From positions 4,722,501-4,786,500 of the forward strand of contig NZ_CP017024.1 in NCBI RefSeq assembly GCF_014522265.1: a stretch of DNA of 64,000 nt. The letters are read 5' to 3'. How positions within the stretch are numbered: position 1 is the stretch's first letter; each line of letters begins with the position of its first letter. Below the pieces are notes generated by a model. That model had not been told where the DNA came from and made no database searches. It worked only from the letters and a program-made list of their open reading frames with translations. Positions 1 through 64,000 of the stretch are shown in pieces. The stretch comes from Pseudomonas oryzihabitans (lineage in GTDB: Bacteria > Pseudomonadota > Gammaproteobacteria > Pseudomonadales > Pseudomonadaceae). The translations under genes were made by a program, and so were the position numbers.

Positions 1-93
1 GAAGGTAGCGATGTTGTCGACCCCGGCATTGGTGCGGGAGTCGGCGACGAATACCAGGCCATCTTGCAGTTTCATGGCGACGCAATAGGTCAT
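1..93 (-). CDS. Anbu proteasome-like peptidase, N-terminal part (gene runs off the window)
   Basis: Only the first 31 codons lie in the window. Read on the minus strand from ATG at 93 they give MTYCVAMKLQDGLVFVADSR and continue to the window edge without a stop. This is the start of the Anbu (ancestral beta subunit) family of 20S-proteasome/HslV-like Ntn hydrolases, in which the residue after Met is the expected Thr nucleophile. The assignment rests on this N-terminus and on the three upstream genes (permuted ATP-grasp, alpha-E, transglutaminase), which are the known genomic partners of Anbu. A terminator-like hairpin lies between it and the transglutaminase gene, so it may have its own promoter in the 45 bases upstream of the start. 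Confidence 0.85.
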   Translation of the reverse strand, partial: MTYCVAMKLQDGLVFVADSRTNAGVDNIATF

Positions 94-138
94 GCGAACC
101 TCGGGTGATGGAACGGTCGACGCAACAGGCCCGACCCC

Positions 139-164
139 AAAAGAAAAGACGGCCCGTGGCCGCC
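139..164 (-). terminator. Rho-independent terminator-like hairpin between transglutaminase and Anbu genes
   Basis: On the minus strand GGCGGCC, loop ACG, GGCCGTC forms a 7 bp stem (one G-T pair) and is followed directly by TTTTCTTTT. It lies 27 bases past the transglutaminase stop and 46 bases before the Anbu start, so it could end or attenuate the upstream transcript. Confidence 0.65.
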
Positions 165-190
165 TTCTCGTCTGCTGTGGGCAGCGCTGA

Positions 191-991
191 TTATTGCTGT
201 TGCTGCACCTGCTGCAAGGGCTCGACCAGTACCTTGGCCTCCATGTGCTCCACCCCGCCACCACGGCGCATGCCGCGCACCGGACAGGCATCCAGGTAGT
301 CCAGGCCGATGGCCAGGCGCAGGTGCCGCTCCGGTCGGATCAGGCGATTGGTGACGTCATAGCTGTACCAGGCGCCGTCGTGCCAGGCTTCCGCCCAGGC
401 GTGGCTGGAAAGGTGCGCGCTGTCATCGGTGCACAGATAGCCAGACACATAGCGTGCCGGGATGCCCAGGCTGCGGGCGCAGGCCAGAAAGGCATGGGCA
501 TGGTCCTGACAGACCCCGGCCCCCTTGGCGAAGGCCTGGGCGGCATTGCCGTCCACCTCGGTGGAGCCGGGCACATAGGTCATGCGCTCGTGCAAATGCT
601 CCATCAGCTGGATCAGGGTGGCGCGATCCCGGCGACCGTCGCAGACCTCGCGGGCGAAGGCGGTAAGCGCCTCGTCGGCCTCGGTCAGCCTGGTCTGACG
701 CAGAAAGGGAAAGGCCGAGGCCTGGCACGGTTCCGCCTCGAAGGTCTCGTCGATCTCCACCTGGCCGCTGGCGGTGATGGTGATGGCGTCGTGCGGGGTG
801 TCCAGGGTCAGCACATGGAGAATGTTGCCGAAGGGATCGCGCTGCGCGAGCGCCGGGCGCGGCAGTGCCAGCTCCCAGCTGAGAATCTTCTGTCGCGCGT
901 CGTCCTGTGGCGTGAGACGCAGGTACTGGATGCTGGCGCGGACCAGGTCGGCGTAGCGATACAGGGTTTCGTGATGGATCGCGAGTCTCAT
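191..991 (-). CDS. Transglutaminase-like protein of the Anbu cluster
   Basis: A 266-residue protein starting at ATG 991 (MRLAIHHETLYRY), whose start overlaps the stop of the alpha-E gene in an ATGA. The N-terminal third is the bacterial transglutaminase N-terminal domain. The papain-like core carries the catalytic triad: Cys in GAGVCQDHAHAF, His in SSHAWAEAW and Asp in YSYDVTNR. The C-terminus ends in a Gln-rich tail (QQVQQQQ). Proteins of this family in Anbu clusters are thought to act as peptidases or amidohydrolases on a peptide or peptide tag made by the linked ATP-grasp enzyme. The natural substrate is unknown. A longer reading frame upstream of this start belongs to a different frame of the alpha-E gene and is not coding. 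Confidence 0.9.
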   Translation of the reverse strand: MRLAIHHETLYRYADLVRASIQYLRLTPQDDARQKILSWELALPRPALAQRDPFGNILHVLTLDTPHDAITITASGQVEIDETFEAEPCQASAFPFLRQTRLTEADEALTAFAREVCDGRRDRATLIQLMEHLHERMTYVPGSTEVDGNAAQAFAKGAGVCQDHAHAFLACARSLGIPARYVSGYLCTDDSAHLSSHAWAEAWHDGAWYSYDVTNRLIRPERHLRLAIGLDYLDACPVRGMRRGGGVEHMEAKVLVEPLQQVQQQQ

Positions 992-1941
992 ACGATCTCC
1001 AGGTAAGCGGTGTTGATGCCACTGCCAAGCTGGCGGATGTGGACGATGAAATCGCCGATCCAGGCATGCAGTCCCTCTTCGAGCACCTCGTCGATGCTGG
1101 TGTAGCGCAGGCGTGCCTCCAGGCCTGCCGCCAGGCGCTTGGCCTCGCGACCGTTCTCGCCGGGCAGACTGACCAGCACCCGGTGCAGCTCGATCACGCA
1201 GGCCAGCAGCGAGCGTGGCAGGTCTTCCTGCAACAGCAGCAGCTCGGCGCCGTTGCGCACGTTGAGGGCATCGCGATAGAGCTCGGTGTAGGCCTCGAAG
1301 GCGCTCAGGGCGCGCAGCAGGGCGCTCCACTGATAGAAGCCGCGGGCGGAGGCGTCGCTGATGGCTTCCGCTTCCTCTTCGCCGAGCACCTGGTAGCGGG
1401 CGTCGAGCATGCGCAGGGTGTTGTCGGCGCGTTCGACGAAGGTACCCAGGCGGATGAAGCGATAGGCGTCGTTTCTCATGATGGTGCCGACGGTGGCACC
1501 ACGGAACAGGTGGGAACGCTCCTTCACCCACTCGCAGAAACGGCTGATGCCGAAGCGGATCAGGCCGGTAACGGCAATCTCGCGCATCTCCAGCCAGGTG
1601 GAGTTGACGTTCTCCCACATGTCGGCGGTGATGCGCCCACGCACCGCGTGGGCATTGCTGCGCGCAGCCTGCAGACAGCAATAGATGCTGCCGGGGTTGC
1701 GCTCGTCCAGGGCGAAGAAGTGCAGCAGGCGCTCGGGGTGCAGGGCCCCGTGCTTTTCCCGGTAGTCATCCAGGGTGCCGGTGATGAGCAGTGGCATGGC
1801 CAGTTCATCCAGGCCTCCGCCCTGCCCGCTCTGCGGCATCATCGACAGCGAATAGCTGACGTCCAGCATCCGCGCGAGATTCTCGGCGCGCTCCAGGTTG
1901 CGGGACATCCAGTACAGATCGGCAGCGGTACGACTCAACAT
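988..1941 (-). CDS. Alpha-E domain protein of the Anbu cluster
   Basis: A 317-residue, mainly helical protein that begins MLSRTAADLYWMSRNLERAE and belongs to the alpha-E (DUF403) family. No catalytic residues are established for this family. It is found almost always beside circularly permuted ATP-grasp proteins and transglutaminase-like proteins, as here, and is assumed to be an accessory subunit of a peptide-forming complex. It starts 62 bases after the ATP-grasp gene and overlaps the transglutaminase gene by 4 bases, so the two are probably translated together. The family call is firm; the role is inferred from neighbours. Confidence 0.9.
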   Translation of the reverse strand: MLSRTAADLYWMSRNLERAENLARMLDVSYSLSMMPQSGQGGGLDELAMPLLITGTLDDYREKHGALHPERLLHFFALDERNPGSIYCCLQAARSNAHAVRGRITADMWENVNSTWLEMREIAVTGLIRFGISRFCEWVKERSHLFRGATVGTIMRNDAYRFIRLGTFVERADNTLRMLDARYQVLGEEEAEAISDASARGFYQWSALLRALSAFEAYTELYRDALNVRNGAELLLLQEDLPRSLLACVIELHRVLVSLPGENGREAKRLAAGLEARLRYTSIDEVLEEGLHAWIGDFIVHIRQLGSGINTAYLEIV

Positions 1942-2003
1942 GGTGGGGTCGCCTTTCAAAGGTCCTTGCGGGGCCGCCGGAGCGGCCGCTGTTCTGTGGC
2001 GAT

Positions 2004-3413
2004 CTAGTCCTGGACCACCCAGGTGTCCTTGGTGCCGCCGCCCTGGGAGGAATTCACCACCAGCGAGCCTTCGCGCAGGGCGACCCGGGTCAGGCCACCA
2101 GGCACCAGACGCGTCTTGCGCCCGGACAGCACGAAGGGCCGCAGGTCGATGTGGCGCGGCGCGATGCCGTTCTCGACAAAGGTCGGGCAGGTGGACAGCG
2201 ACAGGGTCGGCTGGGCGATGTAGGCGCTGGGATTGGCCTTGAGCCGCGCGCGGAAGGCTTCGATCTCCAGGCTGCTGGCGGTGGGGCCGACCAGCATGCC
2301 GTAGCCGCCGGAACCATGGACTTCCTTGACCACCAGCTCGGGCAGGTTGGCCAGCACATGGGACAGTTCGTCCGGCTTGCGGCACTGCCAGGTGGGCACG
2401 TTATAGAGGATGGGTTCTTCGCTGAGATAGAAGCGGATCATCTCCGGCACATAGGGATAGATCGACTTGTCGTCGGCCACCCCGGTACCTATGGCGTTGG
2501 CCAGGATGACGTTACCGGCGCGATAGGCGGCGAGCAGACCGGGCACGCCGAGCATGGAATCGGGATTGAAGGCCAGCGGGTCGAGGAAGGCGTCGTCGAG
2601 ACGCCGATAGATGACATCGACCTTGCGGAAGCCCGAGGTGGTGCGCATGAACACCTGTTCGTCGCGCACCAGCAGATCGGCACCCTCCACCAGCTCCACG
2701 CCCATCTCGCGCGCGAGGAAGGCGTGTTCGAAGTAGGCGCTGTTGAAACGACCCGGGGTGAGGACAACCACCGTGGGGTTGTTGACCGGGGTGGAGCTGC
2801 GCAGGGTATCGAGCAGGATGTTCGGATAGTGGTCGATGGGCGCGATGCGCTCCAGGGTGAACAGCTCGGGAAACAGCCGCATCATCATCTTGCGGTTTTC
2901 GAGCATGTAGGAGACACCGCTGGGGGTGCGCAGGTTGTCTTCCAGCACGTAGTAGGCGCCATCGCCATCTCGTACCAGATCGACCCCGGCGATATGGGCG
3001 TAGATGCCATTGGGCAGGTCCAGCCCCTGCATGGCCAGCTGATACTGGTCGTTGGCCAGCACCTGCTCGGCGGGAATGACCCCGGCCTTGATGATGCGCT
3101 GGTCATGATAGAGGTCGTGCAGAAAGAGATTCAGCGCCTGGACACGCTGGATGCAGCCGCGTTCGATGATCTGCCATTCGCTGGCGGGAATGGCGCGCGG
3201 CAAGGCGTCGAAGGGAATCAGGCGTTCCGTGCCCTGTTCGTCGCCATAGAGGGTGAAGGTGATCCCGGCGCGATGGAACAGCAGATCGGCTTCACGCCGC
3301 CGCTGGGCCAGGAGTTCCGGGGGTGTCTCGCTCAGCCACTGGGCATAGCGACCATAATGCGGTCGACACTGTGCCTGGACGTCATACATCTCGTTATACA
3401 GTTGGCGGCTCAT
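2004..3413 (-). CDS. Circularly permuted ATP-grasp protein of the Anbu cluster
   Basis: A 469-residue protein from ATG 3413 (MSRQLYNEMYDVQAQCRPHY). It matches the circularly permuted ATP-grasp type 2 family in length and in conserved stretches such as GVDLVRDGDGAYYVLEDNLR, VVLTPGRFNSAYFEHAFLAR and the nucleotide-binding VVKEVHGSGGYGMLVGP. ATP-grasp ligases join a carboxylate to an amine through an acyl phosphate. Members in this setting are predicted peptide or amide ligases that build an unidentified peptide handled by the transglutaminase-like protein and Anbu. It is the first gene of the cluster. A longer upstream reading frame (to 3545) has no support as coding sequence. Confidence 0.9.
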   Translation of the reverse strand: MSRQLYNEMYDVQAQCRPHYGRYAQWLSETPPELLAQRRREADLLFHRAGITFTLYGDEQGTERLIPFDALPRAIPASEWQIIERGCIQRVQALNLFLHDLYHDQRIIKAGVIPAEQVLANDQYQLAMQGLDLPNGIYAHIAGVDLVRDGDGAYYVLEDNLRTPSGVSYMLENRKMMMRLFPELFTLERIAPIDHYPNILLDTLRSSTPVNNPTVVVLTPGRFNSAYFEHAFLAREMGVELVEGADLLVRDEQVFMRTTSGFRKVDVIYRRLDDAFLDPLAFNPDSMLGVPGLLAAYRAGNVILANAIGTGVADDKSIYPYVPEMIRFYLSEEPILYNVPTWQCRKPDELSHVLANLPELVVKEVHGSGGYGMLVGPTASSLEIEAFRARLKANPSAYIAQPTLSLSTCPTFVENGIAPRHIDLRPFVLSGRKTRLVPGGLTRVALREGSLVVNSSQGGGTKDTWVVQD

Positions 3414-3632
3414 GCCGATCTCCTTGTCACCCACGGTGCAGCTTCGCAAGCCGCGTGCCAGCGCCAGAGCCTTCAAGATCAAGCCCTTGCGCGGCTGCGA
3501 GTCGCACGATGCACCAAACCCAGGCACGTCAGCGTGCGCATGCACCGCAACGTCTCCGTCATGAGCCTAAGACGGTGCGCCACGCGGAAAGTGCGATGAT
3601 TGAGGGGCCGAGCGGTAACCGGAGATGAGACA

Positions 3633-3652
3633 GGCACCCCGTCTGGGATGCC
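3633..3652 (-). terminator. Possible terminator of rraB
   Basis: On the minus strand GGCATCCC, loop AGAC, GGGGTGCC gives an 8 bp stem with one G-T pair, about 20 bases past the rraB stop. The following bases (TGTCTCATCT) are only moderately T-rich. Confidence 0.4.
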
Positions 3653-3670
3653 GCCTCGGGACGTGCAGGA

Positions 3671-4012
3671 TCAGGCGGAGCTGCGGCTGACTTCCTGGGT
3701 GACGCCCCAGCCATCGAGCTGACCGCCAAGAGGCGCAACCACCGCCTCGAGATCGCTTTCGAAATCATCGATGGTGGCATGGGTGGCGAACATCACCTTG
3801 CTGACCTGCAGATGCCAGCCGCCCTCTTCATGGGGGAGCACCTGGGCGTTGAGGGATTCGCCGTGAAACTGGTCCGCAGCGATGCGGGCCTTGCCTTCAT
3901 CGGCGAAAATGGCAAAGAAGTCGATGGGATGGAAGCGGGCGAAATCGAAGCCGCCCTCCTTCATCCGCTGCAGCAGGTTCAAGCTCACATCATCGGCAAA
4001 CGACAAGGACAT
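3671..4012 (-). CDS. rraB: Ribonuclease E inhibitor RraB family protein
   Basis: A 113-residue acidic protein (MSLSFADDVSLNLLQRMKEG) with the RraB family layout, including FARFHPIDFFAIF and the C-terminal FESDLEAVVAPLGGQLDGWG. In E. coli RraB binds RNase E and changes degradosome composition, so it modulates mRNA turnover. Pseudomonas homologues are similarly short but less studied. A strong ribosome binding site (GAGGAGGG) lies just before the ATG. The next gene upstream is speE, 103 bases away, with no clear terminator between them. Confidence 0.8.
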   Translation of the reverse strand: MSLSFADDVSLNLLQRMKEGGFDFARFHPIDFFAIFADEGKARIAADQFHGESLNAQVLPHEEGGWHLQVSKVMFATHATIDDFESDLEAVVAPLGGQLDGWGVTQEVSRSSA

Positions 4013-4115
4013 AGGACTTCCCTCCTCTGGTTCGGATGATCGTCTCGCTGGACGTCGCTACCGACGCCTGGCGAGTCGCGGCTGAGAACTCGAACGGTGC
4101 AGCGACCGCCAGGGC

Positions 4116-4967
4116 TTACGCCTTGCCGATGGCCTCCAGCACGTATCGAGGTAGAGCAAAGGCTGCGGCATGCAGCTCCGGAGTGTAATAACGGGTCTGG
4201 ATGCCTGTATCACTGTAGCGCTGCGCCAGGGTTTCGGCATTCTGCCGACGCAAGGTCGTGTCCTTGCTACCCCAGGCCAGGGTCATGACGCCCCCTATGT
4301 AAGTAGGCACCGCCGACAGATAAAAGTGCCAATCGGCGAACAGCCCGGACATGCGGCTGGCAGTGGTCTTGACCTCGTCCAGTTGCAGGAACGGAGTACC
4401 GTTCTGGGCCACCATCACGCCGCCGTCGTTCAGACAACGATGGCAGGCCTGATAGAAGTTCTCCGAAAAGAGAACCTCGGCCGGACCGATGGGATCGGTG
4501 GAGTCGGAGATGATGACGTCGTAGCGTTCGGTGGTGTTGGCGACGAAATTCATGCCGTCGTCGATCACCAGCTTCAGCCGCGGGTCGTCGAAGGCGCCTG
4601 CCGAGTGACCGGGAAAGTGCTCCTTGCACATCGCCACCACCGAGCCGTCGATCTCGACCATGGTGATGTGCTCGACACCCCGGTGCTTGGCCACTTCGCG
4701 CAGGATGCCACCGTCGCCACCGCCGATGATGAGCACCCGCCGGGGCGCCGGATGGGCCAGCAGGGGCACGTGGGTGAGCATCTCGTGATAGATGAATTCG
4801 TCGGCCTCGGTGGTCTGGATGACGCCATCCAGGGCCATGACCTTGCCCAGCACGGCGTTCTGGAAGATCACCAGGTGCTGATGCTCGGTGCGCACCTCGT
4901 GCAGCATGCGCTCGACGGTGAATCGCTGACCGTAGCCGTCGTAGAGGGTTTCCAGGTAGTCGCTCAT
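4116..4967 (-). CDS. speE: Spermidine synthase (polyamine aminopropyltransferase)
   Basis: A 283-residue enzyme from ATG 4967 (MSDYLETLYDGYGQRFTVER), preceded by GGAG at a good distance. It moves an aminopropyl group from decarboxylated S-adenosylmethionine to putrescine, giving spermidine and methylthioadenosine. The family motifs are clear: GGGDGGILREVAKH for nucleotide binding, VEIDGSVV, and the catalytic-site ISDSTDPIGPAEVLF. Length is normal for bacterial SpeE. It lies close to mtnC, mtnD and mtnB, whose pathway recycles its by-product methylthioadenosine, and this grouping is typical of Pseudomonas. Confidence 0.95.
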   Translation of the reverse strand: MSDYLETLYDGYGQRFTVERMLHEVRTEHQHLVIFQNAVLGKVMALDGVIQTTEADEFIYHEMLTHVPLLAHPAPRRVLIIGGGDGGILREVAKHRGVEHITMVEIDGSVVAMCKEHFPGHSAGAFDDPRLKLVIDDGMNFVANTTERYDVIISDSTDPIGPAEVLFSENFYQACHRCLNDGGVMVAQNGTPFLQLDEVKTTASRMSGLFADWHFYLSAVPTYIGGVMTLAWGSKDTTLRRQNAETLAQRYSDTGIQTRYYTPELHAAAFALPRYVLEAIGKA

Positions 4968-4999
4968 GTCGATCTCCGCAAGTGGCTGGCCGAGACAGA

Positions 5000-5026
5000 C
5001 AATGCCCGGCCAAAAGCCGGGCATTG
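5000..5026 (-). terminator. Strong hairpin between small membrane protein gene and speE
   Basis: CAATGCCCGGC, a 5-base loop, GCCGGGCATTG form a perfect 11 bp stem. On the minus strand it is followed by TCTGTCTC, a weak T tract. It lies past the stop of the PLDc_N gene and before speE, so it probably ends that transcript. Confidence 0.6.
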
Positions 5027-5063
5027 TAAGAGCTGGATGTGACAGGCTCCAGCGTTGTGCTGG

Positions 5064-5279
5064 CTAGCCCTTGTGCGTGGGTGCCGTGGCCGAGCGATTG
5101 CCGCGTGGTCCGGCGGCAGCCCAGGCGATCAGGCCGATCACCGGCAGCACGATGATGAGCACCGTCCAGCCGATCTTGGCGTTGCTGGTGCTGTCACTGC
5201 GGATGACGTTGACGATAGCCCAGATGTCGAGCAGGAAGACGATGAAGCCCAGTACACCGCCGATGGTGGAATTGATCAT
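5064..5279 (-). CDS. Small membrane protein with PLDc_N domain
   Basis: A 71-residue protein with two hydrophobic segments, at about residues 5-26 (GGVLGFIVFLLDIWAIVNVI) and 37-55 (IGWTVLIIVLPVIGLIAWAA). The W...I.V..S..S...K..W...I...P..G arrangement is that of the phospholipase D N-terminal (PLDc_N) family, which here stands alone without a phosphodiesterase domain. Such small proteins are common in Pseudomonas; their function is not known. A GGGAG ribosome binding site precedes the ATG. Confidence 0.75.
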   Translation of the reverse strand: MINSTIGGVLGFIVFLLDIWAIVNVIRSDSTSNAKIGWTVLIIVLPVIGLIAWAAAGPRGNRSATAPTHKG

Positions 5280-5381
5280 GTCGCGACTCCCGTTGCGAGG
5301 ACACAGGTCTCGTCAATTGGGACTGGCGATGAGGACGTCGAGTTCGGCCGGCTCGCTTGGCAGCGAGGCCGGCCGTGGGCT

Positions 5382-6068
5382 TCAGCTGAGTCCGGCGAGA
5401 TCGATGTCGGCAAAGGACGCCACGCACGGATGATCGCCCAGCTGGCCACCGGCACGTACCAGCCCGCAGGTCGGCAGGCCCGCCTGGCGCGCGGCATCCA
5501 GCTCTTCCACCACGTCGGAGAGGAACAGCAGTTCCGCCGGCGCGTGGGTGGTGGCCGAGGCGATGCGCGCATAGGACTCGGCGTCGCGCTTGCCGCCGGT
5601 CAGGGTATCGAAATACCCGGAAAACAAAGGCGTGAGATCGCCATGCTCGGAGCAGCCGAAGATCAGCTTCTGCGCCTGGATCGATCCGGAGGAATAGACG
5701 TACAGCGGCAGCCCCGCCGCGTGCCACTGGCGCAGGGCCTGGACGGCGTCGGGATAGACGTGGCCCTTGAGGGTGCCGGCACGATAGCCCTGCTCCCATA
5801 CCTGACCCTGCAGCGCCTTGAGCGGTGTGGCCTTCCGGTCGGTGGCGATCCATTCCAGCAGGATGGCGATCACCCGCTCCACGTCGGCGTCCAGCTCGCC
5901 GGCTTCGGCTCGCACGGCATCGAGTTGCTCGGCCACCGCCGGCTCTCCGGCATGGGCGCGCACAAGGGCCGGCAGGTGCTCGCGGGCATAGGGAAAGAGC
6001 ACGTCGAAGACGAAGCTGACGGCGCTGGTGGTACCTTCGATATCGGTGAGGATGGCCTTGATCGTCAC
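5382..6068 (-). CDS. mtnC: Enolase-phosphatase E1 (acireductone synthase)
   Basis: A 228-residue HAD-superfamily enzyme of the methionine salvage pathway. It enolizes 2,3-diketo-5-methylthiopentyl-1-phosphate and removes the phosphate to give the acireductone used by MtnD. HAD motif I is [15 protein letters not shown] near the N-terminus, motif II is [16 protein letters not shown] and motif III and IV residues lie in [16 protein letters not shown]. The start overlaps the mtnD stop by 4 bases, so mtnB-mtnD-mtnC form one translationally coupled operon read right to left. Confidence 0.95.
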
Positions 6069-6616
6069 GCCTCGACCTCCAGGCGCGGGAAGCGCTGGGC
6101 GATGTCGACGCCGGTGAAGTGGGCGACCCAGCCATCGGGATTGTCGAACAGGCGGATGGCGACGAAGGACGGCGACTCGCTCATGTCGAACCAGTGCGGC
6201 GTACCGGCCGGCACCGAGATGAGGTCGTCCTTCTCGCAGAGCACGGCATAGACCTGGTCGTCGATGTGCAGGGTGAAGAGGCCCTGACCGGCGACGAAGA
6301 AGCGCACCTCGTCCTCGTTATGGCGATGCTCTTCGAGGAACTTGGCGCGCAGCGCCTCCTTCTGCGGATGCTCGGGATTCATGCTGATGACGTCGACGGT
6401 CTGGTAGCCGCGCTCCTGGATGAGACGATCGATTTCCGGCCGGTAGGCGGCGATCACCTCCTCCTGGCTGGCGCCCGGCGCCACCGGGGCGGTGGCCTGC
6501 CAGCGCTCGAAACGCACCCCGAACTCGGCCAGGGTGGCGGCGATGTGCTCGCCATCGCTGATCACCTTCAGCGGCTGGCGCGGTTCGGCATCGTGGTAGA
6601 CGGTCAGTCGGCTCAT
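6065..6616 (-). CDS. mtnD: Acireductone dioxygenase
   Basis: A 183-residue cupin from ATG 6616 ([20 protein letters not shown]). It oxidizes acireductone to formate and the 2-keto acid of methionine when Fe-bound; with Ni it gives an off-pathway reaction. The metal ligands are visible in [13 protein letters not shown] (two His and Glu) and the fourth His in [10 protein letters not shown]. It overlaps mtnB upstream and mtnC downstream by 4 bases each. Length is normal for the family. Confidence 0.95.
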
Positions 6617-7227
6617 GGACGCAGGCTCCGGGTCTTGAGTTCGCATTCGAAGAGGAATTCGAAGGCTTCCACGTGGCGCAGGGCATCGGCCATGCGCGGG
6701 CCCCAAGTATAGAGGCCGTGTCCGCGGATCAGGTACCCCACGCAGTCGGGATGCACGTCCAGCCAGGTCTGCACCTGGTCGGCCAGACGCGGGATGTCCT
6801 GGTCGTTGTCGAACACCGGGATCTCCACTCGCACGTCGTGGGTGGTGACGCCATGCAGGGCCTTCTGCAGCTCGTAGCCGTCCAGCAGCAGGCGATCGCC
6901 TTCGAGCTGGCGCGAGAGCACCGTCGAATTCACCGAATGGGTGTGCAGTACGGCACCGATCTCCGGCTGCCAGCGATAGAGCTGGGTGTGCAGCGCGGTC
7001 TCGGCCGAAGGCTTCTTGTCCTCCAGCGGCGTGCCGTCGAGATCGGTGGCGAGGACGTCGTCCAGCTCCAGCTGACCCTTGTGCTTGCCGGAGACGGTCA
7101 GCAGCAGGCGACTGTCGGACAGCCGTACCGAATAGTTGCTGCTGGTGGCCGGCGACCAGCCGCGGCCATAGAGGAAGCGACCGGCGTCGATGATTTCCCG
7201 GGCCAGTTGCTCACGCTGCTGGATCAT
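6613..7227 (-). CDS. mtnB: Methylthioribulose-1-phosphate dehydratase
   Basis: A 204-residue class II aldolase-family enzyme (MIQQREQLAREIIDAGRFLY). It dehydrates 5-methylthioribulose-1-phosphate in methionine salvage. Zinc ligands lie in AVLHTHSVNSTVL and in LIRGHGLYTWG. It is the first gene of the mtnB-mtnD-mtnC operon. Its ribosome binding site sits immediately against the left end of a MITE-like element (7242-7398), so the promoter must lie inside the element or beyond it in the MFS gene. The other pathway genes mtnA and mtnP are not in this window. Confidence 0.95.
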   Translation of the reverse strand: MIQQREQLAREIIDAGRFLYGRGWSPATSSNYSVRLSDSRLLLTVSGKHKGQLELDDVLATDLDGTPLEDKKPSAETALHTQLYRWQPEIGAVLHTHSVNSTVLSRQLEGDRLLLDGYELQKALHGVTTHDVRVEIPVFDNDQDIPRLADQVQTWLDVHPDCVGYLIRGHGLYTWGPRMADALRHVEAFEFLFECELKTRSLRP

Positions 7228-7241
7228 GGAGGGTTCTCCTA

Positions 7242-7398
7242 GGTTCTGTACGAAAAGTCGCCGAGCGATGGTCAGGCGAGGCGAAAAACGCTGAGGAAGC
7301 GGAGTTTACGAGAGGTAAATGAGCATTGCGACCGGGCTGGCGATCCAGGTGTTTTTCAACGAAGCATCACAGAGCGCAGGCACTTTTCGTACTGGACC
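7242..7398. mobile_element. MITE-like element, 157 bp, with TA flanks
   Basis: The left end reads GGTTCTGTACGAAAAGT and the right end is its near-perfect inverted copy, ACTTTTCGTACTGGACC. A TA dinucleotide flanks each end, as expected of a 2-base TA target duplication. The interior has no gene-length reading frame. Terminal inverted repeats, small size and TA flanks together suggest a non-autonomous miniature transposable element mobilized by a transposase encoded elsewhere. Its right end supplies the last codons and stop of the MFS gene at 7367-8530, and its left end lies 15 bases from the mtnB start. Confidence 0.7.
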
Positions 7399-8530
7399 TA
7401 ACGGACAAGAGGATGAGGAAGGCGCCTGCCAGCGCCGCCAGGGAGGCGCCGGCAAAGGCGGCAAGGGCGCCGGACACCTGCCAGGCATAGCCAGCATACA
7501 GCGCGCCCAGCGCCCCGCCAGCCCCGGAAAGTGCCGCGTAGAGCGATTGGGCCTGGCCCTGGCGGCGGCGGTCGAAATGAGATTGCACGAACTGGATGGC
7601 GGCGGCGTGGAAGCAGGCGAAGGTGGCCGCATGCAGGAGCTGGGCGAACAACAGCACTGGCAACTGGTCGGCCAGGGTGCCCAGCAGCAGCCAGCGCCCG
7701 GCGGCGATCAGAAAGGCGCCGACCAGCAGGGTGTTGAGCGCCAGCCGCGCCAGTAGTTGCGGCATCACCAGGAAGATCAGCACCTCGGCGACCACGCCCA
7801 GCGACCAGAGCTGACCGATGACGCCGCGGCCATAACCGAGTTCTTCCAGATGCAGGGTGAAGACCGTGTAGTAAGGGCCGTGGGACAGCTGCATCAGCGC
7901 CGCGGCAGCGAAGAAGGCCAGCACCCGCGGCTGGCGCAGGGTCGTCAGGAAGGGCTCGGCCGGCGCCTCGGGCCGCTGGCCTGGATCGACCTTGACCCCT
8001 GGCACCGCCAGTGAGGCCAGCAGGATGATCGCCATCACCAGCAGCAGATAGGCCGGATAGAGATCCAGGCTGACGTATTCGAAGGCCCAGCCGAGCCCCG
8101 CCACCGCGGCGATGAAGCCGATGGAGCCCCAGAGGCGGATGCGCGCATAGCGCTGTGGCTGGTCGCGCAAATGGGCCAGGGTGATGGCTTCGAACTGGGG
8201 CAGCACCGCGTGCCAGAAGAAGGCATGGCCGGCCATGATCAGCGCCAGCCAGGCGAAGCCCTGGCCGAGGTAGATACCGGAAAAGCACAGCAGGGTGCAG
8301 GCGGCGCCGAGGCGGACGATGCTCAGCCGGCGGCCGGTGCGATCGGCCAGCCAGCCCCAGAGGTTGGGCGCCAGTACCCGCATCAGCATGGGGATGGCCA
8401 CCAGCTGGCCGATGGCGGTGCCGGAAAAGCCCAGGTGGTGGAAGTACAGCCCCAGGTAGGGCGCCGTGGCCCCCAGCAGCGCGAAGTAGGCGAAGTAGAA
8501 GCCCGACAGCCGCCAATAGGGAACCGGCAT
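7367..8530 (-). CDS. MFS transporter, C-terminus altered by MITE-like insertion
   Basis: A 387-residue, 12-helix transporter of the MFS_1-like (LacY/nucleoside:H+ symporter-like) group, beginning MPVPYWRLSGFYFAYFALLG. The loop motif NLWGWLADRTGRRL between helices 2 and 3 is the MFS signature. The homologous gene sits between aroC and the mtn genes in Pseudomonas generally. It begins 14 bases after aroC and is probably cotranscribed with it. The last residues (about VRSSTKSACAL) are encoded by the terminal repeat of the element at 7242-7398, so the native C-terminus has been replaced. Helix 12 appears complete, so function may survive. Substrate unknown. Confidence 0.9.
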   Translation of the reverse strand: MPVPYWRLSGFYFAYFALLGATAPYLGLYFHHLGFSGTAIGQLVAIPMLMRVLAPNLWGWLADRTGRRLSIVRLGAACTLLCFSGIYLGQGFAWLALIMAGHAFFWHAVLPQFEAITLAHLRDQPQRYARIRLWGSIGFIAAVAGLGWAFEYVSLDLYPAYLLLVMAIILLASLAVPGVKVDPGQRPEAPAEPFLTTLRQPRVLAFFAAAALMQLSHGPYYTVFTLHLEELGYGRGVIGQLWSLGVVAEVLIFLVMPQLLARLALNTLLVGAFLIAAGRWLLLGTLADQLPVLLFAQLLHAATFACFHAAAIQFVQSHFDRRRQGQAQSLYAALSGAGGALGALYAGYAWQVSGALAAFAGASLAALAGAFLILLSVRSSTKSACAL

Positions 8531-8544
8531 CGTCCGTCCGCGGA

Positions 8545-9636
8545 TCAGAGTTGCGGCAGGGTGGGCGTGTGCACTTTCACCTCGGCGTTCTGCGCGCGGT
8601 GACGCAGCAGGTGATCCATCAGCACCAGGGCCATCATCGCCTCGGCAATGGGCGTGGCGCGGATGCCCACGCAGGGATCGTGGCGACCCTTGGTGATGAT
8701 ATCCACCGGATTGCCATGGACGTCGATGGAGCGCCCCGGAGTGGTGATGCTGGACGTGGCCTTCAGCGCCAGGTGGGCGACGAGGGGCTGACCGGACGAG
8801 ATGCCGCCCAGCACGCCACCGGCGTTGTTGGACAGGAAGCCCTCCGGGGTCAGCTCGTCACGGTGCTCGGTGCCGCGCTGGGCAACGCTGGCGAAGCCGG
8901 CGCCGATCTCGACGCCCTTCACCGCATTGATGCTCATCAGCGCATAGGCCAGTTCGGCGTCGAGGCGGTCGAAGATCGGCTCGCCGAGGCCCGGCGGCAC
9001 GCCGTCGGCGACCACGGTGATGCGCGCGCCCACCGAATCCTGATCGCGGCGCAGCTGGTCCATGTAGGCCTCCAGCTCCGGTACCCGGTCCGGATCGGGG
9101 CTGAAGAAGGCGTTCTCTTCCACGCTGTCCCAGGTCTTGAAGGGGATCTCGATGGGGCCCAGCTGACTCATGTAGCCACGCACCCGGATGCCCTGGGTGG
9201 CCAGGTACTTCTTGGCGATGGCGCCGGCCGCGACGCGCATGGCGGTTTCCCGCGCCGAGCTGCGACCGCCGCCGCGGTAGTCGCGCAGGCCATACTTGTG
9301 GTGGTAGGCGTAGTCAGCATGGGCCGGGCGGAACAGGTCCTTGATCGCCGAGTAGTCCTTGGACTTCTGGTCGGTGTTGCGGATCAGCAGGCCGATGGGG
9401 GTACCGGTGGTGACGCCCTCGAAGACCCCGGAGAGGATCTCCACCTCGTCCGCTTCCTGGCGCTGGGTGGTGTGGCGGCTGGTGCCGGGCTTGCGCCGAT
9501 CCAGGTCACGCTGCAGGTCGGCGATGTCCAGGGGCAGTCCGGGTGGGCAACCGTCGACGATGGCGACCAGCGCCGGGCCATGGCTTTCGCCGGCGGTGGT
9601 GACGGTAAACAGCGTGCCGAGGGTATTGCCGGACAT
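8545..9636 (-). CDS. aroC: Chorismate synthase
   Basis: A 363-residue enzyme from ATG 9636 ([20 protein letters not shown]). It converts 5-enolpyruvylshikimate-3-phosphate to chorismate, using reduced FMN. The three family signatures are present: GESHG near the N-terminus, [20 protein letters not shown] in the middle, and the C-terminal [22 protein letters not shown] lies 8 bases before the start; the longer frame to 9675 is not needed. Chorismate made here also feeds the isochorismate synthase EntC encoded elsewhere in the window. Confidence 0.97.
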
Positions 9637-9771
9637 GCGAGGGCTCCGCGCTACGGGTGAAAGGTATGGATTCAAATTGGCAATGGGCGATTTTACACGC
9701 GCCGTGGTCTTTTACACGGATTGTGTGCGGGATAGGCCCCCACACCCCAGCTCTCCGGTGCCCTTCCTGCC

Positions 9772-10740
9772 ATGCGTCTGCTGTTCTCCCTGCTGCTGTG
9801 CCTCGCCCTGCCCGCCCTCGCCACGGCGGCCGATCCCGTGCTCTACCGCCCCCTCCAGCTCGACACCGGCAGCGGCGTGCTCAAGGGCAGTCTGATCCTG
9901 CCCCGCAGCGAGCGTCCGCAACCGGTGGTGCTCTTCGTTTCCGGCTCGGGCCCCATCGACCGCAATGGCAACGCCCCCGGCGCCCGCAATGCCGCCCTGC
10001 AGCGTCTGGCCGAGGCCCTGGGCCGGCAGCGGATCGCCAGCGTGCGCTTCGACAAGCGCGGGGTGGCCGAGAGTCGCGGCGCCGAGCCGGACGAGAGTCG
10101 TCTCAGCGTGGAGCGCTATGTCGACGACCTGGTCGGCTGGATCCGGCTGCTGCGCGCCGATCCGCGCTTTTCCAAGGTGATCCTGCTCGGTCACAGCGAA
10201 GGCGCCCTGATCGCCAGCCTGGCCGGCGACCGGGTGCCGGTCGCCGGCGTGGTCACCCTGGCCGGCAGTGGCCGGCCCATCGACGTGGTGCTGCGCGAGC
10301 AGCTGGCCGGCAAGCTGTCGCCCGCCGGCCTGGCCAGCGCCCAGTGGATCATCGACCAGTTGCTGCGCGGCACGCCGGTGCCCGAGGTGCCGAAGGAATT
10401 GCTGGTGCTGTTCCGTCCCAGCGTCCAGCCCTATCTGATCTCGCTGTTCCGCCAGAATCCGGCCAGGGCCTTTGCCGGCATCCACGCCCCGGCACTGATC
10501 GCCCAGGGTACCCATGACGTGCAGGTGGAGGTGGACGATGCCCGCGCCCTGCAGCGGGCCAAGCCGGATGCCGAACTGGCGATCATTCCCGGCATGAACC
10601 ACGTGCTGCGCATCGCCCCGGCGGACATTCAGGCGCAACTGCCCACCTACGACAACCCCAACCTGCCGCTGGCCCGCGCGCTGGTCGAGCGCGTGAGCGC
10701 CTTCGTCGCGCGCTCAGGTTCCCCGCACCCTGGCCGATAA
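9772..10740 (+). CDS. Exported alpha/beta hydrolase
   Basis: A 322-residue protein with a cleavable signal peptide (MRLLFSLLLCLALPALATAA) and an alpha/beta hydrolase fold. The oxyanion-region motif VLFVSGSGPIDRNGN, the nucleophile elbow LLGHSEGALIA (Ser in G-H-S-E-G), an acidic residue in the APALIAQGTHDVQVEVDDA region and the late His in IIPGMNHVLR form a plausible catalytic triad. It is probably a periplasmic esterase or peptidase-like hydrolase; no substrate can be assigned. It is divergent from aroC. Confidence 0.8.
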   Translation: MRLLFSLLLCLALPALATAADPVLYRPLQLDTGSGVLKGSLILPRSERPQPVVLFVSGSGPIDRNGNAPGARNAALQRLAEALGRQRIASVRFDKRGVAESRGAEPDESRLSVERYVDDLVGWIRLLRADPRFSKVILLGHSEGALIASLAGDRVPVAGVVTLAGSGRPIDVVLREQLAGKLSPAGLASAQWIIDQLLRGTPVPEVPKELLVLFRPSVQPYLISLFRQNPARAFAGIHAPALIAQGTHDVQVEVDDARALQRAKPDAELAIIPGMNHVLRIAPADIQAQLPTYDNPNLPLARALVERVSAFVARSGSPHPGR

Positions 10741-10783
10741 GCCGGCACAGGCGCCCAGGAGGCGCGCCAGCTGGAGTCCGCCC

Positions 10784-11563
10784 GTGGAAACCCCCGATCA
10801 AGCATCGCCGGCCGTCGAAGCCGTTCCCAATGAGCCCCATCCATGGGCCAGCCTGCCGCCGGAGCGCTTCCAGCTGCTGCGGCTGATGCCGCAGCCGGCG
10901 GATCGTCGGGTGGGCGTGCGCCCCCTGCGCTTCGTGCAACTCGGCCTGGTCGAGCGCCATGGCGACGAAGAAAGCCTGCTGCGGCTGACGGTGCAGATTC
11001 CCGGCCAGCTGCTGCACCGCGAGGTGAACGTGCTGGAGGTCTGGGTCGACCATCGCCTCGGCGAAATCCGCCTGGGCCCCGAACGCGGCCTGCAGATCGA
11101 GCCCGAGGAGCGCGGTCTGGGCCGCTTCCTGCTGGCCCGGGCGGCCGCCTGGGCGCGCTTGCGCTGGAACCACTACCGGGTGCAGGACCTGCCCCTGGCG
11201 CGCCGCGACGCACTCGACGAAGACAGCCGCAAGCGCCGCGACCACGTGCTCGGCGCCCAGGGCTTCACCGTCGAGACGGCGGCAGACGACGAGCGCCAGC
11301 AGCTCTGCCGGGCGGCCCGGGTCAGCCAGCTGCGCGAGGACTGGAATACCGACAAGGTGCAACTGCTGTCGCTGCTGGACGGCGCCACCCTGCTGGAGCA
11401 ATGCGACCGGGTGATCGACGAGCGCGATGCCAGCCTGCGTCAGCTGGAAGACCGCATCGCCCTCTATCGTCGTGATGACATCTCTTTGAGATTCGCCATC
11501 GGTTGCCTGGCGGTGTTCTGCCTGTTCCAGGCCGCACTGCTGATCTGGATGGCGCTGCGCTGA
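10784..11563 (+). CDS. Unknown protein with GNAT-like core, coiled coil and C-terminal membrane anchor
   Basis: A 259-residue protein starting at GTG 10784, with GGAG 7 bases upstream. The middle (about residues 60-165) resembles a GNAT acetyltransferase: a strand-rich part, then EERGLGRFLLARAAAWARLR, like the acetyl-CoA loop and helix, and RRDHVLGAQGF, like the end of the fold. The glycine-rich loop is poor, so activity is uncertain. A charged stretch with coiled-coil character (about 200-232) precedes a single hydrophobic helix at the C-terminus (FAIGCLAVFCLFQAALLIWM), as in tail-anchored proteins. I do not recognise a named family. Confidence 0.6.
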   Translation: METPDQASPAVEAVPNEPHPWASLPPERFQLLRLMPQPADRRVGVRPLRFVQLGLVERHGDEESLLRLTVQIPGQLLHREVNVLEVWVDHRLGEIRLGPERGLQIEPEERGLGRFLLARAAAWARLRWNHYRVQDLPLARRDALDEDSRKRRDHVLGAQGFTVETAADDERQQLCRAARVSQLREDWNTDKVQLLSLLDGATLLEQCDRVIDERDASLRQLEDRIALYRRDDISLRFAIGCLAVFCLFQAALLIWMALR

Positions 11564-11708
11564 GCGGTCTAGTGCCGCGCCAGGCGCCTTTCCCGATGAC
11601 CTGTCGGCAGCGCCCAGACGCCACCCCTCGCCCGAGGCTTGCTCCCCCGGTGGACCCTGCTAACGTAGCCACCCGTTCGCATCCATCCGCTCGGAGTGTC
11701 CGCTGTTC

Positions 11709-14089
11709 ATGGTCTCGCCTCTCCCGTTTCGCTCGCGCGCGCTGCTGCGCCTCGCCACTCTCGGCCTGCTGACCGCCCTCGCCGGCTGCCAGTACTTCGC
11801 CGAGGAGCCGTCGCCCCGCGGCCAGCCGCTACTCAAGGGCAGCCTGCCGCTGCGCGGTCTGGCGCAGACCGCCTCGGTGCGCCGCAATGCCGACGGCCAG
11901 CCGCTGATCGAGACCACCACCTTTCACGATGCCCTCTTCGCCCTCGGCTACGTCCACGCCAGCGAACGCCTGGCGCAGATGGTCGAGCTGCGCCTGCTGG
12001 CCCAGGGGCGGCTGGCCGAGGCCTACGGTGAAAGCCGCCTGGACAGCGACAGATTCATGCGTGCCGTGGACCTGCGCAAGGCCGCCCAGGTGGCCTACGG
12101 CAACGCCTCGCCGCGGATGAAGACCTTCTTCGAGGTCTATGCCCGGGGTGTCAATGCCTACCTCTATCGCGCCGGCGAGCGGGTCGCGCTGGATGGCCAC
12201 GACTACCGCGCCGAATACTGGAAAGCCGAAGACAGCGCCCTGCTCTTCGAACTGCTCAACTTCGCCCAGGCGGTGGACCTGCGCAAGGAAACCGCGGCGC
12301 TGGCCCTGGCCGCCCAGGTCGGTCCCGAACGCCTGGCCTGGCTCTTGCCCACCTACCCCGACGAACCTCTACCGGAAGAAGAGACCGCCAAGTTGCGCGG
12401 CCTGAATCTGCGCGGCCAGCTGCCCGGACTCGACGCCCTGCTGCAGGTCCAGCGGCAATTGGCGGCGCTCGCCCCCTTCGGCGGCCCCACCGGTACCGCC
12501 TGGGCCGCCACCCCGGGCCATACCCGCAGCGGTCGCAGCCTGCTCGGCGTCGACAAGGTCAGCGCCTTTGCCGGCCAGTCGCCCTTCACCCTGGTGACCC
12601 TGAGGGCGCCGCGCTTCGAGGCCGTGGGCACCACCCTGCCCGGCCTGCCGCTGCTGCTCGACGGCTACAACGGCAAGCTGGCCTGGGGCGCCGCGACCCT
12701 GATGGGCGACAGTCAGGACCTCTACCTCGAACGCCTGCAGCGCCAGGGCGGTCGCCTGCAGGTGCAGAGCGGCGGCCAGTGGCAGCCGGCCGGCGAGCGG
12801 GTGGAGACCTTTTTCGTCCGCGGTGAAAAGCCGCGGCGCGAGACCCTCTACACCAGTCCGCGCGGTCCGCTGCTGAATCTGGCCCTGGCGCCGGACGCCA
12901 ACGGCTACGGCCTGGCCCTGCGCAGCAGTCGCCTGGAAGCCGACAAGAGCCTGGACGCCCTCTTCGACCTCACCCGCGCCAAGGACGTGGAGCGCGCCTT
13001 CGAACTGGCTCGCGAGCTGCGCGCCAGTGACTGGAATCTGGTATTCGCCGATGCCGAGCATGTCGGCTGGCAGGTGACCGGCCGTTATCCCAATCGCCGC
13101 AGCGGCCTGGGGCTGCTGCCCTCGCCCGGCTGGGACGAGCGCTATGCCTGGGATGGCTACGCCGACCCCATGCTGCACCCCTACGATCAGGACCCGGCCC
13201 AGGGCTGGCTGGGCGCCGCCAACCAGCGCGTGGTGCCGCGTGGCTACGGCATGCAGCTGTCCAGCAACTGGTCGGGCCCCGAGCGCCAGGAGCGCCTGGC
13301 ACAACTGGCCGGGCGCTCGGCGCGCCTCGATACCCGCGACGCCATGGCCCTGCAGCAGGACCAGACCACCACCCTGGCCGCCAAGCTCAAGACCCAGCTC
13401 GACGCCCCCGGCTTCGCCGCGCCACTGCGCCAGGCCATCGCCGCCCTGCCGGCCACCCAGCGCCAGCAGGCGGAAGAAGCCCTGCGCCGTCTGCAGGGCT
13501 TCGACGGTCGCCTGGCCGCCGGTTCCGCGGATGCGGCGCTCTACGAGGCCTTCTTGCAGGCCCTGGCCGAAAAGACCTTCGCCGATGAATTGGGGGCACC
13601 AGGAGCCCGGCCTGGCAGGCCTTCACCACCCTCAGCGACACCGGCTACAACGCCATCGTCGATCATCTCCTGGCCCGTGACGACAGCCCCTATTGGGATG
13701 ACGTCAGCACGCCGGCCCGTGAAGACAAACCGGCGATCTTCGCCCTCGCGCTGGCCGGGGCCGTCGAAACCTGCGAGGCCAAGCTGGGTAGTGATCGCGC
13801 CGCCTGGCAGTGGGGCCGCTTGCACCGCCTGGATGGCAATGCCAGTGGCGGCGACGGCTCGACCCTGGACCTGACCGCCAGCCACTGGGGCGGCGATGAC
13901 CAGGCCTGGCTGGCGCCGGCGCTGCGTCTGGTGGTGGACTTCGGCCTGGCCGAGCCCCTGCAGGCGAGCCAGGCCGGCACCCCGGGCAAGGGCTGGACCC
14001 GCGGCCAATACCAGAGCCTGCCGTTGCAACCGCAGAATCTGGAGCGCGTCTATGGCCGTGATCGCCTGCTGCTGATCCCGCAGAAGTAA
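11709..14089 (+). pseudogene. Penicillin acylase family lipoprotein, one-base frameshift
   Basis: The product starts MVSPLPFRSRALLRLATLGL and has a lipobox (LLTALAGCQ), so it is a predicted lipoprotein. Family features follow: TTFHDALFALGYVHASERL and the long beta-chain region. At 13592-13596 (GGGGG) the frame is lost: upstream ends FADEL and downstream resumes SPAWQAFTTLSDTGYNAIVD one frame away and runs to a stop at 14089. Adding one G gives DELGGTRSPAWQAF and a 793-residue protein. The site that should hold the Ser nucleophile (usually G-S-N-x-W) reads PTGTAWAATPG, and the usual NDPH reads GVDK, so normal Ntn-hydrolase activity is doubtful even if the frame is intact. Confidence 0.8.
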
Positions 14090-14111
14090 TCTTCCCCTGG
14101 CAACCCGTGAC

Positions 14112-14128
14112 TTGGCGCGGGTTTTGCC
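14112..14128 (+). promoter_or_regulatory. Candidate sigma-54 promoter for nasS-nasT
   Basis: TTGGCGCGGGTTTTGCC matches the -24/-12 consensus TTGGCACG-N4-TTGCW with GG and GC exactly 10 bases apart. It overlaps a weak hairpin (AACCCG/CGGGTT) that could instead be the terminator of the preceding gene, so the call is uncertain. Confidence 0.35.
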
Positions 14129-14244
14129 CTTTCTCTGTCAGACCTCAGCCGGCGCCCCTCCTCCCGCCGCGCCGCGGACCGCCGCAGAGGCGCTGTCCGG
14201 CAAGCGCCGTGGCCGTGAGAGCGCCCGGTGATGGTGCCGTGCCT

Positions 14245-14261
14245 GTCACCAAAATGGTGCA
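14245..14261. promoter_or_regulatory. NtrC-like site upstream of nasS
   Basis: GTCACCAAAATGGTGCA matches 10 of 12 defined positions of the NtrC consensus TGCACC-N5-GGTGCA. It lies downstream of the candidate sigma-54 promoter and about 70 bases before the nasS start, which is an unusual place for an enhancer. Confidence 0.3.
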
Positions 14262-14330
14262 GGCTCAAGCCGAGACGTCCACAGCGGTGCACAAAGCGGT
14301 GCCTGGACGTCCGTAGCCGCCGGAGACACC

Positions 14331-15527
14331 ATGCCTGCCCAGCCTTCCCCCCACGCCGCGCATCTTTGGGTCGCGGGTTCGGATGCCCCGGAAAAGCCCG
14401 AGCTCAATCTGGGCTTCCTGCCCCTGAGCGATGCCGCCTCGCTGATCGTGGCGGCGACCCAGGGCTTTGGCGAACCCCATGGCCTGACACTCAATCTGCA
14501 CCGCCAGCCCTCCTGGTCGGCGCTGCGCGACAACCTGCTCAATGGCCAGCTCGATGCCGCGCATTGCCTCTATGGCCTGGTCTATGGCGCCGAGCTCGGA
14601 CTGGGCGGTGCCGCCGCCACGCCGATGGCGGTGCTCATGAGCCTGGCGCAGAACGGTCAGAGCCTCAACCTGGCCCGCAGCCTGACCCGGGAAGGCGTCC
14701 GGGATACGGCCTCCCTGGTCGAGCGGATTCGCCAGCCGGATGCCAGGCCGCTGACCCTGGCGCACACCTTTCCCACCGGCACCCATATCTTCTGGCTCTA
14801 CTACTGGCTCGCCGCCCAGGGCATTCATCCCCTCAAGGACGTGCGTACCGCACTGGTGCCACCGCCGCAGATGCCCGAGCACCTGGCTGCCGGCCGAGTC
14901 GACGGCTTCTGCGTCGGCGAACCCTGGGGCGCTGCCGCCGTGGCGCGCGGCCAGGGCTTCACCCTGACCACCACCCAGGCCATCTGGCCGGACCACCCGG
15001 AAAAGGTGCTGGCCTGCACCGGCAGCTTCGCCGAGCGCTATCCCAACACCGCCCGGGCGCTGATCCGCACCCTGCTTGATGCCAGCCGCTTCATCGAGGA
15101 AAGTCGTGAGAATCGCCTGGGCACCGCCCAGCTGATCAGCGGCGCCGACTATGTGGATACCGATCCGGCGTTGCTCGCCCAGCGCTTTCTCGGTCACTAC
15201 GAAGACGGCCTCGATGGCCACTGGGAGGACGAGCATCCCCTGGCCTTCCATCGCCAGGGCACGGTCAATCCGCCATACCTGTCCGACGGCCTCTGGTTCC
15301 TTACCCAGTTCCGCCGCTGGGGCTTGCTACGCGAGGAGCCGGATTACCTGGCCATCGCCGAGGCCGTGCAATGCACCGAACTGTACCAGCAGGCTGCCAC
15401 CGACCTCGGTCTGGCGGTGCCGCCGACCCGGCGCAGCAGCACCCTGTTCGACGGTCGCATCTGGGACGGCAGCGATCCGGCCGGTTACGCCCGCAGCTTC
15501 GCCATCCACGCGCTCAGCGATCACTAG
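14331..15527 (+). CDS. nasS: Nitrate/nitrite sensor protein NasS
   Basis: A 398-residue protein resembling the nitrate-binding proteins NrtA/CmpA, but without a signal peptide or lipobox, as expected of the cytoplasmic sensor NasS. It starts at ATG 14331 after GGAG. Typical stretches are LNLGFLPLSDAASLIVAATQ, HTFPTGTHIFWLYYWLAAQG and VDGFCVGEPWGA. NasS holds NasT inactive in the absence of nitrate or nitrite and releases it when the ligand binds. nasT starts 11 bases downstream, so the pair is one operon. The expected target leader lies at 19501-19581. Confidence 0.93.
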   Translation: MPAQPSPHAAHLWVAGSDAPEKPELNLGFLPLSDAASLIVAATQGFGEPHGLTLNLHRQPSWSALRDNLLNGQLDAAHCLYGLVYGAELGLGGAAATPMAVLMSLAQNGQSLNLARSLTREGVRDTASLVERIRQPDARPLTLAHTFPTGTHIFWLYYWLAAQGIHPLKDVRTALVPPPQMPEHLAAGRVDGFCVGEPWGAAAVARGQGFTLTTTQAIWPDHPEKVLACTGSFAERYPNTARALIRTLLDASRFIEESRENRLGTAQLISGADYVDTDPALLAQRFLGHYEDGLDGHWEDEHPLAFHRQGTVNPPYLSDGLWFLTQFRRWGLLREEPDYLAIAEAVQCTELYQQAATDLGLAVPPTRRSSTLFDGRIWDGSDPAGYARSFAIHALSDH

Positions 15528-15538
15528 GGAGAACGACC

Positions 15539-16111
15539 TTGCGCATCTTGCTCATCGACGACACCCCCAAGCAGGTCGGCCGTCTCAAGGCCGCGCTGAT
15601 CGAAGCCGGTTTCGAGGTCATCGAGGAATCCGGCCTGACCATCGACCTGCCCGCGCGCATCGAGGCCCTGCGGCCGGACGTCATCCTGTTCGACACCCAA
15701 TCACCCGGTCGCGACGTCATGGAACAGGTCTGCCTGGTCACCCGCGACCGGCCACGCCCCATCGTCATGTTCACCGACGAGCACGACCCGGCGGTGATGC
15801 GCCGGGCCATCCAGTCCGGGGTCAGCGCCTACATCGTCGAGGGCATCCAGACCAGCCGCCTGCAGGCCATCATCGATGTGGCCCGCGCCCGTTTCGAGAC
15901 CGACCAGGCCCTGCGCGCCGAACTCCAGGCCCGCGAGCAGCAGTTGCTGGAGCGCAAGAAGGTCGACCAGGCCAAGGGCCTGCTGATGAAGATGCGCGGT
16001 TGCAGCGAGGACGAGGCCTATACCCTGATGCGCCGCCAGGCCATGAGCAAGCAGCAGAAGCTGATCCAGGTGGCCGACCAGATCATCGCCATGAGCGAAT
16101 TGCTCGGCTGA
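15539..16111 (+). CDS. nasT: ANTAR response regulator NasT
   Basis: A 190-residue protein starting at TTG 15539 (reads LRILLIDDTPKQVGRLKAAL), with AGGGAGA just upstream; no ATG fits the receiver domain. The N-terminal receiver-like domain keeps Asp residues in IDDT and ILFDTQSP. The C-terminal ANTAR RNA-binding domain is clear (KKVDQAKGLLMKMRGCSEDE, then AYTLMRRQAMSKQQK). NasT binds paired hexaloop hairpins in leader RNAs of nitrate assimilation operons and prevents termination. Its partner NasS is encoded immediately upstream. Confidence 0.93.
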   Translation: MRILLIDDTPKQVGRLKAALIEAGFEVIEESGLTIDLPARIEALRPDVILFDTQSPGRDVMEQVCLVTRDRPRPIVMFTDEHDPAVMRRAIQSGVSAYIVEGIQTSRLQAIIDVARARFETDQALRAELQAREQQLLERKKVDQAKGLLMKMRGCSEDEAYTLMRRQAMSKQQKLIQVADQIIAMSELLG

Positions 16112-16244
16112 GACAGGCCGCGCGGACCAGTCAGATTTTTTCCTCGACAAGCGCAGCGACCTGCGGCTAATGTCCGCGGCAGGTCACCTCCTGTGACCCA
16201 CGTCGCTCGGACGGTTCCGGGCGCTTACGTACTTCGAGGAACGC

Positions 16245-17486
16245 ATGACTGATTCCAGTCCCGTGCGCCGCTTTGCGCGCATCGATCGCCTGCCCCCCTA
16301 TGTCTTCAACATCACCGCCGAACTCAAGATGGCCGCGCGCCGTCGCGGTGAGGACATCATCGACCTGTCCATGGGCAATCCCGACGGTCCGACCCCGCCG
16401 CACATCGTCGAGAAGCTCTGCCAGGTCGCCCAGCGCGAGGACACCCACGGCTATTCCAGCTCCAAGGGCATTCCGCGTCTGCGTCGCGCCATCTCCCACT
16501 GGTATCGCGACCGTTATCAGGTGGAAATCGATGCCGACAGCGAAGCCATCGTCACCATAGGTTCCAAGGAAGGCCTGGCGCATCTGATGCTGGCCACCCT
16601 GGATGCCGGCGACACCGTGCTCGTGCCCAACCCAAGCTATCCGATCCACATCTACGGCGCGGTGATTGCCGGCGCCCAGGTGCGTTCGGTGCCCCTGGTG
16701 CAGGGCATGGACTTCTTCGCCGAACTGGAGCGGGCCATCCGCGAGAGCATTCCCAAGCCGAAGATGATGATCCTCGGCTTCCCCTCCAACCCCACCGCCC
16801 AGTGCGTGGAGCTGGATTTCTTCGAGCGCGTGGTGGAACTGGCCAAGCGCTACAACGTGCTGGTGGTGCACGACCTGGCCTATGCCGACATCGTCTTCGA
16901 CGGCTGGCAGGCGCCCTCCATCATGCAGGTGCCCGGCGCCAAGGACATCGCGGTGGAATTCTTCACCCTGTCCAAGAGCTACAACATGGCCGGCTGGCGG
17001 ATCGGCTTCATGGTCGGCAATCCCGAGCTGGTCGCCGCCCTGGCGCGGATCAAGAGCTATCACGACTACGGCACCTTCACCCCGCTGCAGGTGGCCGCCA
17101 TCGCCGCCCTGGAGGGCGACCAGCAGTGCGTGCGCGACATCGCCCAGCAGTACCAGCAGCGCCGCGACGTGCTGGTGCGCGGCCTGCATGAAGCCGGCTG
17201 GATGGTCGAGAATCCCAAGGCGTCGATGTACGTCTGGGCCAGGATTCCCGAGCCCTATGCCCACCTGGGGTCGCTGGAATTCGCCAAGAAGCTGCTGGCC
17301 GAGGCCAAGGTCTGCGTCTCGCCGGGGTTGGGCTTCGGTGACTATGGCGACGACCATGTGCGCTTCGCCCTGATCGAGAACCAGGACCGCATCCGCCAGG
17401 CGGTGCGCGGCATCAAGCAGATGTTCCGCGCCGACGGCCTGCTGCCCAAGGCGGCCCCGCGCAAATCCGGCGTCGAGCCGGCCTGA
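16245..17486 (+). CDS. alaC: Alanine transaminase (class I/II aminotransferase)
   Basis: A 413-residue fold-type I PLP enzyme ([20 protein letters not shown]) preceded by GAGGAA. Family motifs: [37 protein letters not shown], and the PLP lysine in [20 protein letters not shown]. Over its whole length it resembles AlaC-type alanine aminotransferases, which make alanine from pyruvate and glutamate; valine-pyruvate and related activities cannot be excluded. It is a single gene followed by a strong terminator. Confidence 0.88.
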
Positions 17487-17489
17487 GTC

Positions 17490-17526
17490 TTCGCCGCGCC
17501 GTCGACTGGCGGCGCGGCGAATTCTT
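17490..17526 (+). terminator. Rho-independent terminator of alaC
   Basis: TTCGCCGCGCC, a 10-base loop, GGCGCGGCGAA form a perfect 11 bp stem just after the alaC stop, followed by TTCTTGT. Confidence 0.75.
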
Positions 17527-17580
17527 GTCAGTCCGGGTGTTCCAAGCTATAAGCGCCTAGTGCATCCCCAGGATATCGTC

Positions 17581-17775
17581 ATGCTGAAAGGCCTGTTCAA
17601 CCTGCTCAAATCGCCCTCCGCGGACGATCTCAAGCTGGCCGCGAGCATCAACAACTCCTACAAGTCCATGCGCGTGGTCGGCCGCGGCACCCTGCGCATC
17701 GATCCGGCGGAGGTCTTCGACTCCCCCGAATTCAAGGAAGACCTGGACCGCGCCCGGCGGCTCATCAACCGCTGA
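17581..17775 (+). CDS. Small conserved protein of unknown function
   Basis: A 64-residue soluble protein (MLKGLFNLLKSPSADDLKLA) that ends in a charged helix (EFKEDLDRARRLINR). I prefer ATG 17581, which has CCAGGAT 7 bases upstream; GTG 17560 would add seven residues. No family is recognised. Its stop overlaps the start of the next gene in TGATG, so the two are coupled and may work together. Confidence 0.6.
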   Translation: MLKGLFNLLKSPSADDLKLAASINNSYKSMRVVGRGTLRIDPAEVFDSPEFKEDLDRARRLINR

Positions 17776-18530
17776 TGTTCCTGCTGCTGCTCCTGCCGAT
17801 CCTGGTCAGTGGCTTTCTCGTCTGCCACAAGCATCCGCTCTATTTCTATCGCCTGCATCGCTACGAGGGCCAGTACCTCTATCTGCAGAGCGCCCGTTTC
17901 GGGCTGTTCTGCACCCTGCTCGCCGTGATCCTGCACCTGGGCATCGCCCAAGTCCTGCAGGGCCGCCACTGGTCATGGGGCGCGCGAACCTTCTCTCTCG
18001 ACTACTTCGCCGGTCTCGCCGAGCTGCTGCGCCGCACTGGCACCCTGGATGACCCGCTGCAGGCCGCCTGGATCCTGGTGGTGACGGTGACCGCCCTGCT
18101 GATCCCCGGCGCCTGGGCCGCGCTGGCGCGCTGGACCATCAAGCGCAAGTACGGCCTGAGCGAGGACAACTACCGTACCTTCATCCTCGCCGGGATCCTC
18201 AAGGACAGTCCGCTGGACGATCTGCTGATGACCGCCTCCATCAACAGGGAGACGCTGATGCTGACCCTGGAAGAGCGAAAGGTGTATGTCGGTCGTATCA
18301 CTACCCTCGGCGAGCCTAGCGAAACGGAAGGGGCCGACCAGGACGTCTGCATCAAGCCGATCATGAGTGGCTACCGCGACAAGGACAAACTCTGGGTGAC
18401 CTTCACCACCCACTATGCGGACAAGGGCAAGGACATCTACCTGACCCTGAAACAGAGCCAGATCGTCTCGGCGACGCGCTTCGATTTCGACGCCTACGAA
18501 GCGTTTCGCTCAAGCGTAAGCCGCACCTGA
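17775..18530 (+). CDS. Membrane protein of unknown function
   Basis: A 251-residue protein with hydrophobic segments near residues 1-17, 43-62 and 96-117, then a cytoplasmic C-terminal domain of about 130 residues. That domain has a mixed alpha/beta pattern (MTASINRETLMLTLEERKVY, then DKLWVTFTTHYADKGKDIYL). The last part reads like a beta-rich domain that might bind RNA or a small ligand, but I do not recognise a family. It is translationally coupled to the 64-residue gene upstream by a one-base overlap. Confidence 0.7.
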   Translation: MFLLLLLPILVSGFLVCHKHPLYFYRLHRYEGQYLYLQSARFGLFCTLLAVILHLGIAQVLQGRHWSWGARTFSLDYFAGLAELLRRTGTLDDPLQAAWILVVTVTALLIPGAWAALARWTIKRKYGLSEDNYRTFILAGILKDSPLDDLLMTASINRETLMLTLEERKVYVGRITTLGEPSETEGADQDVCIKPIMSGYRDKDKLWVTFTTHYADKGKDIYLTLKQSQIVSATRFDFDAYEAFRSSVSRT

Positions 18531-18653
18531 TCTGGCTTCGCACGCTTTCTTCAGGGAACGTATGACTTTTTAGGCAGGTCCCATTTTGCAGGCGCGTTCA
18601 CTGCCAGCCGGTGACGCCCTTCCCTTACTGCCAAGAAAATCAGGAGCACGTCC

Positions 18654-19169
18654 ATGACGCCCATGCTGAAGAAAGCCTCCAGCCTGTCCCTCGCCATCCT
18701 GCTGGCTGCCGGTGCCGGTCTGGCCCAGGCCGCCGACAAGCTGTCTCCGGCCGAATTCGTCGACGACGCCTCGGCCAAGGGCATCGCCGAGATCGAGGCA
18801 GGCAAGCTGGCCCTGGAAAAGAGCCAGTCCCAGGACATCAAGACCTTCGCCCAGAGCATGATCGACGATCACACCAAGGCCAACGAGCAGCTCAAGAGCC
18901 TGGCCCAGGAGAAGAAGCTGAAAGTCTCCACCGACGCCGAGCTGATGGACAAGGCCAAGGCCATGATCCTGCAGGTGCGTGACGATTCCTTCGATCGCTC
19001 CTATGCCAACAACCAGGTCGTGGCCCATGAGCAGACCATCGAGATCTTCCGCAACGAAGCCAAGACCGGCGATGACGCCGCGCTCAAGGCCTTCGCCGAG
19101 AAGACCCTGCCGAAGCTGGAGCACCACCTCCAGGAAGCCAAGGCGCTGCAGACCAAGTACGCGAAGTAA
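18654..19169 (+). CDS. Periplasmic DUF4142 protein
   Basis: A 171-residue protein with a signal peptide ending near AGLAQAADK, followed by an all-helical DUF4142 domain (ferritin-like bundle). Typical stretches are FVDDASAKGIAEIEAGKLAL, FAQSMIDDHTKANEQLKSLA and the final LPKLEHHLQEAKAL. An AGGAG lies 9 bases before ATG 18654; ATG 18663 is an alternative. Members are widespread small periplasmic proteins, some tied to stress, but the role is unknown. It stands alone, with a REP pair downstream. Confidence 0.85.
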   Translation: MTPMLKKASSLSLAILLAAGAGLAQAADKLSPAEFVDDASAKGIAEIEAGKLALEKSQSQDIKTFAQSMIDDHTKANEQLKSLAQEKKLKVSTDAELMDKAKAMILQVRDDSFDRSYANNQVVAHEQTIEIFRNEAKTGDDAALKAFAEKTLPKLEHHLQEAKALQTKYAK

Positions 19170-19265
19170 CAGCCAGGAGCGGCCGTATCGGCGTCCTGTC
19201 CTGCCCACCCGTTCGTGGCGTTGCAGGTAGTGCACCGAAGACGGACGGAAGGTATCGAGCACGTT

Positions 19266-19329
19266 ATCGCGGCCATGGGCCGCTCCTACAGACGCTGCTG
19301 TACCCGTAGGAGCGGCCCATGGCCGCGAT
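19266..19329. repeat. Inverted REP pair
   Basis: ATCGCGGCCATGGGCCGCTCCTACA is followed after a short spacer by its inverted copy (TGTACCCGTAGGAGCGGCCCATGGCCGCGAT). Two more pairs of the same family lie at 29748 and 46844. Confidence 0.85.
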
Positions 19330-19469
19330 CCAACCTAGCCCATACTACCTCTTCACAAGCGCCAACAAGGGGCAACCTGTCGTGACGGCGCTCAATCCTT
19401 GTGCAGCGCTTTGACCGGTTCAGACGCTGCCAATATCGCGATCCCCGGCTAACACTGGGCTTGCGCAAC

Positions 19470-19486
19470 TTGGCTTCGCTCTTGCA
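19470..19486 (+). promoter_or_regulatory. Sigma-54 promoter of the nitrate transporter gene
   Basis: TTGGCTTCGCTCTTGCA has the GG-N10-GC spacing and the TTGGC/TTGCA boxes of a -24/-12 promoter. The predicted transcript start (about 19496) lies 5 bases before the first hairpin of the ANTAR leader, which supports the call. Confidence 0.6.
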
Positions 19487-19500
19487 AAGACCTGGGTAGC

Positions 19501-19581
19501 GGTGGCCAACGGCGGTCACCTCAATCGACAAAGGCGTCAGTTCACCTCCCGGCAACGGGCAAGGGTGACTGGCGCCTTTTT
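19501..19581 (+). promoter_or_regulatory. ANTAR (NasT-binding) antitermination leader of nasA
   Basis: Two hairpins with hexanucleotide loops lie in tandem. P1 is GGTGGCC, loop AACGGC, GGTCACC (19501-19520, 7 bp with one G-T). P2 has loop AAAGGC (19530-19535) closed by GAC/GTC with a partly paired outer stem. Both loops have A at position 1 and G at position 4, the known ANTAR rule. P2 shares its 3' half with the 5' arm of the terminator at 19530-19581, so NasT binding to P1-P2 would block the terminator. The regulator pair nasS-nasT is 3.5 kb upstream. Confidence 0.8.
19530..19581 (+). terminator. Leader terminator controlled by NasT
   Basis: AAAGGCGTCAG..TCACC pairs with GGTGA.CTGGCGCCTTT over 16 bp (one bulged T, one T-G), ending in TTTTT. 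A nested CCCG-GCAA-CGGG hairpin caps it. It lies 30 bases before the start codon of the transporter. Confidence 0.85.
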
Positions 19582-19610
19582 CATGCCCGTGACGTGCCCG
19601 AGGTGCCTCC

Positions 19611-20822
19611 ATGAGTCCCAGTTTCTGGAAAGCCGGCCATGCGCCGACCCTGTTCGCCGCCTTCCTCTACTTCGACCTGAGTTTCATGGTCTGGTACGTG
19701 CTCGGCCCCATGGCCGTGCAGATCGCCACCGACCTGCAGCTGACCACCCAGCAGCGCAGCATGATGGTGGCGACGCCCATCCTCGCCGGCGCTGTCCTGC
19801 GCCTGATCCTGGGCTTCGTCGCCGATCGACTGTCACCCAAGACCGCCGGCATCATCGGCCAGGTGGTGGTGATCCTGGCGCTGCTGGTGGCCTGGCAGCA
19901 TGGCGTGCACAGCTATGAGCAGACCCTGGTGCTGGGCCTGTTCCTCGGCTTCGCCGGCGCCTCCTTCGCCGTTGCCCTGCCGCTGGCCTCCCAGTGGTAT
20001 CCGCCGCAGCACCAGGGCAAGGCCCTGGGCATCGCCGGCGCGGGCAACTCGGGTACGGTGTTCGCCGCCCTCTTCGCCCCGGCACTGGCCAAGGCCTTTG
20101 GCTGGACCAACGTGTTCGGCTTCGCGCTGATCCCGCTGATCCTGACCCTGGTGGTCTTCGTGCTCTGCGCCCGCAACGCCCCGGAACGCCCGGCGCCGAA
20201 GAAGCTGGCGGACTATGGCCGCGCCCTGGGCGACCAGGACAGCTGGTGGTTCATGTTCTTCTACAGCGTGACCTTCGGCGGCTTCCTCGGCCTCGCCAGC
20301 ACCCTGCCCGGCTACTTCCATGACCAGTACGCCCTGGAGCCGGTGGTTGCCGGCTACTACACCGCGGCCTGTGTCTTCGGTGGCAGCCTGATGCGGCCCC
20401 TGGGTGGCGCCCTGGCCGACCGCATCGGCGGCATCCGCGCGCTGCTCGGCATGTACACCGTCGCGGCCATCTGCATCGCCGCTGTGGGTTTCCACCTGCC
20501 CAGCGCCATGGCCGCCCTTGCGCTGTTCGTGGTCGCCATGCTCAGCCTGGGTGCTGGCAACGGCGCGGTGTTCCAGCTGGTCCCCCAGCGCTTCCGCAAG
20601 GAAATCGGCGTCATGACCGGACTGATTGGCATGGCGGGCGGCATCGGCGGCTTCGCCCTCACCGCCGGCCTGGGCGCGGTCAAACAGGCCACCGGCGACT
20701 ATCAGCTGGGCCTCTGGCTGTTCGCTGCCCTCGGCGTGCTCGCCTGGTTCGGCCTGCTCAGCGTCAAGCGCCGCTGGCGCACCACCTGGGGCTCGGCGGC
20801 CGTCACCGCCGCGCGGGTCTGA
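19611..20822 (+). CDS. nasA: Nitrate/nitrite transporter (NarK/NasA-type MFS)
   Basis: A 403-residue, 12-helix transporter (MSPSFWKAGHAPTLFAAFLY). Nitrate porter signatures are present: FDLSFMVWYVLGPMAVQIA, the nitrate signature-like GFAGASFAVALPLASQWYPP and GNSGTVFAALFAPAL, and the second signature around GAGNGAVFQLVPQRFRKEIG. Arg residues in LRLILGFVADR and in the second half are expected to bind nitrate. It lies behind a sigma-54 promoter and a NasT-type leader, so it should be made only under nitrogen limitation with nitrate or nitrite present. nirBD and nasC are not downstream; a terminator follows. Confidence 0.92.
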   Translation: MSPSFWKAGHAPTLFAAFLYFDLSFMVWYVLGPMAVQIATDLQLTTQQRSMMVATPILAGAVLRLILGFVADRLSPKTAGIIGQVVVILALLVAWQHGVHSYEQTLVLGLFLGFAGASFAVALPLASQWYPPQHQGKALGIAGAGNSGTVFAALFAPALAKAFGWTNVFGFALIPLILTLVVFVLCARNAPERPAPKKLADYGRALGDQDSWWFMFFYSVTFGGFLGLASTLPGYFHDQYALEPVVAGYYTAACVFGGSLMRPLGGALADRIGGIRALLGMYTVAAICIAAVGFHLPSAMAALALFVVAMLSLGAGNGAVFQLVPQRFRKEIGVMTGLIGMAGGIGGFALTAGLGAVKQATGDYQLGLWLFAALGVLAWFGLLSVKRRWRTTWGSAAVTAARV

Positions 20823-20830
20823 GAGAAGTC

Positions 20831-20856
20831 CGGCGGCCAGGTGCCGCCGGTTTTCA
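20831..20856 (+). terminator. Terminator of nasA
   Basis: CCGGCGGC, a 5-base loop, GCCGCCGG (8 bp) followed by TTTTC, 8 bases after the transporter stop. It abuts the stop of the convergent GNAT gene and may serve both strands. Confidence 0.8.
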
Positions 20857-20857
20857 T

Positions 20858-21430
20858 TCAGGGGGCGGGACGCACATAGCTGGTCAGTACGTGATCCCGC
20901 CAGACCCCGTCGATTTCCAGATAGCGCCGCGCCAAACCCTCGCGCTCGAAGCCGAGGCGGGTCAGCAGATGAGCGCTGCGCAGGTTCTCCGGCAGATGGT
21001 TGGCCATGATCCGATTCAGGCCCAGCTCGGCGATGACGAAGTCCCGCCCCAGGCGCACCGCCTGGCGCATCAGCCCCCGTCCCTGCCAGGCTGCATCCAG
21101 GCCATAGCCCAGGTAGCAGGCCTGGAAACCGCCGCGAACCATCTGGCTGAAATTCACCGTACCTATCACCAGCGGCCCCGCCCGCAGCACCAGGCGCAAT
21201 TCGCTCAGGCCTGGGCCGCCGGCGCGGTACGCCGCTACCTGCCCCTGCCATTGCGCCAGGGTATAGAAGGCATCCGAGCGCCGTGGCATCGACAGCGCCA
21301 GGTGCTGGCGATTGCGCCGATAGTAGTCGGCTACCGCGCCAGGATCGGCCAGGGTCAGGTCGATCAGTTCCACCGCCTCAGTCACGGCGAAGCGGGGCGG
21401 ATACTGCAGCGGAACGCTCAGGGCGGTCAT
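20858..21430 (-). CDS. GNAT N-acetyltransferase (RimJ/RimL-like)
   Basis: A 190-residue acetyltransferase of the RimJ/RimL type: IDLTLADPGAVADYYRRNRQ at the start, YLGYGLDAAWQGRGLMRQAV for acetyl-CoA binding (Q-G-R-G-L-M), and LPENLRSAHLLTRLGFEREG at the C-terminal end. Such enzymes acetylate ribosomal-protein N-termini or, in some cases, amino groups of antibiotics and nucleotide-peptide toxins. It is the last gene of the peptide-importer operon and overlaps the preceding GNAT gene by 4 bases. Confidence 0.88.
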   Translation of the reverse strand: MTALSVPLQYPPRFAVTEAVELIDLTLADPGAVADYYRRNRQHLALSMPRRSDAFYTLAQWQGQVAAYRAGGPGLSELRLVLRAGPLVIGTVNFSQMVRGGFQACYLGYGLDAAWQGRGLMRQAVRLGRDFVIAELGLNRIMANHLPENLRSAHLLTRLGFEREGLARRYLEIDGVWRDHVLTSYVRPAP

Positions 21431-21963
21431 GGCTTCACCTGCGGTGGCAATTCATAGACCCAGGTGGCGCAGCGCTGCCCGTCCGGACCTTGCCGATCGT
21501 TTTCCAGCACCCGCACGCGCCGGAAACCCACCCGTTCGGCGAGCCGTTGGCTGGAGTGGTTGGCGGCCGAAGTGGTGAGAAAGAGCCCCGCCGCGCCCCG
21601 CTGCTCGACGAAGTAGCGCAACGCGGCGGTCATCAGGCCCTGGCCGGTATGCAGGCTGTGCAGCCAGTAGCCGATCTCGTAGCGCCGCCCGCCGTCCAGT
21701 GGCGTGAGCCCCAGGCAGCCGAGCAACGCGTCACCGCGCACCAGGAAGTAGCGTTTCTCGCCCTGGGCCAGGGTGAAGGCACCGCGCGCGGCGAGCAGGC
21801 TGTCGCGAGCCTGGGCGACCGTGGTGTGTTCCCGGGCCCAGCCGAGGAAGCGGCGATGCTCGGCATAGCTCCAGTTCAGCGCCTCGGCGAAGGCCTCGGC
21901 CAGGCGTGGTTGCGGCCAGACCAGCGCGAAGTCGGCCAGGGCGATGCGCGGTGGAAAATTCAT
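21427..21963 (-). CDS. GNAT N-acetyltransferase
   Basis: A 178-residue second acetyltransferase of the RimJ/RimL group ([20 protein letters not shown]). The acetyl-CoA site is YEIGYWLHSLHTGQGLMTAA and the fold ends with ANHSSQRLAERVGFRRVRVL. Its start overlaps the stop of the importer ATPase gene by 4 bases and its stop overlaps the next GNAT gene by 4 bases, so both acetyltransferases are co-translated with the importer. Substrate unknown; acetylation of an imported peptide or nucleoside is an inference from this placement. Confidence 0.88.
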   Translation of the reverse strand: MNFPPRIALADFALVWPQPRLAEAFAEALNWSYAEHRRFLGWAREHTTVAQARDSLLAARGAFTLAQGEKRYFLVRGDALLGCLGLTPLDGGRRYEIGYWLHSLHTGQGLMTAALRYFVEQRGAAGLFLTTSAANHSSQRLAERVGFRRVRVLENDRQGPDGQRCATWVYELPPQVKP

Positions 21964-23612
21964 GGCGGGGTCCCGAAATCCAGGCGCGGCACGGCGGCCA
22001 GCAGGCGTTGGGTCATGGCGTGAGCGGGCGCACGCAGTACCCGTTCGGCGCTGTCCTGTTCGACGATGTGGCCGCCGTCCATCACCGCGATGCGATCGGC
22101 CAGGTACTCGACCACGCCGAAATTATGGGTGATGAACAGATAGGCCAGCCCCCGCTCCGCCTGGAGCTCGCGCAGGAGATCGAGGATCTGCGCCTGCACC
22201 GAGACGTCGAGCGCCGAGGTGGGTTCGTCGCATACCAGCACCTGCGGCTCGACGATCAGCGCCCGGGCGATGGCGATACGCTGCCGCTGGCCGCCGGAAA
22301 ATTCGTGGGCGAAGCGCTGCAGGGTGTCGCCGGGCAGCCCGACCCGCTCCACCAGGGCCGCGGCGCGGCGCTGGCGCTCGGCGGCATCCAGCTCGGGACG
22401 CAGCGCCAGCAAGCCCTGCTCCAGGGTAGCGCCGATGCGCATGCGCGGATCCAGCGAGGCGAAGGGATCCTGGAAGACGATCTGGATCTGCCGCCGTAGC
22501 CGCTGCAGGGTGCGCCGATCGGCCGTGAGCAGGTCCTCGCCGCCCAGCTGGGCGCTGCCGCTGATGCGCGGTCCATCGAGCAGCCGCAGCAGCGCCTTGC
22601 CGGTGGTGGTCTTGCCGCACCCGGACTCGCCCAGCAGCGCCAGGGTCTCGCCCGCGTGCAGGTCGAAGCTCACCCCGTCCACCGCCCTGACCCAGTCCCG
22701 CGTTCGGCCCCAGGCCCCGCGGCGGAGCGGATAGTGCACGGCCAGCTCACGCACCTCCAGCAGCCGCGCGCCCGGCTGGCGCTGCGGCAGGGCACGCGGG
22801 GTGCCGGCCAGGGTCTGGCCGCGCTTGGCGAAGGTGGGAATGGCGGCGAACAGCTCGCGGGCATAGGGATGCCGGGGCGCCTCGAAGAATTCCGCGGCCG
22901 GGGCGCTCTCGACGATCTCGCCATGGCGCATCAGGGCCACGTGATCGGCCACCTGGCGCACCACCGCCAGATCGTGGGTGATGAGCAGGATGGCCATGCC
23001 CAGTTCACGCTGGATATCGGCCAGCAGCGCGAGGATCTGCGCCTGGACGGTGACGTCCAGCGCCGTGGTGGGTTCATCGGCGATCAGCAGGTCCGGTTCG
23101 GCGGCCAGTGCCAGGGCGAGCATGATGCGCTGCTTCTGGCCACCGGAGAACTGGAAGGGATAGTCGTCGATCCGCCGCTCCGGCTCGGGAATGCCGACCC
23201 GGCCCAGCCATTCCACCACCCGGGCACGGGTGGCGGCACCGCGCAGCGCGGTATGGGCGCGCAGGGTTTCCTCGATCTGCTCGCCGATGCGCATGACCGG
23301 GTTCAGGCTGGTGGCGGGCTCCTGGAAGATGGTGCCGACGCGCCCGCCGCGCAGTTCGCGCAGGCGTCCTTCCGGCAGTCGATGCAGGTCGGTCCCGGCC
23401 AGCAGCGCCGCGCCGCGGGCGATACCCAGCGACGGTGGCAGCAGCCGCAGCAGCGAGAGCGCGGTGACGCTCTTGCCACTGCCCGACTCGCCTACCAGGG
23501 CGAAGGTCTCGCCACGCGCGATGGCCAGGCTCAGGCCGCGGACCGCCTGCCGTGTGCCCTCCTCGCCCTCGACCAGGATCTCCAGATCGCGAATCTCCAG
23601 CACCGGGGTCAT
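21960..23612 (-). CDS. Peptide ABC transporter ATP-binding protein (fused double ATPase, YejF-like)
   Basis: A 550-residue protein with two complete ABC ATPase domains in tandem. Each has a Walker A (GESGSGKS near residue 42; GESGCGKT near 330), a signature ([18 protein letters not shown]) and a Walker B ([24 protein letters not shown]). This fused form is typical of YejF-type peptide importers, including those taking up microcin C and peptidyl nucleosides. It energizes the two permeases encoded just upstream and overlaps both neighbouring genes by 4 bases. Confidence 0.92.
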
Positions 23613-25065
23613 GGCTGCACCTCACCCTGGCCGGGACGGCGCCTGAGCCAGGCGGATCTCAGCCGGCGACTGCGCGGATCGAAGGCGTCGCGCACGGCAT
23701 CGGCGAACAGATTGGCCGCCAGCACCAGGGTCAGCATGAAGGCGAAGGCGCTGAGCAGATTCCACCAGATCATCGGGGTACGGGACATCTCGGTCCGGGC
23801 ATCGTTGATCATGGAGCCAAAGGAATTCATGGTCGGGTCGACGCCGATGCCCAGGTAGGACAGCACCGCCTCGTAGAGCACCAGGCTGGAGAACTCCAGG
23901 GTCAGGGTGATGAGCACCAGGTAGAAGACGTTGGGCAGCAGGTGCCGGCGCAGGATGGTGAAGTGGGAGACGCCAAAGGCTCGTGCGGCCTGGACGTATT
24001 CCAGCTCGCGCAACTTGAGCGCCTCGGCGCGCAGCAGACGGCACAGCCCGGCCCAGCCGGTGAGGCCGAGGATCAGGCAGAGCATGAAGAGGCGCAGGTC
24101 GGCCCGCGCCGCACCGGTGTCGAACAGCTCGGGATGGCGGTCGATGAACACCTGCATCATCAACACGCAGGCCGCCACCAGCAGCACCCGGGGATGGAGG
24201 TCAGGGTGGTGTAGAGGTAGGTGATGACGTCGTCCACCCGGCCCTTGAAATAGCCGGCGGCCAGGCCGAAGCCGATCGCCGGCGGCAGCATGGCCAGGGT
24301 GGTCAGGCTGCCGATGACGAAGGCGGTGCGGATGCTCTTGAGCGACTGGTAGAGGACGTCGTTGCCGGTGCTGTCGGTGCCCAGCACGTGATAGTTGCTG
24401 GCCAGGGCGATCACGCTGCCGGTTACCAGGCAGACGCCCAGCCAGGTCAGCAGGATGGCGCGCCAGGGGGTGGCGGTGTGGCCACGGAGGATGAGTCCGC
24501 AGCGTACCGCGAAACCACCCGTCTCGCGCAACCGTGCCGTCGCCAGGGCCGCGGTCGCCAGGGCCAGCGCCAGACCGCCGAGCAGGCCCAACGTCAGTCG
24601 CTTGAGAAGATCGCCCCGCCACTCGGTAGCGGGATCGCTCAAGGTGGTAGCGGCATGCCTGAGGCGCGGGAAATCGCGCAGCGGCAGGCCCTCGGCGCTG
24701 GTACCCAGGGTTTCCTTGGTGAACTGGTGGGTGGCGAGTGGCGCGGAATAGGTCTTTTCGCGCTGGGTCAGGCTGGTGTCGGCCAGCAGGCCATCGAGGG
24801 CCGAGAGCACCGTGGGGGAATAGATCGGCGCCGTGGCGCCGGGCGTGGCGGGCAACTGAGGCCGGTAGTGCACCGAATCCAGCAGGGCGATGGCGACGAA
24901 GCTGGCCAGTATCACGGCCGCGCTCATCGCCGGCGCATCCTGCAGCACCCGCCGCCAACTGGCGCGCAGGGCCGGCTGGCGACGCGTGCGCCAGGCGTAG
25001 ACCAGGGTACCGGCCACCAGCAGGTAGAGGGCGAGGTCGGTCCAGAGCAAGACGAATTTCGGCAT
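23609..25065 (-). pseudogene. Peptide ABC transporter permease (YejE-like) with long N-terminal extension, one-base frameshift
   Basis: Two overlapping frames cover one permease. The upstream frame reads MPKFVLLWTDLALYLLVAGT through TYLYTTLTSIPG; the downstream frame resumes LLVAACVLMMQVFIDRHPEL and runs to the stop at 23609. The break is at CCC 24188-24190 (GGG on the coding strand); one added G restores TSIPGVLLVAACV and a 485-residue protein. The C-terminal half is a normal DppC/YejE-type inner-membrane domain with the EAA-like loop EYVQAARAFGVSHFTILRRH. The N-terminal half adds about four predicted membrane segments and a periplasmic stretch, so the protein is about 140 residues longer than E. 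coli YejE. It overlaps the ATPase gene by 4 bases. Confidence 0.85.
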
Positions 25066-25070
25066 GGCGG

Positions 25071-26048
25071 CTACCTGAAGCGAACGCGAGGATCGGCGAG
25101 GGTGTAGGACAGGTCCGCCAGGATCAGGCCGACGATGTAGAGCACCGAGCCGAGGAACACCATGGTGCGCACCACGGCGAAGTCCTGGCCGTTGATGGCG
25201 TCGATGGTGTAGCTGCCCAGGCCGGGAATGCCAAAGAAGGATTCGGCGATCAGGCTGCCCATGATCAGCAGTGGGATGGCCGAGACCACGCCGGTGAGAA
25301 TTGGCAGCGCCGCATTGCGCAAGACGTGGTGCAACAGCACCTGGCGCTCGGCCAGGCCCTTGGCGCGGGCGGTGCGCACATAGTCCTTGCCGATCTCCTC
25401 GAGAAACAGCGCGCGATAGAAGCGCGCCTGGCTGCCCAGCCCGGAAATCACCGCGACCAGCACCGGCAGCGCCAGGAAGCGCAGCAGATTCCAGCCTTCC
25501 TCATAACCCGAATAGGGCACCAGCCGCAGGATCTTCGCGAACAGCCACTGGCCGGCGATGATGTAGAACAGCGAGGAGATCGACAGCAGCAGCACGCAGA
25601 GCACCACGCCCCAGAAGTCCAGGCGGGTGGCGCGAAAGAACACCAGCAGGAGGGCGAAACCGACGCTGGCGACCAGGCCTAGGACAAAGGTCGGCAGCGC
25701 CAGCGCCAGGCTCGGTCCGGCGCGCTCGGCGATCTCCCGGCCGATGTCGCGACCGCTGTCGGAGGTGCCGAAGCCGAACACCAGCAGACTGACCGACCGG
25801 TCGAAGAAGAGGGTATCGGTAAACTGCTCCATTCCTTCACGGGTGGTATTGATGAGCAGTGGCTTGTCGTAGCCGTGCTCTGCCTTCCAGTCCTCGATGG
25901 CTTCGGCGGTGACGTACTTGCCACCGATGGCCAGGCGCGCCATGTCGTCCGGGGTGTTGACGGTAAAGAACAGCAGGAAGGTCAGCAGATTCACCCCGAT
26001 CAGGATGAGCACGCCATAGGCCAGGCGTCGCAGCAGATAGCCGATCAT
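25071..26048 (-). CDS. Peptide ABC transporter permease (YejB/DppB-like)
   Basis: A 325-residue permease of the OppB/DppB type (MIGYLLRRLAYGVLILIGVN), with six predicted membrane helices and a large first periplasmic loop (about residues 35-115). The ATPase-contact loop is visible in VRTARAKGLAERQVLLHHVL. Its start overlaps the binding-protein stop by 4 bases and the next permease starts 5 bases after it. It forms the membrane channel with the YejE-like protein. Confidence 0.92.
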   Translation of the reverse strand: MIGYLLRRLAYGVLILIGVNLLTFLLFFTVNTPDDMARLAIGGKYVTAEAIEDWKAEHGYDKPLLINTTREGMEQFTDTLFFDRSVSLLVFGFGTSDSGRDIGREIAERAGPSLALALPTFVLGLVASVGFALLLVFFRATRLDFWGVVLCVLLLSISSLFYIIAGQWLFAKILRLVPYSGYEEGWNLLRFLALPVLVAVISGLGSQARFYRALFLEEIGKDYVRTARAKGLAERQVLLHHVLRNAALPILTGVVSAIPLLIMGSLIAESFFGIPGLGSYTIDAINGQDFAVVRTMVFLGSVLYIVGLILADLSYTLADPRVRFR

Positions 26049-28267
26049 GACCGCCCCTCCCCGGTGTCGTCGCCAAAGGCGGTCTGGCGGTCACGGCGCC
26101 GGAGGCTGCGCCAGGCCGGCCAGGCCAGCAGCAATGCCAGGCCCAAGAGCAGCCACAGCGGCCAGAGCACCGGCTGGTTCCACTCCAGCACCTTGCGCTC
26201 GCGCAGCGCCGGGTCCAGGCGCAGGTAGCGCAGCTGATCGCGCACCATCTGGGTCGGCTTGGCGTTGTACACCCACTGTTGATAGGCCCCGGCCGACAGG
26301 GGATTCCAGCCGAACAGCCAGGGTGCGTCCTGCTGCACGAGGGCGACCATGCGCCGGATCAGGGCGACCTTTTCCGGACCATCGTCGAGACTCTTCATCT
26401 GCTCGAACAGCCGGTCGTACTCGGCATTGCTGTAGTTGCCGGCATTCTCGCCACCATGCTTGGCCTTGCCCTGGGGGCCGTAGAAGAGGAAGAGGAAGTT
26501 CTCGGCATCGGGATAGTCGGCGTTCCAGCCCCAGAAGAAGATCTGCGCCGCGCCCTTGCGCATCTTGTCCTGGAATCTGTTGTAGTCCGAGCCGCGCAAT
26601 TCCAGCTGGATACCCAGCTTGGCGGTCTGCTGGCGCATCCAGTCGAACATGGCGCTGTCGCCACTGCTCTGGGCGTCGTATTGCAGGATTAGCGGCCGCC
26701 CGCTCCTGGCGTCGCGGCCATCGGGATAGCCGGCGTCGGCCAGCAGCTGCCTGGCCTCTTCGATGGGCCGCCGCTCGGGCTTGCCGTCCACCAACCGATA
26801 GACCACCGGGTTGCTGCCGGCCGGCGGCGCTTCATAGCCCAGCACGCCCGGCGGCAGAGGGCCATTGGCAACCAGGCCGTTACCGTTGAGGAAGACGGTA
26901 ATGTAGCTCTCCCAGTCGAAGGCGATGGACAGCGCCTGGCGCAACTTGCGATTGCGGGCCTGTTGCTCGGGTGTGGCGCCCTGCCCCACCACCGGATCCA
27001 GCCAGTTGAAACCCAGGTACCAGTTGGACGCCTCCACCGCGGTGGGCAACTTGAGGCCGCGCTCGCGATAGAGTTCGGCGGAATCGGCCGAATCACCGGC
27101 CTTGGTGCGCAGCGCCACGCCATATTCGCCGCGCTCGACCTGGGGGGTGTCGTAGTAGCCCTGGATGAACTTGCCCATCAGCGGCACCCCTTCCTTTTCC
27201 AGGCTGAACACCGCGCGGTCGATCAGCGGCATGGGCTTGCCGCAATCGTCCAGCCGGCCCTGTTCGCGATCCTCGGGCTCTCCCTCGCAGGGATAGGGAT
27301 CGGCGTGATAATTGGGATTGCGCGCCAGCACATGGCGGCGATTGGGGATGGATTCGGCCAGGCGATAGGGGCCGGTGCCCACCGGCCAACTGTTGAAGCC
27401 GAGGTTGTGCTCGGTCATGCCCGGCTGGCTGTAGAAGCGATCCGCCTCCCAGGGCATCGGCGCGGCGAAGGTCATGGCCAGCCAGTAGTTGAACTGGGGG
27501 TACTTGCCGATCACCCGCAGGCGAAGGGTGTGCTCATCCAGCACCGCGACCCCGGGCAACTCGCCCCGGCGCAGGTCCAGCCAGGGCAGCGGCGCGGCCT
27601 TGGGCAGGCTGGCGCGCAGGGCCTTGTCGGCGGCGCGCAGGCCATCGCCAAAGGCCTGCATGCCCACCAGGTGCTCGGCGAAGATGGCATAGCTGGGCGA
27701 GACCAGCCGCGGACTGGCCAGGCGGCGCAGACCGTAGGCGTAGTCGGCGGCGGTCAGGGCGCGGCTGCCGGTCTCGGGGAAGTCAGGGATCTGGTAGCGA
27801 TCGGCCAGATCGTCCGGCTTGATCGGGAAGTAACGGTAATTGCCCTGGGCATCGCGGGCAAAGGCCGGGTGGGGCGCGTAGCGGGCGTCGCGGCGGATGG
27901 GGATGTCGTAGACGCTCTGAGCGATCTGCGCCGGCGGTGCATCATCCGGCAGGCGCCGGCCCTGGGTGTCCAGGTAATAGGGCGCGATCACCCGCTCCGC
28001 GCCGCGGGGGATCAGCTCGTAGGGCCGCTTGAAGTAGTGGTAGCCGTAGAGCGGCTCATAGATGTTGTAGGTGAAGTTGGTCTCGTCGCCTGAATAGGAA
28101 CTGGCCGGATCCAGGTACTTCGGCGAACGGGTAGTGAAGGCGGTATAGAGGGTATTCTGGCCTTCGGCTCCAGCGCGGTAGGGGCTGTTGATCGGCGTAT
28201 CGGGTGAACAGCCACCGAGCAGCGCCAGGGTCAGGAGTGCGAGGAGTTGTCTGGACAGTCTGGGCAT
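26045..28267 (-). CDS. Peptide ABC transporter substrate-binding lipoprotein with C-terminal membrane helix
   Basis: A 740-residue SBP_bac_5 protein, longer than the usual 530-610. It starts MPRLSRQLLALLTLALLGGC, where the lipobox LLGGC predicts a lipid anchor. The binding domain shows typical stretches (YNIYEPLYGYHYFKRPYELI; LSIAFDWESYITVFLNGNGL). The C-terminus adds a hydrophobic helix (VLWPLWLLLGLALLLAWPAW) and a charged tail, so the protein appears anchored at both ends. Ligand unknown; the fused ATPase and YejB/E-type permeases suggest peptides or peptide-nucleotide conjugates. First gene of the six-gene operon. Confidence 0.88.
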   Translation of the reverse strand: MPRLSRQLLALLTLALLGGCSPDTPINSPYRAGAEGQNTLYTAFTTRSPKYLDPASSYSGDETNFTYNIYEPLYGYHYFKRPYELIPRGAERVIAPYYLDTQGRRLPDDAPPAQIAQSVYDIPIRRDARYAPHPAFARDAQGNYRYFPIKPDDLADRYQIPDFPETGSRALTAADYAYGLRRLASPRLVSPSYAIFAEHLVGMQAFGDGLRAADKALRASLPKAAPLPWLDLRRGELPGVAVLDEHTLRLRVIGKYPQFNYWLAMTFAAPMPWEADRFYSQPGMTEHNLGFNSWPVGTGPYRLAESIPNRRHVLARNPNYHADPYPCEGEPEDREQGRLDDCGKPMPLIDRAVFSLEKEGVPLMGKFIQGYYDTPQVERGEYGVALRTKAGDSADSAELYRERGLKLPTAVEASNWYLGFNWLDPVVGQGATPEQQARNRKLRQALSIAFDWESYITVFLNGNGLVANGPLPPGVLGYEAPPAGSNPVVYRLVDGKPERRPIEEARQLLADAGYPDGRDARSGRPLILQYDAQSSGDSAMFDWMRQQTAKLGIQLELRGSDYNRFQDKMRKGAAQIFFWGWNADYPDAENFLFLFYGPQGKAKHGGENAGNYSNAEYDRLFEQMKSLDDGPEKVALIRRMVALVQQDAPWLFGWNPLSAGAYQQWVYNAKPTQMVRDQLRYLRLDPALRERKVLEWNQPVLWPLWLLLGLALLLAWPAWRSLRRRDRQTAFGDDTGEGRS

Positions 28268-28355
28268 CGCGTTCCTGCACCGAAAGAGACCTGAGGCGGC
28301 AGCATCCGCCTAAACCACTAAGCTTGAGCTATTTTCCCGCGAGGCGCAGCACCCC

Positions 28356-28877
28356 ATGCAATCCCGGAAAGATTTCGACAAGATCGTGCACTGGACCCAG
28401 CTGCAGGCCCCGGATGGCCCCGGCTATCCTGACAGTGACGAGCGCTTTTCCCTGGGCGCCGCCTTCGGCCGCCACTTCGGCTTCGCCCGCTTGGGCATCC
28501 ACCATGAATGGCTGCCACCCGGGCGCCGCACCTCAAGGCCCCATGCCGAGGCCACCGAAGACGAATTCGTCTATGTGATCGCCGGTCATCCCACCGCCTG
28601 GATCGACGGCCACGCCCACCGACTCAAGCCGGGCGACGGCGTGGGCTTCAAGGCCGGCGACGGTGTCGCCCATACCTTCATCAACGAGACCACGGAGCCG
28701 GTGGAACTGCTGGTGGTGGGCGATACCAGCCGGGCGGACAATCGGCTGCACTATCCGCTGCATCCGGAATACACCGCAGGCCTGGGGGATAGGCAGTGGC
28801 GGGAGTGTCCGCAGCGGGAGTTGGGGCCGCATGCGGGTGAGGCAACGTCGCCACGAGAGGACGACGAATGCCCGTGA
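28356..28877 (+). CDS. Cupin-domain protein
   Basis: A 173-residue single-domain cupin. Motif 1 is in PPGRRTSRPHAEATEDEFVY (His and Glu ligands) and motif 2 in GDGVAHTFINET. It resembles small metal-binding cupins whose reactions are mostly unassigned. It is divergent from the peptide-importer operon and overlaps the next acetyltransferase gene by 10 bases, so the two form a small operon. No function can be given beyond a likely metal-dependent small-molecule role. Confidence 0.8.
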   Translation: MQSRKDFDKIVHWTQLQAPDGPGYPDSDERFSLGAAFGRHFGFARLGIHHEWLPPGRRTSRPHAEATEDEFVYVIAGHPTAWIDGHAHRLKPGDGVGFKAGDGVAHTFINETTEPVELLVVGDTSRADNRLHYPLHPEYTAGLGDRQWRECPQRELGPHAGEATSPREDDECP

Positions 28878-29698
28878 ATCCGTTGCGACTCCCCGCCTCC
28901 ATTCGCGCCAACGCAGGACTTCTCACCCAGCTACAATTGGCGCCCGATACCTGCCTCAGCTATGGCGAGCATCAGGTGGCGATCCGCACACCGGACTGTT
29001 CTGACTACTACTTCGGCAACTACCTCATGCTGGACCAGCGCCCGACCACCCAGCAGGTGCTGGCCTGGTCCGCGGACTTCGAGCAACTGCTCGGTAGCCC
29101 GCAGCTCCTGGGGCATCGTGCGTTCGTCTGGCCAGAGCCGCAGGCCAAGGGGCCACCGGCGGACCTGCCTTGTGGCTACGATTATCAGCGCCTGGTCTCG
29201 ATGCGTCTGGCAGCCGACGCCCTGCCGCTCGCCCCGATCCTGCCTGAAGGACTCCACATCAGAGCCTTCCAACAGCCAACCGATTGGCAACAGTGGAGTG
29301 AACTCCAGGCAGAAGTGACTCCAGGCGCGGAACATCCGGAAGCGCATCGGCGCTATCTGGATTACCAGGCGCGACGCTACAGATCACTGAGCGACAGCGG
29401 CCTTGGCGACTGGTGGGGTGTATTTGATGGCGAGGAGCGGTTGCTGGCATATCTTGGCCTCTATCGCCTGGGCCGGCTGGGCCGTTTTCAAGCGGTCACC
29501 ACGCGGCTGGACTGGCGTCGACGCGGACTCTGTCAGGCCTTGCTCGGCACGGTACTTCGGCAGCAACGACATCGCGTGGACGCCTTCGTGATCGTGGCCG
29601 ACAGCGAACATCACGCGCAACGGCTCTATGCCAAGGCGGGGTTCGCCGTAGAGGCCGGTATAGGTACCCTGCTGTGGGCAGGTGCCGGCAGAGAATAG
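28868..29698 (+). CDS. GNAT acetyltransferase-like protein
   Basis: A 276-residue protein with a GNAT domain in its second half: GVFDGEERLLAYLGLYRLGR, RFQAVTTRLDWRRRGLCQAL for the acetyl-CoA loop (R-R-R-G-L-C), and ADSEHHAQRLYAKAGFAVEA near the end. The first half (TPDCSDYYFGNYLMLDQRPT) looks like a second, degenerate GNAT-type domain, as in tandem GNAT proteins. GAGAGG precedes ATG 28868. Substrate unknown; it is coupled to the cupin gene. Confidence 0.85.
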   Translation: MPVNPLRLPASIRANAGLLTQLQLAPDTCLSYGEHQVAIRTPDCSDYYFGNYLMLDQRPTTQQVLAWSADFEQLLGSPQLLGHRAFVWPEPQAKGPPADLPCGYDYQRLVSMRLAADALPLAPILPEGLHIRAFQQPTDWQQWSELQAEVTPGAEHPEAHRRYLDYQARRYRSLSDSGLGDWWGVFDGEERLLAYLGLYRLGRLGRFQAVTTRLDWRRRGLCQALLGTVLRQQRHRVDAFVIVADSEHHAQRLYAKAGFAVEAGIGTLLWAGAGRE

Positions 29699-29747
29699 CA
29701 AATCGGCTTTCATGCCGAAGAAAGCCCGCGCCTCCCGACCCTGATTT

Positions 29748-29798
29748 ATCGCGGCCATGGGCCGCTCCTACACTGCAGGAGCGACCCATGGCCGCGAT
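29748..29798. repeat. Inverted REP pair
   Basis: ATCGCGGCCATGGGCCGCTCCTACA and an inverted, slightly diverged copy (CTGCAGGAGCGACCCATGGCCGCGAT) with almost no spacer. Confidence 0.85.
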
Positions 29799-29828
29799 AG
29801 ACTGCGCACGACTTCTTACCCGGCCGTT

Positions 29829-30015
29829 GGGCTTCGGCGATGGAGCCGCCTCAACCCAACCTACGAAACCCTGCCGTAGGTTGGGTTGAGCGCAGGGAAG
29901 CCCAACATGACCTCAGCCAACACCTTTGCGCGTGGAAAACGCTGCGCGGTTTTACACGCTACGCGGGATCCGTTGGAGCGCCCCCTCTCCCTCTGGGAGA
30001 GGGTCGGGGTGAGGG
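29829..30015. repeat. Composite palindromic repeat block
   Basis: This is most of the gene-free stretch 29699-30023. It holds CTCAACCCAACCTACG facing CGTAGGTTGGGTTGAG, then GTGGAAAACGCTGCGCGGTTTTACAC, then CCCTCTCCCTCTGGGAGAGGG. The same three modules build the tandem array at 39993-41085, here in a different arrangement. No coding sequence is seen. Confidence 0.7.
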
Positions 30016-30023
30016 GCGGCGGC

Positions 30024-30470
30024 TCAGGCCTTGCGCGCCTGGGCCTCGCTCACTGCCGCGCGTAGCGCCAGCAGGTAGCTGTCCACGCCGAAGCCGGCGA
30101 TCTGGCCCAGGACGATCTCGGCGAATACCGAATGATGGCGGAAACCCTCGCGCGCGTGGATGTTGGACATGTGCAGCTCCACCACCGGCACGGCAAGGAT
30201 CGCCAGGGCGTCGCGGATGCCGTAGCTGTAGTGGGTCCAGGCGCCGGCGTTGATCAGCACCGCGTCGACGCCCTCCTCGTAGCCCCGATGGATGCACTCC
30301 ACCATCGCCCCCTCGTGGTTGCTCTGGAAGCTTTCCACCTCGACGCCCAGTTCCGCGCCCAGGGCCGTTAGCCTGGCGTCGATCTCGGTCAGGGTCACGG
30401 TGCCGTACTGCGCCGGGTCGCGCTTGCCGAACATGTTGTGGTTGATACCGTGCAGCATCAGGATCTTCAT
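30024..30470 (-). CDS. Type II 3-dehydroquinate dehydratase-like protein (AroQ paralogue)
   Basis: A 148-residue AroQ-family protein from ATG 30470. The catalytic Arg and Tyr are kept in FGKRDPAQYGTVTL, and the substrate loop in HMSNIHAREGFRHHS. Other positions differ from standard AroQ: the first motif reads LHGINHNMFG instead of LNGPNLNLLG, and INAGAWTHYSYGIRDAL replaces INPGAYTHTSVAIRDAL. It is the last gene of an operon with CoA-transferase, hydratase and dehydrogenase genes, so it is more likely catabolic than part of aromatic amino acid synthesis. Dehydroquinate dehydratase activity is likely but not certain. Confidence 0.82.
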   Translation of the reverse strand: MKILMLHGINHNMFGKRDPAQYGTVTLTEIDARLTALGAELGVEVESFQSNHEGAMVECIHRGYEEGVDAVLINAGAWTHYSYGIRDALAILAVPVVELHMSNIHAREGFRHHSVFAEIVLGQIAGFGVDSYLLALRAAVSEAQARKA

Positions 30471-30478
30471 GGGTTCGC

Positions 30479-31297
30479 TCAGGTCAGGGGAAGGGTCAGC
30501 TGGTCGATGACCGGCCGGGTCTCGGGGCGTACGCCGCGCCACCAGGCGAAGGCTTCCGCCGCCTGCTCCACCAGCATGCCCACGCCATCGGCCAGCTGCG
30601 CCACGCCCTGCTCCTGGGCCAGGCGCAGGAAGGGCGTCAGCCCCTTGCCATAGGCCAGTTCATAGGCCAGCGCCGCCTGGGTGAAGACGCCCACCGGCAC
30701 CGGCGGCAGTTCGCCAACCAGGCTGGCAGAGGTGGCGTTGACCACCAGATCGAAGGTCTCTCCTTCCAGCGATGCGTAGCCCTTTACGCTCAGCAGCGGA
30801 TGGTTGATCTCCTGGGCTAGCTCAGCCGCCTTCCGCTCATCGCGATTGGCCATCACCAATTCGGTCGGTCCGGCGGCGAGAAAGGGCAACAGGGCGCCAC
30901 GCACCGCACCACCGGCGCCCAGCAAAAGCACCCGCTTGCCGGCCAGGGGTTGACCGAGATTGACCTCGATGTCGCGCAGCAGGCCGATGCCATCGAAGTT
31001 CTCCGCCAGCACCCGCTCGCCCTCGAACTTCAGCGCATTGGCCGCCCGGGCCAGCCGTGCCCTTTCGCTGGACTCGGTGGCCAGCTGGAAGGCCTGCAGC
31101 TTGAACGGCGCGGTCACGTTCAGGCCTTGCCCGCCCTGGGCGCGAAAGCGCTGCACGTCGCCAGCGAAGTCTTCCGGCGAGCCCTCGATGGCGCCGTATT
31201 CCAGGTCTTGCCCGGTGGTGGCGGCGAACAGGCCATGGATCAGCGGCGACTTGGTGTGGTTGATCGGGCGGCCGATCACCGCGTAGTGGTCGGTCAT
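30479..31297 (-). CDS. Shikimate dehydrogenase-like protein (AroE paralogue)
   Basis: A 272-residue AroE-family enzyme from ATG 31297 (MTDHYAVIGRPINHTKSPLI). The catalytic Lys is in NVTAPFKLQAF, the NADP loop in VLLLGAGGAVRGALLPFLA, and the C-terminal GMLVEQAAEAFAWWRGV is typical. The NTDG motif, which carries the catalytic Asp, reads NFDGIG: Asp is kept but the neighbouring Thr is Phe. This suggests an altered substrate. It overlaps the CaiB-like gene by 4 bases and precedes the AroQ-like gene by 8 bases. Confidence 0.85.
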   Translation of the reverse strand: MTDHYAVIGRPINHTKSPLIHGLFAATTGQDLEYGAIEGSPEDFAGDVQRFRAQGGQGLNVTAPFKLQAFQLATESSERARLARAANALKFEGERVLAENFDGIGLLRDIEVNLGQPLAGKRVLLLGAGGAVRGALLPFLAAGPTELVMANRDERKAAELAQEINHPLLSVKGYASLEGETFDLVVNATSASLVGELPPVPVGVFTQAALAYELAYGKGLTPFLRLAQEQGVAQLADGVGMLVEQAAEAFAWWRGVRPETRPVIDQLTLPLT

Positions 31298-32526
31298 GCG
31301 CAGGGCTCCTGGCTGAACAGCACGCCGTCGGCCTGCAGCCGGGCGATGTCTTCCGCGCTGTAGCCCAGGCTCTGAGCGACGGCAGCGTTGTGCTCGCCCA
31401 GGTCCGGCGCCACCTGCTGGATGGTGGTGTCGCACTCGGAAAAGCGGAACGGCAGATTGGGCATGCGCAGGGTGCCGAAGCGCGGGTGCTGCTGTTCCTG
31501 GATCATGCCGCGCGCCTTGATCTGGGGATCCTCGATCACCTCGTCGATGCGCTGCACCTTGGCACAGGGCACGTCGATCTCGTCGAGCAGGGCCAGCAGC
31601 CGTGCGACCGGATTGGCCGCCACCCAGGCCTTGACGATGGGCAGGATGGCTTCGCGATGGGCGTTGCGGCCGGTGGAGGTATGGAAGCGCAGGTCGCTGC
31701 CAAAGCCCGGCTGGTCCGCGTCCTGTTCGACCAGGGCGGCGAAGCGCTTCCAGGAGTCGTCCACCTGGGCGGCGATCACCAGGTCGCCGTCCTGGGCGCG
31801 AAACACGCCATAGAGGGTCGAGGTGGGCATGTCGTGGCCGGTCTGCTGCGGCAGGATCTCGCCGCCGGACAGGGTATAGCACTGCACGGCGTACTCGTGC
31901 ATCGATACCAGGGTGTCATACAGCGCCATGTCGATGTGCTGGCCACGGCCGCTGGTGACCCGCCCCAACAGCGCCGCGTTGATGGCAGCCACCGCATGGG
32001 CACCGGTGTACATGTCGCCCAGGGAAATCCGCAGCAATGGCGGGGCCTCGCCGGGCGTGCCGACCATCTGCATGATGCCGCTCTTGGCCTCGGCGATCAG
32101 CCCGAAGCCGGCGCGATGGGCGTCGGGGCCGGTGTGGCCGTAGGCGGAAATCGAGCAGTACACCAGTCGCGGATTGCGCGCCGACAGTTCCGCATAGCCC
32201 AGGCCGAGCCTGTCCAGGGCGCCGGGTCGGTAGTTCTCGATAAAGACGTCGGCGCTGTCGCAGAGCTGCTGCATGAAGGCCTTGCCGCGCGGGTCCTTCA
32301 TGTTGACGCTGACGCCCTGCTTGCCCATGTTGAGTTGCAGGAAATAGCCGCTCTGCTGGTCATCGAGGACGAAGGCGTGCTGGCGACCGGCATCGCCACT
32401 GCCCGGGCGCTCCACCTTGATCACCTCGGCGCCCAAGGCCGCCAGGCAGCGCCCCACATAGGGGCCGGCGAGGAAGTGGCTGTAGTCGATGACCCTCAGG
32501 CCGTGCAGCGGCAATGGCTGGCTCAT
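31294..32526 (-). CDS. Class III CoA-transferase (CaiB/BaiF family)
   Basis: A 410-residue family III CoA-transferase from ATG 32526 (MSQPLPLHGLRVIDYSHFLA). The conserved Asp that forms the acyl anhydride is in RISLGDMYTGAHA. Other family stretches are AALGAEVIKVERPGSGDAGR, FIENYRPGALDRLGLGYAEL and YGHTGPDAHRAGFGL. It would move CoA to a carboxylic acid of the pathway. The start overlaps the MaoC-like gene by 4 bases. Donor and acceptor cannot be read from the sequence. Confidence 0.92.
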   Translation of the reverse strand: MSQPLPLHGLRVIDYSHFLAGPYVGRCLAALGAEVIKVERPGSGDAGRQHAFVLDDQQSGYFLQLNMGKQGVSVNMKDPRGKAFMQQLCDSADVFIENYRPGALDRLGLGYAELSARNPRLVYCSISAYGHTGPDAHRAGFGLIAEAKSGIMQMVGTPGEAPPLLRISLGDMYTGAHAVAAINAALLGRVTSGRGQHIDMALYDTLVSMHEYAVQCYTLSGGEILPQQTGHDMPTSTLYGVFRAQDGDLVIAAQVDDSWKRFAALVEQDADQPGFGSDLRFHTSTGRNAHREAILPIVKAWVAANPVARLLALLDEIDVPCAKVQRIDEVIEDPQIKARGMIQEQQHPRFGTLRMPNLPFRFSECDTTIQQVAPDLGEHNAAVAQSLGYSAEDIARLQADGVLFSQEPCA

Positions 32527-32981
32527 ACCACGCCCTCCCGCCGCGGCACCATCAGCCGGTGTTCGCCGCGCTGGACCACCTCGCCCTTCTGGTTGATCAG
32601 CTCCGAGGGCAGCACCACGATGCCCCAGCCCGGCCTGCTCTTGCTCGGGCGCATGGCGCCGACGCGCACCCTGACGTGCAATTCGTCGCCGACGCGGATC
32701 GGCAGGAGGAAATCCCAGGTCCAGCCCAGTGACATGCCTGGCAGGAAGCGGTAGTCGCACTGGGTCTTGAGGCCGTCGGCGATGGACAGCCCCATCAGGC
32801 CATGGGCGACCAGACCGCCGAAGTGGCTGGCATTGGCATAGGCCTCGTCGACATGGACCGGGGTATGGTCACCGGTGAGGTCGGCGTAGGCCAGGATGCG
32901 CTCCCTGGTGACCTGGTAACTCGGCGTGAGCGCCTCGTCGCCCTCGCGGGCATCCTCGAAATATTTTTCCTGTACGGTCAT
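32523..32981 (-). CDS. MaoC-like dehydratase/hydratase
   Basis: A 152-residue hot-dog fold protein from ATG 32981 (MTVQEKYFEDAREGDEALTP). The hydratase motif is present as YADLTGDHTPVHVDEAYANA, with the catalytic Asp and His, followed by GLVAHGLMGLSIADGL. It would hydrate an enoyl-CoA, probably the product of the CoA-transferase encoded downstream. A GTG at 32993 overlaps the VOC stop in GTGA, as at the other junctions, and could be the true start with four more residues. Confidence 0.88.
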   Translation of the reverse strand: MTVQEKYFEDAREGDEALTPSYQVTRERILAYADLTGDHTPVHVDEAYANASHFGGLVAHGLMGLSIADGLKTQCDYRFLPGMSLGWTWDFLLPIRVGDELHVRVRVGAMRPSKSRPGWGIVVLPSELINQKGEVVQRGEHRLMVPRREGVV

Positions 32982-32989
32982 GGTCGCTG

Positions 32990-33385
32990 TCACTCGGCTT
33001 GACGGGCGTTGACGGCCAGGGCGTCGTGCACGGCGCGGGCCGGCACGGCCTGGATGAATTCCAGCGCCAGGCCATCGGGCAGGCGCAGCCAGTTGGGGCC
33101 CTGGGGCAGTTGCTCCACCCCCTCGAAGCGCCGGGCCGCGGCCAGGGCGGCCTCGAGGTCCTCGCACATCAGCCCCAGATGACCCAGGCGCCCCTCAGGG
33201 CCTTCGAAGTCAGGCTTGCTCATGAATTGCATCCCGCCCAGCGTCCAGTACTGACTGGGCTGTTCGACCGTGCCCTGCACCTCGCGCAGGGTCATGCCGA
33301 ACACCTCGTGGAAGAAGCGGATATGCCAGTGGATGTCCTTCACCCAGATAGCCACGTGTTCCAGATAGGCCTTGGGAATGCTCAT
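32990..33385 (-). CDS. VOC superfamily protein (glyoxalase/dioxygenase-like)
   Basis: A 131-residue vicinal-oxygen-chelate protein with two beta-alpha-beta-beta-beta modules. The first starts YLEHVAIWVKDIHWHIRFFH and the second GRLGHLGLMCEDLEAALAAA, with a likely metal Glu near the end in LALEFIQ. The metal His positions of each module are present (EHVAI; GHLGL). Members include glyoxalases, epimerases and dioxygenases; which applies here is open. It overlaps the PanE-like gene by 4 bases. Confidence 0.82.
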   Translation of the reverse strand: MSIPKAYLEHVAIWVKDIHWHIRFFHEVFGMTLREVQGTVEQPSQYWTLGGMQFMSKPDFEGPEGRLGHLGLMCEDLEAALAAARRFEGVEQLPQGPNWLRLPDGLALEFIQAVPARAVHDALAVNARQAE

Positions 33386-34332
33386 GGTTTGGCGTCCTCT
33401 TGTTGTCGGTCGGCCAGGGCGCGCTCGATACCCTTGATGCAGGCGACCAGGGTGGCGTTGACCGGCGTGGGCACGCGGTACTGCTGGCCGAGCCGCACCA
33501 CCGCGCCGTTGATGAAGTCGATTTCGGTGATGGAGCCCTTCTGCAGGCTCTGCAGCAGGGAGGTCTTGAAGGACGGCGGCAACCCTTCGCGTGCCAGCTC
33601 CCAGGCCGCCTGGGGCTCGCGCAGGCCCAGTTCGACCCCGGCGGCGCGGGCCACCGCGATGGCCTCGGCGACCGCCTGCAAGGCGGTGTCGCGCAGCTGC
33701 GGCTCGCTGTAGAGCTGGCCATAGGTGAGTTGGGTGATGCCGGTGAGGGCACCGGTGGCGACGTTGACCAGCAACTTGTCCCAGAGGGTGCCGCGGATGT
33801 TGCTGCTGACCGTGGTGGCCAGCCCGGCGTCCTCGAAGACGGCGGCAACGGCCTGGACGCGTGCCGAGAGCTGACCGTCGAGTTCGCCGATGAGCGTGCG
33901 CTTGCCCGCCACCCCGCTGCGGATCCGCCCCGGGCCGAGCAGCACGCCGCCGACATAGGTCTTGCCGGCGATCACCCGCTCCTGGCCGACGATCTCGGCC
34001 AGCAGCTCTTCGTGACCGAGGCCGTTCTGCAACGACAGCACCAGGGTATGCGGACCGACCAGCGCCCGGGCATGGCTCATGGCCGCGGTGGTGGCGAAGG
34101 ACTTGACCAGCACCACCACCAGATCAACCACGCCGACCGCCTCGGCGCTGACCGCCGCCCGCACCTGGACCCGGCGACGGACATCGGCGGTCTCGATGTC
34201 CAGGCCGTCACGCGCCACCGCCTCGATATGGGCATTGGGGCGGTTGAGCAGCCAGGTCTCGTGTCCCGCCTCGCTCAACCAGGCGCCAAAGGTGCTGCCC
34301 AGGGCACCGGCCCCGAGGATGCAGATCTTCAT
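33382..34332 (-). CDS. 2-dehydropantoate 2-reductase family (ApbA/PanE-like) enzyme
   Basis: A 316-residue NADP-dependent reductase: MKICILGAGALGSTFGAWLS for nucleotide binding, VVLVKSFATT with the catalytic-type Lys, LSLQNGLGHEELLAEIVGQE, and SSNIRGTLWDKLLVNVATGA with the second conserved Lys and Asn. AAGGAG precedes the start. Because it heads an operon with CoA-transferase and hydratase genes, it more likely reduces a branched 2-keto acid of that pathway than makes pantoate. It is divergent from the LysR gene, with the palindromic site at 34378 between them. Confidence 0.85.
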   Translation of the reverse strand: MKICILGAGALGSTFGAWLSEAGHETWLLNRPNAHIEAVARDGLDIETADVRRRVQVRAAVSAEAVGVVDLVVVLVKSFATTAAMSHARALVGPHTLVLSLQNGLGHEELLAEIVGQERVIAGKTYVGGVLLGPGRIRSGVAGKRTLIGELDGQLSARVQAVAAVFEDAGLATTVSSNIRGTLWDKLLVNVATGALTGITQLTYGQLYSEPQLRDTALQAVAEAIAVARAAGVELGLREPQAAWELAREGLPPSFKTSLLQSLQKGSITEIDFINGAVVRLGQQYRVPTPVNATLVACIKGIERALADRQQEDAKP

Positions 34333-34377
34333 GGATCGGGCTCCTTGTTTTCGCCCTACCCTAGGCCCGCGCCTGCT

Positions 34378-34401
34378 ATTGAGCTATACAAAGAGCTCAA
34401 T
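34378..34401. promoter_or_regulatory. Inverted repeat, probable LysR-type regulator operator
   Basis: ATTGAGCT-ATACAAAG-AGCTCAAT is a perfect 8 bp inverted repeat with an 8-base spacer, in the 91 bp between the divergent PanE-like and LysR genes. It contains T-N11-A spacings, as LysR boxes do. Confidence 0.65.
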
Positions 34402-34423
34402 TCGCCCATCAGGAATTCTGATA

Positions 34424-35332
34424 ATGCTACCCACGGATGGCCTGCCCGAGCCCAAGCTGCTGATGCTGTTCGAGGTGCTCTACCGCACCGGCAGCGTCAC
34501 CCGGGCCGCCGAACAGCTGGGCCAGAGCCAACCCACCATCAGCCTCTGGCTGGGCAAGTTGCGCCAGCAGCTGCGCGATCCGCTGTTCGTGCGCACACCT
34601 GGCGGCATGAAGCCCACGCCGCAAGCCGAGGCCCTGATCACCCCATGTCGCGAAGTGCTCGAATCCCTGCGCCGGCTGGTGGCCTGGGAAGTCGCCTTCG
34701 AGCCCGCCACCGCCCAGCGGCTGTTTCGCCTCTGCCTGAGCGATGCCAGCCACATTACCCTGCTGCCACGGATCCTGGCGCAGCTGCGCGAGGTGGCGCC
34801 CGGGGTGCGGCTGGAAATCGCGCGGATCGACGGCAACACCGAACAGGCGCTGGAAATCGGCGAAGCCGACTTGGCGGTCGGCTTCATTCCCTGGCTGGGC
34901 GGCAGCCTCTATCAGCAACTGCTGTTTCCCCAGGACTGGGTGTGCCTGGTCAGCGCCCGCCATCCGCGCCTCGGCGAGCAACTGACGGCCACGGCCTATG
35001 CCGAGGAGGGCCATGTGCTGGTCAGCGCCGGCACCGGGCAGAAGCTGCTGGAAGCGGGCCTTCTGCGCGCCGGGGTGCAGCGCCGCATCGTGCTGGAGCT
35101 ACCCGGCTTTCTGGGCGTCGGCGCGGTGGTCGGCAACTCCGACCTCATCGTCACCCTGCCGCGGCACATCGGCACCACCCTGGCGCAGACCTACGGCCTC
35201 AGGGTCCACGAATGCCCGCTGCCAGTCGAGGGCTTCGCGGTCAGGCAGCACTGGCACGCGCGCTATCACCAGGATGCCGGCAATCGCTGGTTGCGCGGGG
35301 TGCTGCTGGAGCTCTTCGGTCACCGTCGCTAG
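34424..35332 (+). CDS. LysR-family transcriptional regulator
   Basis: A 302-residue regulator from ATG 34424 with AGGAA upstream. The N-terminal winged helix-turn-helix is clear (EVLYRTGSVTRAAEQLGQSQ, PTISLWLGKLRQQLRDPLFV), followed by a LysR substrate-binding domain (LPRILAQLREVAPGVRLEIA onward). It resembles the NodD/NahR/PcpR-type LysR subgroup in the LFVRTPGGMKPTPQAEAL stretch. It is divergent from the six-gene operon and is the likely activator of it, through the inverted repeat at 34378-34401, in response to a pathway intermediate. Confidence 0.92.
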   Translation: MLPTDGLPEPKLLMLFEVLYRTGSVTRAAEQLGQSQPTISLWLGKLRQQLRDPLFVRTPGGMKPTPQAEALITPCREVLESLRRLVAWEVAFEPATAQRLFRLCLSDASHITLLPRILAQLREVAPGVRLEIARIDGNTEQALEIGEADLAVGFIPWLGGSLYQQLLFPQDWVCLVSARHPRLGEQLTATAYAEEGHVLVSAGTGQKLLEAGLLRAGVQRRIVLELPGFLGVGAVVGNSDLIVTLPRHIGTTLAQTYGLRVHECPLPVEGFAVRQHWHARYHQDAGNRWLRGVLLELFGHRR

Positions 35333-35350
35333 CGCAGTAGCCACAAACGA

Positions 35351-35379
35351 AAGAGCCCCAGCACAGGGCTGGGGCTCTT
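35351..35379. terminator. Bidirectional terminator between LysR gene and small heat shock gene
   Basis: AAGAGCCCCAGC, a 5-base loop, GCTGGGGCTCTT form a perfect 12 bp stem. On the minus strand it is followed by TCGTTTGT, on the plus strand only by GGTC, so it mainly serves the heat-shock gene. Confidence 0.8.
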
Positions 35380-35398
35380 GGTCAGGACGCCTGGACGA

Positions 35399-35845
35399 TC
35401 AGTTGTCCAGGGCTGGGCGCTGGCCGGAGATGGCGATACGCTTGGGCTTGGCTTCTTCCGGGATCACGCGCACCAGTTCGATGCTCAGCAGGCCATGCTT
35501 GAGATCGGCACCCTTCACCTCGATATGGTCGGCGAGGCGGAAGGACAGCTTGAAGGCGCGCTGGGCGATGCCCTGATGCAGGAAGGTCACGCTCTCGGCG
35601 CTGTTTTCGCGCCGGCCACCCTTGACGGTGAGCACGCCACGCTCGACTTCGATGTCCAGGTCATCTTCCTGGAGACCGGCGGCGGCGATCACGATGCGAT
35701 ACTGGTCGTCACCGTGCTTCTCGACGTTGTAGGGCGGATAGGAGCTGCCAGCGTCGTTGCGCAGCGCGGATTCGAACAGGTCGTTGAACCGGTCGAAGCC
35801 GACGGAATGACGGAACAGCGGGGCCAGGGACAGTACATTGCTCAT
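35399..35845 (-). CDS. ibpA: Small heat shock protein (Hsp20/IbpA)
   Basis: A 148-residue alpha-crystallin-type chaperone of the IbpA class (MSNVLSLAPLFRHSVGFDRF). The crystallin core runs from about YPPYNVEKHGDDQYRIVIAA to LKHGLLSIELVRVIPEEAKP, with a normal A-G-L/L-x-I-x-L pattern. It holds unfolded proteins in soluble complexes during heat stress. The 5' region has a ROSE-type RNA thermometer masking the ribosome binding site and a sigma-32-like promoter, so it should be induced by heat at both transcription and translation. Confidence 0.95.
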   Translation of the reverse strand: MSNVLSLAPLFRHSVGFDRFNDLFESALRNDAGSSYPPYNVEKHGDDQYRIVIAAAGLQEDDLDIEVERGVLTVKGGRRENSAESVTFLHQGIAQRAFKLSFRLADHIEVKGADLKHGLLSIELVRVIPEEAKPKRIAISGQRPALDN

Positions 35846-35852
35846 GGTGAAT

Positions 35853-35872
35853 CTCCTGATAGGTTCAGCAAG
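35853..35872 (-). promoter_or_regulatory. ROSE-type RNA thermometer hairpin
   Basis: On the minus strand CTTGCTGA-ACCTA-TCAGGAG pairs the ribosome binding site AGGAG with UUGCU, including the G-G mismatch that defines ROSE elements. The start codon lies 7 bases downstream. Further pairing in 35873-35915 is likely. Confidence 0.75.
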
Positions 35873-35918
35873 TTTCGGTATTGCCTGCGGGACCCGACTT
35901 CGGCATCCGGCACGAACC

Positions 35919-35947
35919 TAGATAGGAATTCTCCAAAAAATTTCAAG
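35919..35947 (-). promoter_or_regulatory. RpoH (sigma-32) promoter of ibpA
   Basis: CTTGAAA, 14 bases, CCTATCTA fits the heat-shock consensus CTTGAAA-N13-15-CCCCATNT, 74 bases upstream of the ibpA start. Confidence 0.65.
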
Positions 35948-35975
35948 GACAAAACCCGACGAACGGTAGTGCCCG

Positions 35976-36134
35976 CTACTTCTTCTTCGGCTTGCGCTTT
36001 TTCTTCTTGGCCGCGGTCAGCGGCAGCGCCTGCTCGAAGGCCGAGCGCACCTCCTGCAGGCGGCGCTCCTTGAGGTCGTGGATGCGCTTGCCGCGCTCGG
36101 TGGTGAAGTCGATGAGATTGCTGTCGTCGCTCAT
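35976..36134 (-). CDS. Small basic-tailed protein of unknown function
   Basis: A 52-residue protein from ATG 36134 (MSDDSNLIDFTTERGKRIHD) with a helical middle (LKERRLQEVRSAFEQAL) and a Lys-rich tail (AAKKKKRKPKKK). The tail suggests nucleic acid binding. The start overlaps the alkB-like stop by 4 bases. I do not recognise a family; the coupling to the gene upstream is the main support that it is real. Confidence 0.6.
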   Translation of the reverse strand: MSDDSNLIDFTTERGKRIHDLKERRLQEVRSAFEQALPLTAAKKKKRKPKKK

Positions 36135-36715
36135 GTCGCTATCCGGCGAAAGGTGAGATTCAGCCGCAACCCGCTGGCTTTGCGGGTCTTGGCGATCTGG
36201 TGCTGCCAATGATGCTGGGTCGCGCCGGCCATGACCAGCAGGCTGCCGTGACCCAGTTCCAGGGAATGGCCGATGCGGCTGGTGCCCTTGCGGCGAAAGT
36301 CGAAGCGCCGCGCGGCCCCGAGATTGAGCGAGGCGATCAGCGGATTGGCGCCGAGACTGGCCTCGTCGTCGCTGTGCCAGCCCATGGAGTCCTGGCCATC
36401 GCGATAGCGATTGAGCAGCACGCCGTTGAAGCCCCGGCCGCAGGCCGCCTCGACGGCTTCGCGAATCCGCTGCAGCAGGGGTGTCCAGGGCAAGGCGGCG
36501 TGGTCCAGGCCGGCGTAGCCGTAGACCACGCCCGGGTCGGCGTACCAGGCCACCTGCCGCGGCACCGGGTGCCAGCGCCCGTACACCCGCACCTGCGGCT
36601 GGTTCCAGGGCGTTTCGGCGTCGAGTTGCCGCAGCCAGGCGTCGGCGGTTTCCGCCGCCAGCCAGTGCGGCTGGAAGATCAGCTCGGCATCGTCCAGCTC
36701 CAGGCGCTCGACCAT
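36131..36715 (-). CDS. AlkB-like alpha-ketoglutarate-dependent dioxygenase
   Basis: A 194-residue 2-oxoglutarate/Fe(II) oxygenase of the AlkB family. The iron ligands are His and Asp in DSMGWHSDDEASLG and a later His in ATQHHWQHQIAK; the 2-oxoglutarate Arg is in LRLNLTFRRI. VLLNRYRDGQDSMGWHSDDE is typical of the AlkB/ALKBH2 type. Such enzymes repair alkylated bases in DNA or RNA. In Pseudomonas this homologue lies beside rapA, as here. It heads a pair with the 52-residue gene. Confidence 0.9.
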   Translation of the reverse strand: MVERLELDDAELIFQPHWLAAETADAWLRQLDAETPWNQPQVRVYGRWHPVPRQVAWYADPGVVYGYAGLDHAALPWTPLLQRIREAVEAACGRGFNGVLLNRYRDGQDSMGWHSDDEASLGANPLIASLNLGAARRFDFRRKGTSRIGHSLELGHGSLLVMAGATQHHWQHQIAKTRKASGLRLNLTFRRIAT

Positions 36716-36717
36716 GG

Positions 36718-36984
36718 CTAGACCCGCAGATCCACCTGGGCGCCCACCTGCTCCGGCTCTTCCAGGGCCTGGGCACGCTCGGCGCCGAAGCCCTGGCGCA
36801 GGGCTTCGCGCTGCCGGCGACGACGACGCGCCTCGCGGTCCAGGGTGGCTTCGTCCTCCAGGGGTGCGTGGGCGGTCTCGGCCGCCGGCTGCACGGGCGC
36901 TATGGGGGCGCTGGCGGGCCGCACCGGGGCGGGATCCAGCTGATTTGGCGGGGTCACGCCGGGCGGCGGAATGGCAGGGATCAT
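36718..36984 (-). CDS. Small Pro-rich and Arg-rich protein of unknown function
   Basis: An 88-residue protein: a Pro/Ala-rich first half (MIPAIPPPGVTPPNQLDPAP) and a charged helical second half with REARRRRRQREALRQGFGAE. It ends two bases before the alkB-like gene starts and is likely cotranscribed with it. It is divergent from rapA and has no recognisable domain. Low complexity makes the call less certain than for its neighbours. Confidence 0.55.
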   Translation of the reverse strand: MIPAIPPPGVTPPNQLDPAPVRPASAPIAPVQPAAETAHAPLEDEATLDREARRRRRQREALRQGFGAERAQALEEPEQVGAQVDLRV

Positions 36985-37089
36985 GACGGGGACCTCGAAT
37001 TCGCGGACTGCGGCAAAGAGCGCGTTAGGCTTCTGACTCCGCTTTCGCTAAAATAGCCGGCTTTTTGATAGCTGGGGAGAAGCTTCCAC

Positions 37090-39923
37090 ATGGCGTCGCA
37101 TCAACCGGGACAACGCTGGATCAGTGACAGTGAGGCCGAACTGGGCCTGGGAACCATCCTGGCCCTGGACGGCCGCCTGCTCACGGTGCTCTATCCAGCC
37201 ACCGGTGAGACGCGCCAGTATGCCCAGCGCAACGCCCCGCTGACCCGGGTGCGCTTCGCCCCGGGCGACGAGGTGACTCACTTCGAGGGCTGGAAGCTCA
37301 CCGTGCGCGAGGTCTCCGAAGCGGACGGCCTGCTGACCTACCACGGCTTTACCGCCGAGCGCGAGGCACGCAGCGTGCCCGAGGCCCAGCTGTCGAACTT
37401 CATCCAGTTCCGCCTGGCCAGCGACCGCCTGTTCGCCGGGCAGATCGATCCCCTGCCCTGGTTCGGCCTGCGCTATCACACCCACGAGCATCGCAACCGC
37501 CTGTTGCAGTCCAGCCTCTGGGGCCTCGGCGGCACCCGCGCCCAGCCGATCCCGCACCAGCTGCACATCGCCCGCAGCGTGGCCGACCGGGTCGCCCCGC
37601 GCGTCCTGCTGGCCGACGAGGTGGGCCTGGGCAAGACCATCGAAGCCGGCCTGGTGATCCATCGCCAGCTGCTCAGCGGTCGCGCCAGTCGGGTGCTGAT
37701 CCTGGTTCCGGAAAATCTCCAGCACCAGTGGCTGGTGGAGATGCGCCGCCGTTTCAACCTGGAAGTGGCGCTGTTCGACGCCGAGCGCTTCATGGCCAGC
37801 GAAGACGGCAATCCCTTCGAAGACGCCCAGCTCGCCCTGGTCTCCCTGGACTGGCTGGTGCGCGACGAAAAGGCCCAGGACGCCGCCTTCGCCGCCGGCT
37901 GGGACCTGCTGGTGGTCGACGAAGCCCACCACCTGGTCTGGCACCCCGAGGGCGCCAGTCGCGAATACAGCCTGGTCGAGCAACTCGGCGAGGTCATCCC
38001 CGGCGTGCTGCTGCTCACCGCGACCCCCGAGCAACTGGGCCAGGACAGCCACTTCGCCCGTCTGCGCCTGCTCGATCCCAGCCGCTTCCATGACTTCGCC
38101 GCCTTCCAGCAGGAGTCCCAGCACTACCGCCCGGTGGCCGAAGCCGTGCAGGAACTGCTCGACGCCGGCGCCCTGAGTCCGGCCGCCCAGGACGCCATCG
38201 GCGGCTTCCTCGGTCAGGAAGGCGAGACCCTGCTGGCCGCCGCCGCAGCCGGCGACGCCGACGCCCGCGCGCGCCTGGTGCGCGAGCTGCTGGATCGCCA
38301 CGGCACCGGCCGGGTGCTGTTCCGCAACACCCGCGCCGCGGTCAAGGGCTTCCCCGAGCGCGAGCTGCACGCCCACGCCCTGCCCTTCCCGGATGCCTAC
38401 CTGGACGAGGGCGTCATGCCCGGCCAGTCGCTGCAGCCGGAGACCGAATTCGCCCCGGAAGACGACAACGATCGCTGGTGGCGTCACGACGGCCGCGTCG
38501 AATGGCTGATCGACACCCTCAAGGCGCTCAAGCCGCACAAGGTGCTGGTCATCTGCGCGCGCATGGAAACCGCCCTGGATCTGGAAGACGCCCTGCGCCT
38601 CAAGTCCGGCATCCCCGCCACGACCTTCCACGAAGGCATGAGCATCCTCGAACGCGACCGCGCCGCCGCCTACTTCGCCGACGAAGAATTCGGCGCCCAG
38701 GTGCTGATCTGCTCCGAGATCGGCAGTGAAGGCCGCAACTTCCAGTTCGCCCATCACCTGGTGCTGTTCGACCTGCCGGCCCACCCGGACCTGCTGGAGC
38801 AGCGCATCGGCCGTCTCGACCGGATCGGCCAGCGCCACACCATCCAGCTGCACGTGCCCTATCTGGAAGGCAGCCGCCAGGAACGCCAGTTCCAGTGGTA
38901 CCACCAGGCGCTGAACGCCTTTCTGGCCACCTCGCCGACCGGCAGCGCCCTCCAGGCACGCTTCGCCAGCGAGCTCGACGAGCAGCTGGCCGGTGGCGAC
39001 GAAGCCACCTGGCAGGCACTGCTGGAACAGGGCGCCCAGGCGCGCGCCGCGCTGGAGACGGAACTGCACAACGGTCGCGACCGCCTGCTGGAACTCAATT
39101 CCTCGGGCGCCGGCGCCGGCGAGCAACTGGTCGAGGACATCCTCGACCAGGACGACCAGTTCGCCCTGCCGATGTACATGGAAGAGCTGTTCAACGCCTT
39201 CGGCATCGACAGCGAGGACCACTCCGACAACGCCCTGATCCTCAAGCCCAGCGAGAAGATGCTCGACGCCGGCTTCCCCCTCGGCGACGACGAAGGCGTG
39301 ACCATCACCTACGATCGCAACGTGGCCCTGGTCCGCGAAGACATGCAATTCCTGACCTGGGAGCACCCCATGGCCCAGGGTGGCATGGACCTGGTGATGT
39401 CCGGCTCCATGGGCAACACCGCCGTGGCGCTGATCAAGAACAAGGCGCTCAAACCGGGCACCGTGCTGCTGGAGCTGATCTACATCAGCGAGGCAGTGGC
39501 GCCGCGCGCCCTGCAACTGGGTCGCTACCTGCCGCCGCTGGCGATCCGCTGCCTGCTGGATGCCAACGGCAACGACCTGGCTGCCCGGGTGGCCTTCGAG
39601 ACCCTCAACGATCAGCTGGAAAGCGTGCCGCGTACCAGCGCCAACAAGTTCGTCCAGGCCCAGCGTGACTCCCTGGCCAAGCTGATCGGTGGTGGCGAAG
39701 ACAAGGCCCTGCCCGCCACGAGGAACGCGTCGCCAAGGCCCGCCAGGCCTATGTGTCGGGTATGGACGAAGAAATCGCCCGCCTGGAAGCCCTGCGCGCG
39801 GTCAATTCCAGCGTCCGCCAGGACGAGATCGATCGCCTGCGCCAGCAGCGCGAAGAAGGCCTGACCTACCTGGACAAGGCCTCGCTGCGCCTGGAAGCCA
39901 TTCGGGTGCTGGTGGCGGGCTAG
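37090..39923 (+). pseudogene. rapA: RNA polymerase-associated helicase RapA, one-base frameshift near the 3' end
   Basis: RapA is a Swi2/Snf2 ATPase that recycles RNA polymerase after transcription. The start ([20 protein letters not shown]) and motifs are standard: [20 protein letters not shown] (Walker A), [14 protein letters not shown] (DEAH), [20 protein letters not shown], and [20 protein letters not shown] with [10 protein letters not shown] (motifs V-VI). At CCC 39712-39714 the frame is lost after GGEDKAL; it resumes [20 protein letters not shown] in another frame and runs to TAG at 39923. Adding one C gives [12 protein letters not shown] and a 944-residue protein, close to the usual 950-970. 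An assembly error is the likeliest cause. Confidence 0.92.
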
Positions 39924-39992
39924 GCCGGTCGCACTGTTGGGCTTCGCTAGCGCTCAACCCAACCTACGAGACTCGCGCTTGGGCGTGACCTT

Positions 39993-41085
39993 GTAGGTTG
40001 GGTTGAGACGGCTCCATCGTCGAAGCCCAACGGACGGACGCGAACACGCCGCGCTGGCGCTCAACCCAACCTACGGAACTGCGGACGCCCGTAGCGTGGA
40101 AAACGGCGCAGCCTTTTCCACTGGACTCCGTCGCTGGGCGCGCCCTCACCCCAACCCTCTCCCGAGGGGAGAGGGGGCTGTTCGAGCGAGCGCTCCGCAT
40201 CATCAGCCCCGGCAAGCTCGGGATCGCTCACCGCGCCCGGCCGTAGGTTGGGTTGAGGCTTTATCGTCGAAGCCCAACGGAAGGACGCGAACCCGCCGCG
40301 TTGGCGCTCAACCCAACCTACGGAACTGCGGACGCCCGTAGCGTGGAAAACGGCGCAGCCTTTTCCACTGGACTCCGTAGCTGGACATGCCCTCACCCCA
40401 ACCCTCTTCCGAGGGAGAGGAGGCTGTTCGAGCGAGCGCTCCGCATCATCAGCCCCGGCAAGCTCGGGATCGCTCACCGCGCCCGGCCGTAGGTTGGGTT
40501 GAGACGGCTCCATCGTCGAAGCCCAACGGATGGACATGAACCCGCCGCGCTCGCGCTCAACCCAACCTACGGAACTACGGACGCCCGTAGCGTGGAAAAC
40601 GGCGCAGCCTTTTCCACTGGACTCCGTAGCTGGACACGCCCTCACCCCAACCCTCTTCCGAGGGAGAGGAGGCTGTTCGAGCGAGCGCTCCGCATCATCA
40701 GCCCCGGCAAGCTCGGGATCGCTCACCGCGCCCGGCCGTAGGTTGGGTTGAGACGGCTCCATCGTCGAAGCCCAACGGATGGACATGAACCCGCCGCGCT
40801 CGCGCTCAACCCAACCTACGGAACTGCTGACTCCGTAGCGTGGAAAACGGCGCAGCCTTTTCCACTGGACTCCGTAGCTGGGCGCGCCCTCACCCCAACC
40901 CTCTCCCGAGGGGAGAGGGGGTTATCCGAGCGAGCGCTCCGCTTCATCAGCTCCGGCAAGCTCGGGATCGCTCAGCGCGCCCGGCCGTAGGTTGGGTTGA
41001 GACGGCTCCATCGTCGAAGCCCAACAAACGGAGTCGAACCCGTCGCCTTGGGCTTCGCTCGCGCTCAACCCAACCTGCGAAAATA
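39993..41085. repeat. Tandem array of a 249 bp palindrome-rich unit (four copies plus partial)
   Basis: This fills most of the gene-free stretch 39924-41087. The marker GTAGGTTGGGTTGAG recurs at 39993, 40243, 40489, 40738 and 40987, giving units of 250, 246, 249 and 249 bp. Each unit contains CTCAACCCAACCTACGG facing the marker, GTGGAAAACGGCGCAGCCTTTTCCAC, and CCCTCTCCCGAGGGGAGAGGG or a variant. Units 1 and 4 share one variant of the last module (CTCTCCCGAGGGGAGAGGG) and units 2 and 3 another (CTCTTCCGAGGGAGAGGAGG). Reading frames through it are repetitive and not credible genes. Confidence 0.9.
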
Positions 41086-41087
41086 CC

Positions 41088-41843
41088 TCACGCCGCCAGC
41101 GTCGCGCCGCCGTCCACCACGATGTCCTGCATGGTGATATGGCTGGCCAGGTCCGATGCGAGGAACAGTACGGTATTGGCGATCTCGTCGGGCTGGGCGA
41201 TCTTGCGCAGCGGGATGCCCAGCTTGAAGTCTTCCGGCAGGCCGTCCACCAGGCGCTGATAGCCCTCGGGCGAGCCGAGCATGCCGGCCAGCATGGGGGT
41301 CGCCGTGGAACCCGGCGAGACCACGTTGCAGCGCACGCCCGACCCGGCCAGTTCCAGGGCCACGCAGTGGCTCAGGGACACCAGCGCCGCCTTGGAGGTG
41401 CAGTAGCCGGCCATCTGCAGGCGCGGCACATGGGCGGCGTTGGAGGCGATGTTGACGATGGCGCCCTGGCCCTGGGCCTTGAACAGCGGCACCAGTTGGC
41501 GGAACAGGTAGAAGGGACCGGAGACGTTGACGTCCAAGAGCGCCTGCCAGTCATCCAGGCTCAGGCTGTCGCTGGTGCCCAGGCGCAGCACGCCGGCGCC
41601 GTTGACCAGCACGTCCAGACGGCGTTCTTCCGCCAGCAACGCCTGGCAGACTTCCTCCACCTGGGCCGCGTCGGCGACGTCCAGCAGTTGGGTACGAAAG
41701 GGATAGTCGCTCTCGGCGAATTGCCGGTCGAGGCCGATCACCTCGGCGCCCGCGGCTTGGAAACGCCGCGCCACCTGCAGGCCGATGCCCTGCCCTGCGC
41801 CGGTCACCCAGACGCGCTTGCCGGTGAAATCCAGTTGCGTCAT
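41088..41843 (-). CDS. entA: 2,3-dihydro-2,3-dihydroxybenzoate dehydrogenase
   Basis: A 251-residue short-chain dehydrogenase from ATG 41843. The start TGKRVWVTGAGQGIGLQVAR is close to E. coli EntA, with the NAD motif TGAGQGIG, the NGAG motif, Ser in VNIASNAAHVPRL and the Y-x-x-x-K in MAGYCTSKAAL. It oxidizes 2,3-dihydro-2,3-dihydroxybenzoate to 2,3-dihydroxybenzoate. It is last in the entC-entE-entB-entA operon, 11 bases after entB. entH, which follows entA in E. coli, is absent; the repeat array follows instead. Confidence 0.95.
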   Translation of the reverse strand: MTQLDFTGKRVWVTGAGQGIGLQVARRFQAAGAEVIGLDRQFAESDYPFRTQLLDVADAAQVEEVCQALLAEERRLDVLVNGAGVLRLGTSDSLSLDDWQALLDVNVSGPFYLFRQLVPLFKAQGQGAIVNIASNAAHVPRLQMAGYCTSKAALVSLSHCVALELAGSGVRCNVVSPGSTATPMLAGMLGSPEGYQRLVDGLPEDFKLGIPLRKIAQPDEIANTVLFLASDLASHITMQDIVVDGGATLAA

Positions 41844-41854
41844 CAGGACACTCC

Positions 41855-42715
41855 TCAGGCGCGCGCGCGCAGCAGATCCAGCCAGCCCTGCAGGGTCGGC
41901 TGGGCGGCCAGATCGGCGAAGGTCACGGGCAGGCCGCGCTTCTGCCACTCGCCCACCAGAGTCATGACCTGCACCGAATCCAGACCGAAATCGGTGAGGT
42001 TGTCGTCCAGCGCCGGCGCTTCGTCGTCAGCGTCCAGCAGCGGCTGGACCTGGGCACGCAGCCAGGCTTCGTCCAGGGTTACCGCGCCGCCGGTGACCTG
42101 GGCGGTGCTCAGGGTACTGCCGCAACGGGTCGCCACGTAGCGCAGGGCCATGCGGTGCTCTTCCTCGCTGAAGTCGGCCACGGCGTCGCCGATCAGGAAG
42201 GCCTGGATGTCCCGCATGAAGGCGTCGGTGCAGGTCGTCAGGCAACCGATATGGGCGTAGACGCCGCAGACGATCAGCTGGTCGCGCCGCCACTCGGTCA
42301 TCAGGTCCTGCAGGTTGGAACGGTGGAAAGCGCTGTAACGCCACTTGGTCAGCACCACGTCACCGTCCTTGGGCGCCAGCGCGTCCACCACCTGCTGCAG
42401 CGCGGGATCGGCCTGGGTCAGGCCCGGACCCCACATGTCGTTGAGCAGGGCGCGATCGGCTGGCGGCTGGTCGGTGGGCTGAGCGGTGTAGACCACCGGC
42501 ACGCCCCGGGCATCGGCCCAGGCGCGCAGCGCGGCGATGTTGGTCACCACCTGGTCGATCAGCGGGCTGCTGTCGCCATAGAACTCGACGAAATAGCGCT
42601 GCATGTCGTGGATCAGCAGCACGGCGCGGTCGGCCGCCGGTGTCCAGTCGACCTTGTTGGCGGGAAAGCCGTCGGGCTGAGGCAAGGGATAGGAAGCAAG
42701 ACGGGGGATAGCCAT
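41855..42715 (-). CDS. entB: Isochorismatase / aryl carrier protein
   Basis: A 286-residue two-domain protein (MAIPRLASYPLPQPDGFPAN). The isochorismatase domain (about 1-205) has the Asp of LIHDMQRYFVEF, the Lys of LTKWRYSAFHRS and the Cys loop CGVYAHIGCLTTCTDAFM. The C-terminal aryl carrier domain (about 210-286) has the phosphopantetheine Ser in LTDFGLDSVQVMTL. It removes pyruvate from isochorismate and then carries 2,3-dihydroxybenzoate to EntF. Length equals the usual EntB. It starts 8 bases after entE. Confidence 0.96.
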   Translation of the reverse strand: MAIPRLASYPLPQPDGFPANKVDWTPAADRAVLLIHDMQRYFVEFYGDSSPLIDQVVTNIAALRAWADARGVPVVYTAQPTDQPPADRALLNDMWGPGLTQADPALQQVVDALAPKDGDVVLTKWRYSAFHRSNLQDLMTEWRRDQLIVCGVYAHIGCLTTCTDAFMRDIQAFLIGDAVADFSEEEHRMALRYVATRCGSTLSTAQVTGGAVTLDEAWLRAQVQPLLDADDEAPALDDNLTDFGLDSVQVMTLVGEWQKRGLPVTFADLAAQPTLQGWLDLLRARA

Positions 42716-42723
42716 GGGAAACC

Positions 42724-44345
<1,622 letters not shown>

Positions 44346-44349
<4 letters not shown>

Positions 44350-45533
44350 GTGGGGTTCTCCTCGTCGAGCAAACCACAGGCGGCACGCATGGTGCCCAGT
44401 TTGGCGGTGACCTCGGCCCACTCCGCCGCCGGATCCGAGGCTTCGACGATGCCGGCGCCGGCGAACAGCCGCAGCCAGTCGCCCTGTACGGTGCCGCAGC
44501 GGATGGTGACGACCCACTCGCCGTTGCCCTGGGCATCGCACCAGCCGACCATGCCGGTGAACAGGCCGCGGTCGAAGGGCTCGATGCGCTGGATCAGCTG
44601 GCGCGCCGCCACCGTGGGAAAGCCGCAGACCGCCGGGGTCGGGTGCAGGCGGCAGGCGAGTTGCAGCGCCGAGGTCCGGCTATCGGCCAGCTCGCCGTCG
44701 ATGGCGGTGGACAGGTGCCACATGGCATTGGTGCTGAGCAGCGACGGCGCTTCGGGGACGTTCAGCCGGCTGCACAACGGCGCCAGTTGCTGGCGGATGT
44801 CCTCGATCACCAGGCGGTGCTCGTAGTGGTCCTTGCTGGAATCCAGCAGGTCGCGGGCCACCCGCTGGTCTTCCACCGGATCGGCCTGGCGCTTGGCGGA
44901 GCCCGCCAGGGGATTGGTGTATACCCGGGCGCCCTGCTTGCGCACCAGCAACTCGGGGCTGACCCCGACCAGCTCGCCGCCCTCGGCGAGGGGGATGCGG
45001 AATTGATAGCCGGTGGGATTCTGCCGCGCCAGATTGGCGAGGATGGCGTCCACGTCGGCGGGTTCGGCCAGTTGGATCTCCTGGATCCTCGACAGCACCG
45101 CCTTGCTCAGCTCGCCGCGGCGGAAGGCCTCGATGGCCTCCTCCACCGCCAGGCAGAAACCATCCGCACTGGGCAGGTTGCGCACCTCGCGCACCTGCGC
45201 CGGGGCGACTGGCGCGCTGCTGACCGGCGCCAGGCGAGCCACCCAGGCATGCTCCCGGGGCACATAAAGGCATGAGGGCCGGGTGGTATCGAAGGGAATG
45301 GCGCCCATGATCACCGGCTCGGCGATGCCGGCCTGGCGGGCACGGGCGAAGGCCTCTTCCACGGCGTGGAGGAACAGGCTGTCCCGGTGCGCACCGCCGC
45401 TGGCCGGTGTCTCGACCCGGGCACAGACGCCCCGCCCCTGCAGGACGCGATCACCCGACTGGAACAGGAATACGGCCTGTTCCCGACGATCGGCGTCTAC
45501 TTCTCCGACCCTCTCGGCCCTCTTGCTCGTCAT
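44346..45533 (-). CDS. entC: Isochorismate synthase
   Basis: A 395-residue chorismate-utilizing enzyme that converts chorismate to isochorismate with Mg2+. Motifs: general-base Lys in [72 protein letters not shown] and [20 protein letters not shown]. An AGAGG lies before ATG 45533. It is first in the entCEBA operon, and a Fur-box-like sequence 20-38 bases upstream predicts iron repression. It is divergent from fepB, as in E. coli. Confidence 0.95.
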
Positions 45534-45552
45534 TTCGATGAACCTCTACACG

Positions 45553-45571
45553 AATGATAATGCTTATCAAT
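45553..45571 (-). promoter_or_regulatory. Fur box at the entC promoter
   Basis: AATGATAATGCTTATCAAT matches the 19 bp Fur consensus GATAATGATTATCATTATC with strong dyad symmetry. It lies in a distinctly AT-rich 250 bp gap between the divergent entC and fepB genes. Confidence 0.8.
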
Positions 45572-45771
45572 AAACAGAAGCTAACTTACTGGATACCGGA
45601 AAGTCAATTCGTTAGGGACCGAACGATATTCCCGGCTATCCCGCAAATCCTTGAAATAAAAGACAAATACCCACCGGCCGGAAGGCGTCTGGCGATGAGC
45701 TCCTGCCCTTCCCCTGGCCGCATACCGGCGGCTTGACCGGAACGACTTGCTGCCAGGGAGCGCTTCTTTGA

Positions 45772-45790
45772 AAATGAGAGTGATTATCTT
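45772..45790 (+). promoter_or_regulatory. Fur box at the fepB promoter
   Basis: AAATGAGAGTGATTATCTT is a fair match to the Fur consensus, ending 17 bases before the fepB start. Confidence 0.65.
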
Positions 45791-45807
45791 ACAACCGGAA
45801 GGCGTTC

Positions 45808-46776
45808 ATGTTCAGCTTGTCGTCAGTGTTTCGCATTCTCACCACCCTGGTCCTCGCGACCCTGGCGCTGGGCGGTACCGCTCGGGCGGCGGACTGGCCC
45901 CGGCAGATCAGCACCGACGGCAGCCAGGTCACCCTGCCCGCCAAGCCGCAACGCATCGTCTCCACCAGCGTCACCCTCACCGGCGCCCTGCTCGCCATCG
46001 GCGCGCCGGTGGTGGCCAGCGGTGCCACCTCGCCCAACAACAGATTCGCCGATGACCAGGGCTTCCTGCGGCAGTGGGGCGCGGTCGCCAGGCAGCGTGA
46101 CGTGAAACGGCTGTACATTGGCGAAGCCAATGCCGAAGCCGTGGCCGCCGAGGCACCGGACCTGATCCTGGTCAGCGCCGCCGGCAACGACTCGGCGCTG
46201 CGCCTGGTCGAGCAACTCAAGGCCATCGCCCCGGTGCTGGTGGTGGGTTACGACAATCGCAGCTGGCAACAGGTGGTGGAATTGCTCGGTCAGGCCACCG
46301 GCCGCGAGGACGCCGCCAGCCAGGTGGTCGCCGATTTCGACCGGCGTGTCGCCGAGCTCAAGGTGCGCCTGCAGCTGCCGCCGCAACCGGTATCGGCCTT
46401 CGTCTACAACCCGGCGACGCGCCAGGCCAATCTCTGGACCGCCGCCTCTTCCCAGGGCCAGTTGCTGGAAAGCCTGGGCTTCCAACTGGCGGCGCTGCCG
46501 GCGGGACTGGAGACCGGCCATAGCCAGGGGCAGCGCCACGACATCCTTCAGCTCGCCGGCGAAAACGTCGCCACCGGTCTCACGGGCCAGACCTTCCTAC
46601 TATTCGCCGCGGACGCCAAGGAAGCCGAGGCGGTACGCGGCAATCCGCTGCTGGCGCACCTGCCGGCGGTCAAGGACAACCGTGTCGAAGCCCTGGGCGC
46701 CGAGACCTTCCGTCTCGACCCCTATAGCGCCAACCTGCTGCTGGATCGCCTGGAACAGCGCTACGCCAAGCCTTGA
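45808..46776 (+). CDS. fepB: Ferric enterobactin periplasmic binding protein
   Basis: A 322-residue periplasmic protein with a signal peptide ending near GGTARAADW. It resembles E. coli FepB closely along its whole length: [95 protein letters not shown] and [15 protein letters not shown]. It hands the ferric siderophore from the outer membrane receptor to FepD/FepG. It is transcribed alone and divergently from entC. Confidence 0.95.
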
Positions 46777-46843
46777 ATAGAGCAGTCGTGGCCAGGGCGG
46801 TCCGCCGATGCGGCCGCTCCTACAAGACATCGGTGTTTTGGTG

Positions 46844-46907
46844 ATCGCGGCCATGGGCCGCTCCTAGAGGTACCATCTAGCCTGTAGGAGCGGCCCATGG
46901 CCGCGAT
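46844..46907. repeat. Inverted REP pair
   Basis: ATCGCGGCCATGGGCCGCTCCTA and its inverted copy TAGGAGCGGCCCATGGCCGCGAT. A third half-copy (ATGCGGCCGCTCCTACA) lies at about 46808-46825. Confidence 0.85.
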
Positions 46908-46942
46908 CTGTCTTGTCCATCGCTGATCGCCATGAGCCCCCA

Positions 46943-46970
46943 GTGGAAAACGCTGCGCGGTTTTCCACGC
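46943..46970. repeat. GTGGAAAA palindrome module
   Basis: GTGGAAAACGCTGCGCGGTTTTCCAC is the same hairpin module found in the blocks at 29829 and 39993. Confidence 0.6.
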
Positions 46971-46993
46971 TACGCCAGGCGCACCGAAGCGGA

Positions 46994-48223
46994 TCAGGTG
47001 CCGAGGCTTTCAGCCCTACGCAGACCTCGGGCCAGCGTCCAGCAGAGGGCGGCCACCCCAGTGGCGACCAGGCCGAAGACGAACGCCGCCTGCGCCGGCA
47101 GCATCAGGCTGGCCAGGCCGCCGAACAGCGCCGCGCCAATGGCCTCGCCGCCGATGTTCTGCGCCGTCCATAGCGCATTGATACGCCCCAGCAGACGATC
47201 CGGCGTCAGGCGCTGGATCAGCGCGTACTGCACCAGGGCATTGAGCGCACCCAGGTAGCCGAACAGCACCAGGCACAGTGCGGACAGCCAGAAACCGGGC
47301 AGCAGCGCGAACACCGCCACCGCCAGAAAGGTCGCCACCGCGGTCATCAGCAGGGTACGCCCCGGGCGTGGCGCCTGGTTCAGTCGGCCACTGGTGAGGG
47401 CGCCGATGGCCGCACCCAGGGGCGCGGCGGCATAGAGCCAGCCCAGGTGTGCGGTATCCAGCCCCCAACTCTCGCCCAGCGACGGATAGAGCACCCGCAC
47501 CGCATTGGCCATGGTCACCAGGGCGCCGACCAAGGCAACCGCGCCCAGCAGGCGATTCTCGAACAGGAAGGCGATGCCGCCGCCCAGGGCCTCCCAGGGC
47601 GTCTCGCGCGGCTGCTCTGGCGGCGGCAACGGCGGCAGGCGCAACAGCACCAGCAGGGTGATCAGGGTGCCGCAGGCGGTCAGGCCATAGTTCCAGGCCA
47701 CGCCGCTCTGGGCGATCAGCAGGGTGCCCAGCGGCGGCGCGACGATGGCCGCCACCCGCACGCTGAGCATGTTCAGGGCACCGGCCTGCACCATGGATTC
47801 GCGACCGACGAGGATCGGCGTGACGGCCAGCAGCGCGGTGACACCGAGAGCGCCAAAGAAGCCGTCCCACAGCGCCAGCAGGTAGATGGCGGTCAGCGAC
47901 GGCTCGGGCAGGCTGGCGTTGACCGCCAGGCCGATGAAGCCCAGGCCGCAGATGGAGCGTGCCGCCAGGATCAGGCGGCGCCGCTCCAGGCGGTCGGCCA
48001 GTACCCCGCCGGTGAGCAGGCCGACGAACATGCCGATGCCGGCCATGCTCAGCGCCAGGCCCACCTTGAGCGGCGAATCGGTCAGCGCCTGGACCTGGAT
48101 GGGGATCGCCACGGCCAGCAGGCCGAGGGACAGCACGGACACCAGGCGGGCGATGAACAGGGTGCGAAAGGCAGCGTGGGACCTGAGCAGGCCGAAGTCG
48201 AGCAGGAAGGACGTCTTGGACAT
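46994..48223 (-). CDS. entS: Enterobactin exporter (MFS)
   Basis: A 409-residue, 12-helix transporter closely resembling E. coli EntS: AAFRTLFIARLVSVLSLGLL, GMFVGLLTGGVLADRLERRR, IYLLALWDGFFGALGVTALL, LYAAAPLGAAIGALTSGRLN and RINALWTAQNIGGEAIGAAL. EntS moves newly made enterobactin across the inner membrane. It is divergent from fepD and convergent with fepB, the arrangement seen in E. coli. The 126 bp before its start is shared with the fepDGC promoter. Confidence 0.94.
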   Translation of the reverse strand: MSKTSFLLDFGLLRSHAAFRTLFIARLVSVLSLGLLAVAIPIQVQALTDSPLKVGLALSMAGIGMFVGLLTGGVLADRLERRRLILAARSICGLGFIGLAVNASLPEPSLTAIYLLALWDGFFGALGVTALLAVTPILVGRESMVQAGALNMLSVRVAAIVAPPLGTLLIAQSGVAWNYGLTACGTLITLLVLLRLPPLPPPEQPRETPWEALGGGIAFLFENRLLGAVALVGALVTMANAVRVLYPSLGESWGLDTAHLGWLYAAAPLGAAIGALTSGRLNQAPRPGRTLLMTAVATFLAVAVFALLPGFWLSALCLVLFGYLGALNALVQYALIQRLTPDRLLGRINALWTAQNIGGEAIGAALFGGLASLMLPAQAAFVFGLVATGVAALCWTLARGLRRAESLGT

Positions 48224-48349
48224 GAATCACCGGAAAAACACAGGGGACGCTATCGAGCCGCCGGGGCAAGGCTGTTAGCATGTAATACAGACTATCATGT
48301 GTTAATACGCCTTGTTCTCATCCACTCCCCTTCCCGTCGGTCGCCGCGG

Positions 48350-49345
48350 ATGACCGGGCGCCGCCTCTTCATCCTCGGCTGCGCCGCGTTCCTGCTGTTG
48401 CTGGCGATGGCTGCCAGCCTGGCGCTCGGCGCCACCGCCATCCCGCTGGCCGACGCCTGGCAGGCACTGGGCCAGGGCTGCAGCGCGCCGACCTGCCTGA
48501 TCGTGCGCGAGGCGCGGCTGCCGCGGACCCTCGCCGGTCTGCTCGCCGGCGCGGCGCTGGGCGTGGCCGGCACCCTGATGCAGGCGCTGACGCGCAATCC
48601 CCTGGCCGACCCGGGCATCCTCGGCGTCAACGCCGGTGCCAGTTTCGCCGTGGTGCTGGGCATCGCCCTGTTCGGTGCCAGCGGTCCCGAGCAGTACCTG
48701 GGCTTCGCCTTCGGTGGCGCCCTGCTGGCCAGCCTGGTGGTACTGCTGGCCGGTATCGCCGGTGGCGGTGGCTTCAACCCGATGCGCCTGGTACTGGTCG
48801 GGGTGGCCCTGGGCGCCATGCTCGAAGGTGTCAGCTCGGGCATCGCCCTGCTCGATCCCCAGGTCTACGATCAGCTGAGATTCTGGCAATTCGGCTCCCT
48901 GGACGTGCGGCAGCTCGACCTGCTGCGCAGCGCCAGCCTGCCGGTGCTGGGCGGCGTGGTCATCGCCCTGCTGCTGGCTCCGGCGCTCAATGCCCTGAGC
49001 CTGGGCAGCGATCTGGCCGTGGCCCTCGGCACCCGGGTCCGCCAGACCCAGTTGCTTGGCCTGCTGGCCATCACCCTGCTCTGCGGGGCCGCCGCAGCGG
49101 CGGTCGGACCCATCGCCTTCGTCGGCCTGATGGTGCCGCACCTGGGTCGCTGGGCCATCGGCGAAGACCATCGCTGGCTGCTGCCCTTCGTCCTGCTGTT
49201 CACTCCCAGTCTGCTGCTGACGGCCGATATCGTCGGCCGCCTGCTGGTCACCAACGAGCTGCGGGTCTCGGTGGTGACCGCTTTCCTCGGCGCGCCGCTG
49301 CTGATCTGGCTGGCGCGCCGTCAGCGCCAGGGAGGCCGGGCATGA
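48350..49345 (+). CDS. fepD: Ferric enterobactin ABC permease FepD
   Basis: A 331-residue FecCD-family permease from ATG 48350 (MTGRRLFILGCAAFLLLLAM). Motifs: REARLPRTLAGLLAGAALGV, AGTLMQALTRNPLADPGILG, NAGASFAVVLGI, and GPIAFVGLMVPHLGRWAIGE near the C-terminus. About ten membrane helices are predicted. No strong ribosome binding site precedes this ATG; a GTG at 48299 in frame is possible. It overlaps fepG by 4 bases. The promoter region (48224-48349) has only a weak Fur-like sequence. Confidence 0.94.
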   Translation: MTGRRLFILGCAAFLLLLAMAASLALGATAIPLADAWQALGQGCSAPTCLIVREARLPRTLAGLLAGAALGVAGTLMQALTRNPLADPGILGVNAGASFAVVLGIALFGASGPEQYLGFAFGGALLASLVVLLAGIAGGGGFNPMRLVLVGVALGAMLEGVSSGIALLDPQVYDQLRFWQFGSLDVRQLDLLRSASLPVLGGVVIALLLAPALNALSLGSDLAVALGTRVRQTQLLGLLAITLLCGAAAAAVGPIAFVGLMVPHLGRWAIGEDHRWLLPFVLLFTPSLLLTADIVGRLLVTNELRVSVVTAFLGAPLLIWLARRQRQGGRA

Positions 49346-50340
49346 ACCGCCCCGGTCGCCTGCGCCTGCCCGGCGTGCTGTTCGCCCTGCTCGGCGGCGC
49401 GCTGTTGCTGGCGCTGTTCGCCCTGGGCAGCGGCAGCCTGGCCCTGAGCCCTTCCCAGGTGCTGGCCGCGCTGCTCGGCGAGGCGCCGCGTGGCATCGAA
49501 CTGGTGGTCACCCAGTGGCGCCTGCCGCGGGTGGCCCTGGCGCTGCTGATCGGCGCCGCCCTGGGTCTCAGCGGCGCGCTGTTCCAGTCGCTGCTGCGCA
49601 ATCCCCTCGGCAGCCCGGACATCATGGGCTTCAACACCGGCGCCTACAGCGGGGTGCTGGTCGCCCTGGTGCTGTTCCAGGCCAGCATCCTCTGGAGCAC
49701 CACCGCCGCCCTGATCGGCGGCCTGCTCAGCGCGGCGCTGGTCTATGCCCTCACCTGGCGGGGCAGCGGCGTGGATACCCTGAGACTCATCATCGTCGGC
49801 ATCGGCGTGCGCGCCCTGCTGATGGCGCTCAACACCTGGCTGATCGTCCACGCCTCCCTGGAGGCCGCCTTCAGCGCCGGCCTGTGGAGCGCCGGTTCGC
49901 TCAACGGCCTGACCTGGGCCAAGGCCTGGCCGGCGGTGGTCTTCATCCTGCTGGCGGGCGCGGCCAGCCTGGCGCTGAGTCGCCGGCTGTTCCTGCTGGA
50001 AATGGGCGACGACACCGCCTGCGCCCTGGGCGTGCCGGTGGAACGCACGCGGTTGTCGCTGCTGGGCCTGGGGGTGGTGCTCACCGCCGCCGGCACTGCG
50101 GTGGCCGGGCCGATCTCCTTCATCGCCCTGGCCGCGCCACAGATCGCCCGCCGCCTGACCGGCACCCAGCGCCTGGCGCTGCCCGCCGCCGCCCTCACCG
50201 GCGCGGTGCTGCTGCTGGGCGCGGATCTGCTCGCCCAGCGCCTGTTCCTGCCCTATGTCCTGCCGGTCGGCCTGGTCACGGTGAGCCTGGGTGGGCTCTA
50301 CCTGATCGGCCTGCTCATCTGGGAGTCCCGCCGCTCATGA
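49342..50340 (+). CDS. fepG: Ferric enterobactin ABC permease FepG
   Basis: A 332-residue FecCD-family permease, partner of FepD in the inner-membrane channel. Motifs: WRLPRVALALLIGAALGLSG, LFQSLLRNPLGSPDIMGFNT, AGLWSAGSLNGLTWAKAWPA and the C-terminal GPISFIALAAPQIARRLTGT. The order fepD-fepG-fepC and the 4-base ATGA overlaps at both ends indicate one tightly coupled transcript. Confidence 0.94.
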   Translation: MNRPGRLRLPGVLFALLGGALLLALFALGSGSLALSPSQVLAALLGEAPRGIELVVTQWRLPRVALALLIGAALGLSGALFQSLLRNPLGSPDIMGFNTGAYSGVLVALVLFQASILWSTTAALIGGLLSAALVYALTWRGSGVDTLRLIIVGIGVRALLMALNTWLIVHASLEAAFSAGLWSAGSLNGLTWAKAWPAVVFILLAGAASLALSRRLFLLEMGDDTACALGVPVERTRLSLLGLGVVLTAAGTAVAGPISFIALAAPQIARRLTGTQRLALPAAALTGAVLLLGADLLAQRLFLPYVLPVGLVTVSLGGLYLIGLLIWESRRS

Positions 50341-51143
50341 ACGACGCCCCCGCTTCGCGCCTGCACGCCGAGCGCCTGACCCTGGGCTACGGCCGCAAGC
50401 TGATCGCCGAGGACCTCTCGCTGACCATCCCCGATGGCGAGCTGACGGTCATCATCGGCCCCAACGGCTGCGGCAAGTCGACCCTGCTGCGCACCCTCAG
50501 CCGGCTGCTGGCGCCCAGCCAGGGCCAGGTCTGGCTGGACGGCCAGGCGATCCAGAGCTATCGCACCAAGGAGGTGGCCCGCCGCCTGGGCCTGCTGCCG
50601 CAGAGCTCCCAGGCCCCGGGTGACATCTCGGTGCGCGACCTGGTGGCTCGCGGGCGCTATCCGCACCAGACGCTGTTCGGTGGCGTGCGCGCCGACGATG
50701 AACGCGCGGTAACCCACGCCATGCAAGCCACCGGTGTCTTCGAGCTGGCCGACCGGGCGGTGGATACCCTCTCCGGTGGCCAGCGCCAGCGGGTATGGAT
50801 CGCCATGGCGCTGGCCCAGGAAACCCCGCTGCTGCTGCTCGACGAGCCCACCACCTGGCTCGACATCACTCATCAGATCGACCTGCTGGAATTGCTGGAA
50901 GACCTCAATCGCCAGCAGGGCCACACCCTGGTGATGGTGCTGCACGACCTCAACCACGCCTGTCGCTACGCCACCCACCTGGTGGCCATGCGCGACGGCA
51001 AGGTACTGGCCACCGGCCGCCCACGCGAGGTGGTCACCCCGGCGCTGATCAAGGCGGTCTACGACCTGGACTGCCTGATCATCGACGACCCGGTGGCCGG
51101 GACCCCCATGGTGGTGCCCCTGGCGCGGCGCTCGGCTGGCTAG
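50337..51143 (+). CDS. fepC: Ferric enterobactin ABC transporter ATPase FepC
   Basis: A 268-residue ABC ATPase from ATG 50337 (MNDAPASRLHAERLTLGYGR). Walker A is IIGPNGCGKSTLLRTL, the signature is DTLSGGQRQRVWIAMALAQE, Walker B is LLLLDEPTTWLDITHQIDLL and the switch His is in MVLHDLNHACRYATHL. It powers FepD/FepG. Its TAG stop and the TAG stop of the convergent entF share the palindrome CTAG (51140-51143), so there is no space between the two genes. Confidence 0.95.
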   Translation: MNDAPASRLHAERLTLGYGRKLIAEDLSLTIPDGELTVIIGPNGCGKSTLLRTLSRLLAPSQGQVWLDGQAIQSYRTKEVARRLGLLPQSSQAPGDISVRDLVARGRYPHQTLFGGVRADDERAVTHAMQATGVFELADRAVDTLSGGQRQRVWIAMALAQETPLLLLDEPTTWLDITHQIDLLELLEDLNRQQGHTLVMVLHDLNHACRYATHLVAMRDGKVLATGRPREVVTPALIKAVYDLDCLIIDDPVAGTPMVVPLARRSAG

Positions 51144-54100
51144 AGTCCTTTCAACGCCCGATTCAGCACCGGGCCGATCTGCGCCAGCTGGGCCGGGGCG
51201 ATGATGTCGACGTGGGCGCAGTCCACCTCGTGGGCCTGCAGGCGGGTGACCCAGGGCGCCCAGGTGGCCTTGACGTCCATTCCCGCCGGCAGGGTGCGGC
51301 GGGCGACGAACATCAGCGCCTCGCCGTCGAAACGCGCGCTGCGCGCCGTGGCCAGCAGCCGCACCGAATCGGCGTAGTTGCCCTCGATGGTGGCGAACAG
51401 CTCCGCCCCCTCCCCCAGCGCCGGATCGGCCAGGCCCTGCTGGGCGGCGAGGAACGCCTCGCGCTCGCGATTGACCTCGGCCAGCACTTCCGGGTCCAGC
51501 TCGCGCTGGCCTTCGCGCTCCTGCCAGTTCTGGGTTTCCGGCGGATAGGTGTCGAGCAGGCCGAGGAAGGCGACCTCTTCCCCTGCCGCCTGCAACCGCG
51601 CCGCCAGGCCCTGGGCCAGGGTGCCGCCCAGGGAATAGCCGAGCAGATGATAGGGGCCGTGCGGCTGTACCTCGCGCAGGGTGCGCAGATGGCGCTGGAG
51701 GACGGCTTCCAGATCGGCGCCCTGGGCCAGGGGACCGTCCGGACGCGGCGACTGGATACCGAGCAGCGACCAGCGCGGATCCAGGTGGCGCTGCAGCACG
51801 CTGAATTGCCAGGCGAAGCCCGAGGCCGGATGGAAGCAGAACAGCGTCGGGCCGTCGCCCGGGCGCAGCGGCAGCAGGGTCTCGAAGCCGGCCCGCGCCG
51901 CGCTGGCCGCGTCCTGCTCCAGCTGCCGCGCCAGGCGGGCAACACTGGAGGCCACCATGATCTGGCCGATGGATACCGACCGCCCCAGGCGCCGGCGCAG
52001 GTTGGCTGCCAGAGTCATGGCCAGCAGCGAATGGCCACCCAGGGCAAAGAAATCATCGTCCGCGCCGACAATGGCGCAGCCGAGCACCTCGGAAAAGGCC
52101 GCCGCCAGGTCGCTTTCCAACCCCGGCGCCAGGGGACGGCTCGCGGTCCTGGCCGCGCCCTGGGGCGCCGGCAGGGCCTTGCGATCCAGCTTGCCGGTGG
52201 CACCCAGGGGCAAGGCCTCCAGCTCGACCAGCGCCACCGGCACCAGATGCGGCGGCAGGCTTTCGCCCAGCCGCGCCCGCAGGCGCTCCAGGTCCAGCGC
52301 GGCACCCGGCTGGGCGATCAGATAACCCACCAGCTGGCGGGCATCGCCGCCGGTGGTAACGGCCGCCTCGCCCAGCACCCGGGCATGGGTGACCGCCTGG
52401 GCCACGCCGGGCAGCGCCAGCAGGGCATGATCGATTTCCGCCAGTTCGATGCGCTGACCCCGGATCTTCACCTGGTCGTCGCTGCGGCCCAGGTATTCGA
52501 CGACGCCCTCCGGCAGCCAGCGCGCCACGTCACCGGTGCGATACAGCCGCTCGCCCTGCCCGTCCGGCGCCGCGATGAAGCGCGCGGCGGTCAGCTCGGG
52601 ACGGCCCAGATAGCCATCGGCCAGCTGCACCCCGCTCAGATAGAGTTCTCCCGCCACACCCGGCGGGACCGGTCGCAAGCGTTCGTCGAGGACGTGCAGC
52701 CCGGTGTTCCACACCGGCTTGCCGATGGGCACGCTGCTGCCGGTGACGGCCGCCAGGGCGGCGCCGTGGGCCGGATGATAGGAGACGTCCACCGCGGCTT
52801 CGGTGGGGCCATAGAGGTTGTGCAGGGGCGCGCCGACGCGGCGCTCCCAGGTACGAGCCAGCTCGGTGGGCAGCGCCTCACCGCTGCAGAACACCTGGCG
52901 CAGGCTGGCGCAGCGGGCTACCGCGGCCGGCTCGTCCAGACTGGCGACGAAGGCCGCCAGCATCGAGGGCACGAAGTGCACCGTGGTCACCCGTTCGCGG
53001 GCGAACAGCTCCTGCAGCGCCAGGGGATCGCGATGGGCCTCGGGCGGCGCCAGGTACAGCCGGGCGCCCACCAGCAGCGGCCAGAAGAATTCCCAGACCG
53101 AGACGTCGAAGCTGCTCGGCGTCTTCTGCAAGACCGTGTCGCCGGCGCCAATGGGATAGCTGTCCTGCATCCACAGCAGGCGATTGACGATGGCGGCATG
53201 GTTGACCACCACGCCCTTGGGGCGGCCGGTAGAGCCGGAGGTATAGAGCAGATAGGCCGGATCGCCTGGACGCGGTCCGGCGAACACCGGCTCGTGGTCC
53301 AGCTCCTCCAGCGGCGCATCGAGAATCAGCACCTGATCCTCGCCCAGCGCCGGGAAGCGCTCGCGCTGGCTGGCATCGGTTACCAGCACCCGGGATCGCG
53401 CGTCGTCGAGCATCAGCTGCAGGCGCTCGTCGGGATAGCCGCTGTCCAGCGGCAGGTAGGCGGCGCCCAGTTCGAGCGTCGCCAGCAGCGCCAGGGACAG
53501 GAACACCGAACGCGGCAGGGCCACCGCGACGATGTCGCCCCGCCCTACCCCGGCATGGCTCAGCCGCTGGGCCAGCGCCAGCACCTGCTGGCGCGTCTCC
53601 CGATAGCTGAAGGCAAGCTGCAGATCGGCCAGTGCCGGCGCAGCAGGGCTGCGCGCTGCCTGGTCGGCGAGCAGGGTCGCCAGGGTAGCCTCGGGCAGCG
53701 ATTGTCTGGTGGCGTTGATCGCGGCCAGCCAATTCCGGTCCGCTGGCGCCAGCAGGTCCGCTGCGCCCAGGGCCAGACCGGGCTGCTCGGCGAATTGCCC
53801 GGCCAGCAGGCCGAACCGCTCCACGTGCCCCTGCAACAGATCGGCGGCGTAGCGCTCGGCGTTGCCCAGCAGCTTGATGTCCAGGGCGCCGCTGGCCTCC
53901 AGGTAGAGGGCGATCTCCAGGTCGCGCACCGGCCCCGAGGCCAGTTCGTGGGTGATGCCCGGCACCCCGGCGAAATCCAGGGCGAAATCGAACAGCTTGA
54001 GATTGATGACCGGTCCGGTCAGCGGCTCGGCATCGCCCGGACGGCCAAGATCGCGGGCGATCTGCTCGGCGTCGTAGCGCTGGTGACGGCGCACCTTCTT

Positions 54101-55069
54101 CAGCTCGGCGGCCAGCGCGGCGGCGAGTTGCGGCAGCGTCTGGGTCGAGTTAGTGCGCACGCCCAAGGGCAGGACGTTGAGCGTCGCGCCTCCGGATTTG
54201 AGCGCTACCGAACCCATGCGTCTCATGAAGATGAAGCCGGCGCTGAAGGCCGGCTGGCCACTGAGGCGCGCGAACCAGGTGGCGGCCAGGGCCACGGCCA
54301 GATCGGCTGGCGTCACCCCTTGAGCCCTGCCCTGCTCGGCGAGCCTGGTGAAGACCGCGGCGGGCACCCGCGCGCGGGCTTCCACCACCCGCGGCGTGGG
54401 TACCTGTCCCGACAGGCCGCCCGGTGCCAGGGACGCCGCCGGCGGCAAGGCCGCGCCACGCTCGCGCCAGAAGGCTTCGTCGCGCTCGCGGACGGCCGAC
54501 TGCTTATAGTCCTGATATTCGCGCACCACCTCGGCAAAGGACACGAAAGGCGAAGGCTCACTCGTCTCGCCGCGCATCGCGGCGCTGTACAGGGCCGCTA
54601 CCCGCTTGGCCAGGGCGGCGAAGCCATAGCCATCGATCAGCAAATGGTGATAGCGCTGGTACCAGAACAGATGATCGTCGCCCAGCTGGTAGATCCGGTT
54701 GAGCCACAGCGGACCGCCACTGGTGGCCCGCAGGTCGCCGTCGAGATCGGTGCGGATGGCCGCGCGCGCTACGCCTTTCGGATCGGCTGCCCGACGCAGG
54801 TCCAGCCACTCGGGCGCAGGGATGGCCATGTCGCTGTCGATCCACTGCACCAGCTCGCCCTCGCGCTCGGCGAACCTCAGCCGCAGACTGTCCATTTCCG
54901 CCAGGCCCTGGACGATGGCCGCCATCAGCGCCTGGGCGTCGATCGGCCCGCGCAGCTCGACCAGGTGGGCCACGGCGAAGGCGTTGGCATGGGGCGACAG
55001 CTGATCGGCCAGCCAGATGCCGGGCTGGGCAGCGACCAGCGGCAGCTCGGGTAAGCGTGAACGGGGCAT
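51140..55069 (-). CDS. entF: Enterobactin synthase component F (serine-activating NRPS)
   Basis: A 1309-residue nonribosomal peptide synthetase, C-A-T-TE, against 1293 in E. coli. The condensation motif is HHLLIDG (141-147). The adenylation domain has LLYTSGSTGRPKGVVVNHAA and the pocket residues D-V-W (FDVSVWEFF), H (TTVHFVPSM), F and S (VFCSGEAL), L (HNLYGPTEA), V-D (AAVDVSY) and K, which is the known serine code. The carrier Ser is in FFALGGHSLLAM. The thioesterase has YHLLGYSLGGTLAQ and a late His (HEVDCAHVDII). It makes the cyclic trimer of dihydroxybenzoylserine with EntB and EntE. The nearest upstream gene, mbtH, ends 20 bases before. Confidence 0.95.
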   Translation of the reverse strand: MPRSRLPELPLVAAQPGIWLADQLSPHANAFAVAHLVELRGPIDAQALMAAIVQGLAEMDSLRLRFAEREGELVQWIDSDMAIPAPEWLDLRRAADPKGVARAAIRTDLDGDLRATSGGPLWLNRIYQLGDDHLFWYQRYHHLLIDGYGFAALAKRVAALYSAAMRGETSEPSPFVSFAEVVREYQDYKQSAVRERDEAFWRERGAALPPAASLAPGGLSGQVPTPRVVEARARVPAAVFTRLAEQGRAQGVTPADLAVALAATWFARLSGQPAFSAGFIFMRRMGSVALKSGGATLNVLPLGVRTNSTQTLPQLAAALAAELKKVRRHQRYDAEQIARDLGRPGDAEPLTGPVINLKLFDFALDFAGVPGITHELASGPVRDLEIALYLEASGALDIKLLGNAERYAADLLQGHVERFGLLAGQFAEQPGLALGAADLLAPADRNWLAAINATRQSLPEATLATLLADQAARSPAAPALADLQLAFSYRETRQQVLALAQRLSHAGVGRGDIVAVALPRSVFLSLALLATLELGAAYLPLDSGYPDERLQLMLDDARSRVLVTDASQRERFPALGEDQVLILDAPLEELDHEPVFAGPRPGDPAYLLYTSGSTGRPKGVVVNHAAIVNRLLWMQDSYPIGAGDTVLQKTPSSFDVSVWEFFWPLLVGARLYLAPPEAHRDPLALQELFARERVTTVHFVPSMLAAFVASLDEPAAVARCASLRQVFCSGEALPTELARTWERRVGAPLHNLYGPTEAAVDVSYHPAHGAALAAVTGSSVPIGKPVWNTGLHVLDERLRPVPPGVAGELYLSGVQLADGYLGRPELTAARFIAAPDGQGERLYRTGDVARWLPEGVVEYLGRSDDQVKIRGQRIELAEIDHALLALPGVAQAVTHARVLGEAAVTTGGDARQLVGYLIAQPGAALDLERLRARLGESLPPHLVPVALVELEALPLGATGKLDRKALPAPQGAARTASRPLAPGLESDLAAAFSEVLGCAIVGADDDFFALGGHSLLAMTLAANLRRRLGRSVSIGQIMVASSVARLARQLEQDAASAARAGFETLLPLRPGDGPTLFCFHPASGFAWQFSVLQRHLDPRWSLLGIQSPRPDGPLAQGADLEAVLQRHLRTLREVQPHGPYHLLGYSLGGTLAQGLAARLQAAGEEVAFLGLLDTYPPETQNWQEREGQRELDPEVLAEVNREREAFLAAQQGLADPALGEGAELFATIEGNYADSVRLLATARSARFDGEALMFVARRTLPAGMDVKATWAPWVTRLQAHEVDCAHVDIIAPAQLAQIGPVLNRALKGL

Positions 55070-55089
55070 GGAAGACACAGGAACTCCAG

Positions 55090-55296
55090 TCAGGAAGGCA
55101 GGGAGGCGACCGGGCGGATATCGCGCCAGTGGCTGGCGAGCCAGTCGTCGCAGGCCAGGCGCGGCGCCGGCCCGAACACCGGTTCCCAACCGGTGGGCAC
55201 GGCCATGGCCTCTGGCCAGAGGCTGCATTGGCCGCGGGCATTGCGCAGGATCAACAGCACCTGAGCGGGATCGTCGAAGGGATTGGCGGCGTCCAT
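55090..55296 (-). CDS. MbtH-like protein (YbdZ homologue)
   Basis: A 68-residue MbtH-family protein (MDAANPFDDPAQVLLILRNA) with the family pattern QCSLWPEAMAVPTGW and a C-terminal WLASHWRDIRP. MbtH proteins bind NRPS adenylation domains and help them fold and act; YbdZ does this for EntF. A strong AGGAG lies 6 bases upstream. It sits between fes and entF, exactly as ybdZ does in E. coli. Confidence 0.92.
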   Translation of the reverse strand: MDAANPFDDPAQVLLILRNARGQCSLWPEAMAVPTGWEPVFGPAPRLACDDWLASHWRDIRPVASLPS

Positions 55297-55318
55297 CGGA
55301 GCTCCTGGAAAAGGGGGA

Positions 55319-56569
55319 TTAGCGAGGGGCGTCGGCGAGCAGGGGTTGCCAGAGGCGGACCAGACCGTCGAGCAGCCCGCCGCGCCACCAGAGGGCATCA
55401 TGGCCCCCATCGATCTCGCGATAGTCGAGGTCGTGACCCTGCTCGCGCAGGCGTGGGACCAGGGCGCGGGAGGCTTCGAGGATGGCCGGCTCGCGCAACC
55501 CGGCCTCGATGAACAGCCGCAAGGGATGCGTGCTCCCCTGCCCGCTCGCCAGTGCCTCGAACAGCCGTCCCGGCGCACCGCGCTGCGGCCACCAGAAGGA
55601 ACCGGACTGGCTCAGGGCGCAGCCGAAGCGCTCCGGCCAGTGCAGCGCGGCATAGAGCGCCGCCAGACCGCCGAAGCTCTGCCCGGCGACGACCGTCGAG
55701 GACGGTGACTGCGCATGAGGCGCCCAGTCGCGCACCTGCGGCAGCAGCTCTTCCTGCACCGCCAGCCAGAATTCGGTATTGCAGGGCAACTCGCTGCCAC
55801 GCAGGGCGCGGTCGCTGTTGTCGATCAGCAGATAGACCGCCTCCGGCAGTTGCCCGGCAGCGGTAAGCTGTTGCAGCGGCGCGCCGATGGGCATCGTCTG
55901 CGCCCAGAACTGCCCATCCAGCAGGATGGCCAGCGGCCGCTCCAAAGGGGTGGTATTACCGGTGGCAAAGAGCCATACCGGGCGGCTGTTTCCGAGCCGA
56001 GCACTCGTCCATTGGTACTGCTGCAGACTCGGCCAGGCCGCTGGCGCCAGGCTGCGGTCGGCATCAAAGGCCGCCCAGGCCGGCTGCGCAGGCGCCTCCG
56101 GCAGATGCACGCCCGACACCGCCAGCCCGCGCCCACCCTGCCAGGCACGCCGGGGGTTGAGCGGGTCGGCCTGGGCCAGGGGAAAGACGCTGCGCCACCA
56201 GAGGCGGATGCCCTGGAGATCGGACTGGGCCTCGCCTTCGAAGGGCGCCGGCTCCGCGCTGGGGATCAGGCAATAGCTGCCGCGCCAGCCGCCCTCCAGC
56301 TCGGTCTCCCAGGCCCAGACATCGCTGCCTGGCAGGCGCCGCAGACTCTGCGGCAAGCCCGGTTGATGATGGTCGGTGACCCCGGTGATGTTGAGCCAGA
56401 CCCGCCGGGTACGGGAGCGCTCGGCCAACCCCTCGGGATCGCGCCAGACAAAGGTCAGGCGATAGCGCCCGGCCACAATGGGTTCGATCAGCGGCGTGCC
56501 GCGACAGGCCACGGCCTGCCACCAGGGCTCGCTGCCGACATCGTCCCGCTGGAAGAGTGAATCTTTCAT
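55319..56569 (-). CDS. fes: Enterobactin esterase
   Basis: A 416-residue esterase from ATG 56569 (MKDSLFQRDDVGSEPWWQAV); ATG 56584 or GTG 56602 would add 5 or 11 residues and cannot be excluded. It has the Fes N-terminal domain (YRLTFVWRDPEGLAERSRTR onward) and a D-family esterase domain: LAILLDGQFWAQTMPIGAPL, VVAGQSFGGLAALYAALHWP (nucleophile G-Q-S-F-G) and the late His of EIDGGHDALWWRGGL. It cleaves the trilactone of ferric enterobactin in the cytoplasm to free iron. It ends 22 bases before mbtH. Confidence 0.92.
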   Translation of the reverse strand: MKDSLFQRDDVGSEPWWQAVACRGTPLIEPIVAGRYRLTFVWRDPEGLAERSRTRRVWLNITGVTDHHQPGLPQSLRRLPGSDVWAWETELEGGWRGSYCLIPSAEPAPFEGEAQSDLQGIRLWWRSVFPLAQADPLNPRRAWQGGRGLAVSGVHLPEAPAQPAWAAFDADRSLAPAAWPSLQQYQWTSARLGNSRPVWLFATGNTTPLERPLAILLDGQFWAQTMPIGAPLQQLTAAGQLPEAVYLLIDNSDRALRGSELPCNTEFWLAVQEELLPQVRDWAPHAQSPSSTVVAGQSFGGLAALYAALHWPERFGCALSQSGSFWWPQRGAPGRLFEALASGQGSTHPLRLFIEAGLREPAILEASRALVPRLREQGHDLDYREIDGGHDALWWRGGLLDGLVRLWQPLLADAPR

Positions 56570-56652
56570 CGCATCTCGGTACATCGTGGAAGAGATCGTC
56601 ACGGCATGCAGCGCCTTGGCCGACCTGAGTCCGACTCAGGTCGGCCTGAACC

Positions 56653-58842
56653 TCAGAAGTCGTAACGCGCCCCGACCATCACGCTGCGCGAGGGGCCCTG
56701 GAAGTTGAAGGTGGAAACCGAACCTACGCGCGACCAGTATTCCTTGTCGAGGAGGTTGTTCACGTCCAGGGTCGCGGTGAGCTGCTTGGTGACCGGATAG
56801 GAGAACTTGGCATCCACCGTGGCATAGCCGGGGGCGGACACGGTGACCCCGGAGGTCTGGTTGGTCTGGGAGAAATCGCTCATGGCGGTCACCCCGCCAC
56901 CGATGCTCAGCCCGGTCAGCGGACCACCCGCCAGGGTGTATTTGGTCCACAGCGAGGCCATGTGCTTGGGCATGGCTTCGAACAGGGTGTTGCCATCACC
57001 GCTGAGGTTCTGGGTATCCATGTAGGTGTAGCCGGCGAGCATTTCCCACTGCTCGGTGAGCTTGCCGCTGACCTCGATCTCGGCCCCCTTCACCCGCGTC
57101 TTGCCGGACGCTTCGGAATAGGTGGTGATCGCAAGACCATTGGCATCGAAAGGCGTGGACGCGCGATTCTCGTCGGTCAGCTGGAAGATCGACAGGCGCG
57201 CATTCATGTCGCCATTGAAGTAGCTGCCCTTGATGCCGACTTCGTACTGGTCGCCCTCGCGAGGATCGATGGCCTTGCCCTGGGCATCCAGCTCGCTCTG
57301 CGGCTTGTACACCTTGGAATAACTGGCATAGAGGGAATGGTAGTCGTCCAGGTCGTAGACGGTACCCAGATAGGGGGTGACGAAACCGCTGTGCTTCTGG
57401 CTCTCCCCCGCCTCGGCACCGCTGGCCAGGGTGGTGGTGTAGGCATCGCCCCTGTACCAGGAAACACGGGCGCCACCGATCAGCGCCAGGCGTTCGATGG
57501 GGCGGAAGGTGACCTTGGAATAGAGGCCGAATTCGCGATCCTCGCTGCTGAAGTCGGTCTGGTAGGCGCGCGCCGGCTTGGCGAAGCGGGTCGGCGAATA
57601 GCTGTTCACATTGACCGTACCCAGGACGCTGTTGCCGTTCTGGTAATCGGTGTCGTAGTGCTTGTAGTCGGTACCCACGACGAATTCGCTGACCTGACCC
57701 AGCGCCTCGAATGGCTGGCTGTAGCTGGCGTCGAGGGAATAGGCGTCCTGCTCGAAGTCCCGGGTGCTGGCACGAATGCTGGTATTGCCGTTGGCCTGCA
57801 CCGCCCCGCCGGTGAAGGCATAGAGGTAATCCGCCTCCCGGTGCGACGCCCGCGCGGCGATGCGCCCATAGCCGCCGTTATCGAACCTGTGGGTCAGCTC
57901 GAAGATGCCGTCGGTGGTCTTGCCGTCGAAGTAGTTCCAGTCCGCTCCCAGGAAGCGCGACTGGCTGAAGTCCAGCAGATTGCCCTGGGCGTCGGTGGGA
58001 TAGCCGTTGTGCGGGGTGAGGTTCTTGACCTGATGGATCAGGCCGAAGGAGATCTGGGTGGCGTCGGACAGGTCGATGTCCAGGTCGCCGTAGTAGCTCT
58101 GGTCGGTGTTGGCGTTGTAGTCCACCTCGCCATTGGTGTCGGCGCGAGAGGCGACGAAGCGACCGCGGACATTCTTGCTTTCGGTGAGCGGACCGGCCAG
58201 GTCGATCTCCTGGTAGTTGGTGTCCCAGGAGCCGTAGCGCCCGGTGATATGGCCCTGGAAGTCCTCGGTGCCGCGCTTGCGCACCATGTTGACGATGCCG
58301 CCCAGCTCGCTGGTGCTGTTGAACAGCCCCGAGGGCCCGCGCATGATCTCGACCCGGTCGAAGGGCGAAAGGATGGGCACGGTGCCGAAGATGCTGGTCA
58401 TGGGCGCCGGCAGGCCGTCGATGTTGTATTCGTCGTACTCGTAACCACGCGAATAGATGGAGGAACGCCCGCTGTCGTTGGTCAGCACCCGCAGGCCGGC
58501 GGTGGACTTGGCCAGCTCGTCCAGGGTGTTGAAGTTGCGGTCCTTGATGTAGTCGCTGGTGTAAGAGGTGATCGACTGGGGAATGTCACGCAGGGCAGCC
58601 GGCGTCTTGGTGCCCACGGTCGCCGAATCCACGGTATAGCCGCCGGTCTGTTCCGAGGGCGCCATGTCGTAGAGGCGGTTGCCTTCGATGGTCAGGGTGT
58701 CCAGTTCCGTGGCGTTCTGCTCGGCCACCGTGGCGGCCAGGGCCGTCAGCGGAAAGGGAATCAGCGCGCCGATCAGGAGCAGCTGACGGAGAGCCCCGCG
58801 GCGAAGGCGGACGGGCTGGCAGAGGGTTCCTTGGGTGTTCAT
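56653..58842 (-). CDS. TonB-dependent siderophore receptor (FhuE/FpvA-type, in the fepA position)
   Basis: A 729-residue outer-membrane receptor from ATG 58842, with AAGGAT upstream and a signal peptide ending near LTALAATVA. The plug starts LDTLTIEGN (TonB-box region) and continues with ALRDIPQSITSYTSDYIKDR, SSIYSRGYEYDEYNIDGLPA and VEIMRGPSGLFNSTSELGGI. The barrel ends in the FhuE/FpvA-like GPSRSVMVGARYDF with terminal Phe. There is no N-terminal signalling domain. This is a different receptor subfamily from FepA, though its position before fes and its Fur box suggest it imports the siderophore made here. Confidence 0.9.
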   Translation of the reverse strand: MNTQGTLCQPVRLRRGALRQLLLIGALIPFPLTALAATVAEQNATELDTLTIEGNRLYDMAPSEQTGGYTVDSATVGTKTPAALRDIPQSITSYTSDYIKDRNFNTLDELAKSTAGLRVLTNDSGRSSIYSRGYEYDEYNIDGLPAPMTSIFGTVPILSPFDRVEIMRGPSGLFNSTSELGGIVNMVRKRGTEDFQGHITGRYGSWDTNYQEIDLAGPLTESKNVRGRFVASRADTNGEVDYNANTDQSYYGDLDIDLSDATQISFGLIHQVKNLTPHNGYPTDAQGNLLDFSQSRFLGADWNYFDGKTTDGIFELTHRFDNGGYGRIAARASHREADYLYAFTGGAVQANGNTSIRASTRDFEQDAYSLDASYSQPFEALGQVSEFVVGTDYKHYDTDYQNGNSVLGTVNVNSYSPTRFAKPARAYQTDFSSEDREFGLYSKVTFRPIERLALIGGARVSWYRGDAYTTTLASGAEAGESQKHSGFVTPYLGTVYDLDDYHSLYASYSKVYKPQSELDAQGKAIDPREGDQYEVGIKGSYFNGDMNARLSIFQLTDENRASTPFDANGLAITTYSEASGKTRVKGAEIEVSGKLTEQWEMLAGYTYMDTQNLSGDGNTLFEAMPKHMASLWTKYTLAGGPLTGLSIGGGVTAMSDFSQTNQTSGVTVSAPGYATVDAKFSYPVTKQLTATLDVNNLLDKEYWSRVGSVSTFNFQGPSRSVMVGARYDF

Positions 58843-58932
58843 GGTGATCCTTGTGACCGTGGCGTTGCAGCCGACGCCGTGCACTTGAAGGCTGCTCTTC
58901 GCGGGATCCCGCGAGGGCCAGCACTTTAAATG

Positions 58933-58951
58933 ATAAAAACTCTCATTATCA
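58933..58951 (-). promoter_or_regulatory. Fur box at the receptor promoter
   Basis: GATAAAAACTCTCATTATC keeps both outer half-sites of the Fur consensus, with flanking AAT and AAATG extending the symmetry. It lies about 90 bases before the receptor start and probably controls receptor, fes, mbtH and entF together. Confidence 0.75.
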
Positions 58952-59131
58952 AATGTTACGGTAAGCAATAGCTGTTCGCATCGCGAATGCCAGGCAGCCG
59001 TGATCCACGTCCAGAGGTCAGGACGGCATCAGGAAGGAATGCAGGAAAGAGGCATCACCGGGCCGAAAAGGTCCGGTCACAGGATCGGGCTGATCCTGAA
59101 CGGGCCGCGCAGTGCGAAGCCTGACGGTGGT

Positions 59132-59395
59132 TTAGAGGCCGGAGACCGCCGGGGTCTTGGCTGCCACCTGGCCGATCACCGGACTGGGCAGCCGGCAGAC
59201 GATTTCGCCGATGGCGTTCATTCGCGCCAGGCCACCGTCACCCTTGCAGGCGTGATAGTCGGCGAGGTGTTCCGAGGGCGAGTTGCGCAGGCCCTGATCG
59301 ACAGCGATCACCAGCGCGATGACGCCCAGGCCCAAGGCGACGATTTCGAGCGTGCTGCGGGCACGATACCAGTGGATCGGTCGCGAAAGGCTCAT
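59132..59395 (-). CDS. Small membrane-anchored protein of unknown function
   Basis: An 87-residue protein (MSLSRPIHWYRARSTLEIVA) with one membrane helix (about 15-33, ALGLGVIALVIAVDQGL) and a periplasmic part with two Cys (YHACKGDGG and GEIVCRLPSP) that could form a disulfide. GGAGCC lies just before the ATG. No family is recognised; coding character and the ribosome binding site support it. Confidence 0.55.
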   Translation of the reverse strand: MSLSRPIHWYRARSTLEIVALGLGVIALVIAVDQGLRNSPSEHLADYHACKGDGGLARMNAIGEIVCRLPSPVIGQVAAKTPAVSGL

Positions 59396-59708
59396 GGCGG
59401 CTCCGGAGGCTGGACGAATGATGGCGAAGTGGCCCCTACTCTAATCGTCCTGGCCCGGATGTAAACAGCCGTTGCTCGCCTCGACGATGGCTGTCGTCGG
59501 CACGCCGAGGCCCGTTCACCGCGCCGCCGATCAGAGCCTTGCCCTGGCCCTCGTCCTCCTGCTCTCCGGATGTTCCGCCAGCGAGAGCGTCACGCCCCGA
59601 TTTCGCCGGACAGCAAAGAAGGCGCCAAGCCCTCTTGCGGCAGGCCTTGCCTCTCGCTTCGCCCCCTCGACGGCCGGTCCTGAACCGACCGCCGACCGGG
59701 GTCGAGAC
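59396..59708. other. Gene-free stretch, 313 bp
   Basis: No convincing gene. A plus-strand frame from about 59487 contains a lipoprotein-like signal (LALALVLLLSGCSASES), but it then runs antisense through the lipoprotein gene at 59709-59990 with no family resemblance. It may be a decayed lipoprotein gene. Confidence 0.4.
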
Positions 59709-59990
59709 TCAGGGATTTTCCTTGCCGGGCGTCTTGATATAGCCGGGCACGGCGGAATCGGGAGGCGTGTTGCGCCCTTCGGTGGCCGCGGCTTCATTGG
59801 CCTGGGCCCGGTCTTCCTGCGCCTTGGCCTGCTCCTTGGAGGCGCGCTCGACCTTGCCTTCGGCCGCCTTCTCCTGGGCCTTCTGGCTATGGGTCTGAGC
59901 GTCCTGGGCGTGGTCTTCGGAGGTCTTGTCGCACGCCGTCAGGGTTGCGGCGGTAGCCAGTACGAGGGAGCACAGCAGAGCTTTGGACAT
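59709..59990 (-). CDS. Small lipoprotein with charged coiled-coil
   Basis: A 93-residue lipoprotein: MSKALLCSLVLATAATLTAC is a signal with lipobox LTAC, followed by Asp after Cys. The mature part is rich in Ala, Glu, Lys and Gln (KAQEKAAEGKVERASKEQAK), probably a continuous helix. AGGATT lies upstream. It resembles small Pseudomonas envelope lipoproteins of unknown function; no enzymatic role is expected. Confidence 0.75.
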   Translation of the reverse strand: MSKALLCSLVLATAATLTACDKTSEDHAQDAQTHSQKAQEKAAEGKVERASKEQAKAQEDRAQANEAAATEGRNTPPDSAVPGYIKTPGKENP

Positions 59991-60370
59991 CGGGTAATCC
60001 TGAGAAAAGAGACCTTTCAGGGACCTGGCGAAGCCCGGATTGGTTTCTGGCCGAGCACTTCAGGATCGCAACCTGAGGTGTCCGTCGCACGGTGGCGCTA
60101 TTCGAGCCCCCGACCCGTGCCTGGCCGTCAGGGGATGCAGCTGCCCGTCCAGCACGCGAAACGGCACGCCAGGCTCTGGCACGAGCGCTGGCGGGTGTCG
60201 ACGACAGCTGATCGCCCGGCGCAGGCCGCACGTCTGCAGACCCTGCGGAAAGGTCAGGCGATAAGACTAGGCTGCGGGGATGTTGGCCATGGACAGGCAT
60301 CGAGACGCACGATGACACCTGCCGCCAATGGCCTCCTGCCTCTACACCGATAACAAAGCAGGGAACAACC
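59991..60370. other. Gene-free stretch, 380 bp, upstream of chemoreceptor gene
   Basis: No credible gene or repeat is seen. GGCGATAA at about 60257-60264 resembles the -10 of a FliA promoter (GCCGATAA) but lacks a good -35. An AGGGAAC ribosome binding site precedes the chemoreceptor start. Confidence 0.4.
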
Positions 60371-62356
60371 ATGACGCTTCTTCAACGGGTAGTCGGCGGC
60401 ATCGCTCTTCTGGTGCTGCTGCTGCTGGGTATCGTCGCCGTAAGCTTCACCAGTACCCAGTCCATCCATGAGCGGCTGGCGGTCATCACCGAGCAATCCG
60501 CGCCGCTCGGCCAGGCCGTCGGCGAAATCAACGTGCAGCTGCTGGGCGCCAACCAGACCCTGCTCAGCCTGCTGGCCGAGACCGATTCCGCGCCGATCGC
60601 CACGCACGAGCAGCAATTCCAGCAGCAGTTCGCCGACTACCTGCAGCTGCACCAGCGTTTGCCGGCGCTGTTGCGCGGCCACGACCCGCTGATCCAGGCG
60701 CTCGCTCAGGAGCAGAAGCTGGGCAACGCCTATGGCGACCAGGCAAAAATCCTCATCGACAGCTATCGCCAGCTGGTCGAGGTGCGCCGTGCCACCCGGA
60801 CCCTGCAGGGCTATGCCACGCCGGAGGCCAATCGACTGTCCAGCTACCTGCAGGCCTACAGTGCGCAACAGAAGGCGGAAGGTGCCAGCGCGGCAGTTCG
60901 CGCCGCCCAGATGCTGCTGATCGAGACGGACAAGACCTATGCCGCCTTCGCCGCTCAGGCGGCCCGCCTGGATCTGCCAGGTCTGGCGGTGACGCTCAAC
61001 CAGCAGCAGGATGTCATCACCGATCGGCTGCGCGCCCTGGCCGCCATCGACGAGCGCAGCGCGCGCATCGTGGGGGTGATGGTCACCCGTCTGCTGCACG
61101 AGATGACCGCGCCTGACGGCCTGCGCCAGGCCTATGAGCGACAGGCCGCGGCCGAGGCCCAGTTCGACGCCCAGCGCCAGCGCACCGGCACCGCCCTGCA
61201 GGCGACCCTGGATGCGCTGCGCACCCTCAGCGCCGGTGCCGTCGCCGTGGCGCAACAAGCCAAGGGCGATACCGATGCCAGCGTGGCCACTAGCCGCCAG
61301 GTCCTGGCCATCGTTGCCCTGCTGGCGATCTGCGCCGCCGTGATCATCGGCCTGTGGGTCGCCCGCGGTCTGCGGCGACCGCTGCAGGCGTTCCGCGACT
61401 CGCTGCGCCAGGTCACGGCCGGCGATCTGCGGGTCCAGTTCGATGTGCGCCGCAAGGACGAATTCAGCGAACTGGGCGGCTATCTCAACGAGTTGATCCG
61501 TTCGCTGCAGACCACGGTGCAGACCCTCACCCAGTCGGCCGACGACCTCCGGCATACCGCCCTGGCCAATGCCGACATCAGTGCCAGTACCACCCGCGCC
61601 GTGGAGGAGCAGACCGAGCGGCTCGGCTCCGCCGCCTCGGCGATGACCCAGATGGAAAGCACCGTGGCCGAGGTGGCCCAGCGCGCCATCGACACCAAGG
61701 ATGCGGTCGACCACACCTTCGAACTGAGCACGGCGACCGGCACCACCGTCGCCGAGACCATCGACAGCATCCAGCGCCAGGCACGGCAGATCCAGGTCGC
61801 CGCCCAGGCCACCGATGAATTGCAGGGCTATGGCCAGAGCATCGACGGCATCGTCGACGCCATCCGCAATATCGCCGAGCAGACCAATCTGCTCGCCCTC
61901 AACGCCGCCATCGAAGCCGCTCGCGCCGGTGAGCAGGGGCGCGGCTTCGCCGTGGTCGCCGACGAGGTACGTTCCCTCGCCAGTCGAACCCAGGCCTCCA
62001 CCAGCGAGATCCAGCAACAGATCGAACAGATGCAGCAGAAGATCCATTCGGTGGTGGAAATCATGGGGGTGAGCCGCGCCCAGTCCGGGGAGTGCGTGCA
62101 ACTGGCCTCCTCCGCCCGGGAAGCCCTGCAGAGCATGAGCCAGGCGGTCGGCACCATCCGCGAGATGAATACCCAGATCGCCGCCGCCACCGAAGAGCAG
62201 AGCGCCACCGTGCAGGAAACCAGCCGCATGATGGTGCAGATCAACGACGCCGCGCTCAGGGCTGCAGAAGGTGCCGACAGCGCCGCGCAGAGCAGCGAGG
62301 ACCTCTCGCGCATGGCCAGCCGGCAGCGCGAGCTGCTGCAACGTTTCAGTGTCTGA
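60371..62356 (+). CDS. Methyl-accepting chemotaxis protein
   Basis: A 661-residue chemoreceptor. Membrane helix 1 is at about 6-26 ([20 protein letters not shown]) and helix 2 at about 313-333 ([20 protein letters not shown]). The roughly 280-residue periplasmic domain between them is almost all helical and Gln/Ala-rich, of a size fitting a helical bimodular or PilJ-like sensor rather than a CACHE domain. A HAMP domain follows, then the signalling tip [20 protein letters not shown] and [20 protein letters not shown]. There is no C-terminal CheR-binding pentapeptide. A periplasmic binding protein gene starts 15 bases downstream. Confidence 0.93.
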
Positions 62357-62370
62357 CCGGGGACCGACTC

Positions 62371-63291
62371 ATGTTCAAGCCAAAGCTTCGCCTTCTCGCC
62401 GGTCTCTTGCTGGCCGCCACCTGCGCCAACCTGGCCCACGCCAGCGCCCCGCTGATCGGCGTCCTGACCTCCAAGCGCGACAACTTCCGCACCCTGCTGA
62501 TCAACAATGTCGAGGAACGCGCCCATACCCTGGACGCCGACGTCTTCCTGGAAAACGCCAACAGTGACAGCGCCCTGCAGTTGCGCCAGTACCGCAACCT
62601 GATCGCGGCCCATGTCGATGCGGTCATCGTCAATCTCATCGACGACAGCCATACCCAGGAGATGCTGTCGCTGGCGATGAGCAGCAAGGTGCCGCTGGTG
62701 TTCATCAACTATCGCCCCAGCGTCTCTCCCCTGCCCGCCTATGCCGGCTTCGTCGGCTCGGACGAGGTGGAGGCCGCGACGATGCAGATGGAGGAGCTGG
62801 CTCGCCGTGCCGGCTACAAGGGCAAGGTGGCCATCCTGATGGGCGAACCGGCCCACCCGGCGACCAAGCTGCGCACCGAAAGCGTCGAGAAGGTCGTCGC
62901 CAAGTACCCCGACATGCAGGTGGTGGTGAAGGCCTCGGCCAACTGGCAGCGCAGTGAGGCGACCGAACGCGTTCTGCAGTGGGTCGACAAGGGCGTGGCC
63001 TTCGATATCGTCGCCGCCAACAACGACGAGATGGCCATCGGCGCGATCCGCGGTCTGGAAAAGGCCGGCAAGCCGCTTTCGAAATACCTGGTGGGCGGCA
63101 TCGACGGCACCCCCGACGGGCTGAAGGAGATGCGCGAGGGCAAGCTGGCGGTCAGCGTGCTGCAGGACGCCAAGGGCCAGGGCCAGGGCGCGGTGGACAT
63201 GGCCCTGCGGCTGGCCAACGGCTCCACCAGCAGCAATCTCACCCAGGTCCCCTTCCAGCTGATCACGCCGGACAATCTGGCGTCCTTCTAG
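62371..63291 (+). CDS. Periplasmic sugar-binding-type protein (RbsB/peripla_BP_4 family)
   Basis: A 306-residue type I periplasmic binding protein from ATG 62371, with a signal peptide ending near ANLAHASAP. Typical features: PLIGVLTSKRDNFRTLLINN, AHVDAVIVNLIDDSHTQEML, KVPLVFINYRPS, NDEMAIGAIRGLEKAGKPLS and GGIDGTPDGLKEMREGKLAV. Such proteins bind sugars, inositol or autoinducer-2. No ABC permease or ATPase gene is nearby; its only partner is the chemoreceptor 15 bases upstream, so it probably presents a ligand to that receptor. Confidence 0.9.
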   Translation: MFKPKLRLLAGLLLAATCANLAHASAPLIGVLTSKRDNFRTLLINNVEERAHTLDADVFLENANSDSALQLRQYRNLIAAHVDAVIVNLIDDSHTQEMLSLAMSSKVPLVFINYRPSVSPLPAYAGFVGSDEVEAATMQMEELARRAGYKGKVAILMGEPAHPATKLRTESVEKVVAKYPDMQVVVKASANWQRSEATERVLQWVDKGVAFDIVAANNDEMAIGAIRGLEKAGKPLSKYLVGGIDGTPDGLKEMREGKLAVSVLQDAKGQGQGAVDMALRLANGSTSSNLTQVPFQLITPDNLASF

Positions 63292-63298
63292 CCCTCAC

Positions 63299-63333
63299 GG
63301 CAGGAGGCTGTCCGTTTCCGGCAGCCTCCTGCC
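63299..63333. terminator. Hairpin between convergent genes, possible terminator
   Basis: GGCAGGAGGCTG, an 11-base loop, CAGCCTCCTGCC form a perfect 12 bp stem 8 bases after the binding protein stop. Neither side has a T tract, so it may act as a barrier rather than an intrinsic terminator. Confidence 0.5.
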
Positions 63334-63377
63334 CGGGCCAGGCGCCCTGCCCTTTCGGACAGCCAGGACGCCTTTCC

Positions 63378-64000
63378 TCAGAAGCGCCAGCTGAGCCGGG
63401 CGTTGAGGTCCTGGTCCTTGGTATGGCTGCTCAGCTGGCCCTCATAGCCCAATCCCAGCGACACCGTCTCGCTCAGCGCCAGGTCCAGGGCGCCGCGCAC
63501 CACCGCCGCGTCCCGCGCAATGGGTGCCCCCACCAGCTTGAAGTCCGGGCCACCGGCAAAGGCCGACTCGTGCTCGGGGGTGGTGTCGCCAAAGGCATGG
63601 CGCCAGCCCAGGGTTGCGCTCGGCACCACCTTCAGCCCACCGAGTGGCTTGGCCGCCAGGCGCAGGCCCAGGGTGCTGAAGGTCGCATCGGTGGTCTGCC
63701 GCCGACTGTCCAGCTCCAGCGCACCGCTGCGCTCGCGAAAGGCATCGGTCTGCAGATGCACCCGGGCCAGATTGGCGAAGGGCTCCAGACTCAGGCCGCC
63801 CTGCTCGATCCGATAGGCCAGTTCGCCGAACGCCTGGCTGGTACCGGCATCGTAGTCCGGCGCCAGGCGCTGGTCGTTACCGAGGATCGCCAGGTTGCGC
63901 CGCGCTTCCACCGAGTGCCAACTGTGGGCCAGGCCCAGCTTGAGGCTGAGGGCGTCCCACTGCTGGCCGGCATAGAGGCCCAGGTGGTAGTCGGTGCTGT
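63378..64000 (-). CDS. Autotransporter, C-terminal beta-barrel part (gene runs off the window)
   Basis: The minus-strand frame is open from the window edge to the stop at 63378, 206 residues. It has the autotransporter barrel pattern: STDYHLGLYAGQQWDALSLK, LGLAHSWHSVEARRNLAI, QAFGELAYRIEQGGLSLEPF, TFSTLGLRLAAKPLGGLKVV and the final strand LNARLSWRF with terminal Phe for outer-membrane assembly. The passenger domain, which would show whether this is an esterase, protease or adhesin, lies beyond the window. Confidence 0.88.
   Translation of the reverse strand, partial: STDYHLGLYAGQQWDALSLKLGLAHSWHSVEARRNLAILGNDQRLAPDYDAGTSQAFGELAYRIEQGGLSLEPFANLARVHLQTDAFRERSGALELDSRRQTTDATFSTLGLRLAAKPLGGLKVVPSATLGWRHAFGDTTPEHESAFAGGPDFKLVGAPIARDAAVVRGALDLALSETVSLGLGYEGQLSSHTKDQDLNARLSWRF

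Follow-up and report, generated by a model that had tools for sequence, protein, structure and literature searches.

A probable mosaic enterobactin locus with E. coli-type gene order in the Pseudomonas oryzihabitans group

The closest described relatives of the locus considered here are the ent-fep locus of Escherichia coli K-12, which is under Fur-type control, the corresponding loci of Serratia proteamaculans and P. japonica, and the tnb cluster of Teredinibacter turnerae. In the 2013 account of the last of these, TnbE and TnbA found their best matches in P. psychrotolerans L19 (PMC3795760, in the portion available), and turnerbactin-type labels have been attached to the P. oryzihabitans group in the genome papers PMC4400433, PMC6676639 and PMC12344725, as excerpted; an NRPS cluster of P. 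psychrotolerans is also termed taiwachelin-like in the excerpted PMC6676639.

Gene content, order and Fur-like boxes

We analysed a 64-kb stretch of DNA (hereafter the window) from a genome of the P. oryzihabitans group. All 13 genes of the locus, namely entCEBA, fepB, entS, fepDGC, entF, mbtH, fes and a TonB receptor gene, are open at window positions 41088-58842, and their order and orientation are those of E. coli (NC_000913, 609-630 kb), as an earlier note on this DNA had claimed. An exception is the receptor gene, which is co-directional with fes, against the NC_000913 arrangement, and does not encode FepA. The recurrence of 13 homologous genes in identical order cannot be put down to chance. 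Neither fepE nor entH nor entD has a match within the 64-kb window at E up to 1, in line with the absence noted earlier. The features are as follows.

39937-41080, no strand: direct repeats of ~249 bases, left border between rapA and entA
41088-41843, minus: entA, 2,3-dihydro-2,3-dihydroxybenzoate dehydrogenase, 251 aa (NF006074, 387 bits, cut-off 312)
41855-42715, minus: entB, isochorismatase plus aryl carrier protein, 286 aa (PF00857 and PF00550; carrier serine motif DFGLDSVQ)
42724-44349, minus: entE, 2,3-dihydroxybenzoate-AMP ligase, 541 aa, TTG start assumed (NF008192, 916 bits, cut-off 783)
44346-45533, minus: entC, isochorismate synthase, 395 aa (TIGR00543, 319 bits, cut-off 225)
45550-45574, no strand: predicted Fur-like double box before entC (15 and 14 of 19 to the Fur consensus)
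45770-45788, no strand: predicted Fur-like box before fepB (15/19 to the Fur consensus)
45808-46776, plus: fepB, ferric-enterobactin periplasmic binding protein, 322 aa (NF008200, 435 bits, cut-off 205)
46994-48223, minus: entS, enterobactin exporter, 409 aa (NF007792, 532 bits, cut-off 324)
48350-49345, plus: fepD, permease, 331 aa (NF007760, 472 bits, cut-off 428)
49342-50340, plus: fepG, permease, 332 aa (NF007759, 473 bits, cut-off 422)
50337-51143, plus: fepC, ATPase, 268 aa (NF007606, best family, 432 bits, under the cut-off of 497)
51140-55069, minus: entF, single-module NRPS with condensation, adenylation (Ser), carrier and thioesterase domains, 1309 aa (Pfam); its end overlaps that of fepC by 4 bases
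55090-55296, minus: mbtH/ybdZ, 68 aa (PF03621, 60 bits, cut-off 27)
55319-56569, minus: fes, enterobactin esterase, 416 aa (NF007758, 553 bits, cut-off 222; motifs GQSFGG and DGGHDAL retained)
56653-58842, minus: TonB-dependent receptor of the FpvA/FauA/FhuE family, 729 aa (TIGR01783, 308 bits, cut-off 224)
58932-58950, no strand: predicted Fur-like box before the receptor-fes-mbtH-entF unit (15/19; scored in the window only)

Seven of the proteins (EntA, EntE, FepB, EntS, FepD, FepG and Fes) pass NCBIfam equivalog cut-offs. EntF has its best match in its own NCBIfam family, at 1807 bits and under the cut-off of 2400, and EntC matches DhbC (409 bits, cut-off 486) ahead of EntC (382 bits, cut-off 624), both under cut-off; EntB, which lacks an enterobactin equivalog match, was assigned via Pfam domains and BLAST, and MbtH via Pfam. 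By BLASTP, identities to E. coli K-12 are 61% for EntA, 54% for EntB, 62% for EntE, 45% for EntC, 59% (over 1300 aa) for EntF and 48% for MbtH on the biosynthetic side, and 62% for FepB, 58% for EntS, 64% for FepD, 63% for FepG, 69% for FepC and 52% for Fes on the side of transport and release. The locus thus codes for both the making and activation of 2,3-dihydroxybenzoate (entCEBA) and for FepB, FepDGC, EntS and Fes, with FepC under its equivalog cut-off.

All four top-scoring Fur-like positions in the 64 kb fall inside the locus, and 12 Markov simulations yielded no position scoring at least 14/19. The core of the entC double box, AATGATAATGCTTATCAAT, is identical in all eight aligned group members, window included, and the fepB box in seven of the eight, the eighth carrying one substitution; both are conserved although the spacer has diverged. 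No Fur boxes with three or fewer mismatches were found, the best carrying 4-5, and the entS/fepD gap holds no clear Fur-like box (11/19). These predicted sites before the operons, with their 4-5 mismatches, point to regulation of the locus by Fur, which would turn it on under iron shortage.

The linked receptor

The receptor encoded in the locus is of the FpvA/FhuE type: against the FepA family (NF010048) it scores 33 bits with a cut-off of 493, its equivalog matches NF049960 (334 bits) and NF007447 (318 bits) are both under their cut-offs, its best PDB match is FpvA (318 bits), and its best-scoring named relatives are from Pseudomonadaceae. Its ligand would be ferric enterobactin. It is possible, if on the doubtful side, that this protein takes other siderophores and that a Fiu-like or other receptor handles ferric enterobactin: the family comprises FpvA, FptA, FauA and FhuE, whose ligands are not known to be tris-catechols, the window genome carries a Fiu-like catecholate receptor (G000:C1:2842775; 492 bits, under the cut-off of 686), and the genome of P. 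japonica has two FepA-family receptors encoded away from its locus. Against this stand the operon position and own Fur-like box of the linked receptor, its recurrence next to fes in P. japonica, and a search at 1e-80 in which the window genome yielded no receptor of the FepA family.

Distribution and origin of the parts

Within the genus, 10 of the 13 genomes examined carry the locus, and these are all 10 of the oryzihabitans branch; the three locus-free genomes are those with the most distant RapA. Outside the genus the locus is rare, an E. coli-like FepB together with the full locus occurring in one of 385 sampled Pseudomonadaceae genomes; P. japonica carries the whole locus. Comparison with related strains thus upholds the earlier view of the locus as foreign relative to most Pseudomonadaceae, but rules out transfer specific to the strain. 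The three locus-free genomes did not reveal a clean empty site: downstream of rapA they lack ent genes, and nothing there but rapA matched the window. The Pseudomonas EntF rows form one clade of 10 (100/99, 31-row tree), and a comparison of rapA with entF as a test of vertical inheritance within the group gave a weak signal (Spearman 0.33, p 0.025; the rapA tree is poorly resolved) and was set aside. The GC and GC3 of the locus fall within the window's range or a little beyond its upper end, and composition, being uninformative on foreign origin, was dropped as evidence for it.

The trees divide the locus. In what follows, "Enterobacterales" denotes rows with an E. coli-type locus. A clade of the Pseudomonas rows with ten such rows is rejected by each of the four ent proteins (p-AU 0.004 for entA, 0.001 for entB, 0.007 for entE and 0.003 for entC), so that a single enterobacterial donor does not suffice for entCEBA; jointly, p-AU falls to 5e-9 (log-likelihood difference 87), and the sister group of the four Pseudomonas rows is Agrobacterium plus Roseibium (98/96). 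The rejection does not hold under every choice of outgroup. In a 47-row EntE tree (25 rows hand-picked from the 120 listed of 2125 homologues), an 11-row Pseudomonas clade branches among rows of Chromobacterium, Microbulbifer, Rhizobiales and other taxa, with p 0.0025 against joining it to 11 rows of Enterobacteriaceae and Erwiniaceae, a tested group that left Pectobacterium and Brenneria outside. OUT_PsG144 was excluded from the single-protein ent and fep tests.

On the other side, Pseudomonas forms a clade with the Enterobacterales rows for FepC (100/96), EntS (100/99) and EntF (100/100), the supports for EntS and EntF resting on only two outgroup rows; for the larger set of EntF homologues, rows were hand-picked (38 of the 120 listed of 743), eight of 58 being dropped before a first tree and 31 kept for the 31-row tree cited above. 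Taken singly, FepB (p 0.42), FepD (29/0) and FepG (p 0.40) carry little signal for this clade, and with distant outgroups fepBDGC is compatible both with it (p 0.33) and with Pseudomonas beside Rhodovulum (p 0.30). When FepB, FepG, FepC and EntS are each taken alone, their best trees do not unite the Pseudomonas rows, though a single Pseudomonas clade is not rejected (p 0.36, 0.34, 0.16 and 0.31, respectively).

We consider it probable that these patterns reflect an enterobactin system assembled from enterobacterial, other-proteobacterial and Pseudomonas parts with the gene order kept, a reading that depends on taxa having entCEBA but no comparable entF, entS and fep. More specifically, and as a tentative proposal, three sources can be envisaged: an enterobacterial entF-fep-entS portion, an entCEBA of another proteobacterial lineage swapped in place, and a pseudomonad FpvA-type receptor, dedicated to ferric enterobactin, replacing FepA. 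On the probable mosaic reading itself, entF, entS and fep would be kin of the E. coli-type Enterobacterales locus, with a content like that of Serratia; entCEBA would derive from a different proteobacterial lineage and probably entered as a unit at the fepB/entC promoter; and the receptor would have been recruited from Pseudomonas. Completion of the mosaic would predate the split between the loci of P. oryzihabitans and P. japonica, with patchy spread or loss among Pseudomonas thereafter.

Rather unlikely, in our estimate, is an old shared locus, in which the Pseudomonas and Enterobacterales loci would be sisters descended from one ancestor or from a third group that has not been sampled, Enterobacterales later replacing their entCEBA and nothing having been taken from an enterobacterium. 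Holding the Enterobacterales rows together is indeed not significantly worse (p 0.229 for EntF, 0.143 for EntF with EntS, 0.059 for fepBDGC and 0.107 for all six), and hits to this FepB model are scattered in Pantoea's order too (21 of 247 sampled genomes). That search followed GTDB, whose order of Pantoea may be wider than that of NCBI and also includes the outgroups G882, G952, G901 and G825. Yet the best trees place Pseudomonas among the Enterobacterales rows with Serratia outside (bootstrap 85-91), so that transfer from within Enterobacterales is favoured, if not proven, and this FepB turns up in 16 of 398 Pseudomonadaceae genomes, of which six lie outside the genus. Across the class it occurs in one of 369 sampled genomes, the window's own, which renders the class-wide sample uninformative about donors. 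FepB alone was dropped as a donor marker, since its p of 0.03 in a 30-row test becomes 0.25 without three long rows.

Still less likely is that an enterobacterium donated the entire locus in a single transfer, with codon adaptation following and the entCEBA signal being a tree artefact. This would account for the E. coli gene order and the EntF, EntS and FepC clades, and entCEBA does not reject the Enterobacterales clade when the outgroups are Azospirillum and Methylosinus only (p 0.44) or G882, G952 and Rhodovulum (p 0.19); but it conflicts with the four individual rejections, the joint test, the 47-row EntE tree and the pseudomonad family of the receptor. Thus, of the horizontal acquisition advanced in the earlier note, the foreign origin, the locus order and the enterobacterial affinity of EntF, EntS and FepC stand, whereas EntA and EntE, along with EntB and EntC, speak against an enterobacterial donor except when only distant outgroups are used, FepB says little, and the receptor points elsewhere.

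Predicted product and comparison with known systems

By its Pfam domains EntF is one C-A-T-TE module with conserved active-site motifs, and its pocket motifs FDVSVWEF, HFVPS, VFCSGEA and NLYGPTEAAVDVS, which we take to hold the adenylation code positions, have the same letters as in E. coli EntF, in agreement with the serine pocket claimed earlier. On the strength of this single module and its serine-pocket residues, the product should be enterobactin. EntC, EntB and EntA would make 2,3-dihydroxybenzoate, which EntE would load onto the EntB carrier; the EntF module with MbtH would join it to serine, and the thioesterase would cyclotrimerise the result to enterobactin, the cyclic trimer of 2,3-dihydroxybenzoyl-serine, as final product. 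A 4PPT_N phosphopantetheinyl transferase is encoded outside the locus; all 14 genomes surveyed have one apiece, three of them being locus-free, and this chromosomal enzyme would act on EntB and EntF in place of EntD. EntS would then export enterobactin, the ferric complex would re-enter via the FpvA/FhuE-type receptor, FepB and FepDGC, and Fes would free the iron.

That the cluster instead makes turnerbactin or another mixed catecholate of the DHB-Orn-Ser type, as the genome papers label it, is highly improbable, because TnbF has two modules in 2399 aa (PMC3795760, as excerpted) against the single serine module of 1309 aa here, EntF is therefore no two-module NRPS with an ornithine module, and the only other match to EntF above 100 bits in its own genome (C1:360619-362379, 4.4 Mb along the contig) falls in an AMP-binding plus carrier protein. 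Apart from that protein, with an open frame of ~1349 aa, the window genome has no other NRPS of note and no PF13434 hydroxylase, and within a search covering NRPS-made siderophores the enterobactin locus may be its only one. For a second NRPS cluster found in six relatives, a pyoverdine label was not adopted (cf. the taiwachelin-like naming in PMC6676639).

The enterobactin reading corrects the turnerbactin label on a plant-associated group, a label from which, in the parts of the literature available, benefits to nitrogen fixation have been argued. The locus also offers a testable case of biosynthetic genes being swapped without loss of their order, and of a switch in receptor family next to a siderophore that stays the same.

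With E. coli K-12 (NC_000913, 609-630 kb) the locus shares domain structure, a predicted Fur-type control and the arrangement fes, mbtH, entF, fepC-G-D, entS, fepB, entC-E-B-A; it differs in lacking fepE, entH and entD, in its 45-69% identity, in a reversed receptor of another family and in an entCEBA apparently of another lineage. Among complete loci, that of Serratia proteamaculans (NZ_MT039221.1) comes closest in content: it too lacks fepE, entH and a local entD, and its EntF and EntS are 61% and 62% identical, respectively. Unlike P. oryzihabitans, it has a divergent FepA (69% to E. coli), and its entCEBA falls with the remaining Enterobacterales rows. The P. japonica locus agrees in gene order, receptor type and side of the entCEBA tree, with EntF 64% identical, the locus and rapA of that species being on different contigs and its two FepA-family receptors elsewhere. 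Teredinibacter turnerae, as far as the excerpted description goes, likewise has its CEBA genes in an operon, TnbE and TnbA being close to the P. psychrotolerans proteins, and its turnerbactin, as enterobactin, is a trimeric catechol with serine; it differs in a two-module TnbF that adds ornithine, in the absence of a FepBDGC row from the available part of the published gene table, and in its RND transporter genes.

Organization and distribution of the locus

The 13 genes occupying 41088–58842 are all open frames, and the enterobactin locus that they constitute is real, intact and group-wide. It lies on a single 5.05-Mb contig (window at 4722501–4786500) in the following setting:

37090–39864: rapA, whose C-terminal tail in the window differs from about residue 878 onward
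39937–41080: rapA–entA gap, the left border, with direct repeats of ~249 bases in four copies plus partial ones
41088–58842, read on the minus strand: receptor, fes, mbtH, entF / fepC, fepG, fepD (opposite strand) / entS / fepB (opposite strand) / entC, entE, entB, entA
58951–60370: ~1.4 kb separating the receptor from a chemotaxis gene, with three open frames that have no NCBIfam match

The gene order is that of E. coli K-12 except for missing fepE, entH and entD, for which a search at E up to 1 gave zero matches in the window, bearing out the E. coli-like arrangement described in the earlier note. Seven locus proteins score above the equivalog cut-offs of NCBIfam. EntF, FepC and EntC match such families with scores under the cut-offs, and the identities of EntB and MbtH come from Pfam and BLAST.

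Comparison with closely related strains, which the same note had proposed, recovered this order in all nine relatives read, with the locus of one (G008) divided between two contigs. FepB is 88–95% identical in 9 of the 12 other genomes of the genus examined; in the three with a more distant RapA (83–85%), both FepB of the window kind and EntF are absent. A FepB model exceeded its cut-off in 16 of 398 Pseudomonadaceae genomes. Ten of these are among the 13 genomes of the genus and six among the 385 outside it; of the six, only P. japonica (G366) combines an E. coli-like FepB with the full locus, the other five showing fepBDGC but no linked entF in the regions read. Scattered Pseudomonadaceae (G144, G181, G205, G221, G396) carry a second, ~40% identical FepB type with fepDGC, again with no entF linked to it in the regions read. 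Across the class the cut-off was exceeded by 1 of 369 genomes, the window genome itself, and in the order of Pantoea by 21 of 247. Among the best 80 of 259 stretches encoding a FepB relative in the named collection, seven belong to P. oryzihabitans, P. rhizoryzae and allied strains and 73 bear Enterobacterales names. EntF or EntE also occurs in P. eucalypticola, P. silvicola, P. massiliensis and several more pseudomonads among the best 120 matches listed for each.

At the borders, entA adjoins rapA in eight genomes (G000, the window genome, and G002, G003, G006, G007, G008, G009, G011), G010 stops at a contig end, and in Pseudomonas sp. EpS/L25 (G005; stretches L051, L052, L185) the locus lies ~1.3 Mb from rapA on one contig. 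In nine group relatives rapA is an open frame of 950 aa, and the window tail matches relatives as a separate piece; the difference stems either from a shift of frame or from an error in sequencing. The receptor-side flank is more variable than the rapA side. Extra large NRPS genes lie near a PF13434 hydroxylase in six relatives (G002, G003, G005, G006, G010 and G011), and neither is found in G000, G007, G008 and G009.

Ancestry of the component genes

Pseudomonas groups with the Enterobacterales rows having an E. coli-like locus (E. coli-type rows) in the trees of EntF, EntS and FepC, each time with good support, the EntF and EntS trees having two outgroup rows only; fepBDGC combined gives this grouping at 89/88. 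In a 31-row EntF tree the Pseudomonas rows constitute a single 10-row clade (100/99). Several partitions nest Pseudomonas among the E. coli-type rows with Serratia outside (bootstrap 85–91), but a constraint that keeps the Enterobacterales rows in one group does not worsen the fit significantly (p 0.229, 0.143, 0.107, 0.059). Under this constraint FepB by itself gives p 0.03, or 0.25 without three long rows. Taken one at a time, FepB, FepD and FepG are hardly informative on the grouping with the E. coli-type rows. When only very distant outgroups are used, a grouping of Pseudomonas with Methylosinus is still rejected by entF+entS (p 3e-5).

The earlier note read the locus as horizontally acquired. 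It is indeed foreign to most Pseudomonas, but a simple copy from an enterobacterium is at odds with entCEBA: while EntF groups with the E. coli-type rows, that clade is rejected by entA (p 0.004), entB (0.001), entE (0.007), entC (0.003) and the four jointly (p 5e-9). The joint tree makes Pseudomonas sister to Agrobacterium plus Roseibium (98/96). In a 47-row EntE tree, an 11-row Pseudomonas clade lies among Chromobacterium, Microbulbifer, Rhizobiales and others, and the test rejects a tree in which it joins the 11 Enterobacteriaceae and Erwiniaceae rows (p 0.0025). If the outgroups are restricted to the very distant ones that the two data sets share, the rejection by entCEBA disappears (p 0.44 and 0.19), and fepBDGC prefers neither placement.

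These trees suggest a mosaic origin, well supported but not closed, because no entF, entS or fep suitable for comparison came from the taxa that draw entCEBA away. A mosaic with conserved gene order appears probable to us, with confidence slightly reduced because single-gene trees fail to unite the Pseudomonas rows: those of FepB, FepG, FepC and EntS place P. japonica and P. oryzihabitans apart, a joint clade not being rejected.

Product, uptake and regulation

EntF is a single module of condensation, adenylation, carrier and thioesterase domains, and its whole length aligns with the solved E. coli EntF. The serine pocket pointed out in the earlier note held up: its motifs are the same as in E. 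coli, and no catalytic motif is lost. These pocket motifs contain the residues that make up the specificity code. One 4PPT_N-type phosphopantetheinyl transferase is encoded in each of the 14 genomes, three of which lack the locus, and it could therefore serve EntB and EntF.

The linked receptor is of the FpvA, FauA, FhuE family. Its named relatives of at least 62% identity, among the best 120 of 650, are Pseudomonadaceae, bar one Marinobacterium (62%), alongside one "Pseudomonadales bacterium" and one compost metagenome record; below the Pseudomonadaceae come other gammaproteobacteria. As the nine plug-domain receptors of the window genome include none that is FepA-like (1e-80) and one that is Fiu-like, the linked gene is the best candidate ferric-enterobactin receptor, with the Fiu-like protein as its rival.

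The four best Fur-consensus matches in the 64-kb window (14–15 of 19) lie upstream of entC (two overlapping), fepB and the receptor, and 12 simulated windows gave none as good. A search for boxes with at most three mismatches found none, and no Fur-like box stands out in the entS/fepD gap. Across eight group members the core of the entC box does not vary and seven share an identical fepB box, while the intervening DNA has diverged.

Published labels and comparable loci

Existence of ent/fep genes in the group is already known. The novelty lies in the patchwork and in the change of receptor, and in a literature largely outside subscription journals we found no publication on either. Fes, EntF, EntS and FepB, C, D and G of P. 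psychrotolerans CS51 are tabulated as enterobactin genes (PMC7142416), a turnerbactin cluster is assigned to P. oryzihabitans RIT370 (PMC4400433) and Pseudomonas sp. 102515 (PMC6676639), and P. loganensis is given matches to frederiksenibactin, enterobactin, 'viobactin' and turnerbactin (PMC12344725). The turnerbactin label would suit the entCEBA operon but not the compound made, because the synthetase TnbF is a two-module protein of 2399 aa (PMC3795760), whereas the window EntF, to which that of sp. 102515 is 95% identical across residues 2–1309, has 1309 aa and one module.

Ent-like loci that combine fes, mbtH, entS and fepB with an NRPS gene of ~8.4–8.5 kb occur on a Serratia grimesii plasmid typed conjugative (L267) and a Pantoea plasmid (L266). 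The Serratia proteamaculans record is likewise labelled plasmid, but its locus has ligA and gltX in the vicinity and may therefore be chromosomal. That locus, the nearest in content, has the same gene set as the one in the window, similarly without fepE, entH and a local entD, and differs in the presence of a divergent FepA.
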